Shown: one piece after another, positions 1 to 36,282 of the stretch | Position numbering within the stretch: position 1 is the stretch's first letter | Layout of the letters: each line of letters starts with the position of its first letter | Virus record (IMG/VR): IMGVR_UViG_3300042445_000416 | Location: 1-36,282 of that record | DNA length: 36,282 nucleotides | Reading direction: 5' to 3' (one strand) | Source: a virus | Notes under the pieces: model-generated | Database searches by the model: none | What the model was told of the DNA's origin: nothing | What the model saw: only the letters and a program-made list of their open reading frames with translations | Position numbers and translations under genes: made by a program

Positions 1-87
1 TTAGAAGCATTAAAGCGAGCAGAAGACAACTTTGAAATATTAAGTAAATTTGTGGAATACGATAATGTTTACAACAGTACCTACTGA
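1..87 (+). CDS. C-terminal end of an unidentified upstream gene (partial)
   Basis: The frame is open from the first base and ends with TGA at 85-87, giving about 28 residues beginning LEALKRAEDNFEIL. The segment is charged and probably helical. Nothing identifies the family. It overlaps the next start by 23 nt, as is usual in this compact region. Confidence 0.5.
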   Translation, partial: LEALKRAEDNFEILSKFVEYDNVYNSTY

Positions 88-292
88 TTATATAACAGTT
101 AAAGAAGGTGATGCCCTCTTCACGTTCTGTCCAGACGGCTTTACTATTGTGCCAAGAGCCAGTATTGTGGTTGACCCTAGTTGTCCCGCAGTTCAAGCTG
201 ATATAATTGTCCAAGCATACAATAGAGGTTGGATTAAAGCAGTAGCACATATACAAGGAAAGGAAGCAACATGGGCACGACTCAAGGAATGA
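65..292 (+). CDS. small hypothetical protein, 75 aa
   Basis: An ATG at 65 opens a 75-residue frame; an in-frame TTG at 50 is a less likely start. The protein starts MFTTVPTDYITVKEGD and is mainly predicted beta strand followed by a helix with the segment VQAYNRGWIKAV. No domain is recognised. It is the first of a string of small genes on the plus strand that overlap by a few bases, so it is probably co-transcribed with them. It overlaps the following small gene by 22 nt. Confidence 0.6.
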   Translation: MFTTVPTDYITVKEGDALFTFCPDGFTIVPRASIVVDPSCPAVQADIIVQAYNRGWIKAVAHIQGKEATWARLKE

Positions 293-444
293 GCTTTAGA
301 CAATGGCTCTACGAAATTTGGATTCAAAATTGTGAAGAGCATAGAGAGTATGGTCTACCTACACTAACACAAGAACAGTATTTTAAAACATACAAGTATT
401 GGCTCAAGAGAGAATATAACCATCAACGGAATCAACATGTTTGA
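271..444 (+). CDS. small hypothetical protein, 57 aa
   Basis: ATG 271 to TGA 442-444 encodes 57 residues, MGTTQGMSFRQWLYEIW at the start, rich in Trp, Tyr and Glu and probably all helical. It fills the gap between its two neighbours and overlaps both (22 nt upstream, 8 nt downstream), the normal arrangement here. The function is unknown. It is short, so the call rests on position and protein-like composition. Confidence 0.55.
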   Translation: MGTTQGMSFRQWLYEIWIQNCEEHREYGLPTLTQEQYFKTYKYWLKREYNHQRNQHV

Positions 445-805
445 TAGCATTTTTATAATCTTTATCTTGTTGTTTGTTAAACATTGGTACATTGATTTTG
501 TTAATCAATCAATGGAAGAAGTTAATGGTAAGGGGATTTACGGAAATGCCCACGGAGTAATGCACAGTATCAAGCACGGAGTTGCTACCTTCTTAATCTT
601 TTGGTTATACTTGTCTAACTGGCCGTTGGCAGTTATATTAGGCTTCATAGACTTTGTTTTACACTATCATATTGATTGGACAAAGATTAATATTAACAAG
701 CGGTGGAACTATACTGTAGAGAATCCAAAGTTTTGGTGGTTGCTTGGAGCCGACCAACTAGCGCATCAATTAACATACATCTTTTTAGTTTGGATAGTCT
801 TATGA
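437..805 (+). CDS. DUF3307-like integral membrane protein
   Basis: The 122-residue product has about three hydrophobic segments (near residues 3-14, 50-75 and 105-122) and histidines at intervals: GNAHGVMHSIKHG, VLHYHIDW and ADQLAHQ. This His/Asp pattern in a small membrane protein resembles the DUF3307 family, which has no established function but is common in phages and bacteria. The gene overlaps the next one by four bases (ATGA), so translation is probably coupled. The family assignment is by motif recall only. Confidence 0.65.
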   Translation: MFDSIFIIFILLFVKHWYIDFVNQSMEEVNGKGIYGNAHGVMHSIKHGVATFLIFWLYLSNWPLAVILGFIDFVLHYHIDWTKININKRWNYTVENPKFWWLLGADQLAHQLTYIFLVWIVL

Positions 806-1092
806 ACATCTTTAGTTTTCGATTTGAATTAACTAACCTATTCGATCGTTGGGAATACTTTAAGCCATTAGGATCAGTTGGAGGTCGCTTGTTTGGTAAC
901 AAGGCGTGGGAACTTGAACACTCTTACATGAGCACTATGCTGGTAGATATAGATGCTAGCCTAACTACACGTAGAGATCACGCAGGACTAAACATTACAA
1001 TTGGCCTACTAGGCTATGGCGTACATCTTAGCATTCACGACACTAGACATTGGGACTACGACACAAATGCCTACACTCAAAATTACAGTTAA
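802..1092 (+). CDS. hypothetical protein, 96 aa
   Basis: The start at 802 overlaps the previous stop (ATGA). The product has 96 residues starting MNIFSFRFELTNLFDRWEYF and contains the segment DHAGLNITIGLLGYGVHLSIHDTRHWDYD. Alternating polar and hydrophobic residues suggest a beta-rich fold; histidines cluster in the C-terminal third. No known family is recognised with certainty. Upstream GTG starts would extend it into the membrane-protein gene and are less likely. Confidence 0.6.
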   Translation: MNIFSFRFELTNLFDRWEYFKPLGSVGGRLFGNKAWELEHSYMSTMLVDIDASLTTRRDHAGLNITIGLLGYGVHLSIHDTRHWDYDTNAYTQNYS

Positions 1093-1378
1093 TCAGTGGC
1101 AAAAGATCCGTGCCGACCTTCACACAGAACATCCAAAAACTGTTTTTATGATTAAAGATAAAATGAAACGTGTTCTTGGATTTACAGTACGTGAGCATCA
1201 GGAATGGGTAGAAGATACAGTGTCAGATGATCGAGCAGGATATGATTTATTCTCAGTTCAAAATGACGGATGGTACAAGGGCAAGCGACATGAATTTTCC
1301 ATCCGTCTTGACTTTTACAATGAACGTAAGTACACTATGTTTATGTTAAAATACTCGGAGATTATACATGGACGATGA
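1067..1378 (+). CDS. small hypothetical protein with F-x-L-(K/R)-(Y/W) tail, 103 aa
   Basis: I choose the ATG at 1067 (MPTLKITVNQWQKIR); an earlier in-frame ATG at 1016 would overlap the previous gene by 77 nt. The C-terminus reads SIRLDFYNERKYTMFMLKYSEI, matching a pattern shared by five more genes downstream: a strand ending in aromatic residues, a charged turn, then Phe/Trp-x-Leu-Lys/Arg-Trp/Tyr. This suggests a family of diverged paralogues. Function is unknown. Confidence 0.6.
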   Translation: MPTLKITVNQWQKIRADLHTEHPKTVFMIKDKMKRVLGFTVREHQEWVEDTVSDDRAGYDLFSVQNDGWYKGKRHEFSIRLDFYNERKYTMFMLKYSEIIHGR

Positions 1379-1583
1379 AGTTCAAAAAATCATAGATGAG
1401 AACAATAGACTCAAAGAAGAGCTTAGGCGTCTCTACGGTGTTGAACGTCCGTTTATCTGTGGAACCGCCGGCGGCGTAGGTGAAGACAACATGTCAGACT
1501 TTGTGTTAGTTTGTCCAATGTACGGAGCAGATGGCTTTGCCCTATACAAAAAATTTAAACCATACTCAGCACCGGAATATTAA
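1368..1583 (+). CDS. small hypothetical protein with N-terminal coiled coil, 71 aa
   Basis: The first 25 residues (DDEVQKIIDENNRLKEELRRL) have heptad spacing typical of a coiled coil; the rest includes FICGTAGGVGEDNMSDFVL and ends in PYSAPEY. No family is recognised. It overlaps the preceding gene by 11 nt and is directly followed by the next ATG, so it is part of the same operon. Confidence 0.55.
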   Translation: MDDEVQKIIDENNRLKEELRRLYGVERPFICGTAGGVGEDNMSDFVLVCPMYGADGFALYKKFKPYSAPEY

Positions 1584-1808
1584 ATGAAAAACGTAGAAGT
1601 TGGTATGTTTAGACTTCCCGGACTGGTGTTTGAAAAAGGACAACTGTCGGAAGAGTTACTAGTTGAAATGAAGCAATGGGCCGAAGCAGAAGGAGTAGGT
1701 ATGAGTATGACTGAGAACTTATGGTCCTTTAAGAAAGAAGCACACCGAGAATGGTTTATCTTACGGTGGTGCGACAGTATTCCAAAGATTGATAAAGACA
1801 ATGGGTAA
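1584..1808 (+). CDS. small hypothetical protein with WF-x-LRW tail, 74 aa
   Basis: The ATG follows the previous stop directly. The product ends its conserved part with LWSFKKEAHREWFILRW, the clearest type of the tail motif that recurs in this cluster, preceded by an amphipathic helix (SEELLVEMKQWAEAEG). Function unknown. The layout helix - strand - charged turn - WF-x-LRW is repeated in the gene at 2441, which supports common ancestry. Confidence 0.6.
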   Translation: MKNVEVGMFRLPGLVFEKGQLSEELLVEMKQWAEAEGVGMSMTENLWSFKKEAHREWFILRWCDSIPKIDKDNG

Positions 1809-2079
1809 CCCTACACCTAAAGATCTTACCAAGTGGATGTTAGCACAGCATCAGCCACCAAAGATCAAATGGCAACGCTTGCCAGGGCTTAAACTACAAG
1901 CCTATGTGGATGATATCCGCCCAACAAATCGACCTGGCCGTGGCCTTAATGAAACAGATATGGATCCGGTACAGGCGTGGACCGATGAATGTAAATGTGG
2001 TACACGCATGAGTTTCAATGTTTGGCTGTTTAAAAACGAAAAACAAATCACCATGTTCTTAATTAGGTGGACCCAATGA
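1801..2079 (+). CDS. small hypothetical protein with MF-x-IRW tail, 92 aa
   Basis: ATG 1801 overlaps the previous gene by 8 nt. The product starts MGNPTPKDLTKWMLAQHQPP and ends FNVWLFKNEKQITMFLIRW plus two residues, a member of the tail-motif group. A CKCGT pair of cysteines lies near residue 70. No known domain. The stop overlaps the next ATG (ATGA). Confidence 0.6.
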   Translation: MGNPTPKDLTKWMLAQHQPPKIKWQRLPGLKLQAYVDDIRPTNRPGRGLNETDMDPVQAWTDECKCGTRMSFNVWLFKNEKQITMFLIRWTQ

Positions 2080-2444
2080 AAGAAGAAGAGTTTTTTAAAA
2101 AGTTTGACATGCGGGTATACCCTAGCCGGCGCAAGCTACGCAGGATTCCAAACATGCTGACGCATACCAACGCATGGAACTATTCTGTCAGCAATATGGC
2201 TATGTACCAACATCAAACCTTTCCTATTGAAGAAGTAGATTGTGTTGACATACTAATGCCTAAGGATAGACTAGGACATATCATAGACTACATTAGCGAA
2301 TGTGAAGATCAAATTAAAGAGAATAGAACTGACCGACAACTAATGGCCAGATATGAGCAAGATAGACATGTTAGATTGAATAATACAGCAGTGGAGACGG
2401 CATATCAAAAGTATGTTATGTTATTGGAGTTAGCACGTAAATGA
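2076..2444 (+). CDS. hypothetical protein, 122 aa
   Basis: ATG 2076 overlaps the preceding stop; an upstream in-frame GTG at 2067 is possible. The protein is basic near the N-terminus (YPSRRKLRRIPNML) and helical and charged in the second half (HIIDYISECEDQIKENRTDRQ). Unlike its neighbours it lacks the WF-x-LRW tail. No family is recognised. ATGA overlap couples it to the next gene. Confidence 0.6.
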   Translation: MKEEEFFKKFDMRVYPSRRKLRRIPNMLTHTNAWNYSVSNMAMYQHQTFPIEEVDCVDILMPKDRLGHIIDYISECEDQIKENRTDRQLMARYEQDRHVRLNNTAVETAYQKYVMLLELARK

Positions 2445-2758
2445 CATTACAAGAAGAACTGCTAGAACGAGCTGGAAAAGCTATGGCCAAAGATATTGAC
2501 GATGAAGTTTTAATGAGTTGTATGGGCTGGCACGAATTAGAACTAGACGAAGGCCGCGTATACGGTGCCCGATACTTAACTGTTCATCCTAACAACGGAT
2601 CAAGGTGGAATGAAATGATGGCCTGGATGGTTAGTACATTTGGTCCTAGTGCGTGTGACGGAGTATGGACTCCTGACATGCGTTGGTATGCCAACAATGC
2701 CAAGTTTTGGTTCCGAGATGCTAAAGATCGTGATTGGTTTGTATTGAGATGGTCATGA
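2441..2758 (+). CDS. small hypothetical protein with WF-x-LRW tail, 105 aa
   Basis: This is the best-defined member of the tail-motif group: after a helical N-terminus (LQEELLERAGKAMAKDI) it contains WNEMMAWMVSTFGPS and ends NAKFWFRDAKDRDWFVLRWS. The final strand-turn-strand, with Phe-x-Phe then WF-x-LRW, matches the genes at 1584 and 1801. Function unknown. Both ends overlap neighbours by four bases. Confidence 0.65.
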   Translation: MTLQEELLERAGKAMAKDIDDEVLMSCMGWHELELDEGRVYGARYLTVHPNNGSRWNEMMAWMVSTFGPSACDGVWTPDMRWYANNAKFWFRDAKDRDWFVLRWS

Positions 2759-2979
2759 AAGTGATTGTTCCTAACATAAGAGCCGATGAAGGCATTGACA
2801 TTGTTAGGGAACTACGGGCTAAGGGCTTAGTACAAGGTCGAGACTTTGACTTTAAATACTATCCGCCCGCATACGATGATACCGGGTTTGATCTATTGAC
2901 CCCACACCGTATTGAGTTTTCATTTGCGGATAACAAATGGGCTACCTTTTTTAAATTAAAATACGATGGCGCTAACTAG
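2755..2979 (+). CDS. small hypothetical protein with FF-x-LKY tail, 74 aa
   Basis: Start chosen at ATG 2755 in an ATGA overlap; the frame is open further upstream but only inside the previous gene. The product starts MKVIVPNIRADEGIDIVREL and ends RIEFSFADNKWATFFKLKYDG, again F-x-F, charged turn, then FF-x-LKY. Function unknown. Confidence 0.6.
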   Translation: MKVIVPNIRADEGIDIVRELRAKGLVQGRDFDFKYYPPAYDDTGFDLLTPHRIEFSFADNKWATFFKLKYDGAN

Positions 2980-3325
2980 ACCATATGTACATAATGGTCC
3001 AATGTCGCAAGATGTAAAGCCTAAAGTAAGTAACAAATACATTGTTATTGATAATTGCGTACACAAAATACACACAGTTGTTGTATATACATTTCGAATG
3101 GGCGATGTAGAAGATCCAGACTTGTATGCCGCTCAACCACTTTGGGAATGGCAAGAAAGTGAAATGGGCAAGTGGGTGATGGAACGGGCTGTTGAAACTC
3201 CAGAATGGCATAGACAGACGAATCAAGCACAATATCACGTAGACTACGCAGTAGTAGCCAAACTCAAAGACGTTGATTACACATGGTGGCAGCTCAAATG
3301 GGGGCTTGACAATCAAGTTAACTGA
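2966..3325 (+). CDS. hypothetical protein with WW-x-LKW tail, 119 aa
   Basis: The gene overlaps its neighbour by 14 nt and ends the cluster. The final part, VDYAVVAKLKDVDYTWWQLKWG, repeats the tail pattern, here with Trp-Trp. The middle is rich in Trp and Glu (PLWEWQESEMGKW). Function unknown. The -35 box of the next promoter lies inside its last codons. Confidence 0.6.
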   Translation: MALTRPYVHNGPMSQDVKPKVSNKYIVIDNCVHKIHTVVVYTFRMGDVEDPDLYAAQPLWEWQESEMGKWVMERAVETPEWHRQTNQAQYHVDYAVVAKLKDVDYTWWQLKWGLDNQVN

Positions 3326-3334
3326 TTGTATAAT
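3306..3334 (+). promoter_or_regulatory. perfect consensus sigma70-type promoter
   Basis: TTGACA at 3306-3311 and TATAAT at 3329-3334 are separated by exactly 17 bases, a full match to the bacterial housekeeping consensus. It is followed by an AGGAGA ribosome binding site (3345-3350) and the nuclease ATG at 3356. Such a promoter would be read by host RNA polymerase right after infection, so the nuclease/methylase pair is probably early. Confidence 0.85.
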
Positions 3335-3355
3335 AGTTCTAATTAGGAGACAATT

Positions 3356-4039
3356 ATGGCTCAGCAACTTCACACAGCACTTACAAATATTTTGGCAATG
3401 CCCTATTTTAAGAATCAAAATGCTCGTTCAGGCGGCGCGACATATGGACACGAAGATGCTGTGGCTGTTGAGATTAAGGGCGCAGGATTTTCTGAACTAC
3501 CAAAGACAACTTATCCTAAACTTACAAAAGGTCTATTGAAGAAGTGGGCAACTACTAACGACGATACTGATCTTCGCAAAGTTACTGCTGGAATGCCTGT
3601 TGGTACGTTTATCCTACAGCCTGCTGGCACACAAGGATTTCCGGACGTGCTGGTTAAAGACTTCAATGATCGCTTTATTGCTGTTGAATGTAAAAGCGGA
3701 CAGAATGGCCTTTGCCCAATGTGGAATGACAACTTGCCAAAGCCCATGACAGTGTATGTTCTTGCGTCAGGCTTATCTAACGCAACAACTATCTTCATGG
3801 GCAAGGATGTTATTACTCCTGCTGAACAAGCCTTGATGGATGAGGAAGAAGCAGAGATTGCTAAAATTGTTAAAAAGTACAATCAGAGGATGGCGGCAAT
3901 TGACACGTTCAATCGTGGTTGGCTACAAAAAAGCCGCAAGCAACATTTCCAAGGCGGTGGCGGAGCAAAGACTAATTACTTTACACATCCTTCTCGTTCA
4001 CAGTGCGAGCAAAATGCTTTGGACTACGCAAAACAATGA
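3356..4039 (+). CDS. PD-(D/E)xK nuclease, restriction-endonuclease-like
   Basis: The 227-residue protein contains the sequence GFPDVLVKDFNDRFIAVECK: Asp97, Glu111 and Lys113 form a PD...(D/E)xK catalytic set on adjacent strands, followed by SGQNGLCPMWND. This core is used by type II restriction enzymes and also by Hjc-type resolvases. The gene has a strong AGGAGA site and an early-type promoter, and overlaps a DNA methyltransferase gene by four bases. The context favours a restriction-like enzyme whose own genome is protected by the partner, or a host-DNA degrading nuclease. The recognition site cannot be read from sequence. The nuclease fold is fairly sure; the restriction role is inference. 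Confidence 0.75.
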   Translation: MAQQLHTALTNILAMPYFKNQNARSGGATYGHEDAVAVEIKGAGFSELPKTTYPKLTKGLLKKWATTNDDTDLRKVTAGMPVGTFILQPAGTQGFPDVLVKDFNDRFIAVECKSGQNGLCPMWNDNLPKPMTVYVLASGLSNATTIFMGKDVITPAEQALMDEEEAEIAKIVKKYNQRMAAIDTFNRGWLQKSRKQHFQGGGGAKTNYFTHPSRSQCEQNALDYAKQ

Positions 4040-4977
4040 CACTTAAACCAGTTAACTTACATCTAAGCTCAGTAACAATAACAGACATAGAAACACACAA
4101 GAACATTACGACTAAGGAACTGCGTAAGGACCTTGATAACCTAAACAAGTTTGACGCAAGTACAAACGCTAATAACTTTGCGGGTAATCCGTTTCTATAC
4201 CACCATCAGTTTAAGAACTTACTCAAGTGTCGCCGCAAGGATGGCAAGACAATCTACGACATAGCACAAGTGCCTGACGAATGGGATACCTTAATAGAAA
4301 ACACTAGAAAACGTAATCGTGGCGGGCGTACTGCCGCAGGCAACGTGTTTGAGTGTTTTCGTATTAACTTAGGTAGTGTTGTTATGTTTAAAAGCACTAC
4401 TGCCAAATACCTGTACAAAAAGTACAAGGCAACTAGTGTACTTGATCCTACAGCAGGGTGGGGCGGCCGTATGCTAGGTGCTTGGTCGTTAGGCATTAAC
4501 TACACTGGCATTGACACTAACGTAGAGATGACTCCGGCATACAACGACATGATGGCATTCCTCAAAGCTGAAACAGGATTTGACAACGGATTGTTTACTA
4601 TTGACAACGGCTCAAAGTTAAACATGATATGGGATAGTTGCTTGAATGTAGACTTTACTAAGATTGATTACGACTTTGTGTTAACAAGTCCTCCGTACAT
4701 CAACTTAGAAATATACGAACATATGACAGAGTGGGACAGTGACAAGGCGTTCTACGAACTGTTCTTTATTCCTCTATGGCAAAAGTGTGTAGACAATATT
4801 AAAAAGGGCGGCACTGTATGTTTTAACATCAGCCCAAAGATGTATGATGACGCTGTTAAGCATGGGCTACCACCCTGTCACAATCAAGAAGACCTATTAC
4901 AACAAATGGGTCAAAAGGCTAACACTCTCAAAGCTGGCAAGAAGAAGCAGGATAAGATTTATATCTGGAACTGCTAG
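4036..4977 (+). CDS. DNA methyltransferase (SPPY type)
   Basis: The 313-residue product has a SAM-binding motif I, DPTAGWGGRMLGA, from residue 137 and a catalytic motif IV, TSPPYINLE, at about 217-225. SPPY is typical of exocyclic amino methylases, often N4-cytosine but also N6-adenine. The order I then IV resembles the gamma arrangement. The N-terminal 110 residues have no recognised domain and may help bind DNA. ATG 4036 overlaps the nuclease stop; a frame upstream of this lies in the nuclease gene. It could protect phage DNA from the neighbouring nuclease, from host restriction, or both. Confidence 0.82.
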   Translation: MTLKPVNLHLSSVTITDIETHKNITTKELRKDLDNLNKFDASTNANNFAGNPFLYHHQFKNLLKCRRKDGKTIYDIAQVPDEWDTLIENTRKRNRGGRTAAGNVFECFRINLGSVVMFKSTTAKYLYKKYKATSVLDPTAGWGGRMLGAWSLGINYTGIDTNVEMTPAYNDMMAFLKAETGFDNGLFTIDNGSKLNMIWDSCLNVDFTKIDYDFVLTSPPYINLEIYEHMTEWDSDKAFYELFFIPLWQKCVDNIKKGGTVCFNISPKMYDDAVKHGLPPCHNQEDLLQQMGQKANTLKAGKKKQDKIYIWNC

Positions 4978-4982
4978 CAGTC

Positions 4983-4990
4983 ACTAAATA
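4983..4990 (+). promoter_or_regulatory. late promoter octamer ACTAAATA
   Basis: By T4 rules transcription would begin near 4996, giving a 12-nt leader that carries the GGAGGG ribosome site before ATG 5008. Confidence 0.6.
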
Positions 4991-5007
4991 CCCTAGCGGA
5001 GGGTATT

Positions 5008-5826
5008 ATGAGAATATTAGTTACAGGCCACGAAGGCTTCATTGGCCGCAACATGACCGCATGGCTACATCAAGTAGAAGGTTGGCACATTGACGGTTAC
5101 GAATGGCACCCTACTGAGCGACCAGATGTTAGTTCATACGACTGGGTAATACACTTAGGTGCTATTGCCGATATGTCGTGTACTGATGTCGACGCCATAA
5201 TGAAACAAAACTTAGAGTTTTCTCAGTGGTTGTTTAACGAATGTAATCATCACGGAACACATTTACAATACGCTAGCTCTAGTTCAGTTTACGGTGATAC
5301 TAAAGACTTTAGCGAACACGCACCTTGCCACCCGCAAACTGCCTACGCATGGTCTAAGTATCTCTTTGATCGCTGGGTATTTCAACAAGAGCAACATATA
5401 ATGGTACAGGGATTCCGTTACTTTAATGTATACGGAAAATGGATGCACTTACGGGGTAAACGTGCTAATGCTATTGTCAAGTGGCAAGAACAGGCACGTA
5501 AAGAAGGAAAGATAACAGTATGGGAAAACGCTGAACACATTAAACGTGATTGGACATGGGTAGGAGATGTGTGTAAGCTACACATAGACTTTATCAAAAC
5601 AGTCAACGGATCAGGCATTTGGAACTGCGGCGCAGGGTTACCGCATAGCTTTCTAGATATTGCTGAAGAAATAGCAGAACAAGAAGGAGTAAGCATTGAG
5701 TTTGAACCCGTGCCGTTGGCAGAACAAGGGCGTATGCGCCATAAAACCTGTGCTAATTTAACTAATTTAAAGGCTACTGTGGGTAAACGTCCGTGGTTAA
5801 ATGTGTTTGAGTTCTTAAACCAATAA
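5008..5826 (+). CDS. NAD-dependent sugar-nucleotide epimerase/dehydratase
   Basis: This is an extended short-chain dehydrogenase of 272 residues. It starts MRILVTGHEGFIGRN (the GxxGxxG nucleotide-binding loop), has the Ser and YxxxK catalytic residues in SSSSVYGD and YAWSKY, and the GFRYFNVYG segment seen in ADP-glycero-manno-heptose 6-epimerases and UDP-glucose epimerases. It is paralogous to the epimerase at 17003, with which it shares TGHxGFIG, QNLEFSQ and FRYFNVYG. It probably modifies a nucleotide sugar for host envelope or virion glycans; the substrate is not determinable. It has its own late promoter and a strong Shine-Dalgarno sequence. Confidence 0.85.
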   Translation: MRILVTGHEGFIGRNMTAWLHQVEGWHIDGYEWHPTERPDVSSYDWVIHLGAIADMSCTDVDAIMKQNLEFSQWLFNECNHHGTHLQYASSSSVYGDTKDFSEHAPCHPQTAYAWSKYLFDRWVFQQEQHIMVQGFRYFNVYGKWMHLRGKRANAIVKWQEQARKEGKITVWENAEHIKRDWTWVGDVCKLHIDFIKTVNGSGIWNCGAGLPHSFLDIAEEIAEQEGVSIEFEPVPLAEQGRMRHKTCANLTNLKATVGKRPWLNVFEFLNQ

Positions 5827-5829
5827 ATA
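5822..5829 (+). promoter_or_regulatory. late promoter octamer AATAAATA, leaderless geometry
   Basis: Only six bases separate the octamer from ATG 5836, so the predicted +1 is at 5835, one base before the start codon. The octamer overlaps the upstream stop codon. Confidence 0.7.
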
Positions 5830-5835
5830 CATATT

Positions 5836-6450
5836 ATGAAAGCAAAAGATTTCCTCCCCGAAGGCGTTATTAATATGTCTGCGTTAGCCGCCAAGGCTAA
5901 ACAACTTCTAGCATCTGGCATGACTGAACAGCAAGTAGTTCAGCAGTTAGTTAAAGAAGGCATCCCCAACCGATACGCACAACAAGCTGTTCAAGCTGGG
6001 CAAATGAACGAAGATAAGTTTGGCACTCGTGAAAAACGTGTACGTCGGGCCGGTAGCCGCCCTGAACGCAGTAACGGCGATAGAACTAAACAGATTCATC
6101 AATTACATGGAGCAACTGGATGGGACGTTAGCCATTTAGAATTGCTAAAACCTGGTGAGTTAGATGACTTACATAAAGAACACGTTAAAGAAATAGAAGA
6201 ACAATTCTGCGAAAACTGCGGTGGCAGTCTAGCAGAGAACGGTAAGGCATCACGTGCGTTGTGTGTTAGTGGTCGTCCTGATAATGATCTTGGCGCAAGT
6301 AATCTAGCAAGTTGTAAGAGTCAAGGGCTACGTGCCAGAGACGGTGAAAAATCACATAAGCTAGGTAAGACAGCAAAGAGTCGCATTAAAGTTGGCGGCC
6401 ATAGAATCAAAGGCCAGAAGTACGGCGGTCCATTACCGGATTGGAGTTAA
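5836..6450 (+). CDS. putative internal head protein with Cys cluster, 204 aa
   Basis: The N-terminus MKAKDFLPEG fits the capsid-targeting pattern described in the findings, with a T4 gp21-like cleavage site after LPE. The middle has an amphipathic helical segment; the C-terminal half has FCENCGG with two further Cys residues (ALC, ASC), which could bind metal, followed by a very basic stretch (KTAKSRIKVGGHRIKGQKYGG) suited to DNA. It ends GPLPDWS. I do not recognise a named family. It has a late promoter and is probably translated without a leader. Packaging with DNA is inference from the N-terminus and charge. Confidence 0.65.
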   Translation: MKAKDFLPEGVINMSALAAKAKQLLASGMTEQQVVQQLVKEGIPNRYAQQAVQAGQMNEDKFGTREKRVRRAGSRPERSNGDRTKQIHQLHGATGWDVSHLELLKPGELDDLHKEHVKEIEEQFCENCGGSLAENGKASRALCVSGRPDNDLGASNLASCKSQGLRARDGEKSHKLGKTAKSRIKVGGHRIKGQKYGGPLPDWS

Positions 6451-6451
6451 C

Positions 6452-7918
6452 ATGCGTTTTACTGAATTTAAAATATTACTAGAAGCAAAAGAAGCTCCTA
6501 TATACGTAGTTGGTGATAGTATTGCTGTTGGAATTAAAAACGCAAGTAACGCTGATGGTATTGCCGCTGGCGGAAAAAATCCTAAACAAGTATTAGATAT
6601 GATTAACGATCTAATCAACAGCAACGATCTTAAAGGTGCTATTGTTATCCTTAGTAGTGGAGCAAGTAACGCTACCTACGAACGTCCAAACGGTGAAAGA
6701 CAATCTTTCACAGTAGCAACAGTTGACGCACAACTAAAAGCTCTTAAGAGAGCAGGCGCACAAACATTCTTAGTTGGTACTGGTAGCAAGAAGTCTCAGA
6801 CATTTACCAATTCACTTGGTACATATTTTGTAAATTTTGAAAGAGAAAGAGTCAACGATCAATTGGCTGCGGCAGCTAACGCAAATGGTGCTAAATTCCT
6901 TGGACCGTTAGAAAATTTTGATCCAGGATTAAACAGCGGCAAGGGTGATGGTATACATCCATATGGCGGCTATCTTTCTATATACCAAGCAGCCACTCGA
7001 GGAGTAACAGCCGCTCCTACTAATGCCAAACCAGGAACTGCCAAGGGACAAGGCGGTAAGCCGGGCGTAGCTAAAGTGCCGTTAACTAGTATCACCGTGC
7101 CTACTATGGACAAAGGTCCGGATATTGCTGATATGCAAAAAGTACTAAAAGCATTAGGATACGGAGAGTTACTTGGCCCGTTCGGCGAAGGCGGAGTAGA
7201 CGGAGTAATTGGAAAATATACTCTTAATACCGTTAGAACATTCCAGAAAGATGCCGGCATTAAACCTATCACAGGCATGCCAGACGAAAAAACTATTGCC
7301 AAGTTAAATGAATTGCTAAACGGTAAGTTCAAAGGTAAGATTACTAAAAGTACTAGTGCCGATGTTAAGTTATCACACGCAAGCGCAGTTAAGAATGGCG
7401 GACTAGATGCTGCCGATATTAAAAAGTACGGTTCTATTCCGCAAACTAACATGACAATGAAGGCTAAGGCATCAGCAGAATCATATTTAGGCAGATCAAT
7501 GAGTGATGACGAGTGGGACTATTTATTGAGAGCTACTGGCGCAGAATCTGCCTTTAATGTTAAATCATATGCTATGGTCATGGGAAGTATTCTTAATCGT
7601 GCTAGAGACGCTGGTAAGAATGGTGTAATATCAGTGTTGATGGCTAGGAATCAATTCCAAGCAGTAACAGGCACTGCTGTTGACGGGCATAAGCCTAGTC
7701 CTCACTTTGTAAGAGGTCCTAACTCTGATCAGCTAAAAGCAATGAGTGTTGCCGCAGTAGAATATTTGCCAAGGGTGAGTAAAGATCAAAAGAATTTCAC
7801 AGCAACGGATCCAGCTGCCTACGGTCCGGGCACAAACATTGCCTATTTAGATCAACTGCGTAGCAAGAAAGGCGGCTCTGAAATTGCCGGATCCGCATTC
7901 AATACCACTTTAGTTTAA
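6452..7918 (+). CDS. three-domain cell-envelope hydrolase: SGNH + peptidoglycan-binding + SleB-like
   Basis: The 488-residue protein starts MRFTEFKILLEAKE, a capsid-targeting-like peptide with a LLE/A site. Next is an SGNH hydrolase domain: GDSIAVG at 21-27 with nucleophile Ser23, and the DGIHP block with Asp166 and His169. Residues about 222-290 form a PG_binding_1 domain (DIADMQKVLKALGY, then VDGVIGKYTLNTVRTFQ). The C-terminal part, from about 340, has EWDYLLRATGAESAF and SILNRAR followed by ISVLMARNQFQAV, as in the Hydrolase_2/SleB cell-wall hydrolase family. Together these suggest an enzyme that deacylates and cuts the envelope or peptidoglycan, maybe carried in the virion. The start at 6452 has a GGAG site six bases upstream. 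The first two domains are firm; the third is probable. Confidence 0.78.
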   Translation: MRFTEFKILLEAKEAPIYVVGDSIAVGIKNASNADGIAAGGKNPKQVLDMINDLINSNDLKGAIVILSSGASNATYERPNGERQSFTVATVDAQLKALKRAGAQTFLVGTGSKKSQTFTNSLGTYFVNFERERVNDQLAAAANANGAKFLGPLENFDPGLNSGKGDGIHPYGGYLSIYQAATRGVTAAPTNAKPGTAKGQGGKPGVAKVPLTSITVPTMDKGPDIADMQKVLKALGYGELLGPFGEGGVDGVIGKYTLNTVRTFQKDAGIKPITGMPDEKTIAKLNELLNGKFKGKITKSTSADVKLSHASAVKNGGLDAADIKKYGSIPQTNMTMKAKASAESYLGRSMSDDEWDYLLRATGAESAFNVKSYAMVMGSILNRARDAGKNGVISVLMARNQFQAVTGTAVDGHKPSPHFVRGPNSDQLKAMSVAAVEYLPRVSKDQKNFTATDPAAYGPGTNIAYLDQLRSKKGGSEIAGSAFNTTLV

Positions 7919-7928
7919 TTTGGACATT

Positions 7929-7936
7929 AGTAAATA
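7929..7936 (+). promoter_or_regulatory. late promoter octamer AGTAAATA, leaderless geometry
   Basis: Six bases separate the octamer from ATG 7943, placing the predicted +1 at 7942, one base before the start codon. Confidence 0.7.
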
Positions 7937-7942
7937 CCTCAT

Positions 7943-8491
7943 ATGAAAATTGTTGGAAATTTATTAATTGCGCCGCCTGTGGTCAAAGGCAACTTTTGGT
8001 ACAAGACTGTTATAATGATAACTGAACATCATAGCGATGGCAGTGTTGGACTTGTATTGAACAAACGTAGTCAAATGACTATTAAAGAGTTTGGAGAACA
8101 ACTAAACTACGATTTAGATCTTCCAGGATATGTATACTTAGGCGGACCAGTTAATGTTAAGAGTTTAAGTTTTTTACATACTAATGAATGGACTAGCAAA
8201 AACACCATGCGAGTAAATCAAGAGTTCTCAGTTAGCTCAGCAGATGATATTCTACCCAGACTAGCAATGGGCGACACTCCAAGAAAATGGCGCATATTTT
8301 TAGGTATGTGTGGATGGAGTGCTAGTCAATTAGATGGTGAGATATCAGGTAACCCACCGTGGAATAAAGAAACAAGTTGGTGTACAGCAAGTGCTGATCA
8401 TGACCTTGTTTTTGAGTCCGACAACAAGGATCAATGGTGCAACGCCTTAGATCGAAGCGGTTTAGAGTTCGCTCAAAGCATATTGACGTAA
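7943..8491 (+). CDS. YqgE/AlgH (UPF0301) family protein
   Basis: The 182-residue product follows the family throughout: GNLLIAPPVV at the N-terminus, then VIMITEHHSDGSVGLVLNKR, LGGPV, FLHTNEW, GMCGWSASQLDGEI and a C-terminal NKDQWCNALDRSGLEF. The length is the family norm. The biochemical function of YqgE/AlgH is unsettled; AlgH was named as an alginate regulator in Pseudomonas. No ribosome site is visible upstream and the late promoter predicts an mRNA beginning at the start codon. In a phage it might alter host gene control, but this is speculative. Confidence 0.88.
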   Translation: MKIVGNLLIAPPVVKGNFWYKTVIMITEHHSDGSVGLVLNKRSQMTIKEFGEQLNYDLDLPGYVYLGGPVNVKSLSFLHTNEWTSKNTMRVNQEFSVSSADDILPRLAMGDTPRKWRIFLGMCGWSASQLDGEISGNPPWNKETSWCTASADHDLVFESDNKDQWCNALDRSGLEFAQSILT

Positions 8492-8511
8492 ATACTGTTT
8501 GAGTATATAAT
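8483..8511 (+). promoter_or_regulatory. sigma70-type promoter TTGACG-N17-TATAAT
   Basis: TTGACG lies at 8483-8488 and TATAAT at 8506-8511, 17 bases apart. It overlaps the stop codon of the YqgE/AlgH gene and reads into the HNH and radical SAM genes. A late octamer is embedded in its spacer, so the unit could be expressed both early and late. Confidence 0.78.
8487..8494 (+). promoter_or_regulatory. late promoter octamer CGTAAATA
   Basis: The octamer is nested in the spacer of the sigma70-type promoter. Predicted +1 is near 8500, leaving a 62-nt leader with an AAGAGG ribosome site before ATG 8562. Confidence 0.5.
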
Positions 8512-8561
8512 TTGTACTTCACTGGTTGGGTCTGTAAACACAACAAGAAAGAGGTTTTAAA

Positions 8562-9074
8562 ATGGCAGATACCCTTGTCCTTAACGCAGACGGATTACCT
8601 GTGAGCGTATTACCGTTAAGCACAATCACATGGCAAGAATCAATCAAGTATATGGTCTTAGACAAGGCCAACGTACTGGCTTGGCACGACAGTTGGATTG
8701 TTCACTCAGCAAACTGGGAAACACCTGTACCGTCAGTTATCATATTGCGCGACTATATGAAAACAAAGACCACAGTGAGATTTAGTCGTGCTAATGTTCA
8801 TCTACGTGATGGCGGTAAATGTCAATACTGCGGTATATCAGTTAATGGTCGTGAATCAACACTTGATCACGTTATGCCTGTATCTAAAGGCGGCAAAACT
8901 ACATGGGAAAACTGTGTAACTGCCTGCGGCCCATGTAACAGCCACAAGAGCGATAAGCTGGGAGTTAAGCCAAAGATCAAGCCATACAAGCCAGACTACT
9001 ACGATTTGGTAAACAAGCGTAAGAAGTTTGAGTTCAATGTCCGCCACAAAGAGTGGCTACAGTTTATAATGTGA
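8562..9074 (+). CDS. HNH endonuclease
   Basis: In this 170-residue protein a zinc-ribbon HNH core is clear: CQYCG at about 91-95, LDHVMPVSKGGKTTWENCV, then CGPCNSHK. The His of LDH, the Asn of ENC and the last His form the H-N-H metal site. The N-terminal 85 residues (LVLNADGLPVSVLPLSTITWQ) resemble those of other stand-alone phage HNH proteins. It may act in packaging, recombination or host DNA attack; no inserted intron is apparent here. An AAGAGG site precedes the ATG, and the stop overlaps the radical SAM start. Confidence 0.88.
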   Translation: MADTLVLNADGLPVSVLPLSTITWQESIKYMVLDKANVLAWHDSWIVHSANWETPVPSVIILRDYMKTKTTVRFSRANVHLRDGGKCQYCGISVNGRESTLDHVMPVSKGGKTTWENCVTACGPCNSHKSDKLGVKPKIKPYKPDYYDLVNKRKKFEFNVRHKEWLQFIM

Positions 9075-9943
9075 AAAAGTTATCAGTCCAATGGCAAGCT
9101 GGTAACCAATGTAATTTTAGATGCGATTACTGTCATAGTGACTATCACGACGGCAGTAATCCATTTTTAGATTACGAACAATTCCATGTTGGATTTACTA
9201 ATTTAAAAAATAGTACCGTTGATTATGATCGTCTTGAGATTGAGTTTCAGGGCGGCGAGCCTACAATTAGCTCTGCTGTAAGAGACACTATTATCAGCTC
9301 AACTGACACAAGAATCAAATATGTATTAACTACTAACGCAAGTGCCAGTCTTGATTGGTGGCACCAGGCTGTAAAAAACTTATCAAAGGTTATGCTAGCC
9401 TATCACCCAAATAGCGATATTATACACTTTCATCAAGTAATTGAAATTGTAAAAGCTAGCGGAGTTCCTTTTGCTATTACAATCAACGCACACACTGATC
9501 CTAGTAGGTGGGACCAAGCGGTAGACTTATACGATCATTATAAAACACAATCGTTTCCTATCAACTTTAGAGCACTATTTTCTAATCATAATAAAGGAAA
9601 CGACAAGTTTTTGAACTACAACATTGATCAATGGAGTTATTGGTTAGAACTTAATAAAATAACAGCACCTGACGCCCCAGTCGAAACTCAAATCAAATGG
9701 GTTGAAGATAGGCTATATAATAACTACAAAGGACACTTATGCTGGGCAGGTGTTGAACAGATTGTAATTGACTACTTTGGTTATGTTTATAGAGGCTGGT
9801 GCTATTCAAACGGCGGGTTTGGAAACATATTCAAAGGACCAATCGTTTTAGACAAACAACCAACAGTGTGCCCAAAGATAGCTTGTAAAAATACTTTTGA
9901 TCAGTTGTCTAAAAAGAGTACTAACAGTTGGGGATTTTCATGA
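9071..9943 (+). CDS. radical SAM enzyme
   Basis: From the GTG at 9071 (GTGA overlap with the HNH stop) the product has 290 residues; a GTG at 9053 is an alternative. CNFRCDYC at 14-21 is the CxxxCxxC motif that binds the 4Fe-4S cluster, and EFQGGEP is the SAM-contacting motif. The C-terminal region has more cysteines (HLCWAG, GWCYS, VCPKIACKN) that could hold an auxiliary cluster, as in SPASM or twitch proteins that modify peptides. The reaction is unknown. Its partners are an HNH nuclease and a DUF454 membrane protein, with which it is translationally coupled. Confidence 0.85.
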   Translation: MKKLSVQWQAGNQCNFRCDYCHSDYHDGSNPFLDYEQFHVGFTNLKNSTVDYDRLEIEFQGGEPTISSAVRDTIISSTDTRIKYVLTTNASASLDWWHQAVKNLSKVMLAYHPNSDIIHFHQVIEIVKASGVPFAITINAHTDPSRWDQAVDLYDHYKTQSFPINFRALFSNHNKGNDKFLNYNIDQWSYWLELNKITAPDAPVETQIKWVEDRLYNNYKGHLCWAGVEQIVIDYFGYVYRGWCYSNGGFGNIFKGPIVLDKQPTVCPKIACKNTFDQLSKKSTNSWGFS

Positions 9944-10359
9944 AAAAGGTTTTTTGGAACATATTAGGATTTTTAAGTTTAGGCATGGCCTACATTGGAG
10001 TTATCACTCCGGGCATACCTTATAGTTGTTTCGTGGTATTTGCTGCCTATTGCTTTGCCAAGGGTAACGAACGTATGCATCGTTGGTTATACAATCACAA
10101 GTTGTTTGGACCGTTCTTAACCAACTGGGGTACCAAGCGTGTATTCCCACACAAGATGAAATATTTTATGCTGGTCACTATGAGTGTTAGTCTATTGATC
10201 ATGTTCTTTACAGGAGTGAAACCCATTGGCATATTGTCTACGGGCATCTTCATGGCGCTGGTAGCAGTATGGGCATGGCGCTTTCCAGGTAGCACAGACG
10301 AATACGATCGCCGTATTTCCGAAGGCCGCAAGATAGGTTGGTTCAACAATAGTTTTTAA
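9940..10359 (+). CDS. DUF454 (YbaN-like) inner-membrane protein
   Basis: This 139-residue protein has hydrophobic segments around residues 6-34 and 75-110. The N-terminal pattern ILGFLSLGMAYIGVITPGIP followed by FVVFAAYCFAKGNERMHRWL and HKLFGPFLTNW matches the DUF454 family (E. coli YbaN). The family has no known function. ATG 9940 overlaps the radical SAM stop by four bases, so the two may work together at the membrane. Confidence 0.8.
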   Translation: MKKVFWNILGFLSLGMAYIGVITPGIPYSCFVVFAAYCFAKGNERMHRWLYNHKLFGPFLTNWGTKRVFPHKMKYFMLVTMSVSLLIMFFTGVKPIGILSTGIFMALVAVWAWRFPGSTDEYDRRISEGRKIGWFNNSF

Positions 10360-10365
10360 TAAATA
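10358..10365 (+). promoter_or_regulatory. late promoter octamer AATAAATA
   Basis: Predicted +1 near 10371 gives a 16-nt leader containing CGGAG before ATG 10387. The octamer overlaps the stop codon of the DUF454 gene. Confidence 0.65.
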
Positions 10366-10386
10366 CTCTGTTAACACGGAGTACCC

Positions 10387-10827
10387 ATGAAACAACTATT
10401 AGCATTATTATTGTTAGTTCCAGCACTGGCAATAGCACAGGGAAAGATGCCCTCAAAATCGGCAACTTATGACGCACAGATTATTAGAGTGAGTGACGGC
10501 GATACTATTGTAATCGCCGCTCCCTTTTTACCAGCACCGCTCAAACCAGAGCTTGCTGTTAGAATCTACGGAGTCGACACGCCGGAAAAAGGACATAGAG
10601 CTCAATGCCCCCAAGAAAACGAGCGGGCACTCGTGGCGAGTAAATTTACAACCCAAGCCATACAATCCCACCCAAAGCACCAAGTTATTATCTATGGATG
10701 GGATAAGTTTGGTGGCCGTATACTGGGAGATATCTTGGTAAACGGACAAAGCATTCGTCAGGGACTTATCAGCAACGGTCTAGCACGTGAATACTACGGT
10801 GATGCTAAACAAAGCTGGTGTAATTGA
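10387..10827 (+). CDS. secreted thermonuclease (staphylococcal-nuclease fold)
   Basis: A signal peptide covers about residues 1-17 (MKQLLALLLLVPALAIA, likely cleaved before QG). The mature part is an SNase domain: VSDGDTIVI supplies calcium-binding Asp, VRIYGVDTPE supplies the catalytic Arg, Asp, Thr and Glu, and DKFGGRILGDILV carries the second Arg. It ends GDAKQSWC. The 146-residue length suits a periplasmic nuclease. It could destroy extracellular or incoming DNA (competitor exclusion) or recover nucleotides. It sits behind its own late promoter with a CGGAG ribosome site. Confidence 0.88.
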   Translation: MKQLLALLLLVPALAIAQGKMPSKSATYDAQIIRVSDGDTIVIAAPFLPAPLKPELAVRIYGVDTPEKGHRAQCPQENERALVASKFTTQAIQSHPKHQVIIYGWDKFGGRILGDILVNGQSIRQGLISNGLAREYYGDAKQSWCN

Positions 10828-10862
10828 TCTATTGCAAAAAGTAACAACGCTGACTAATTTTG

Positions 10863-10870
10863 TGTAAATA
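10863..10870 (+). promoter_or_regulatory. late promoter octamer TGTAAATA, nearly leaderless
   Basis: Eight bases lie between the octamer and ATG 10879; predicted +1 near 10876 leaves about three untranslated bases. Confidence 0.6.
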
Positions 10871-10878
10871 CAACTACT

Positions 10879-11766
10879 ATGAAACTTGAAAATTATCGTT
10901 TATTTGCTCAACTGTGTGAAGGACTAATAACAGAAGTTAGCTCTTCTCTTTCAATTGTCCAACAAAATCCAGGCGGCGATGCAGTTATAAAACAACTACA
11001 CACAAAATCTGGTTTAGGGCATGATCAGACTTATTCATTGGTTCCAAAGATATCCTGGTCAGATCTAAAAGACAGTTACAAAGGCGCCTGGGTTATTATC
11101 ATTGGATCATCTGGTACTGGTGCTATTAAAGCCACGGGCGGGAACACAGGCAACTATGAAGCAATAGCCAGCAACGGTGGTGAAGTTGCATCTGCTAACG
11201 ATTCTAGAGGCGGCAATATTCTTGATTTTCTTAAGAGTAACATTGGCACATTGAAACAATACTATGTAGGAAAAAATACTAGTAAAGTTGCTGACGTTAA
11301 ACGAACTCGTGCCGGCCAACAGGCAAACGTAGGCGGCAAGGCCATCACAACAGACACTCTAGTGAAAAAATTTAAACCATTATGGGCAAAAGCAATTAAT
11401 CAAGCAATACCTGATATTAAGGGTATGGCTATTACGATGATTAAAAATGATGCGTTTGAAAAAGCTGAAAAAAAGTTAGCATTAGCAAAAAGTTTAGAAT
11501 CTGCTGCCAATAGTATTGAAGCTGGTGAAGAGGATATTCCGAGTATAATAAAATCAGCAGTAGCAATGGCAGTTACAATGTCTGCTTCACATTATTATCC
11601 AGATAAGACTGGAGAAATTACTAGAGCTGGTAGATACGGAAGCAGTGGATCATCGCCAGCTAACTATGAAGGTACCACGCAACTATTAGCAGATATCACA
11701 GCAGGTGATACCCAAAAGTTAGGTACCATTTTAGCATTCTTTAAAAGGAATTTGATCTCAGGATGA
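10879..11766 (+). CDS. putative internal head protein, 295 aa
   Basis: The N-terminus, MKLENYRLFAQLCEGLITE, is of the capsid-targeting type with two candidate cleavage sites (LCE/G and ITE/V). The body is rich in Ala, Gly, Ser and Lys, with a segment SWSDLKDSYKGAWVIIIGSSGTGAI, then a helical Lys/Ala-rich stretch (KAEKKLALAKSLESAANSIE). No enzymatic motif is evident. It is the first of several genes linked by ATGA overlaps. A virion or internal role is inferred from the late promoter and N-terminus. Confidence 0.65.
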   Translation: MKLENYRLFAQLCEGLITEVSSSLSIVQQNPGGDAVIKQLHTKSGLGHDQTYSLVPKISWSDLKDSYKGAWVIIIGSSGTGAIKATGGNTGNYEAIASNGGEVASANDSRGGNILDFLKSNIGTLKQYYVGKNTSKVADVKRTRAGQQANVGGKAITTDTLVKKFKPLWAKAINQAIPDIKGMAITMIKNDAFEKAEKKLALAKSLESAANSIEAGEEDIPSIIKSAVAMAVTMSASHYYPDKTGEITRAGRYGSSGSSPANYEGTTQLLADITAGDTQKLGTILAFFKRNLISG

Positions 11767-12896
11767 ACATAATAGAATTAATTATTGAAGCCAATGTTGC
11801 TTCAAAGATCAAAGACCCTGGCAGAATTAAACAAATTGCAATTGCCATGCGCCACGACGGAACACTGCCTAAAGCGGCAGTTGCTAAGTTAGGTCCACGC
11901 CCAACAGAACAATCTACGCTTGAGCTATGGAGTCAAATACTTGACAGCTCACTGAGTAATACTCAGTACGGCAACATTAGTCAAGATGGTAAGTTTGATG
12001 ATTGGCTTACTCGATTGTATCAAAATGGTCAAGCAGACTACGAAGACATTAATGGTGAAGGTGGCGACGCACTTGGCGCTTGGAAAGCTCTAAGCATTCG
12101 CGGCAAACTTAAACCAGCACATCAAGACTTTAATAAATTTAAAAATCTACGTCAAATTCAAAACATTGTTCAAAGTCGTGAATATAGAGATGAACTGCGT
12201 AGAATGAAAGACGCCGAAGTGATTGAGAAACATAAACGAGATCGCAAAGAAATTGTTATTCTTGATGACGAACGTTTTCTAGCAGTGGTTCCTATGAACT
12301 ATGGATCGTGCTATACATTCAACAACTCACACGGATTTCAGGCCAGTTTCTGTACAGGTTCTAGTTCAGGTGCTTCTTGGTTTAATCGTTACGCAGATGA
12401 CGGTCCTATTGTTAGTATCTTTGACAAACAAAATCCAGATGATGTTAACGGCAAGTGGCAAATGCATGCGCCAACTCGTCAATTAAACAACGGCAACCAG
12501 CAGACTCGCGGCGATAAAGAATTTGCCGAACGATTTCCTGGGCTGATGATTAATATTGTAGCAGGCTTAGAACAAAACGCAGAAGAAATCAATGCCAACA
12601 GCGCACACATTGTTAAAGGTGGGTACGATATGGCTAAAGCTGTTAGCGATATTAAGAAAGAATTTCCAGCAAGTATGACTCCTCCAGAGCCAGAAAAACT
12701 GCCAGAGCCAGAGGCCGCCCAAAATAACAACGGCGCCGGTGTGTATCTTGTAACACAAACTGCTACAGGTAGGACTGCTAACATTACTGCTGATAGTTTA
12801 GAACACGCTCAACAGCAACTACAACAGCGCCATCCTAATATTAATATTGAAGACTTTACTTTTGAATTACAAGCAGAAAATAATGGACAACAATAA
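11763..12896 (+). CDS. putative internal head protein with FCTGSSSG motif, 377 aa
   Basis: MNIIELIIEANVASK at the N-terminus fits the capsid-targeting pattern with an IIE/A cleavage site. Residues about 175-260 carry SCYTFNNSHGFQASFCTGSS, SWFNRYADDGPIVSIFDK and GKWQMHAPTRQ. This resembles, from memory, a widespread uncharacterised phage domain with a WCTA-type motif followed by a GPLY and a Q-x-H strand. A Pro/Glu linker (PPEPEKLPEPEAAQ) leads to a small C-terminal domain of about 45 residues (VYLVTQTATGRTANITADS). The activity is unknown. ATGA overlap joins it to the preceding gene. Confidence 0.65.
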   Translation: MNIIELIIEANVASKIKDPGRIKQIAIAMRHDGTLPKAAVAKLGPRPTEQSTLELWSQILDSSLSNTQYGNISQDGKFDDWLTRLYQNGQADYEDINGEGGDALGAWKALSIRGKLKPAHQDFNKFKNLRQIQNIVQSREYRDELRRMKDAEVIEKHKRDRKEIVILDDERFLAVVPMNYGSCYTFNNSHGFQASFCTGSSSGASWFNRYADDGPIVSIFDKQNPDDVNGKWQMHAPTRQLNNGNQQTRGDKEFAERFPGLMINIVAGLEQNAEEINANSAHIVKGGYDMAKAVSDIKKEFPASMTPPEPEKLPEPEAAQNNNGAGVYLVTQTATGRTANITADSLEHAQQQLQQRHPNINIEDFTFELQAENNGQQ

Positions 12897-12963
12897 TCCA
12901 TATCCAGTATATCCCGAGGACGACGGAAGTGACAGTAAAAGAAACCCTTATAGCCCTGTTTAA
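12883..12963 (+). CDS. possible 26-aa peptide
   Basis: ATG 12883 opens a 26-codon frame starting MDNNNPYPVYPEDDGS and ending in SPV. It overlaps the previous gene by 14 nt and the next small frame by 35 nt. The proline-rich composition could be a real short phage protein, but length alone cannot prove it. Confidence 0.3.
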   Translation: MDNNNPYPVYPEDDGSDSKRNPYSPV

Positions 12964-13045
12964 AGAATTATATAAAGGCATGGCGTTATATGGCTGTGGC
13001 CTTGCCGGTGTACCTCTTACAGTTGATGAGGTTAAAGAGCTATGA
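12929..13045 (+). CDS. small hypothetical protein, 38 aa (GTG start)
   Basis: From GTG 12929 the frame encodes 38 residues, VTVKETLIALFKELYKGMAL at the start, amphipathic and protein-like, and its stop overlaps ATG 13042 by four bases (ATGA), the usual operon junction here. A GAGGA site lies upstream at 12915-12919. It is a better candidate than the overlapping 26-codon frame. Confidence 0.5.
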   Translation: MTVKETLIALFKELYKGMALYGCGLAGVPLTVDEVKEL

Positions 13046-13581
13046 AAGCAAAAGAATTTATTAACGAAGACTGGAACAAAGTCAATAAGAAAGATAAAAC
13101 AGACGGACTTAGTCAAAAAGCTGTCAATGCGTATCGTAGAGAAAATCCAGGCAGCAAGTTAAAGACCGCAGTTACTACTAAGCCTAGTAAATTAAAAGCA
13201 GGTAGCAAGGATGCCAAACGCCGTAAGAGTTTTTGTGCTCGTATGAGTGGCAACAAAGGTCCAATGAAGAAACCCAATGGCAAACCTACACCTAAAGCAC
13301 TAGCCTTACGTAGATGGAACTGTGAAAGTGTAGAAGAAATGGTAGACATGATCATAGAGAATATGGATCATGCCAAAGACAATCAAGCTGTTCCAGAACT
13401 CAAAGCCGCATTACTAGCTAAGAAGACAACCTTACAGAATGCCAGCGAAGATCAAGTATACGATATTATTGATAAGATGATGACACGTATTGCTAAGTCG
13501 CATGGTATGAGCGGACAAAAGTTACATGACATGTGGGTTAAAGAATACGATCAGATTCCAGACACTTGGATAATGAAATGA
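13042..13581 (+). CDS. DUF6321-like basic protein with capsid-targeting-like N-terminus
   Basis: The 179-residue protein starts MKAKEFINED, with an INE/D cleavage-like site. Residues about 20-92 contain LSQKAVNAYRRENPGSKL, KAGSKDAKRRKSFCARMSG and KPNGKPTPKALALRRWNC, which I recall as the DUF6321 domain found in phages and bacteria. It is strongly basic and might bind nucleic acid. The C-terminal half is helical (YDIIDKMMTRIAKSHGMSGQ). No function is established. Linked on both sides by ATGA overlaps. Confidence 0.72.
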   Translation: MKAKEFINEDWNKVNKKDKTDGLSQKAVNAYRRENPGSKLKTAVTTKPSKLKAGSKDAKRRKSFCARMSGNKGPMKKPNGKPTPKALALRRWNCESVEEMVDMIIENMDHAKDNQAVPELKAALLAKKTTLQNASEDQVYDIIDKMMTRIAKSHGMSGQKLHDMWVKEYDQIPDTWIMK

Positions 13582-14240
13582 AAGCAAGTGAATTCATAAC
13601 TGAAAAGAAGAAAGGTAAAAATTCTAAAGTACGGAGAGCCGCGTACGGCCCAGGCCCGTTTGGTGGTTATGGGTATGCCAGTGGATACAGTGGTGATAGC
13701 GGCATAGGTGGTGACGGTGGTGGTGAAAGTATAAATCCCAACGCAAAGCTAGGCAATGTGTTACAGTGGCCAGAAGTTGTTAACAAAGTTAACAGCGCAA
13801 TGAAGGCCACCGGATGGAAAGGCAAACGCATGAGCGATGACGCATTTATGTTTACTACTAGAGGAGCAGAAGTTGAGGATCAGTGGTATATTGCTATTAT
13901 TGATAATGCCGGAGATGGATTCTTTAGATATGCGTTAGGTACCGTAGAAGAAGGTGATCCACATATCGATGATGCGTTTAAAGGTAAACTACCTAATACA
14001 GAAGCTAGTGTAAGCGAACTAATGAACGAGATTCGTGATGGTTTTGGATTGAATGAAAGTGTAGAGGAAAACTTTGCTGATGGCCGTAATCCACAAGACA
14101 AAGGTGATGCTAACCGTCATGGCGTTAACACCAAAGCGTCAGTAAGTAGTTTACGTAAAACTGCCAAGCAAGGTGGCCGCAAAGGACAACTAGCCCATTG
14201 GATGGCTAACATGAAAGCAGGAAAGGCAAAAAAGAAATGA
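13578..14240 (+). CDS. putative internal head protein with Gly/Tyr-rich segment, 220 aa
   Basis: Start at ATG 13578 in an ATGA overlap; the frame is open to 13566. The N-terminus MKASEFITEKKKGK has an ITE/K cleavage-like site followed by a Lys-rich patch. A low-complexity Gly/Tyr/Ser segment covers about residues 25-55. The middle part (VLQWPEVVNKVNSAMKATGW to YALGTVEEGDPH) looks like a small folded domain. The C-terminus is basic (KTAKQGGRKGQLAHWM then MKAGKAKKK). No family recognised; packaging with DNA is plausible from charge and N-terminus. Confidence 0.65.
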   Translation: MKASEFITEKKKGKNSKVRRAAYGPGPFGGYGYASGYSGDSGIGGDGGGESINPNAKLGNVLQWPEVVNKVNSAMKATGWKGKRMSDDAFMFTTRGAEVEDQWYIAIIDNAGDGFFRYALGTVEEGDPHIDDAFKGKLPNTEASVSELMNEIRDGFGLNESVEENFADGRNPQDKGDANRHGVNTKASVSSLRKTAKQGGRKGQLAHWMANMKAGKAKKK

Positions 14241-14620
14241 AAAGACTAATAGCAGTTATAGCGTTTTTAAGTTTAACAGGCTGTGCCAGTATCATGGAAT
14301 ACATTCCAAGTAGCTGGGATGCAAACCAAGCTAAAGTAATTACAGACATACAACAACAAGTTAGACACTTTGATTGTAAGGCAGACTTAGCACCACAAGT
14401 TAAGCAACTAGCCAAAGAAGTAGAATGGTTTGACATCTACAGTCAAACTAAACCAACACGTGATATCAACAAGTTAACAGGCGTTATTAAAGATACTGTT
14501 AAAGAATTACAAGAACGTGTGGCCAAAGGTCCGGTCAGTCCATTGTACTGCGATCTTAAGAAGAAGATCATACAACAACAGGCAGACATACTGGCCAAGT
14601 CAGTTCAAGGAAGATTTTAA
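14237..14620 (+). CDS. lipoprotein, 127 aa
   Basis: The signal MKRLIAVIAFLSLTGCAS has a lipobox LTGC with the lipidated Cys at residue 16, so the mature protein should be anchored in a membrane, probably the outer one. The rest is helical (VITDIQQQVRHFDCKADLA, TGVIKDTVKELQERV). It could be an outer-membrane spanin subunit, but no inner-membrane partner is evident nearby, or a surface protein that blocks superinfection. ATGA overlap with the preceding gene. Localisation is firm, function open. Confidence 0.72.
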   Translation: MKRLIAVIAFLSLTGCASIMEYIPSSWDANQAKVITDIQQQVRHFDCKADLAPQVKQLAKEVEWFDIYSQTKPTRDINKLTGVIKDTVKELQERVAKGPVSPLYCDLKKKIIQQQADILAKSVQGRF

Positions 14621-14663
14621 ATGCCCATTTACATTTGGAACGGGGTAAGATAAGGAAAATATT

Positions 14664-14894
14664 ATGAGCACATTATCTGAATTGATGAACAGTGGTAACC
14701 AATGGGCGGCCGAACGTGCCCAATACGCACTACAAGTACACCAAGCAGTTGGCGCTGGGCAACTAAGTGCCAGTGAAGCCAAAGAGATCCTACAAGATTT
14801 AATTAGTACAGATAAACTAGAAGAAGCGGCAGCTGATCAACAAGCCCGTGCCGCCCTAGTGTTTGGCGTAACTCAATTAATTAGCCTGTACTAA
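14664..14894 (+). CDS. small hypothetical helical protein, 76 aa
   Basis: An AAGGAAAA site precedes ATG 14664. The 76 residues, MSTLSELMNSGNQWAAERAQ at the start, are Ala/Gln/Glu-rich and helical, with the segment VGAGQLSASEAKEILQDLI. No family is recognised. It is the last gene before the promoter of the heptose operon. Confidence 0.6.
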   Translation: MSTLSELMNSGNQWAAERAQYALQVHQAVGAGQLSASEAKEILQDLISTDKLEEAAADQQARAALVFGVTQLISLY

Positions 14895-14904
14895 TCAGAT
14901 CTAC

Positions 14905-14933
14905 TTGACCTTACTGCGCTTTTAGTATAAAAT
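14905..14933 (+). promoter_or_regulatory. sigma70-type promoter TTGACC-N17-TAAAAT of the heptose operon
   Basis: TTGACC at 14905-14910 and TAAAAT at 14928-14933 are 17 bases apart. A 21-nt palindrome covers the -10 box. The next gene has an AAAGGA ribosome site (14939-14944) and ATG at 14951. Confidence 0.68.
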
Positions 14934-14941
14934 ATACTAAA
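14921..14941. promoter_or_regulatory. operator-like perfect palindrome over the -10 box
   Basis: TTTAGTATA and TATACTAAA form two perfect 9-bp arms around AAA. The site covers the -10 region and likely +1 of the heptose promoter, where a dimeric repressor would block polymerase. It could instead act as an RNA or DNA hairpin, but has no GC-rich stem. Confidence 0.5.
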
Positions 14942-14950
14942 GGAATAACA

Positions 14951-15313
14951 ATGGCGCAACTAAAAGGATTAGTACCAAAAGGCTGGGGCTCAGAATTTAT
15001 TTGGGCTACTAACGACAAGTATTGCGGAAAGTTTATGCACTTCAATGATGGTGCTAAATTTAGCATGCACTTTCACAAAGACAAAGAAGAAACTTGGTAT
15101 GTTCAATCGGGCAAGTTTATTGTTCGTTGGATTAATACCGAAACAGCACAACTCAAAGAACAAGAATTACACGACGGCAGTGTATGGCACAATACTCCTT
15201 GTATGCCGCATCAATTAGAATGTATTAAAGCTGGCACTATAATTGAAGTAAGCACTCCTGACTCCGTTGAGGACAACTATCGTGTTATGCCCGGAGACAG
15301 TCAGCGTGGATAA
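14951..15313 (+). CDS. cupin-fold protein, sugar-phosphate isomerase-like
   Basis: In this 120-residue single-domain cupin, KGWGSEFIW near the start, FSMHFHKDKEETWYVQSGKF (cupin motif 1 with two His and Glu) and HNTPCMPHQLECIKAG (motif 2 with His) give a complete metal site. It resembles the small cupins of nucleotide-sugar loci and the C-terminal half of mannose-6-phosphate isomerase/guanylyltransferase. As first gene of a probable ADP-heptose operon it might handle a sugar phosphate, perhaps replacing the missing GmhA isomerase, but that is only a suggestion. Confidence 0.75.
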   Translation: MAQLKGLVPKGWGSEFIWATNDKYCGKFMHFNDGAKFSMHFHKDKEETWYVQSGKFIVRWINTETAQLKEQELHDGSVWHNTPCMPHQLECIKAGTIIEVSTPDSVEDNYRVMPGDSQRG

Positions 15314-15905
15314 ACCAAACATTATATGGACAGGTGGTGACGTTACTATTGGATCTAAATGTGTTATTGGATTAGATCGAGACGGTGTAATTAACGAGGA
15401 CTTGGGAACATATTGTGTAAACCCAGATGCGTTTAAACCAATCCCAGGTAGTTTAGAAGCAATGGCTGATCTTAGGCGCAAAGGTCATAAAATAGTAGTT
15501 ATTACCGATCAAGGCGGCATTGAGAAAGGTGTAATGACTATGGAAGACGTGGACAAGGTACATAATCGTATGTATGAGCTACTAGTACAAGCAGGATGTA
15601 TAACTATTGACGCATTGTACTACAGCGCCAGTAGTCGTAAAGACGATCCGTTTGCTAAACCTAACACAGGCATGTTCAAACGCTGTGAGAAAGAAAACAA
15701 AGCAATTAAGTTTAAAGAAGGTTACTATGTCGGCGACAAGATGAAAGATCTCAAAGCGGCTGTGAAGATAGGCGCAAAGCCTGTACTAGTTAGAACAGGA
15801 TACGGTAAAGAAACTGAGCAAGAATTAAATAGGCATTCTAATAAAGAAGTCAAAGCTAAGACAATTATTTTTGATGATCTGGCTGCATTTGTCGCAAGTA
15901 TGTAA
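15306..15905 (+). CDS. gmhB: HAD phosphatase, probable heptose 1,7-bisphosphate phosphatase (GmhB-like)
   Basis: I choose GTG 15306, with GGAG nine bases upstream; a TTG at 15267 would lengthen the overlap with the cupin. The 199-residue product has the HAD motif LDRDGVINED (nucleophile Asp24, Asp26), FKPIPGSLEAMADLRRKG, VITDQGGI, KPNTGMF and YYVGDKMKDL, in the order seen in GmhB and histidinol phosphatases. GmhB would remove the C1... C7 bisphosphate's 7-phosphate before adenylylation. The Cys/His zinc loop usual in GmhB is absent (SASSRKDDPFAKPNTGM), so a related activity such as a polynucleotide 3'-phosphatase cannot be excluded; the operon favours heptose. Confidence 0.78.
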   Translation: MDKPNIIWTGGDVTIGSKCVIGLDRDGVINEDLGTYCVNPDAFKPIPGSLEAMADLRRKGHKIVVITDQGGIEKGVMTMEDVDKVHNRMYELLVQAGCITIDALYYSASSRKDDPFAKPNTGMFKRCEKENKAIKFKEGYYVGDKMKDLKAAVKIGAKPVLVRTGYGKETEQELNRHSNKEVKAKTIIFDDLAAFVASM

Positions 15906-16303
15906 TGACAAAAGTAATTGTAAATGGTACCTTTGATATTATACACCTTGGGCATTTGCGATTGCTCAACACTGCTCGATCCTATCCTAATTCATATGTG
16001 CTTGTATTAATAGACAGTGATCGTAGAGTAAAAGAATTAAAAGGTAACGATCGTCCAATCAATACAGAATATGAACGTGCTTGGATGCTATGGTCATTAC
16101 GACACGTTGATCGCGTGGAGATATTTGACTCTGACGATGAATTACGCAACTATATAAAAGACTTTGAACCAGACATTATGATTAAAGGTAGTGACTACGA
16201 AGGTAAGCCTATCATAGGATCAGAATATTGTAAACAAATAAGGTACTATCCATTAGATGGACACTCAACAACCAACACAATTCAACGTATTATTAATAGG
16301 TGA
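15905..16303 (+). CDS. heptose 1-phosphate nucleotidyltransferase (HldE C-domain-like)
   Basis: The 132-residue protein is a stand-alone cytidylyltransferase-like domain. NGTFDIIHLGHLRLL carries the HxGH nucleotide-binding motif, KGNDRPINTEYERAWML and IMIKGSDYEG match the RfaE/HldE C-terminal domain that joins ADP to D-glycero-beta-D-manno-heptose 1-phosphate, and HSTTNTIQRII is the C-terminal ISTT-like motif. In E. coli this domain is fused to the kinase; here it is a separate gene. Glycerol-3-phosphate cytidylyltransferase is a related alternative. Start overlaps the previous stop (TAATG). Confidence 0.85.
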   Translation: MTKVIVNGTFDIIHLGHLRLLNTARSYPNSYVLVLIDSDRRVKELKGNDRPINTEYERAWMLWSLRHVDRVEIFDSDDELRNYIKDFEPDIMIKGSDYEGKPIIGSEYCKQIRYYPLDGHSTTNTIQRIINR

Positions 16304-17006
16304 TAACTGTACTGATGTATATCAGTATGGTACTGTGGATAGAATTAGTCCAGAAGCTCCAGTTCCTATTTTTAAATACTCTCGACAAGAAAGTCGCCCT
16401 GGCATGGCTGGCAATGTGGCAAAAAACTTACAAGCATTAGGATGTGAGGTAACTTATCTTTGCGGCAAAACTAGTACAAAGACTAGGCTGATAGATGCTA
16501 GAAGTAAACAACAACTTATACGGATTGACGACGATGTTATGTCTATCCCTATAACTATGGACACAGCAGTTCCTAAAATATACGATGCTATTGTAATAAG
16601 CGATTACAACAAGGGAACAGTTAGCTACGAACTAATAGAAGAACTAATTAAAACAGCTATTCCTGTGTTTATTGACACAAAGAAAACAGATTTGGTAAGA
16701 TTACAAGGTGCGTGGGTAAAGATTAACGAACTAGAGTACAGTAAGATTACCAGTGAATGTAGTGGGCTTATTGTCACTCAAGGCTCTAAAGGAGCTAAAG
16801 TTATACATCACGATATTAGTTGCTCAGCACCCAATGTTGAAGTAGTTGATGTTACCGGTGCCGGGGATACATTTTTATCTGCGTTTGTCTACAAGTATAT
16901 TAGCACAACTGATTTACATCAATCATTATGTTTTGCTGTAGAAGCCAGTGCTGTCACAGTTCAGCACTTGGGAGTATATGCTCCAACATTAAAGGAAATC
17001 AAATGA
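16257..17006 (+). CDS. PfkB-family kinase, probable heptose 7-phosphate kinase (HldE N-domain-like)
   Basis: The 249-residue product begins VLLIGDNCTDVYQYG after a short lead and shows RISPEAPVPIF, GMAGNVAKNLQALG, and the PfkB signature DVTGAGDTFLSAF with the catalytic Asp. RISPEAPVP is distinctive of the HldE kinase domain, which phosphorylates heptose 7-phosphate at C1. It is about 70 residues shorter than the E. coli domain (near 320), mostly in the middle, so it is a compact form. It overlaps the nucleotidyltransferase by 47 nt; no nearer ATG is available. ATGA links it to the epimerase. Confidence 0.82.
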   Translation: MDTQQPTQFNVLLIGDNCTDVYQYGTVDRISPEAPVPIFKYSRQESRPGMAGNVAKNLQALGCEVTYLCGKTSTKTRLIDARSKQQLIRIDDDVMSIPITMDTAVPKIYDAIVISDYNKGTVSYELIEELIKTAIPVFIDTKKTDLVRLQGAWVKINELEYSKITSECSGLIVTQGSKGAKVIHHDISCSAPNVEVVDVTGAGDTFLSAFVYKYISTTDLHQSLCFAVEASAVTVQHLGVYAPTLKEIK

Positions 17007-17842
17007 AAGTATTAGTAACCGGTCATCGGGGATTTATTGGACAAAATTTAGTCCAATATATTAAAGATAATACCGATTGGGAAGTAACTGGTTGGGAATG
17101 GGGAGACAGTGCGTTTCCAACAGTAGATGGTAAAGACTGGGTTATACACTTAGGTGCTATTAGTAGTACTACAGAACAAAATGTAGATAAACTGTTAGAA
17201 CAAAATTTAGAGTTTAGTCAAAAGCTATATCAAGTCTGCCAGCGATTGTATGTAAATTTACAATATGCCAGTAGTGCCAGTGTCTATGGATTGGCTAGTG
17301 ACTTTAAAGAGGCCAGCCCCGGCAACCCAATGAATCCGTATGCATCTAGCAAATATGAGTTTGATCGTTGGACCAAGTTACAGACTCCTGTTAAACTAGT
17401 ACAAGGCTTTCGTTACTTTAATGTATACGGTAACCACGAAGAGCACAAGGGTAGTCAAGCTAGTCCCGTAACACAGTTTATTAAACAGGCACGAGATACT
17501 GGTAACATTAATTTGTTTCACGGCAGTGATCATTATCTAAGAGATTTTATTGCTGTAGAGGATGTTTGTCGCATACACGTAGAGTTTATTAAACAAGCAA
17601 CTTCTTCTGGTATATGGAATGTAGGTACTGGAACAACTTCCAGCTTTGAAGATATTGCTGTGCTGATAAGGAAGCACTATCCTGCCACATTAACACACGT
17701 AAATATGCCTGATCAACTTAAAAACAGTTATCAGGCATATACGTGTGCAGATTTAACTAGGCTAACATCTACTCTAGGGCCGCAAACATTTATCTCAGTT
17801 AAAGAATGGATTAGTCGGCAAATTGATCAAACACAATCTTAA
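17003..17842 (+). CDS. hldD: NAD-dependent epimerase, probable ADP-heptose 6-epimerase (HldD-like)
   Basis: The 279-residue protein starts [15 protein letters not shown] (Rossmann loop) and has [18 protein letters not shown] and [11 protein letters not shown] (catalytic Ser, Tyr, Lys), and [16 protein letters not shown], very like ADP-L-glycero-D-manno-heptose 6-epimerase. [15 protein letters not shown] and [12 protein letters not shown] follow the same family. It closes the five-gene heptose operon and would give ADP-L-glycero-beta-D-manno-heptose for LPS core or other glycosylation. Its 3' end overlaps the convergent aminolevulinate synthase gene by 32 nt, with no terminator visible. Confidence 0.87.
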
Positions 17843-19016
17843 GTGCCTTGACTAGATCCTCAATCATACCATCATCATGAAATGGAGTGGGCGCAAATCG
17901 TAACCGCTCCGTCCCCACATCAACGGTAGGAAAGTTAATTGCTTGTACATAGATGTTGTGATCGTTTAGTAACGCATCGCTCATTGCCTTAGCACGTTTA
18001 GCGTCGCCTACTAGTACAGGAACAATATGTTCACTAGCACAGTCCATAACTGTAATGCCAGCAACAGTTAATCTGTGCTTTAGCTTACGAGCACGTTCTT
18101 GATGCTTCTCACGTATTTCGTTATGATCTTTCAAGTATTTGATAGCGGCTAATGCGCCAGCACAAGTAACCGGACTCATTGACGTTGTAAAGATAAATCC
18201 TGCAGCCACACTACGAATAGCATCCGCTACCACAGCCCTACAAGCAATGTAACCACCCTGGACTCCAAAGGCCTTTCCCAAGGTACCGTTGACTATGTCA
18301 ACCTTGTCCTGTAGTCCTAATTGCTCTAACTTACCAGCACCTTTCTCCCCATACAGGCCAACAGCGTGTACTTCATCAATGTATGTCATTGCTTTGTACT
18401 TGTCAGCAAGTCGACATATCTCTTTAAGATGCCCACAGTCTCCATCCATTGAGTAGACTGATTCAAATACTACACATGGCACATTGCCTTGTGCGTAACT
18501 AATCTTAAGTTTTTGTTCTAGATCTTCTAAGTCATTGTGTTTAAAGATAACTTTTTTAGCCTTGCTGTGTTGGATACCTACTATGATACTATTATGATTA
18601 TTAGCATCGCTGATAAACTCAATATTAGGGATAATCTTAGCCAAGGCTATTAAAGTCCACTCATTAGCTACATACGCACTGCTGAACAACAGAGCCTTTT
18701 CTTTCTTGTGTAGTGTAGCAAGCTCATGTTCAAGAGCCACATGATAGTGGCTAGTGCCGCCAATGTTACGTGTGCCGCCTGATCCGGCACCAGTCATGTC
18801 TAATGCTGTGTGCATAGCATCAAGCACAACCTTGCTCTGTCCCATGCCCAAATAATCGTTTGAGCACCAGTTAGTAATAGTTTTAATATTATACGGCCCG
18901 TACCAAATAGCTTGTGGAAACTTGCCATTTTCACGCAGAATATCGTTAAACACACGGTATTTGCCGTTGTCTTTGAGATCTGTAATTAGTTTTTCGAAGG
19001 GTTCAATGTTTATCAT
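17811..19016 (-). CDS. hemA: 5-aminolevulinate synthase
   Basis: The 401-residue protein is a full-length alpha-oxoamine synthase that joins glycine and succinyl-CoA to make 5-aminolevulinate, the first step of tetrapyrrole synthesis in the Shemin (C4) pathway. Seen features are [31 protein letters not shown], the PLP-contacting [12 protein letters not shown], the Schiff-base Lys in [16 protein letters not shown], and [27 protein letters not shown] is close to ALAS rather than KBL or BioF. No inserted or missing segment is seen. It is transcribed against its neighbours from a late promoter with only about two untranslated bases. The pathway is typical of Alphaproteobacteria. ALAS genes have been reported from aquatic phages. 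Confidence 0.93.
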
Positions 19017-19023
19017 AGTAGAC

Positions 19024-19031
19024 TATTTAAC
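19024..19031 (-). promoter_or_regulatory. late promoter octamer GTTAAATA for the ALAS gene
   Basis: On the minus strand predicted +1 is near 19018, two bases before the ALAS ATG (19016). It abuts the plus-strand octamer directly. Confidence 0.65.
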
Positions 19032-19039
19032 GATAAATA
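19032..19039 (+). promoter_or_regulatory. late promoter octamer GATAAATA for the LamG gene
   Basis: Predicted +1 near 19045 leaves a 14-nt leader with AGAGGA before ATG 19059. It lies back to back with the minus-strand octamer, zero bases apart. Confidence 0.68.
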
Positions 19040-19058
19040 TCTATAGAGGATTCAAATA

Positions 19059-19967
19059 ATGGCACTTAACGGAATATCAACGCTAGCAACAAAAGAGCTT
19101 AGACAAAAGGCTAAACTTGACTTGGCCGAAACAAATAGAGCCGCTGTGGGCAATCCTAGAGCAACTTACGATATTGCACAGTTGCCAACACAGTATGACG
19201 ATAACGGTATTATTGATAATCCCAATACAGGCGGACTTTTACAAGGACGTCCTTGGAGTCCAGATACTATCATTACTGTTATTGAAGAAGGACTGGTATT
19301 AAATCTAGATGCTCGCAATTTAAACAGTTGGTCAAGAGAACCAGGCGAGGATACGTGGTATGATCTCAGCGGCAACAACAATCACGCCACAGTCTACGGT
19401 GGCATTGCCTACGGTGAGGCTCTAGGCGGAGCATTGGCATTTGACAGTTCAAACGAACAATATGCTCAATGTGTTCCAGGCGTTTATTTTACCAGTGCTG
19501 GATATACAATTCAAAGTTGGGTTTATATTATCAGCATACCTAACTGGAACCGTATTATAGATTTTGGCAGTGATGCAGGCTCGGACAATGTGTTGTTATC
19601 TGCAACTGCTGGCACAACTGGGTTTCCTGTATTGTGGGTTGGACCTAGCGGCAGCAACGCACAATCCGAAGTTTTACTGGAAGCAAATACTGGATGGCAT
19701 CATGTGTGCGCCACATGGACTCCTACAGGAACTGTAGGCAAGGTATTCATAGATGGAGTGATGACAGGTACAGCAAGTATCCCAGCCCCTACAAGCGGTG
19801 TTAGAGCCAATTGTTATATTGGCAGATCCAACTGGGGCTATCCTCCAGGCGGTCCAGATCCCAACTTCAACGGCGGCATGGGAGCCATACAGATTTATAG
19901 CAGAGCATTGAGTGATGCTGAAATACTGTCAAACTATAATACAACCAAATCCTACTACGGACTATAA
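19059..19967 (+). CDS. virion protein with LamG/concanavalin-like lectin domain
   Basis: The 302-residue protein has an N-terminal segment (MALNGISTLATKELRQKAKL, then DIAQLPTQYDDNGIIDNPN, GLLQGRPW) that I associate with virion attachment in marine T4-like phages. Residues about 88-300 are a LamG-like jelly roll: WYDLSGNNNHATVYGG, ALAFDSSNEQYAQC, TIQSWVYI, GWHHVCATWTP, GKVFIDGV and AIQIYSRALSDAEILSNYN, the typical Laminin_G_3 ending. It probably displays a carbohydrate-binding domain on a fibre or the capsid. It has a late promoter and an AGAGGA site. Confidence 0.8.
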   Translation: MALNGISTLATKELRQKAKLDLAETNRAAVGNPRATYDIAQLPTQYDDNGIIDNPNTGGLLQGRPWSPDTIITVIEEGLVLNLDARNLNSWSREPGEDTWYDLSGNNNHATVYGGIAYGEALGGALAFDSSNEQYAQCVPGVYFTSAGYTIQSWVYIISIPNWNRIIDFGSDAGSDNVLLSATAGTTGFPVLWVGPSGSNAQSEVLLEANTGWHHVCATWTPTGTVGKVFIDGVMTGTASIPAPTSGVRANCYIGRSNWGYPPGGPDPNFNGGMGAIQIYSRALSDAEILSNYNTTKSYYGL

Positions 19968-20031
19968 TCCATGACCATAGACGTAAACGGATTTGGTTGT
20001 GCTTATAGTTTAATACTGATACAGAACGGAC

Positions 20032-20039
20032 TATAAATA
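20032..20039 (+). promoter_or_regulatory. late promoter, perfect TATAAATA, leaderless geometry
   Basis: This is an exact match to the T4 late consensus. Five bases separate it from ATG 20045, so the predicted +1 is the A of the start codon. Confidence 0.78.
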
Positions 20040-20044
20040 TACAT

Positions 20045-20455
20045 ATGAAAGTAACCGAGATATTAACAGAAGGCATGGGCAAGCAAGACACATATCCAAT
20101 CTTATTGGACTTCATTCGCTTCGCCGCCAAGGACTTAGAGCTAGACAACTTGCCTAAGTTTGATTTTGTATTTGACAGCAAGGGTTCTATGGAACGTAAG
20201 AGCTTTGGTGGATACATGCCAGGCGAAGAACATATTACTATTACTGTAAAGAATCGCCACATTATGGATGTATGTCGTACCTTAGCACATGAGCTTGTTC
20301 ACTACAGTCAAGATTTAAAGAACGATCTAGAAGATGACGATGCTGGCACAACAGGTAGCCCACAAGAAAACGAAGCTAATGCCCGGGCGGCAGTAATCAT
20401 GCGTAATTTTGGACGAGCATTTCCAGACATGTTTGGCAAAGAAAGTATCGAATGA
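20045..20455 (+). CDS. zincin-like metallopeptidase with capsid-targeting-like N-terminus
   Basis: The 136-residue protein starts MKVTEILTEGMGK, with an LTE/G cleavage-like site. LAHELVHYSQD holds the zinc motif HExxH (His82, Glu83, His86), and Glu residues in PQENEANARAA, about 22-24 residues on, could be the third zinc ligand, as in gluzincins and SprT- or IrrE-like small peptidases. It may be a head-packaged protease, or a peptidoglycan- or host-protein-cutting enzyme. The mRNA is predicted to start at the ATG. It is coupled by ATGA to the SpeD-like gene. Confidence 0.75.
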   Translation: MKVTEILTEGMGKQDTYPILLDFIRFAAKDLELDNLPKFDFVFDSKGSMERKSFGGYMPGEEHITITVKNRHIMDVCRTLAHELVHYSQDLKNDLEDDDAGTTGSPQENEANARAAVIMRNFGRAFPDMFGKESIE

Positions 20456-20805
20456 CACCTTGGGGATATCATCTAATGCTTGATTGTAGAGGCATGAATG
20501 ATGCGTTAAACAGCAAAAAAGAAATAACTAAATTTGTTAAAGAATTAGTTATAGCAATTGATATGGTTGCAGTTGGCAAGCCCATCATTAAATATCTGTG
20601 CGAAAACGATCCTAAAAGCGGATACAGTTTAGTACAGTTAATCCAAACTAGTAATATTACAGCACATTTTATGGATCAAGACCGCACGGCATACTTTGAT
20701 GTATTCAGTTGTAAGAAGTTTGAACCTGTTATTGTAGAATCTATAGTCAAAAAATATTTTAATCCGTCTAATATTAAAAGTAATTTTTTAACACGACGGG
20801 CATAA
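20452..20805 (+). CDS. S-adenosylmethionine decarboxylase-like protein (SpeD family)
   Basis: This 117-residue protein matches SpeD along its length: PWGYHLMLDCRGMND at the start, IDMVAVGKP, GYSLVQLIQTSNITAHF and YFDVFSCKKFEP. Ser67 in TSNITAHF lines up with the Ser that self-cleaves to the pyruvoyl cofactor, His72 with the processing His and Cys87 with the catalytic Cys. The residues usually written E-S-H before ITxH are T-S-N here, so substrate or processing may differ; some phage SpeD relatives are reported to decarboxylate amino acids instead of AdoMet. No spermidine synthase is in the window. Confidence 0.82.
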   Translation: MTPWGYHLMLDCRGMNDALNSKKEITKFVKELVIAIDMVAVGKPIIKYLCENDPKSGYSLVQLIQTSNITAHFMDQDRTAYFDVFSCKKFEPVIVESIVKKYFNPSNIKSNFLTRRA

Positions 20806-20825
20806 AAAAAGCACCCGAAGGTGCT
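20804..20825 (-). terminator. Rho-independent terminator (minus strand), orphaned
   Basis: Read on the minus strand it is AGCACC-TTCG-GGTGCT followed by seven T. The UUCG loop is very stable. It lies at the start of the first direct-repeat copy and no intact minus-strand gene now leads into it, although it may stop antisense reading. Confidence 0.8.
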
Positions 20826-20919
20826 AGTGAATGTTACGCTATTCTGGCGATCAAGCTATGCTTACTTCTTTGTGCCTGTATTAACAAACCCATAGAACTT
20901 TTCAGCGGCTTCCGTGATC
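20810..20919. repeat. direct repeat copy 1 (110 nt), relic of a minus-strand 3' end
   Basis: This block matches 22219-22328 at an offset of 1409. From 20824 to 20919, 93 of 96 bases agree; the first 14 or so form a terminator hairpin whose two changed base pairs are compensated. The copy contains the last codons of the minus-strand gene at 22271 (ending FYGFVNTGTKK) but not its beginning. After 20919 similarity stops abruptly. On the plus strand 20920-20976 could encode NWGKLHPNYFDKESVE before TAA, maybe a leftover gene end. Confidence 0.9.
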
Positions 20920-20988
20920 GTGCGCAACTGGGGCAAACTGCATCCCAACTACTTTGACAAAGAGTCAGTGGAATAATCACCCACAAAG

Positions 20989-20996
20989 GCTAAATA
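20989..20996 (+). promoter_or_regulatory. late promoter octamer GCTAAATA for the fibre gene
   Basis: Predicted +1 is near 21002, giving a 76-nt structured leader before ATG 21078. Confidence 0.6.
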
Positions 20997-21003
20997 TACT
21001 ATA

Positions 21004-21057
21004 ACAACTCACACTAAGCCTTTCAGCTTAACTACCTAAACTCATAGCGTGAGTTGT
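21004..21057 (+). promoter_or_regulatory. 5'-terminal stem-loop in the fibre mRNA leader
   Basis: ACAACTCAC (21004-21012) pairs perfectly with GTGAGTTGT (21049-21057) across a 36-nt loop, which itself has a small AAGC/GCTT stem. It begins two bases after the predicted +1, a position where hairpins protect mRNA from decay. The AGGAC site lies downstream and stays free. Confidence 0.55.
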
Positions 21058-21077
21058 CCCACACAGGACGCAACACT

Positions 21078-22208
21078 ATGACAACCCGTAAACTCGTAAC
21101 TAAAGCAATAGCAAACAGTATTGGAACTTACATAGGTAAGCCGGGCGAGATATCATTTGACTCTGCAATAGGCGCACTGAAACTATCCAACGGCGTAACT
21201 CCGGGCGGCATAACAATAACAGAACCTACAGCAATCAACACAGGCGACAATCGTTGGTATGTTGATCCCAGCAGAACAGACCTAAATCCTGCCGCATCAA
21301 CTGGCAACCTCACTCACCCATTCCTTACTATCACAGCCGCACTGGCCTATATTGAAGCACGAATAGCAGACGGTTCATTAAGTAGCTTTGACCCAACTGC
21401 CAACATTGTGCTGAACCCACAGTTTATCGTATTGACCAGTTCGACTACAGAAGATGTAAACTTAACTCGCGGACACATTTATATTGTGGGCGACACTCCA
21501 GATGCTGGACACGTGCCTATTTGGATCCAAGGCCATGTAACTATCACCCCAGGTGGTGCTACCAAAGCTATAAATGACTTTGGCCTGTTCCATGTAGCTG
21601 TATTGCCTACTGGCAACTTCCACGGTGTGAAGGTAACTGGCTCTGCGGCTTGCCGTGTGTACTTGGAAGATGTTTATGTTTATCAAGGATCTAGTGGTTA
21701 TAGTTGTGTGTACCAAGACAACAGTGATGCGACTACTAAACTAGAACTGGTTGACTGCCACACTAGTAGAGCCAGTGGATCAACATTTTTAGTAGATATA
21801 CAAAGTGCTTACTGTAAGATTACTAATCTTGAAACTAACGGTCAAGGGCAAGTATTAAACTTTGCTAACGCATCAACTGGTACTATGATATCCAGCACGA
21901 TTGATGCTGGTGTTGGCGCAGTTATTACTCTAAGCGGAACTGTACAGTTTGGTATGGGTAATTGTATTCTAAACAATACCAGCACTGCCGCAAACAGTTA
22001 TGGAGTTACGATGAGTGGTACAGCAACTATACAATTTGGTGTATGTACATTTAATATTCCTGCGGCACAAGCAACTAATCGTGCTATTAATGGAGTTGCG
22101 GGTAATGTTGTTTTATATACCGGTACAGTATTTCAATACGGAACATCAGACAAGATATCCTCAGCAATAACATTGATACCATTAGACACCGCATTTACAG
22201 CAGTGTAA
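21078..22208 (+). CDS. beta-helix fibre or spike protein
   Basis: Start at ATG 21078 with an AGGAC site; an upstream GTG at 21054 lies in the leader hairpin. The 376-residue product has an N-terminal motif GKPGEISFDSAIGALKLSNG, as in virion-attachment domains of phage fibres, and then PSRTDLNPAASTGNLTHPF LTI followed by many short repeating strands with Asn, Thr, Ser and Gly turns (VYLEDVYVYQGSSGYS, CRVYL, TMISSTIDAGVGAVITLSG), typical of a right-handed beta-helix. It probably binds or cuts a surface glycan. The whole gene with promoter lies between two 110-nt direct repeats and is probably an exchangeable host-range cassette. Confidence 0.75.
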   Translation: MTTRKLVTKAIANSIGTYIGKPGEISFDSAIGALKLSNGVTPGGITITEPTAINTGDNRWYVDPSRTDLNPAASTGNLTHPFLTITAALAYIEARIADGSLSSFDPTANIVLNPQFIVLTSSTTEDVNLTRGHIYIVGDTPDAGHVPIWIQGHVTITPGGATKAINDFGLFHVAVLPTGNFHGVKVTGSAACRVYLEDVYVYQGSSGYSCVYQDNSDATTKLELVDCHTSRASGSTFLVDIQSAYCKITNLETNGQGQVLNFANASTGTMISSTIDAGVGAVITLSGTVQFGMGNCILNNTSTAANSYGVTMSGTATIQFGVCTFNIPAAQATNRAINGVAGNVVLYTGTVFQYGTSDKISSAITLIPLDTAFTAV

Positions 22209-22214
22209 TCAAAT

Positions 22215-22234
22215 AAAAAGGCCCCGTAGGGCCT
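22215..22234 (-). terminator. Rho-independent terminator (minus strand)
   Basis: On the minus strand it reads AGGCCC-TACG-GGGCCT then five T. It ends the gene at 22271-22537. The stem differs from its repeat partner at two base pairs, both compensated, and the loop keeps a UNCG form. Confidence 0.85.
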
Positions 22235-22328
22235 AGTGAATATCACGCTATTCTGGCGATCAAGCTATGCTTACTTCTTTGTGCCTGTATTAACAAACCC
22301 ATAGAACTTTTCAGCGGCTTCCATGATC
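22219..22328. repeat. direct repeat copy 2 (110 nt)
   Basis: This is the complete context of the repeat: the terminator and the last 19 or so codons of the minus-strand gene at 22271. The other copy is at 20810-20919. The three differences in the 96-nt core are all transitions. Confidence 0.9.
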
Positions 22329-22537
22329 TTATCTAGACCTGGAAACTCCGGCATATCTATTCTGGTAACAACTTGACCAGTCTTTGCGTCTTTCTCTACG
22401 GACATTTCCCATCCGCGAAACTTGGAATGGTACTCTTCCATAACAGCATCCTTAGCCATAGATAGCACGTCTGTGCGGATCTCGTAACCGTTCTTGCTGA
22501 ATTTAACTTCTGGTAGTTTTGGTGTTTCAAATGACAT
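22271..22537 (-). CDS. conserved-looking hypothetical protein, 88 aa
   Basis: The start is set by AGGAG before ATG 22537. The 88 residues begin MSFETPKLPEVKFSKNGYEI and include MEEYHSKFRGWEMSVEKD and RIDMPEFPGLDKIMEAAEKF, ending in NTGTKK. I do not recognise a family. It has a late promoter, a structured 5' leader and a strong terminator, so it is probably made in quantity, as a structural or morphogenetic protein would be. Its 3' end is duplicated upstream of the fibre cassette. Confidence 0.7.
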   Translation of the reverse strand: MSFETPKLPEVKFSKNGYEIRTDVLSMAKDAVMEEYHSKFRGWEMSVEKDAKTGQVVTRIDMPEFPGLDKIMEAAEKFYGFVNTGTKK

Positions 22538-22568
22538 AATAATCTCCTGTGTGTTTAATGTCTGTATT

Positions 22569-22586
22569 GACAGCAACTTTGCTGTC
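22569..22586 (-). promoter_or_regulatory. 5'-terminal stem-loop in a minus-strand leader
   Basis: GACAGCAA and TTGCTGTC are perfect 8-bp arms around two bases. The predicted late +1 on the minus strand (about 22585) falls on the first arm, so the hairpin would form the very 5' end of the mRNA for the 88-aa gene. Confidence 0.5.
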
Positions 22587-22590
22587 CATG

Positions 22591-22598
22591 TATTTATT
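22591..22598 (-). promoter_or_regulatory. late promoter octamer AATAAATA (minus strand)
   Basis: It reads towards the 88-aa gene. Predicted +1 is near 22585 with a 47-nt leader that carries a hairpin and an AGGAG site. Confidence 0.65.
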
Positions 22599-22634
22599 AT
22601 ACAGTGTTACAAACTGTCTGTAAAGCTGAATGAC

Positions 22635-23210
22635 TTATTTTTTAAACTTGTTTACTCTTTCTTCTACAAGTTTAATAACTGCATCACTGAGCACAACTTC
22701 ATAGTGGTTACAGGCCACTTCTACTAGTTCCATATCATCGTGGTGTTTCTGACTGGCAATAGTTACTACTCCATCATTAGGCTCATGCATAAAAGGGCTT
22801 TGACCCTTTACTGTTACAATGTTAGTCCAAGGATGCTGTATCTTAATGCGACTTGCTTGTTTCATAACCCAACTGCTAGGACCAATATCTCGCATCAACC
22901 TACTGAAAGGTAAGAAGTATTGAGCATAGTCTGCTACTTCTGCTCCGCCATATGGAGTGCTTAATGTAACAGCACCCTTGACAGCAGTAGGCATAGCGTT
23001 GGCTAAATGTAAACTGTAGATACCACCTAGACTATGCGCAATAAACACTAGATTATTGTAATTGGTCAAGGACGACTTCATGTCCTTTAGATTATTTTCA
23101 AACCCATTGCGACTGTCATAGTTAAGGTCTAGGCCCGTGCCCAGTTTACTTTTAATATAATTAAAGCTTTCGCTAGTGGCATTAGCCCCGTGAATATACA
23201 CCAAGTTCAT
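22635..23210 (-). CDS. alpha/beta hydrolase (lipase/esterase-like)
   Basis: The 191-residue protein starts MNLVYIHGANATSESF, with the HG oxyanion segment. The nucleophile elbow is VFIAHSLGG (Ser60). Candidate acid and base are Asp146 in EPNDGVV and His169 in ACNHYEVV, completing a catalytic triad in the right order. The layout and AHSLGG elbow resemble PGAP1-like or small lipases. No signal peptide is seen, so it would act in the cytoplasm or in the virion. Substrate unknown; lipid or envelope ester is likely. The late promoter leaves no mRNA leader. Confidence 0.85.
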   Translation of the reverse strand: MNLVYIHGANATSESFNYIKSKLGTGLDLNYDSRNGFENNLKDMKSSLTNYNNLVFIAHSLGGIYSLHLANAMPTAVKGAVTLSTPYGGAEVADYAQYFLPFSRLMRDIGPSSWVMKQASRIKIQHPWTNIVTVKGQSPFMHEPNDGVVTIASQKHHDDMELVEVACNHYEVVLSDAVIKLVEERVNKFKK

Positions 23211-23215
23211 GCCAA

Positions 23216-23223
23216 TATTTATC
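23216..23223 (-). promoter_or_regulatory. late promoter octamer GATAAATA (minus strand), leaderless geometry
   Basis: Five bases separate it from the hydrolase ATG at 23210, so the predicted +1 is the A of the start codon. It overlaps the stop codon of the 39-aa gene. Confidence 0.72.
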
Positions 23224-23341
23224 AGGCTCTGTATACCGCTTTGGCTTCCTCAATACGGCCTTGACGAGCAAGACTTGCGGCAGCACGAGCCTGGCCAAAT
23301 GCTTCTAAAAATGACCAGATTGAGTTAACGATAGTTTTCAT
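23222..23341 (-). CDS. small hypothetical protein, 39 aa
   Basis: ATG 23341 to TGA 23222 encodes 39 residues, starting MKTIVNSIWSFLEAFGQARA and ending AKAVYRA. It is amphipathic, with the segment SLARQGRIEEAKA. The ATG overlaps the stop of the 58-aa gene (ATGA), and AAGGAAA precedes it. It is short, but composition and junction support it. Function unknown. Confidence 0.6.
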   Translation of the reverse strand: MKTIVNSIWSFLEAFGQARAAASLARQGRIEEAKAVYRA

Positions 23342-23514
23342 AGATAAGTTTCCTTTTGAGAATTAAATTGTCGGATATAGTTTTCCAACTGCGCGGCATC
23401 GGTAATGCCTTTGGTACTTAGATAAGCGTCTAAGCGAGTTTGATAGCTGGATCCTGGGAACATTTCGGTTAAACGTTCCAGAATGGCTAACATACGATCT
23501 GATATAAATTTCAT
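23338..23514 (-). CDS. small hypothetical protein, 58 aa
   Basis: ATG 23514 to TGA 23338 encodes 58 residues: MKFISDRMLAILERLTEMF at the start, then YQTRLDAYLSTKGITDAAQL and a C-terminal NYIRQFNSQKETYL. An AGGAAA site precedes the ATG and a late promoter lies at 23558-23565. Helical; no family is recognised. First gene of the minus-strand group. Confidence 0.62.
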   Translation of the reverse strand: MKFISDRMLAILERLTEMFPGSSYQTRLDAYLSTKGITDAAQLENYIRQFNSQKETYL

Positions 23515-23557
23515 TGTGTTTCCTGTGTGTTATGTAGTACTCATGGTTTCTACTGAG

Positions 23558-23565
23558 TATTTAGC
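23558..23565 (-). promoter_or_regulatory. late promoter octamer GCTAAATA (minus strand)
   Basis: Predicted +1 near 23552, giving a 38-nt leader before the 58-aa gene (ATG 23514). Confidence 0.55.
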
Positions 23566-23631
23566 AAGTATATGCGGCATCGCAATAAAACTCAACCTAT
23601 TTGATATTACTAAGTATAGACTGTATACTGC

Positions 23632-23639
23632 GATAAATA
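23632..23639 (+). promoter_or_regulatory. late promoter octamer GATAAATA
   Basis: Predicted +1 near 23645, 13 nt before ATG 23658; the leader has only a weak GGAAA site. It diverges from the minus-strand promoter at 23558, 66 bases away. Confidence 0.62.
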
Positions 23640-23657
23640 CAATTGGAAAACAACAAC

Positions 23658-23909
23658 ATGCGTAAAAGTACTAGAAGCATCTTACAAGAGTTAAATGACA
23701 TTGGCTTGAGCCGCGACACGGATCTAGTCATTGAAAGCCGCGGATCCAACATAATCCAAAGTGCCATTAACTTATTATCAATGATTCGTGAAAACTACGA
23801 TGTTGAAACTGCCGCTGAACTAGAGCGCCGCTTTATCAACAGCATCAAAGCCGCAGACAGCACCAAGTTTAAACGTGGTATTAAGCGGATCCAAGAGTCA
23901 AAAGAGTAA
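23658..23909 (+). CDS. small putative internal protein, 83 aa
   Basis: ATG 23658 is preferred to an in-frame TTG at 23643. The product begins MRKSTRSILQELND, with an LQE/L site of the gp21 type in a basic N-terminus, and is helical and charged after that (ENYDVETAAELERRFINSIK). No family is recognised. Late promoter upstream, candidate terminator downstream, so it is a single-gene unit. Confidence 0.6.
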   Translation: MRKSTRSILQELNDIGLSRDTDLVIESRGSNIIQSAINLLSMIRENYDVETAAELERRFINSIKAADSTKFKRGIKRIQESKE

Positions 23910-23928
23910 GAAACAAAGTTCTAAAAAT

Positions 23929-23950
23929 TAGCTATATTGGGCTATTTTTT
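23929..23950 (+). terminator. weak Rho-independent terminator
   Basis: TAGC and GCTA form a short stem around TATATTGG, followed by six T. Flanking A and T runs can lengthen the stem past one mismatch. It separates the 83-aa gene from the next late unit. Confidence 0.4.
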
Positions 23951-23959
23951 ATTCACAAT

Positions 23960-23967
23960 ACTAAATA
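23960..23967 (+). promoter_or_regulatory. late promoter octamer ACTAAATA
   Basis: Predicted +1 near 23973, giving a 53-nt leader with a 5' hairpin and a strong GAGGAGATT site before ATG 24026. Confidence 0.65.
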
Positions 23968-23978
23968 CATATACAAAG

Positions 23979-23993
23979 CTCACAGAGTGTGAG
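23979..23993 (+). promoter_or_regulatory. leader stem-loop CTCAC-AGAGT-GTGAG
   Basis: A 5-bp stem six bases from the predicted +1. The same CTCAC/GTGAG arms occur in the fibre gene leader at 21004-21057. Confidence 0.4.
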
Positions 23994-24025
23994 TATTTGA
24001 TTAAGCATATTCAGAGGAGATTATT

Positions 24026-24376
24026 ATGCCATCATTAACAAGTACAACAGTTGCGGCCAACTATAACCAGCCAAAAACAAACAACGGTCTAGGTCCAAGA
24101 ACATTGATCATCAAGATTGCCAAGACAGATATTACAACAGCTGAATTACACACAATTATCACATCTATCACCCAAGGTGGTACAGCTGGTGCTAACGATG
24201 CGTTTGTAGTTGCTGGTGTTGCTACAGCCGCTGGTACAGCTTTTGTAAGCGGAACAACAGACGTATTGTTCATTGCCCTACAAGGTACTGGTGTATTCAC
24301 AGCTGATGCTTCAGACGCTTATGGCGTAACTGGTGCGGCTTCAACTCTTGAATCAGTATTCGTTAACCCGTTCTAA
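24026..24376 (+). CDS. small abundant virion protein candidate, 116 aa
   Basis: The 116-residue protein is rich in Ala, Thr and Gly and low in charge: MPSLTSTTVAANYNQPKTNN, then FVVAGVATAAGTAFVSGTTD, typical of small beta-rich head decoration or tail proteins. It has the strongest translation signal of the area, its own late promoter with structured leader, and an excellent terminator, a monocistronic design used for highly expressed structural proteins. No family name can be given. Confidence 0.68.
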   Translation: MPSLTSTTVAANYNQPKTNNGLGPRTLIIKIAKTDITTAELHTIITSITQGGTAGANDAFVVAGVATAAGTAFVSGTTDVLFIALQGTGVFTADASDAYGVTGAASTLESVFVNPF

Positions 24377-24422
24377 TCATTAGAATAGTTAATTAGTTTT
24401 TATTCTCAGGGATGGGAAGACT

Positions 24423-24449
24423 AAGCCTACTTTCATAGTAGGCTTTTTT
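24423..24449 (+). terminator. strong Rho-independent terminator
   Basis: AAGCCTACT and AGTAGGCTT are a perfect 9-bp stem around TTCAT, followed by a T run. It ends the 116-aa gene unit. Confidence 0.9.
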
Positions 24450-24455
24450 ACGACT

Positions 24456-24463
24456 GTTAAATA
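24456..24463 (+). promoter_or_regulatory. late promoter octamer TGTTAAATA type, leaderless geometry
   Basis: Five bases separate the octamer GTTAAATA from ATG 24469, so predicted +1 is the A of the start codon. It follows the strong terminator by seven bases. Confidence 0.7.
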
Positions 24464-24468
24464 CTACC

Positions 24469-24870
24469 ATGGAATACACACTTTACACAACCGTTGACAT
24501 AACACATACAGGACAATACCGACCTGAGCCTGGTAAAGAAGCTGATCGTTGGAAAGAACAAAATTTTCAAACTCTAATACAAACTATCGGACTTAGAACA
24601 AATATAACTTTTCGACGACCTCCTGACATGATTCAAGTTGGTGGTAAGCAGATTGGATTTGCTACGGATGCTCTTGTCAGAGCGTGGCGATTTGATTTTG
24701 GTACTGAACATGAAGGATTCTTTGAAACTGATAATAGTCCAGTAGGCACCTTGATTGAAGACTTTGATGGCGTTCCGTATATTGCCGGACTAGCCGAAAG
24801 CATGACACAAAACTTTGACGTGTTTGTCACTGAAGGACCTGCCCAAAATATTGTTTTCTTTAAAAAGTAA
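24469..24870 (+). CDS. conserved phage hypothetical protein, 133 aa
   Basis: The product starts MEYTLYTTVDITHTGQYRPE and has NFQTLIQTIGLRTNITFRRP and WRFDFGTEHEGFF. The phrase TTVDITHTGQYR and the QTIGLR segment are, from memory, typical of a protein conserved in marine T4-like phages with no assigned function. Late expression suggests a virion or assembly role. No ribosome site is visible; the mRNA is predicted to start at the ATG. Confidence 0.7.
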   Translation: MEYTLYTTVDITHTGQYRPEPGKEADRWKEQNFQTLIQTIGLRTNITFRRPPDMIQVGGKQIGFATDALVRAWRFDFGTEHEGFFETDNSPVGTLIEDFDGVPYIAGLAESMTQNFDVFVTEGPAQNIVFFKK

Positions 24871-24876
24871 TAAATA
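24869..24876 (+). promoter_or_regulatory. late promoter octamer AATAAATA
   Basis: Predicted +1 near 24882 gives a 100-nt leader before ATG 24982, the longest late leader in the window, with a hairpin near its end. Confidence 0.55.
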
Positions 24877-24937
24877 CTATCAGTGTAATCACTACGCTAC
24901 TAAGGCACATAGGCATTCAATCATATACTAGGCACAT

Positions 24938-24952
24938 GACTCGGAGCGAGTC
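24938..24952 (+). promoter_or_regulatory. leader hairpin GACTCG-GAG-CGAGTC
   Basis: A perfect 6-bp GC-containing stem with a three-base loop lies 30 nt before ATG 24982. The TTGGAGAG ribosome site is outside it. It has no T run, so it is not a terminator. Confidence 0.4.
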
Positions 24953-24981
24953 CCTGACTTACAACATTGGAGAGCCCTAGA

Positions 24982-25329
24982 ATGGCCACGAAAGAAGCAA
25001 TAGCACAGTTAGCTATGTTACCAGAGCGTGTAGCAATAGTTGAAACAAAAGTAGACCAAATAGAAGAAAAACTTGACGAGCTCAAAGTAGGCGTCAAAGA
25101 AATGCATGACTGTCTAGACAATACTCGTGATCTACTAGCAGAACAATTGAAGATAATGTCAGTGGCATCTGAAGCACAACACAATGATTTGTACGAAAAA
25201 ATCAATGCGTTGGAAAAAGTCAAAAGCAAATATACAATGTATGCCATGGTTGGCCTAGCGTTTGCAGCTGGCGCTGGTTGGCTAAACTCCGTACATTTTC
25301 CACATCTTTTAAAATTCTTTGGAATGTAA
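24982..25329 (+). CDS. coiled-coil protein with C-terminal membrane segment, 115 aa
   Basis: ATG 24982 is preceded by TTGGAGAG; a TTG at 24967 is less likely. Residues about 15-80 have coiled-coil heptads (VAIVETKVDQIEEKLDELKV), and residues 85-103 are one membrane segment (YTMYAMVGLAFAAGAGW). This layout is like XhlA-type holin-associated proteins and some inner-membrane spanin or lysis proteins. It could help lysis, or anchor a virion part. No lysis partners are visible beside it. Confidence 0.65.
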   Translation: MATKEAIAQLAMLPERVAIVETKVDQIEEKLDELKVGVKEMHDCLDNTRDLLAEQLKIMSVASEAQHNDLYEKINALEKVKSKYTMYAMVGLAFAAGAGWLNSVHFPHLLKFFGM

Positions 25330-25333
25330 ATCT

Positions 25334-25341
25334 GTTAAATA
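25334..25341 (+). promoter_or_regulatory. late promoter octamer GTTAAATA, leaderless geometry
   Basis: Six bases lie between the octamer and ATG 25348; predicted +1 is 25347. Confidence 0.65.
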
Positions 25342-25347
25342 TGTGCT

Positions 25348-26055
25348 ATGCAGATAATAGAATTCGAAGAATCAATCAACCCAGTCGAATACCACGACAC
25401 GCTCAATCCCAAACTCTGGGATAAAAATTCCCTAAACACCGAAGTACGCTATAAGCTCATGGCCATTGCCATGCACTTTGCCAAGTTCCTTAATGTACCT
25501 AAGTTGAACTTGAGAGACATTACTATTAGTGGAAGCAATGCGGCCTACGGATACGCTGAAAGTAGCGATTTAGATCTACATCTTGTAGTAACAATGCCAA
25601 AGGATCGTCCTGAACTGGCGGAACTGTATACTGCTAAGAAAAACGAATATAACTTCACACACAACATCACAGTCAAGGGTATTGATGTAGAACTCTATGT
25701 ACAGGATGTACAACAACCGCATCGTTCTGCTGGAATTTACAGCATCCTCAACGATCGATGGATCAGCAAGCCTAAACATCAACCTCCCACAATTAGAGAT
25801 CAAGATGTTAAAAGTAAAGCCCGTAACTACTCGGCTAGAATTAACGCGGCAATGAGGGCAAATGACTTAAATACAGCAAGAGAAACAATGTCTGACATAC
25901 GCAAGTTGCGTCAAGCAGGGCTAGAGCAAGGTGGCGAGTATTCTGTGGAAAACTTGGCATTTAAGCTACTACGTGCTAGAGGTAAAATTGATAAGTTTAG
26001 ACGTTTTATAAACAAATTACAAAGTGCTGAACTAAGCCTCGGGGAACAACAATGA
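25348..26055 (+). CDS. Pol beta-type nucleotidyltransferase, possibly packaged
   Basis: The 235-residue protein has ISGSNAAYGYAESSDLDLHLVV: Gly-Ser at 62-63 and the catalytic Asp74 and Asp76, with a third acid, Glu115, in GIDVELYVQD. This is a complete minimal nucleotidyltransferase core. The C-terminal 90 residues are helical and basic (NAAMRANDLNTARETMSDIR). The N-terminus, MQIIEFEESI, resembles the capsid-targeting peptides nearby, though without a clean cleavage site. Enzymes of this type add nucleotides to RNA, proteins or antibiotics; the target is unknown. Confidence 0.8.
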   Translation: MQIIEFEESINPVEYHDTLNPKLWDKNSLNTEVRYKLMAIAMHFAKFLNVPKLNLRDITISGSNAAYGYAESSDLDLHLVVTMPKDRPELAELYTAKKNEYNFTHNITVKGIDVELYVQDVQQPHRSAGIYSILNDRWISKPKHQPPTIRDQDVKSKARNYSARINAAMRANDLNTARETMSDIRKLRQAGLEQGGEYSVENLAFKLLRARGKIDKFRRFINKLQSAELSLGEQQ

Positions 26056-26747
26056 AAGTTAATCAAATCGTAAGTGAACATAAGAAAGGTGTACGAGCAA
26101 TGAAGTACACTACCAAGACCAAGGGTACTGTGCCAGTTTACGGTCCTGACAGCAAAGATGCTAAACTCAAGCCAGTTAAACCAACAGGCACAAACGAAGC
26201 TATTGAAGTCAAACCAATGCCTGGTGCTTCACAAGTTGTGTCAGACGGCAAACCAATTGCTACTACTGATGCAGCGACTGCCCAAGCAATTGCTAAGGCC
26301 GCAGGTGAAGGAAACTTTAATCCAACAGACGGAACTGAAAAGCCTGCGCTTGAAACAAACAGCGATGTTGGCCCAGTTGGCGGAGATCCTACTGACGAAT
26401 ATATCCAAGACATAACTGCCGATGAAGGCATGTTTGATGTTCCTACAAATCCGCAAATTGAAGCATTAAAAGCTATGCTTGCTGATCCTAAATATGCGTC
26501 AAACCCAATGGCCAAATCACAACTAGAAAAGCGTTTAAAGATTGCTCAAGATAGAGCAAGTCTTGATCAAGGACAAGCAATGGGTGCTGGCGGTTCTCCA
26601 AAGCCTGTGCTAGACCCTGATGCTTTCTCAAAAGCTAACCCTAACTTTAAAGAGACACAGAGTGCGGTATACCCAAGTCGCAACAAAGTTCAAGAAGCCG
26701 ACGATGTGCTGTTAGGCAAAATGTTATCCATTGCTGGGTTAAGATGA
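26052..26747 (+). CDS. putative internal or scaffold-like protein, 231 aa
   Basis: ATGA overlap with the nucleotidyltransferase gene. The N-terminus MKVNQIVSEHKKGVRAMK has a VSE/H site followed by basic residues. Much of the chain is Pro/Ala/Lys/Asp-rich and probably disordered (YGPDSKDAKLKPVKPTG), with a helical part near residues 135-175 (IEALKAMLADPKYA). Nothing enzymatic is seen. Disorder plus the N-terminus suggests a head-internal or scaffolding role. Confidence 0.6.
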   Translation: MKVNQIVSEHKKGVRAMKYTTKTKGTVPVYGPDSKDAKLKPVKPTGTNEAIEVKPMPGASQVVSDGKPIATTDAATAQAIAKAAGEGNFNPTDGTEKPALETNSDVGPVGGDPTDEYIQDITADEGMFDVPTNPQIEALKAMLADPKYASNPMAKSQLEKRLKIAQDRASLDQGQAMGAGGSPKPVLDPDAFSKANPNFKETQSAVYPSRNKVQEADDVLLGKMLSIAGLR

Positions 26748-26953
26748 AAATCAACGAACTGATTAGTAGTTTTGAAATATGGACCACTAACGAAGAAGCA
26801 AAATTACTGGAGAGATTGAAATCTCCAGTAAAGCTATCGTCTCTTAGCGAGCAGGATCAATTCAAAGTACAGGCCATGATCCGTAAGAGTTTGATAACTA
26901 AAGTTGGACATGAAGATCCTACTATAGTTGCAAATGAAAAAAAGAAAATTTAA
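26744..26953 (+). CDS. small hypothetical protein, 69 aa
   Basis: ATGA overlap with the previous gene. MKINELISSFEIWTTNEEAK starts like the other targeting-type N-termini but has no [L/I]xE site in the usual place. The rest is helical: LSSLSEQDQFKVQAMIRKSL. I associate it with small conserved proteins of marine T4-like phages, without known function. Confidence 0.62.
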   Translation: MKINELISSFEIWTTNEEAKLLERLKSPVKLSSLSEQDQFKVQAMIRKSLITKVGHEDPTIVANEKKKI

Positions 26954-27383
26954 ACAAAAAGAAATCAAAGAGCTAGCTGAGTCCTTTAAAGAGGACTTTA
27001 AGGCTACGCTTCCTATTACCGTGCTATCCAACGGGTCAATAGTATACAAACAATATCTAATCAAAGAAACTGATAAGAAAAACTGGGGAATCTATCATCT
27101 TGAAGGTCAAACACTTATAGATGAGTATTTTCTTAAAACTTGTGCTCTTATGGCTGCGAAAGCGTATAATAGTACAGACATGATCAAGTTCTTTAGTATC
27201 AAGCGAATAGACAGAAAATACTGGAATAGCTACTGCGATACATTAGTCTACAAGAAAAACATCAAAATAGCTAAGGACTTTGACAGATACCTAATTTTGT
27301 TAAATAAATTAGAACACAGCTCGGCAATAGCCATACATTCCAAGGACGAAATTTCTAAAATGTTTAAATGGTCTTTTGTATAA
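26934..27383 (+). CDS. hypothetical protein, 149 aa
   Basis: ATG 26934 overlaps the preceding gene by 20 nt; a TTG six bases earlier is an alternative. The N-terminus is very basic (MKKRKFKQKEIKELAESF). The middle has SNGSIVYKQYLIKETDKKNW and a helix with LKTCALMAAKAYN. No family is recognised. The stop is followed closely by a late promoter. Confidence 0.62.
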   Translation: MKKRKFKQKEIKELAESFKEDFKATLPITVLSNGSIVYKQYLIKETDKKNWGIYHLEGQTLIDEYFLKTCALMAAKAYNSTDMIKFFSIKRIDRKYWNSYCDTLVYKKNIKIAKDFDRYLILLNKLEHSSAIAIHSKDEISKMFKWSFV

Positions 27384-27386
27384 ATA
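27379..27386 (+). promoter_or_regulatory. late promoter, perfect TATAAATA
   Basis: An exact T4 late consensus overlapping the previous stop. Predicted +1 near 27392; the 22-nt leader has TAGGAAAG before ATG 27414. Confidence 0.78.
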
Positions 27387-27413
27387 ACATAATAAGACTT
27401 CTAGGAAAGAATC

Positions 27414-28397
27414 ATGCACATTAGAGAATTTTCAAAACCTGTAACAAGTAAACACCTCAACGAGAGCCTAGCTAAGACATTTGGCTACAAGATCAACTTA
27501 GAGCAATTTACAGATGTACAACTCGAAGATGCCCGTAACAAGTTGAGAACAAAAATCAGTCAGTTTGAACTTTCTGAAAGTTTTGATTCTATGTTAGAAA
27601 GCCCAGAGTATCAAAAGACACGTATGTTCTTAGACACGATCAACCAAGAGTTGATAGAGCGTGAAGAAAGCAAATGTGATGATTGTGACAAAGCACATAC
27701 TGGTGATTGCGATGAAGAAGATATGTCCGACAAAGAAGAAGATGAAGATATGAAAGATAAAACAGACGAGAGCTATGTAACGCAAACAGTACGCAGTCGC
27801 GCACAAAAGTTGTCAGTTCCAGAAAGCTGGATCAACAGCACACTTGCTAAGATTAGAGTAGGCGAAGATGATCGCGAAGAACTTAAGGCAGAACTACAAA
27901 CACGTTATGATTTAAATGAATCACAGGCAAGTTGGTTATTGCTAGAAGGCGAAGAAGACAAAGCTGAAATCATTATGGCAACTAAAGATATGGTAGATCG
28001 TATCACAGGCTGGCTAGAAGATGTGGCTGCGATGAAAGCAGAACAATTACTAGAATTAATGGACTCTATAAGAGAACAACAAGGAAGTGATGTTGCCCAG
28101 CAATATCAAGATGCGGTCAAACCTGCATTAGAGGCAATTTACACAGCGTTAGAAACATCAAGAACCGGTCTATCATCAGGCCTAGCAGTTGTATCAGGCG
28201 GCGAAGCTCCTACAATGGGTGGCGGTGCTCCTACAATGGGTGGCGGTGCTCCTATGGGCGGCGCAACTCCTCCAGCAGGCGGCGAAGCAGAAATGGGCTT
28301 AGAAGAGCCAGTAGGCGGTGAAGCAGGTCGTGAGCAACGTGAAAGCGTTAATTACAGCCGTCGCTTAGGCATGTTACTTAACTCAAAAAAAAAGTAA
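27414..28397 (+). CDS. acidic helical virion/head-assembly protein candidate, 327 aa
   Basis: The N-terminus MHIREFSKPVTSKHLNES contains an LNE/S cleavage-like site. Residues about 88-120 are extremely acidic with four Cys (CDDCDKAHTGDCDEEDMSDK). A helical stretch follows (MVDRITGWLEDVAAMKAEQL), then Gly/Ala/Met/Pro repeats near 263-290 (APTMGGGAPTMGGG). Acidic, helical, late-expressed proteins of this kind act as head core or scaffold, and the ITGWLED segment recalls a conserved marine myovirus protein whose role I cannot name. The gene ends in a run of nine A. Confidence 0.68.
   Translation: MHIREFSKPVTSKHLNESLAKTFGYKINLEQFTDVQLEDARNKLRTKISQFELSESFDSMLESPEYQKTRMFLDTINQELIEREESKCDDCDKAHTGDCDEEDMSDKEEDEDMKDKTDESYVTQTVRSRAQKLSVPESWINSTLAKIRVGEDDREELKAELQTRYDLNESQASWLLLEGEEDKAEIIMATKDMVDRITGWLEDVAAMKAEQLLELMDSIREQQGSDVAQQYQDAVKPALEAIYTALETSRTGLSSGLAVVSGGEAPTMGGGAPTMGGGAPMGGATPPAGGEAEMGLEEPVGGEAGREQRESVNYSRRLGMLLNSKKK
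28206..28247 (+). repeat. tandem 21-nt repeat inside a coding region
   Basis: Two perfect copies of GCTCCTACAATGGGTGGCGG plus T, with a third partial copy beginning at 28248, encode APTMGGG repeats. In-frame units like this gain and lose copies by slippage. Confidence 0.85.
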
Positions 28398-28408
28398 TTA
28401 GCGAAACA

Positions 28409-28762
28409 ATGGGAATGGAACCCCTACAACGGGTTCTATTTTCCCTACAGTCAGGCGCGATGAATTCAGACAACAGCGATGACAGCCCAATAGACTGGGA
28501 TACCTTAAACACTCAATTGATTAGACGCGGCGCTCCGTCACTAGGAGCAAATCCCCACCGAAGTTACGACTCATTTAAGCTTCGTTGGGAAGATCCGCAA
28601 GAAGGCCCAATATTAAAGAAATACATTGATCGCTTTGACGGCGATGGCATTGTTCTTAAAACAGGGGAGACCTCAGATCGCCCAGAACAAGGTGAGCCAA
28701 AGAAAACATCTATGATGGCTGCCGCTGCAAAACGTGCTACTAAAGCTGGCGATTTGGCATAA
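28409..28762 (+). CDS. hypothetical protein, 117 aa
   Basis: The ATG at 28409 has no clear ribosome site. The frame is open back to 28382, into the A9 run at the end of the previous gene. The product has SPIDWDTLNTQLIRRGAPSL, YDSFKLRWEDPQEGPILKKY and a basic C-terminus (AAAAKRATKAGD). No family recognised. It may be expressed by reinitiation, or as a -1 frameshift extension of the 327-aa protein. Confidence 0.55.
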   Translation: MGMEPLQRVLFSLQSGAMNSDNSDDSPIDWDTLNTQLIRRGAPSLGANPHRSYDSFKLRWEDPQEGPILKKYIDRFDGDGIVLKTGETSDRPEQGEPKKTSMMAAAAKRATKAGDLA

Positions 28763-28768
28763 TAAGTA

Positions 28769-28797
28769 TTGACTTCATAGGATAAGTGTTATATACT
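28769..28797 (+). promoter_or_regulatory. sigma70-type promoter TTGACT-N17-TATACT, leaderless geometry
   Basis: TTGACT at 28769-28774 and TATACT at 28792-28797, 17 bases apart. Six bases separate the -10 box from ATG 28804, so +1 would be the A of the start codon. The exonuclease is probably an early or middle gene. Confidence 0.75.
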
Positions 28798-28803
28798 TGT
28801 CTT

Positions 28804-29520
28804 ATGACCTTACTCAAAGAAAGATATAGCTACACTCCTATTAGTAGAGAAAGTGTAGAAGGCAAGCGGTTATACGCAACGCCCGATGGAACCAAAGTTC
28901 CATCAGTAACAACAATCCTAGAAAAAACTAAACCGTTTGAAAAAGTACAAGCCTTACTCAATTGGCGTAAAGCTGTGGGTGAAAAGAAAGCCACTGAGAT
29001 TGTTACAGAAGCAGCCAATCGTGGTACAAGAATGCACAAGTATCTTGAAGACTACGTTACATTGGGCACACTTAAAGATCCTGGTTCAAATCCTTATTCA
29101 GTACAAAGTCACAAGATGGCCAAACATGTTATTGAACAAGGCCTAATCAATGTTAATGAAGTATGGGGTGTAGAAGTACCCTTGTACTATCCAGGATTAT
29201 ATGCGGGTACTACTGACGGATGCGGACTTCATTTAAATGATGAAAGCATTCTAGACTATAAACAAACTAATAAACCCAAGAAACTAGAGTGGATTGAAGA
29301 TTACTATCTACAGTTAACAGCATATGCTCTAGCACACAACAAAGTACACGGCACAACAATACGTAAAGGCGTTGTACTAATGTGCGTTAAACCTCCAGAA
29401 ATTACACCTATGGTGTGGGGCGACCCGCAATATCAGGAATTTATCCTACAACCAAGCGAATTTGACTACTGGGAAAGCCAGTGGTGGAACAGGGTGGAAC
29501 AGTACTACAACCAGAACTGA
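28804..29520 (+). CDS. PD-(D/E)xK exonuclease (RecB/MGME1-like)
   Basis: The start is ATG 28804; an in-frame start at 28786 lies in the promoter. The 238-residue product begins with a VPSVTTIL segment, has the GTRMHKYLEDYV helix (motif with His), AGTTDGCG with Asp138, the ILDYKQT strand with Asp151 and Lys153, and YYLQLTAYALAHN, the QxxxY motif of RecB-family nucleases. This set is found in phage exonucleases related to mitochondrial MGME1 and Cas4. It may resect ends for recombination-dependent replication or recycle host DNA. Confidence 0.87.
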   Translation: MTLLKERYSYTPISRESVEGKRLYATPDGTKVPSVTTILEKTKPFEKVQALLNWRKAVGEKKATEIVTEAANRGTRMHKYLEDYVTLGTLKDPGSNPYSVQSHKMAKHVIEQGLINVNEVWGVEVPLYYPGLYAGTTDGCGLHLNDESILDYKQTNKPKKLEWIEDYYLQLTAYALAHNKVHGTTIRKGVVLMCVKPPEITPMVWGDPQYQEFILQPSEFDYWESQWWNRVEQYYNQN

Positions 29521-29526
29521 TAAATA
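29519..29526 (+). promoter_or_regulatory. late promoter octamer GATAAATA
   Basis: It overlaps the exonuclease stop. Predicted +1 near 29532; the short leader has AAGAGGA before ATG 29547. Confidence 0.68.
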
Positions 29527-29546
29527 TCACATAAGAGGATATTATT

Positions 29547-31262
29547 ATGGCTGTAGTGCAAATCTCGAGAATTCAGGTCCGAAGAGGACAAAAACAAGTT
29601 ACGGGCATGCCTCAGCTAGCCAGTGGTGAAATAGCATGGGCTATCGATACCCAAGAACTGTATATTGGTAATGGAGCAGTATTTGAAGGATCGCCGGGAG
29701 TAGGTAATACAAAAATCCTAACACAAAACGATCTTACAATACAGGGTAATTTACTTAATTTATTACAACACATTTACCGTGCTAATGACGCAGGCGCAAT
29801 GCAAACTGGTAGCACTGCTAATAATCCTACTAGTAGAAGTGTACAGGACAGACTAGACGATCATGTTAATGTATTAGATTTTGGTGCGAAAGGTGATGGT
29901 GTCACTGATGATACTGCCGCTATTCAACGTGCTATTAATCAGTTATTTTTTAACGATGCTGACCCTGCGTATGCCGACAATTATCTTTCAGCAAATCCAC
30001 TAGACTGGAATAAAGAAAGTGTAATGGCTCGTAGAATTTTAGAAATGCCAGCTGGCAAATATATTATTAGCGCCACTATTCTTATCCCAAGCTATGCTAC
30101 TATTGTAGGCGCAGGTGCTGACAAAACAATTTTACAATTTTCAAATGCTAGTACAGCAATTAAATTTATCAACGATGAATATCCATCGTTAACTACTTTA
30201 GCGTTTACCAACCAAGCTAGATTTATTGCCATGGGCGGAATGACAGTATACACTAACACCGCAAATCAAATAGCATTAGACATGCACTGTGTTAGAGATA
30301 GTTTGTTTACTGATTTAATTTTAAGAGGTAGTTGGACTGCTGGTGACACTGCTAACAGCGTTGGAATTAAAATGACAGCGTTCTCAGAGTTAATAACATG
30401 TGAACGTAATTTATTTAAACATGTAACATCACACGGATTTGCTCGTGGTGTATCTTCTGCTAAAGACATTAATAACAATACATTCCAAGATGGCTATATG
30501 TATAATGTGCTTCAAGGATTTAGTTTAGGATTTGGTATGATAGGCGGGCCTGGACAATTAGTTGGCGAGCGATATGGACCACGTAAAACTATTATTGTAA
30601 ACTATAATTTTGAAAACGTTAAAAAGCAAGCAGTGTATGTTGGACTAGGTGTTGACAACGTAGTTAAAGACTGTAAGTTAAGCAATGTTGGACAAAGTGG
30701 TGGCGGAATTGTTAATTCACAATATCCACAAATTTATTTTAACGTCAACGGCAATGTTAGTGAAAACAACAGTTCTGACAGATGGGCTAGTCTACACAAC
30801 AGCACTAACCTTGGAGTTCAATATGTTCCAGAGGTTAGTGGATGGGGCACTGAACAAAATTTTGGATCAAAACGAATTGATCTCGGGTCCGGTGGTATGG
30901 CATTTAGATTGCCAGTGTCGACAGACAGTGAAGGTGTACCTCGTGGAAGTATTATATACGCAGTTGATTACATTTACCAAAGTCGAACCAACGGATTTAC
31001 TAGACGAGGTGTGCTAACTATTTCAGCAAACATTAATCAAGTACGTGTTCAATTATCCGACGACTATGACTTTGCTGGCGCAAGTGATCCGTCTGGTGAT
31101 ACTGCTATAGCATTAGACTTCTCTACAAGATTTTTGAATAGTGCCGGAGTAACTACTACTAGCTCACCGTATTCAATTGCAGTTGACTATGTAAATGCGC
31201 TCGGCGGAGATACTGGATACTTAACTTTCACGTATAAGGCTATCCATTCTTATCTTCCTTAA
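29547..31262 (+). CDS. tailspike/fibre with pectate-lyase-type beta-helix
   Basis: This is a 571-residue structural protein. Residues 1-45 (ISRIQVRRGQKQVTGMPQLA, GEIAWAIDTQELYIGNG) are the attachment module found on many phage fibres and MTD-like proteins. VNVLDFGAKGDGVTDDTAAIQ near residue 110 is the start of a Pectate_lyase_3 right-handed beta-helix, which continues with repeated short strands to about residue 400. The C-terminal 140 residues form another beta-rich domain, maybe for trimerisation or binding. It probably binds or cuts host surface polysaccharide. Confidence 0.85.
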   Translation: MAVVQISRIQVRRGQKQVTGMPQLASGEIAWAIDTQELYIGNGAVFEGSPGVGNTKILTQNDLTIQGNLLNLLQHIYRANDAGAMQTGSTANNPTSRSVQDRLDDHVNVLDFGAKGDGVTDDTAAIQRAINQLFFNDADPAYADNYLSANPLDWNKESVMARRILEMPAGKYIISATILIPSYATIVGAGADKTILQFSNASTAIKFINDEYPSLTTLAFTNQARFIAMGGMTVYTNTANQIALDMHCVRDSLFTDLILRGSWTAGDTANSVGIKMTAFSELITCERNLFKHVTSHGFARGVSSAKDINNNTFQDGYMYNVLQGFSLGFGMIGGPGQLVGERYGPRKTIIVNYNFENVKKQAVYVGLGVDNVVKDCKLSNVGQSGGGIVNSQYPQIYFNVNGNVSENNSSDRWASLHNSTNLGVQYVPEVSGWGTEQNFGSKRIDLGSGGMAFRLPVSTDSEGVPRGSIIYAVDYIYQSRTNGFTRRGVLTISANINQVRVQLSDDYDFAGASDPSGDTAIALDFSTRFLNSAGVTTTSSPYSIAVDYVNALGGDTGYLTFTYKAIHSYLP

Positions 31263-31271
31263 CCAAGTTAT

Positions 31272-31300
31272 TTGACCTAATCAAAATATTAGTATATAAT
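31272..31300 (+). promoter_or_regulatory. sigma70-type promoter TTGACC-N17-TATAAT for the nrd operon
   Basis: TTGACC at 31272-31277 and TATAAT at 31295-31300 with a 17-base spacer. It gives a leader of about 157 nt before nrdA, long for this genome. Confidence 0.78.
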
Positions 31301-31348
31301 TTGATTAAAGTAAGTGATAAGGTTAAACCCAAACAAATCAGCAACAAA

Positions 31349-31377
31349 CAACAGTCTAACCACCGTGTAAACTGTTG
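31349..31377 (+). promoter_or_regulatory. hairpin in the nrdA leader
   Basis: CAACAGT pairs with ACTGTTG across a 15-nt loop. No T run follows, and no known riboswitch is recognised; a regulatory role is possible but unproven. Confidence 0.35.
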
Positions 31378-31411
31378 ACTATCAAGAAGATTCGTTGAAA
31401 GTCCCCTGTTC

Positions 31412-31419
31412 AATAAATA
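31412..31419 (+). promoter_or_regulatory. late promoter octamer AATAAATA in the nrdA leader
   Basis: Predicted +1 near 31425, 39 nt before ATG 31464. Together with the upstream sigma70-type promoter it would keep the nrd genes on early and late. Confidence 0.55.
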
Positions 31420-31463
31420 CTTCCTAAATGCGATAAAATAATAATACTAGCGGAAACGAACAG

Positions 31464-33785
31464 ATGAATAAGATAACAGTTGTAAAAAGAAATGGAAATA
31501 AAGAGACATTGGCCGTAGAAAAATGGCAAGCTCAAATCGCAAAAGTATGTAAAGGTATCGCAGATGTAAGTCAATCAATGATTGAAATTAAAAGTCAGCC
31601 GCACTTTTATGATGGCATTACTACAGCAGAAATTGACGGTATTACTTTACGAGCTATAGTAGACCTTATTGACGTAGAATCAAACCCAGACCTAGGGCAT
31701 GTTAATTATCAATACGTAGCAGGCAAACAGCGGTTGTCAATGTTACGTAAGGATGTATACGGAAGCTATGCGGTTCCCCACCTTTATGAAATAGTAAAGA
31801 CCAATGTTGCCACTGGATTGTATACCAGTGAACTTCTCGAGTGGTATACTGAAGAAGACTGGAACCGAATGGATGACATGTTGGATCACGAAAAGGACGA
31901 GCAATATTCATATGCCGCTATTGAACAGTTAATTGAAAAGTATCTTGTTAAAAATCGTGCTACAAAAGAAACTTATGAAACTCCCCAAATTAGATATATT
32001 ATTGCAGCCGCTACTGTGTTCCACAAAGAAGAGCCTAACACGGCTCGTATGCGTTACATTAAAGAGTATTACAACGCCGCCAGTGATGGTCTTTTTACTC
32101 TTGCTACTCCTGTACTCGCTGGCCTTGGTACTCCTACCAAACAGTTTAGTAGCTGTGTTCTTATTCGTAGCGATGATGATTTGGACTCTATTTTTGCCTC
32201 TGGGGAAATGATGGCCAAATATGCCAGTAAACGTGCGGGGATCGGATTGGAAATCGGTCGACTACGCCCATTGGGCTCCCCAATTCGCGGTGGCGAAATC
32301 ATGCATACTGGTATGATACCATTCTTAAAGAAATGGTTCGGTGATTTACGATCATGTTCACAAGGAGGTATTCGTAATGCAAGTGCTACTGTATTTTATC
32401 CTATTTGGCATCATCAGTTTGATGATCTTATTGTACTTAAGAACAACCAAGGAACAGAAGAAACCCGAGTCCGTCATATGGATTATGGGGTTGTGCTTAG
32501 TGCTTTCTTCTGGAGAAGATTTAAAAACAAAGAAGACATAACGTTCTTTGATCCTAATCAAGTCCCAGACTTGTACGAAGCATTCTATCAAAATACAGCT
32601 CGCTTTGAAGAACTGTATGTCAAGTACGAAAAGCGTAAAGACTTACGCACGAAGACAATGTCAGCTGAAGAAGTCTTCAAGAGTGGTATATTGAAAGAGC
32701 GCACTGATACAGGGCGTATCTATCTAGTGTTCATTGACAATGTTATGAACCAAGGCCCATTTGATCCAGAGTATCATACCATATATCAAAGTAACCTGTG
32801 CTGTGAGATCTTACTACCAACCAAGTCATTCAAACGTCTTGATGACGCAGAGGGACGCATAGCGTTATGTACACTGGGATCCATCAACTGGGGTGCGTTC
32901 CGTAACCCAGAAGACATGCGCCGTGCTTGCCGCATACTCCATCGCAGTCTTAACAACATCTTAGACTATCAAGATTTCTTGTCAATTCAAAGTAAACTAA
33001 GTAATGACGAAATCAGACCATTGGGGATCGGTATCACCAACCTTGCCTACTGGCACGCCAAACGTGGCCTCCGCTATGGGGAGAAGGATGCTCTACATGA
33101 TGTTAAAAGTTGGATGGAACATCAAGCATTTTACTTGACAGAAGCAAGTGTTGAACTGGCAAAAGAACGCGGCAAGTGTGACGGCAGTGATCAAACAAGA
33201 TATGGCCAAGGCACATTCCCGTGGGAACTACGTGCTAAAGGGGTTAATGAACTAGCTGACTTTACTCCTGAGCTTGACTGGGAAACATTACGTACAAATA
33301 TGAAGCAGTATGGAGTACGCAATGCTACACAAATGGCTGTGGCACCAGTAGAGTCTAGTTCAGTTGTTATTAATTCAACTAATGGTATTGAAATGCCTAT
33401 GAGCTTGATTAGTGTTAAAGAATCAAAAGCAGGATCATTTGTACAAGTGGTGCCAGAATATCACAGATTGAAAAACAAGTATCAAATGATGTGGGAGCAA
33501 AAAGATTGTGATGGCTACTTAAAGACAGCGGCAGTTATTGCGGCATACATTGATCAAAGTATCAGCACAAACACGTTTTATAATCCGGCACATTTTGAAG
33601 GTCGTAAAGTCCCAACTACATTAATTGCTAAAAATTTAATGCAAGCGCACATGTGGGGTCTCAAGACTTTCTACTACAGTTTGATCAACAAGCAGGGATC
33701 TAAAGCAATTGCTGAAGAGGCTCCTACTATGCTTGAACCTATTAACTTTGATGACGAGGAAGACTGCGAGTCTTGTAAACTATAA
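31464..33785 (+). CDS. nrdA: ribonucleoside-diphosphate reductase, large subunit (class Ia)
   Basis: The 773-residue subunit makes deoxynucleotides from ribonucleotides for phage DNA. It has a partial ATP-cone-like N-terminus (ITVVKRNGNKETLAVEKWQ), the substrate-site Cys in KQFSSCVLI, RAGIGLEIGRLRPLGSPIRG, the SNLCCEILLPT segment with the second active-site Cys, and a C-terminal ESCKL with the CxxC pair that takes electrons from glutaredoxin. The length fits class Ia. Early- and late-type promoters precede it, and it is followed by the aldolase with a one-base overlap. Confidence 0.95.
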   Translation: MNKITVVKRNGNKETLAVEKWQAQIAKVCKGIADVSQSMIEIKSQPHFYDGITTAEIDGITLRAIVDLIDVESNPDLGHVNYQYVAGKQRLSMLRKDVYGSYAVPHLYEIVKTNVATGLYTSELLEWYTEEDWNRMDDMLDHEKDEQYSYAAIEQLIEKYLVKNRATKETYETPQIRYIIAAATVFHKEEPNTARMRYIKEYYNAASDGLFTLATPVLAGLGTPTKQFSSCVLIRSDDDLDSIFASGEMMAKYASKRAGIGLEIGRLRPLGSPIRGGEIMHTGMIPFLKKWFGDLRSCSQGGIRNASATVFYPIWHHQFDDLIVLKNNQGTEETRVRHMDYGVVLSAFFWRRFKNKEDITFFDPNQVPDLYEAFYQNTARFEELYVKYEKRKDLRTKTMSAEEVFKSGILKERTDTGRIYLVFIDNVMNQGPFDPEYHTIYQSNLCCEILLPTKSFKRLDDAEGRIALCTLGSINWGAFRNPEDMRRACRILHRSLNNILDYQDFLSIQSKLSNDEIRPLGIGITNLAYWHAKRGLRYGEKDALHDVKSWMEHQAFYLTEASVELAKERGKCDGSDQTRYGQGTFPWELRAKGVNELADFTPELDWETLRTNMKQYGVRNATQMAVAPVESSSVVINSTNGIEMPMSLISVKESKAGSFVQVVPEYHRLKNKYQMMWEQKDCDGYLKTAAVIAAYIDQSISTNTFYNPAHFEGRKVPTTLIAKNLMQAHMWGLKTFYYSLINKQGSKAIAEEAPTMLEPINFDDEEDCESCKL

Positions 33786-34435
33786 TGTTAGAAACTATAT
33801 GTGATATAATGGTGGACGCTTACAAGCGTAATTGGATTACCAGTCGTGATGGTAACGTAAGCATACGACATCACGACCGTGACCACTTTTACATTACACC
33901 CAGCGGTGTGCGTAAACAAACACTACAACCAGATCAGTTTAAGAAGATTGGCATTGAGAAAGGCTACTATGATCAACCTCCTCGAATTTATCATGCCAGC
34001 AAGGAATTAGAGTACACTGAGATCAGTGCTAACCTAAAGCCCAGTGGAGAACTTCCCCTACACTTTGGCTTACAACGAGAAATGGGACAGCATACAGGAG
34101 AGGTTCGTGTGGTAGTACATGTGCATCCTACTTACTGTATTGCGGCCATGCATGCTGGTATTGATTTGAGTACTATCAGCAATGCGTTTCCAGAACTGAA
34201 CCGTTATACCAAGGTAGCACCTAATGTTGGTGATGTAAAACCCATCAGCCAAGAGCTTGCGGACCAATGTCATTATCGGTTAGAATTGGATGACCGTGGA
34301 AATATCGCCTACGACATAGTTGGTATTAAAGGACACGGAGTAGTTGCTATTGATACCAGTCCGTGGCGAGCATACGAACATATAGAAAGATTAGAACATA
34401 TTTGCAAGATAGTACTTGCTTCAGGAAAATATTAA
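33785..34435 (+). CDS. class II aldolase/adducin family protein
   Basis: The 216-residue protein has SRDGNVSIR (phosphate binding), ITPSGVRKQTL, PSGELPLHFGLQRE and VVHVHPTY with the zinc His pair, then GHGVVAI, the family's third His. This matches fuculose-phosphate aldolase, ribulose-phosphate epimerase and methylthioribulose-phosphate dehydratase (MtnB) relatives; the substrate cannot be fixed. It lies between nrdA and nrdB with one-base overlap and one-base spacing, so it is expressed with them and may clean up a sugar phosphate from nucleotide or AdoMet metabolism. Confidence 0.87.
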   Translation: MLETICDIMVDAYKRNWITSRDGNVSIRHHDRDHFYITPSGVRKQTLQPDQFKKIGIEKGYYDQPPRIYHASKELEYTEISANLKPSGELPLHFGLQREMGQHTGEVRVVVHVHPTYCIAAMHAGIDLSTISNAFPELNRYTKVAPNVGDVKPISQELADQCHYRLELDDRGNIAYDIVGIKGHGVVAIDTSPWRAYEHIERLEHICKIVLASGKY

Positions 34436-34436
34436 A

Positions 34437-35537
34437 ATGAGTAAAGAACAATATAATTTAAACACACGCACAGATTACCTTAATCGCAAGATGTTTCTAG
34501 ACCCAGCAGGCCCAGTGACCATTCAACGATTTGAAGAAGTTAAGTACAAGAAGATAGCAGACTTTGACGCAACTGCCCGTGGATTCTTCTGGCAACCCGA
34601 AGAGATTAGTCTAAGCAAAGATGCTAACGACTTTAAAGAAGCAAGTGATGCTGTTAAACATATTTTTACCAGCAACTTACTACGTCAGACAGCATTAGAT
34701 AGTTTACAAGGTCGTGGACCAACACAGGTGTTCACTCCGGTATGCAGTCTCCCTGAGGTAGAAGCACTAATGTACAACTGGGGATTTTTTGAAACTAATA
34801 TTCACTCAAAGAGCTATAGTCACCTCATCCGTAATATCTACAACGTGCCAAAGGAAGTGTTTAACACAATTCACGACACTAAAGAAATTGTAGATATGGC
34901 AAGTAGTGTTGGACTTTATTATGATGCGCTACATGTTATTAATTGTCGCAAAGAATGTGGTGAAAAGATAAACGAAAGGACGCACATCAAAGCAATTTGG
35001 ATGGCACTACACGCCAGCTATGCGCTTGAGGCATTCCGCTTTATGGTTAGCTTTGCCACAAGCCTGGCTATGGTTGAGAACAAGATCTTCATTGGCAATG
35101 GCAACATCATCAGTTTGATTCTACAAGACGAACTGTTACACAAAGGTTGGACAGCTTACATGATCAATCAAGTTATTAAAGAAGATCAAAGATTTATTGA
35201 TATCAAATCAGAATGTGAAGCTGAAGTGTATGCTCTATACATGGACGTCATTCGTGAAGAAAAAGAATGGGCAGACTATTTGTTTAACAAGGGACCAGTG
35301 ATTGGTCTCAACGCAAACATCTTAAAAGACTTTGTTGATTTCACAGCCGTGGGCGCACTGAAAGAAATTGGCATTAAGTATCAAGAGTTGGCACCAAAGT
35401 CAACACCCATTCCTTGGTTTAACAAACATGTTAACACAAGTAGCAAACAAACAGCATTACAAGAAAACGAATCAACAAATTATGTAATCGGCGTAATGAG
35501 CGACTCATTGGATTACGACGAATTACCTGCTCTATAA
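34437..35537 (+). CDS. nrdB: ribonucleoside-diphosphate reductase, small subunit (class Ia)
   Basis: ATG 34437 follows CAGGAAAA. The 366-residue ferritin-like protein has RQTALDSLQGRGPTQVF (metal-ligand Asp), FFETNIHSKSYSHLIRNIY with the radical Tyr in KSY, EAFRFMVSFATS (Glu) and LQDELLHKGWT (Glu and His). It forms the tyrosyl radical used by NrdA. One oddity: between the ligand Glu and His there are three residues (ETNIH), while the E. coli enzyme has two (ETIH). The C-terminus, SDSLDYDELPAL, is the usual tail that docks on NrdA. Confidence 0.94.
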   Translation: MSKEQYNLNTRTDYLNRKMFLDPAGPVTIQRFEEVKYKKIADFDATARGFFWQPEEISLSKDANDFKEASDAVKHIFTSNLLRQTALDSLQGRGPTQVFTPVCSLPEVEALMYNWGFFETNIHSKSYSHLIRNIYNVPKEVFNTIHDTKEIVDMASSVGLYYDALHVINCRKECGEKINERTHIKAIWMALHASYALEAFRFMVSFATSLAMVENKIFIGNGNIISLILQDELLHKGWTAYMINQVIKEDQRFIDIKSECEAEVYALYMDVIREEKEWADYLFNKGPVIGLNANILKDFVDFTAVGALKEIGIKYQELAPKSTPIPWFNKHVNTSSKQTALQENESTNYVIGVMSDSLDYDELPAL

Positions 35538-35545
35538 GGAAAAAA

Positions 35546-35773
35546 ATGAAAGCAACAATATGGTCTAAGTACCACTGCCCCTACTGCGATCAAGCAAAGG
35601 CATTATTAACCCAAAAAGGTATTCAGTTTGAAGAAAGAAAGATCGGTGACGGGTATACTAAAGAAGAATTACTAGAAGCAGTGCCCACGGCCAGAACTGT
35701 TCCTCAAATATTTTTAGACGATAAATTAATAGGCGGGTTCACAGAACTCAAAAAACATTTCGAAAAGGTATAA
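35546..35773 (+). CDS. glutaredoxin
   Basis: The 75-residue protein has the active-site CPYC (Cys11, Cys14), the cis-Pro segment TVPQIF and GGFTEL for glutathione binding, all in normal spacing. It passes electrons to ribonucleotide reductase, equivalent to T4 NrdC, and lies eight bases after nrdB with a strong AAGGAAA site. Confidence 0.93.
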   Translation: MKATIWSKYHCPYCDQAKALLTQKGIQFEERKIGDGYTKEELLEAVPTARTVPQIFLDDKLIGGFTELKKHFEKV

Positions 35774-35774
35774 T

Positions 35775-36065
35775 ATGTTAATTTCAAAAGGTGTGTCAGA
35801 AGGTGAAGTAATTACTCTTAAACTTACAAGTGGAGAAGAGATTGTTGCTAAGTTAGTGGAAGATGGTCCAGTTTTTTATAAACTAAAGAATCCACAAGTA
35901 ATCGGCATGGGCCCAAAAGGACCAGGACTAATGCCCTACCTGTTTACGGTAAATCCAGACACTGAAATCAAATTACAAAAATCTACAGTTACAGTAGCAG
36001 AAGCAACTGACAAGCAGTTTGCCAAACAATTTATTGAATCAACTACTGGGATTGCTCTAGCATAA
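35775..36065 (+). CDS. small conserved phage protein, LSm-like beta-barrel candidate, 96 aa
   Basis: The first part, VITLKLTSGEEIVAKLVEDG, then FYKLKNPQVIGMGPKGPG, has the alternating pattern of a small Sm-like barrel, and similar proteins are common in marine myoviruses. The C-terminus is helical (DKQFAKQFIESTTG). Function unknown. One base after the glutaredoxin stop, so in the same operon. Confidence 0.68.
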   Translation: MLISKGVSEGEVITLKLTSGEEIVAKLVEDGPVFYKLKNPQVIGMGPKGPGLMPYLFTVNPDTEIKLQKSTVTVAEATDKQFAKQFIESTTGIALA

Positions 36066-36068
36066 ATA
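36061..36068 (+). promoter_or_regulatory. late promoter octamer CATAAATA, leaderless geometry
   Basis: Five bases separate it from ATG 36074, so predicted +1 is the A of the start codon. It overlaps the upstream stop codon. Confidence 0.7.
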
Positions 36069-36073
36069 TTTGT

Positions 36074-36282
36074 ATGCCAGCTATAGCTAGACAAGGGGAT
36101 CCAACAACAACCGGACACGGTTGTGATACAACTACGACTATTACCGGGCCAACTGGTGCTGTTGCCAAAGTTTATGTTAATAACATTGCTGTAGAATGTA
36201 AAGGAAACCCAACTGCCGCCCATACTATTAATTCTGGAAGAAATTGTGTGGCGCACCCAGCGGTAATTAACGTAGGTTCTGG
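36074..36282 (+). CDS. PAAR-domain spike-tip protein (N-terminal part)
   Basis: The frame runs off the end of the window after 69 codons. MPAIARQGDPTTTGHGC, then VECKGNPTAAH and NSGRNCVAHPAVINVGS are typical of PAAR proteins, which form the metal-bound sharp tip on the baseplate spike, like T4 gp5.4. The histidines and cysteine likely bind the metal. Its late promoter fits a virion protein. Confidence 0.85.
   Translation, partial: MPAIARQGDPTTTGHGCDTTTTITGPTGAVAKVYVNNIAVECKGNPTAAHTINSGRNCVAHPAVINVGS

Follow-up and report, generated by a model that had tools for sequence, protein, structure and literature searches.

Putative T4-type capsid targeting sequences and modular candidate head cargo in a jumbo phage lineage

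Genes and N-terminal tags in the window

The stretch of DNA analyzed here (36,282 nucleotides, referred to as the window) carries twelve genes, named by their first nucleotide, for which a sequence-only reading had claimed capsid-targeting-like N-termini (Table 1). All twelve N-termini proved to be real, each with an ATG start in the window (5836, 6452, 10879, 11763, 13042, 13578, 20045, 23658, 25348, 26052, 26744, and 27414). In Pfam and PHROGs searches, 5836, 11763, 13578, and 26052 fell into no family, and the match of 10879 was weak and below the cut-off. The product of 13578 consists of a basic stretch, a Gly/Tyr-rich linker, and a C-terminal NFADG module. That of 6452, which had been called an SGNH/SleB hydrolase, combines a putative SGNH-like domain with GDS and DxxH motifs, a PG_binding_1 domain, and a further C-terminal domain; PG_binding_1 was clear, but the GDSL lipase match was below the cut-off and SleB was not found. 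Phmmer against PDB sequences gave no significant match for this protein, and an AlphaFold prediction without alignment was uninformative (pLDDT 36). The calls of a zincin at 20045 and of a nucleotidyltransferase at 25348 held up better than the SGNH/SleB call; orthologs of the zincin-like protein alter residues yet keep the tag pattern.

Table 1. Features of the window; a slash marks the position after the Glu
Feature	Position	Strand	Remarks
Strict T4-type tag MKAKDFLPE/G	5836..5862	+	gene 5836-6450, 204 aa, pI 9.5
Tag-like start MRFTEFKILLE/AK	6452..6484	+	gene 6452-7918, 488 aa
Long tag candidate MKLENYRLFAQLCEGLITE/V	10879..10935	+	gene 10879-11766, 295-aa orphan; weak pattern match
Strict tag MNIIELIIE/AN	11763..11789	+	gene 11763-12896, 377-aa orphan
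Strict tag MKAKEFINE/D	13042..13068	+	gene 13042-13581; DUF6321 module directly after
DUF6321 module	13069..13317	+	Pfam PF19846, E 8e-18
Strict tag MKASEFITE/KKK	13578..13604	+	gene 13578-14240, 220 aa
SVEE/NFADG junction and C-terminal NFADG module	14058..14237	+	module start 14070
TATAAATA, T4-late-promoter-like	20032..20039	+	immediately 5' of gene 20045
Strict tag MKVTEILTE/G	20045..20071	+	gene 20045-20455, 136-aa HExxH protein; HELVH at 20288-20302
83-aa protein, start MRKSTRSILQE/L	23658..23909	+	ortholog of PA5oct gp259 (annotated virion structural protein)
Nucleotidyltransferase-like protein	25348..26055	+	GSNAAYGYAESSDLDLHL at 25531-25584
MKVNQIVSE/H	26052..26078	+	gene 26052-26747; MKxxQIV[SG]E in most of family
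69-aa protein	26744..26953	+	M[KR][IV]xEL or close variant in 10/10 family members
MHIREFSKPVTSKHLNE/S	27414..27464	+	gene 27414-28397; [LI]NE conserved in close relatives

At least nine of the proteins had been said to hold [L/I]xE inside the first 20 residues, and the nine stated ones do. The bare motif is nevertheless common near N-termini and was dropped as weak evidence, because it occurred in 19/58 window genes when 7 to 11 were expected (10.7 from shuffles, 6.8 from internal positions). A strict core, [ED][FLI][FLIV]xE with its start at residue 4-7, was derived from the propeptides of T4 IPII/IPIII, Alt, and gp24 (E-[FL]-[ILF]-x-E) and then slightly widened. Five of the 58 window genes carried this core (5836, 11763, 13042, 13578, and 20045) versus 0.10-0.13 expected, and the maximum in 5000 shuffles of the window was two per shuffle. 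An anchored pattern, M[KR]xx[ED][FLIVM], picked after the window candidates had been seen, matched 8/58 genes versus 0.3 expected; two of the eight, 1584 and 2076, are probably chance matches. A short N-terminal tag ending in Glu is hence found far above chance in the window, in five strict copies and at least one variant. That all twelve proteins carry the signal is not supported; the full core is absent at 23658, 25348, and 26744.

These three are the weakest candidates, with starts conserved in the family and an incomplete core. The start of 25348 keeps MxxxEF/EL with no LxE at residue 9, the 26744 family mostly lacks Glu at residue 9, and 23658 has a conserved LxE, yet its start is probably of a different kind from the T4-type tag. 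Also among the weakest entries is 10879, whose LITE site does not come until residues 16-19.

Recurrence of the pattern in relatives and control phages

Protein families were built from the window and related contigs so that no detected similarity links them, the genes of the relatives being called with a simple script. The strict core occurred in 16/1159 families versus 1.5 expected, and the anchored pattern in 39 families versus 4 expected. At least one strict match was found in 24 protein families, indicating that the same tag sits on unrelated bodies. Little or no enrichment was seen in two relatives, G014 and G023, and cargo content varied even among close relatives. As a positive control, the strict core recovered IPII, IPIII, gp24, Alt, and gp61.1 of T4, while it stayed near chance in phiKZ, SPO1, lambda, N4, and Mu. 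The prohead protease family PF03420 matched in T4, PA5oct, CBB, XbC2, and Phosso, and had no match in the latter five controls.

These counts bear on whether the shared N-termini merely reflect chance or ordinary start-of-gene composition, as the frequency of bare [LI]xE near N-termini and the accidental look of a few anchored matches, such as the two noted above, would allow. Composition-preserving shuffles, however, yielded about one-tenth of the observed family count, the five gp21-negative phages lay near chance level, and orthologs retained the pattern despite changed residues (e.g., MKAKEFINE/DW versus MKISELLNE/DW). The shared signal is non-random; such an origin is already largely refuted by the window, family, and control-phage counts, and we regard it as extremely improbable. 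Whether early genes carry the motif just as often was approached through promoters: late-promoter-like elements, scored on sequence only, accompanied or preceded 40/84 tagged genes versus 481/1972 others (p = 5e-6).

Prohead protease and virion orthologs in the lineage

Neither head genes nor a prohead protease was found in the 36-kb window (Pfam PF03420 search), and PF03420 had no match in 21 relatives, because these contigs are without a head module; T4 gp21-24 likewise gave no phmmer match in the first contigs. PF03420 proteases were found in G022, G023, G028, G032, G052, G054, G055, and G069. Thus, the protease that the sequence-only reading had called for is present as a gp21-type S77 enzyme in larger relatives, but not within the window itself. 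Among these, the 356-kb G052 encodes a gp21-type S77 protease, an NrdB 87% identical to that of the window, and an ortholog 68% identical to the 27414 protein. Larger relatives show the T4 order of portal, small core protein, scaffold, protease, scaffold, and capsid.

The region 23658-28762 is syntenic to a block of jumbo phage PA5oct (NC_071039) that lies between the replicative helicase and nrdA and is rich in virion proteins found by ESI-MS/MS. The PA5oct orthologs of 27414 (gp247, labelled ESI-MS/MS; E 8e-23), 24469, and 29547 were MS-detected, and some MS-positive PA5oct proteins have starts like those in the window, namely MKIKDILVES and MKINDIITEG. The anchored pattern occurred in 7/91 MS-positive versus 3/329 other PA5oct proteins (p = 0.0012); the strict core alone (2/91 versus 1/329, p = 0.12) and bare [LI]xE (p = 0.19) differed non-significantly. 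PA5oct is, however, distant in sequence and has no detected ortholog of the candidate cargo at 5836-14240. Few such tags were seen among CBB virion proteins encoded in the syntenic block.

Some of these data would also fit tagged proteins that belong to the head core or scaffold, and that are cut in the prohead and mostly degraded or retained rather than injected as effectors. In relatives, the gene that follows the portal encodes 77 aa and occupies the place of T4 gp67; its PA5oct counterpart (MKINDIITEG), likewise at the gp67 place, is MS-positive. The 27414 product is acidic, is present in most relatives, and has the MS-positive ortholog described above. Many tagged bodies, however, are phage-specific orphans, enzyme-like, or exchangeable modules, unlike an essential scaffold, and close relatives differ in cargo content. 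We therefore consider a core or scaffold role for the set rather unlikely.

Module junctions and the proposed cargo system

DUF6321 and NFADG are both basic modules. In other phages, Glu preceded DUF6321 in 35/57 copies (background 9%), with a hydrophobic P3 residue in 31 of the 35, and preceded NFADG in 39/39 (background 7%), with a hydrophobic P3 in 29. Both modules were thus usually preceded by Glu with a hydrophobic residue at P3, whether the part upstream was a tag of nine residues or a long protein, and minimal tagged proteins such as MRIHELLSE/NFADGR exist. At some junctions the Glu may be a residue of the module, above all in NFADG with its invariant Glu. Co-occurrence of Glu-junction DUF6321 with PF03420 on one contig (2/12 versus 0/8) was too sparse to count. 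A DUF6321-like end was also present in Cyanophage T4-GC_110 (S-MbCM6), which was rejected as a tagged case since the N-terminal tag is absent.

Taken with the enrichment of the T4 core, the gp21-type protease of larger relatives, and the MS-detected orthologs, synteny, and anchored-pattern enrichment of PA5oct, the hydrophobic-x-Glu at module boundaries supports the proposed targeting to the prohead with gp21 cleavage, although not for all twelve proteins. We consider T4-type head targeting with gp21 processing, extended to modular cargo, to be likely. On this reading, the window is a piece of a freshwater T4-superfamily jumbo myovirus in which at least six proteins (5836, 6452, 11763, 13042, 13578, and 20045) carry a putative T4-type capsid targeting sequence (hydrophobic, acidic, F/L/I, I/L, any, Glu), with 26052 and 27414 probably bearing a variant form. 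A tagged protein would be made late in infection and docked by its tag onto the prohead core, where a gp21-type S77 protease would cut after the Glu and free the body inside the head; the body would be packaged with DNA and delivered to the next cell, possibly for a host-directed function. The cargo appears modular, comprising the zincin-like protein, the SGNH/peptidoglycan-binding protein, basic DUF6321 and NFADG modules, and orphans.

The start could instead serve for docking to a different part of the virion (tail, baseplate, or portal vertex) with the Glu uncleaved, given that several families (26744, 25348) retain MKxxEL/EF but have no Glu at residue 9 and that, in T4, Asp at position 10 permits targeting and blocks processing (PMC9026906). 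Docking alone, however, leaves the recurring hydrophobic-x-Glu at internal module boundaries unexplained, and we judge it improbable.

Some relatives encode long tag-headed proteins in which a QG[V/M]AEG linker recurs at least four times. G010 and G022 both have long proteins made of several segments; one from G010, 1345 aa in length, combines nucleotidyltransferase, metallopeptidase-like, and amidoligase segments. As an extension of head targeting with gp21 processing, the prohead protease might liberate cargo from polyproteins, a single tag importing a long chain of modules into the head and the hydrophobic-A-E-G linkers being cut there; this is tentative, and we lean slightly against it. 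Modules, among them the end modules NFADG and DUF6321 (both basic), could then be shuffled freely between single tagged proteins and polyproteins.

In T4, a 10-residue CTS suffices for packaging and gp21 cuts after L/I-x-E (PMC9026906). The window set resembles T4 IPI-III and Alt (PMC9026906, PMC12373910) in its short tag on unrelated proteins, the core E-[FL]-[ILF]-x-E, the gp21-type protease of its lineage, and several basic bodies. It differs in that the core starts one residue earlier, there are more cargo families per genome, with enzyme-like bodies and shared C-terminal modules, and in relatives some tagged proteins are long and contain Glu linkers in repeats; packaging and injection are proposed here. 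Polyvalent proteins (Iyer et al. 2017, PMC5512222) share zincin, Pol-beta nucleotidyltransferase, GNAT, and peptidoglycan-acting domains, and the 1345-aa G010 protein resembles them in its segments; zincins have been proposed there as processing enzymes. The window versions, unlike those multi-effector-domain proteins, are single, each with its own start and one or two recognisable domains, and the long proteins of relatives bear a T4-type tag and Glu linkers. The ejected head proteins of phiKZ/SPN3US (PMC5694885) are likewise from jumbo phages, in which a diverged relative of gp21 processes many proteins of the head; several of their propeptides exceed 100 residues, and in phiKZ PF03420 has no match and the short tag is at chance. 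The open-access literature yielded this T4 and SPN3US work but nothing that surveys the tags across this phage group. Xanthomonas phage X1, the best NrdA match, was rejected as a possible isolate, its annotated nrd neighbourhood looking different.

Outside the T-evens, readable packaging codes are, to our knowledge, available for few phages. The internal proteins of T4 are known to inhibit restriction enzymes of the host. Should the pattern hold, sequence would be enough to draw up a list of head cargo for a group that is common in freshwater metagenomes. Many effectors of first contact would then come to light, as would the uncharacterised DUF6321 and NFADG modules and possibly a polyprotein cargo format. 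In T4, the same rule singles out the uncharacterised gp61.1.

Tag motif in the window, its relatives and control phages

All twelve tag-like N termini quoted by the sequence-only reading are present in the window, a viral fragment of 36,282 bases. The [L/I]xE motif on which that reading relied was found within the first 20 residues of 19 of 58 window genes, but is insufficient as sole support because this is only two to three times expectation. In T4, IPII, IPIII, gp24, and Alt all four carry E-[FL]-[ILF]-x-E near the N terminus. A strict core widened from this ([ED][FLI][FLIV]xE, starting at residues 4 to 7) matched five window genes, named by start coordinate (5836, 11763, 13042, 13578, and 20045; 0.10 to 0.13 expected), and an anchored form, M[KR]xx[ED][FLIVM], matched eight (0.3 expected). 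Given that both patterns were settled post hoc, with the window already read, the relatives and controls, and not the window count, constitute the test.

Megablast of the central 22.5 kb against 50,697 phage records found no match. Judged by its ribonucleotide reductase, exonuclease, and 23658 protein sequences, the window groups with those jumbo myoviruses of the T4 superfamily that have PA5oct, RaK2, CBB, and XbC2 as relatives. The relatives compared were viral metagenome contigs G001-G014 and G022-G028. One of these, G005 (85.9 kb; L011-L015), carries the same region in two diverged copies of opposite orientation and may be a chimera assembled from two related phages.

After window and relatives were clustered into 1159 families and one representative of each was scored, the strict core matched 16 representatives versus 1.5 expected, and the anchored form 39 versus 4. 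Applied to T4, the strict core recovered IPII, IPIII, gp24, Alt, and gp61.1; it was at chance level in phiKZ, SPO1, lambda, N4, and Mu, and a search of these five for PF03420 (the gp21 family) found no match in any. PF03420 was detected in T4, PA5oct, CBB, XbC2, and Phosso, yet anchored enrichment was weak in Phosso. The 54-aa product of T4 gene 61.1, which adjoins 61.2 (adfA), starts MKTFKEFIKEDM, a complete match to the T4 tag core, and is a candidate head-packaged protein of T4.

Glutamate junctions at tags and modules

In close orthologs with near-identical bodies, tag residues vary and the tag pattern is kept, as in MKAKEFINE/DWNKVNKKDK versus MKISELLNE/DWNKVNKKDK for the 13042 tag (slash, putative cut site) and in the zincin-like family starts MKVTEILTEG, MKIKELLTES, MKVKELLMEG, and MKVRDVLTEG. 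DUF6321 (Pfam PF19846), a basic module in 13042, was followed through 80 viral loci with 57 distinct copies. The residue directly before it was Glu in 35 of the 57 (background 9%), with a hydrophobic residue two positions upstream in 31 of these 35. Such junctions follow short tags (MRAYEFINE/DW, MKVHEIVSE/SAAW) and also occur at the C-terminal end of long proteins (..ELYE/TAAW, ..QGVAE/DW); where Glu is missing (22 copies), the module mostly sits in a short protein with no recognisable tag.

The NFADG module was matched by pattern in 193 viral stretches; Pfam and PHROGs searches with 13578, which carries it, found no match. Glu precedes it in all 39 distinct copies (background 7%), P3 is hydrophobic in 29 of the 39 (background 20%), and some proteins are minimal fusions of tag and module (MRIHELLSE/NFADGR, MRISELLE/NFADGR, MRVTEIIAE/NFADGR). 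Since NFADG may itself include this invariant Glu, DUF6321 is the cleaner junction test.

Prohead protease, virion proteins and late-promoter-like elements

Head genes were found neither in the window nor in the first relatives. The gp21-type protease, which the sequence-only reading had proposed to look for, is missing from the 36-kb window but present in larger relatives, including G052, whose NrdB is 87% identical to that of the window and whose 27414 ortholog is 68% identical over its full length. S77 protease scored well over cut-off in G022, G023, G025, G027, G028, G032, G033, G052, G054, G055, and G069, and occurred in five of five tested contigs of at least 340 kb. Names in the head module were assigned from position and from PA5oct homologs; its gene order (portal, 77-aa protein, acidic scaffold, protease, scaffold, capsid) is that of T4.

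In PA5oct, the helicase-nrdA interval syntenic to window 23658-29547 encodes about a dozen proteins labelled ESI-MS/MS. Profile searches linked 27414 (E 8e-23), 24469, and 29547 each to an MS-positive PA5oct protein, and 23658 to one annotated virion structural. Across the PA5oct genome except its last 14 kb, the anchored form began 7 of 91 MS-positive proteins and 3 of the 329 remaining ones (p = 0.0012). Neither bare [LI]xE nor the strict core by itself (2 MS-positive versus 1 other) reached significance.

ATAAATA/TAAATAC elements, similar to the late promoters of T4, show strong enrichment in the regions upstream of genes (ATAAATA, 58 versus 1.8 expected). They lie at or ahead of 40 of 84 tagged genes versus 481 of 1972 others (p = 5e-6), counts that are approximate because genes were script-called.

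Judged from sequence, the window very probably carries a T4-type gene set whose products are targeted to the prohead and processed by a gp21-type protease, with physical packaging, cleavage, and injection putative. The mechanism itself is already known from T4; new are the scale and content of the set in this jumbo phage group, its recurring basic end modules, and possibly the use of internal sites.

Candidate cargo bodies and other genes

Beyond the enzyme-like proteins tabulated, the window bodies include two basic modules and orphans. Among tagged or tag-like proteins of relatives, amidoligase, lysozyme, and LysM models matched over cut-off; matches to HAD phosphatase, metallopeptidase, and GNAT models all stayed below it. 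These cargo domains overlap those listed for polyvalent proteins (PMC5512222).

A single 1345-aa protein of contig G010 joins nucleotidyltransferase, metallopeptidase-like, and amidoligase segments. Four long proteins of G010 and G022 carry four [V/M]AEG linkers apiece, usually QG[VM]AEG, which differ synonymously in DNA and lie between segments, as expected of cleavage sites. [V/M]AEG occurs 41 times in the lineage versus 13.6 in shuffles, and near chance in control phages. These proteins may be cargo polyproteins.

Features of the window, its relatives and T4
Feature	Location	Description
GDS/DxxH + PG_binding_1 protein	6452 (start)	
NFADG module	14070-14237	last 56 residues of 13578; basic, C-terminal; unannotated
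HExxH protein	20045 (start)	zincin-like
Pol-beta-like nucleotidyltransferase	25348 (start)	homolog in Synechococcus phage DSL-LC03 carries that annotation
[V/M]AEG-linker proteins	G010 125748-129251, 154172-156148; G022 131570-133687, 134412-136367	most with tag-like starts
5-Aminolevulinate synthase	17811-19016 (-)	TIGR01821, 567 bits (cut-off 339)
Equal-length gene	G005 63752-64957	start near-identical to that of 17811-19016
ADP-heptose cassette	15306-17842, 5008-5826	all matches below equivalog cut-offs
Radical SAM protein	9071-9943	best NCBIfam match, viperin model, 43 of 180 bits, well under cut-off
T4 gene 61.1	NC_000866 18966-19130	

The window also holds a phage-encoded enzyme for the first step of heme synthesis, 5-aminolevulinate synthase. 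Its ADP-heptose pathway cassette comprises a GmhB-like phosphatase, HldE adenylyltransferase and kinase in separate genes, and two HldD-like epimerases, and suggests changed host LPS core sugars.
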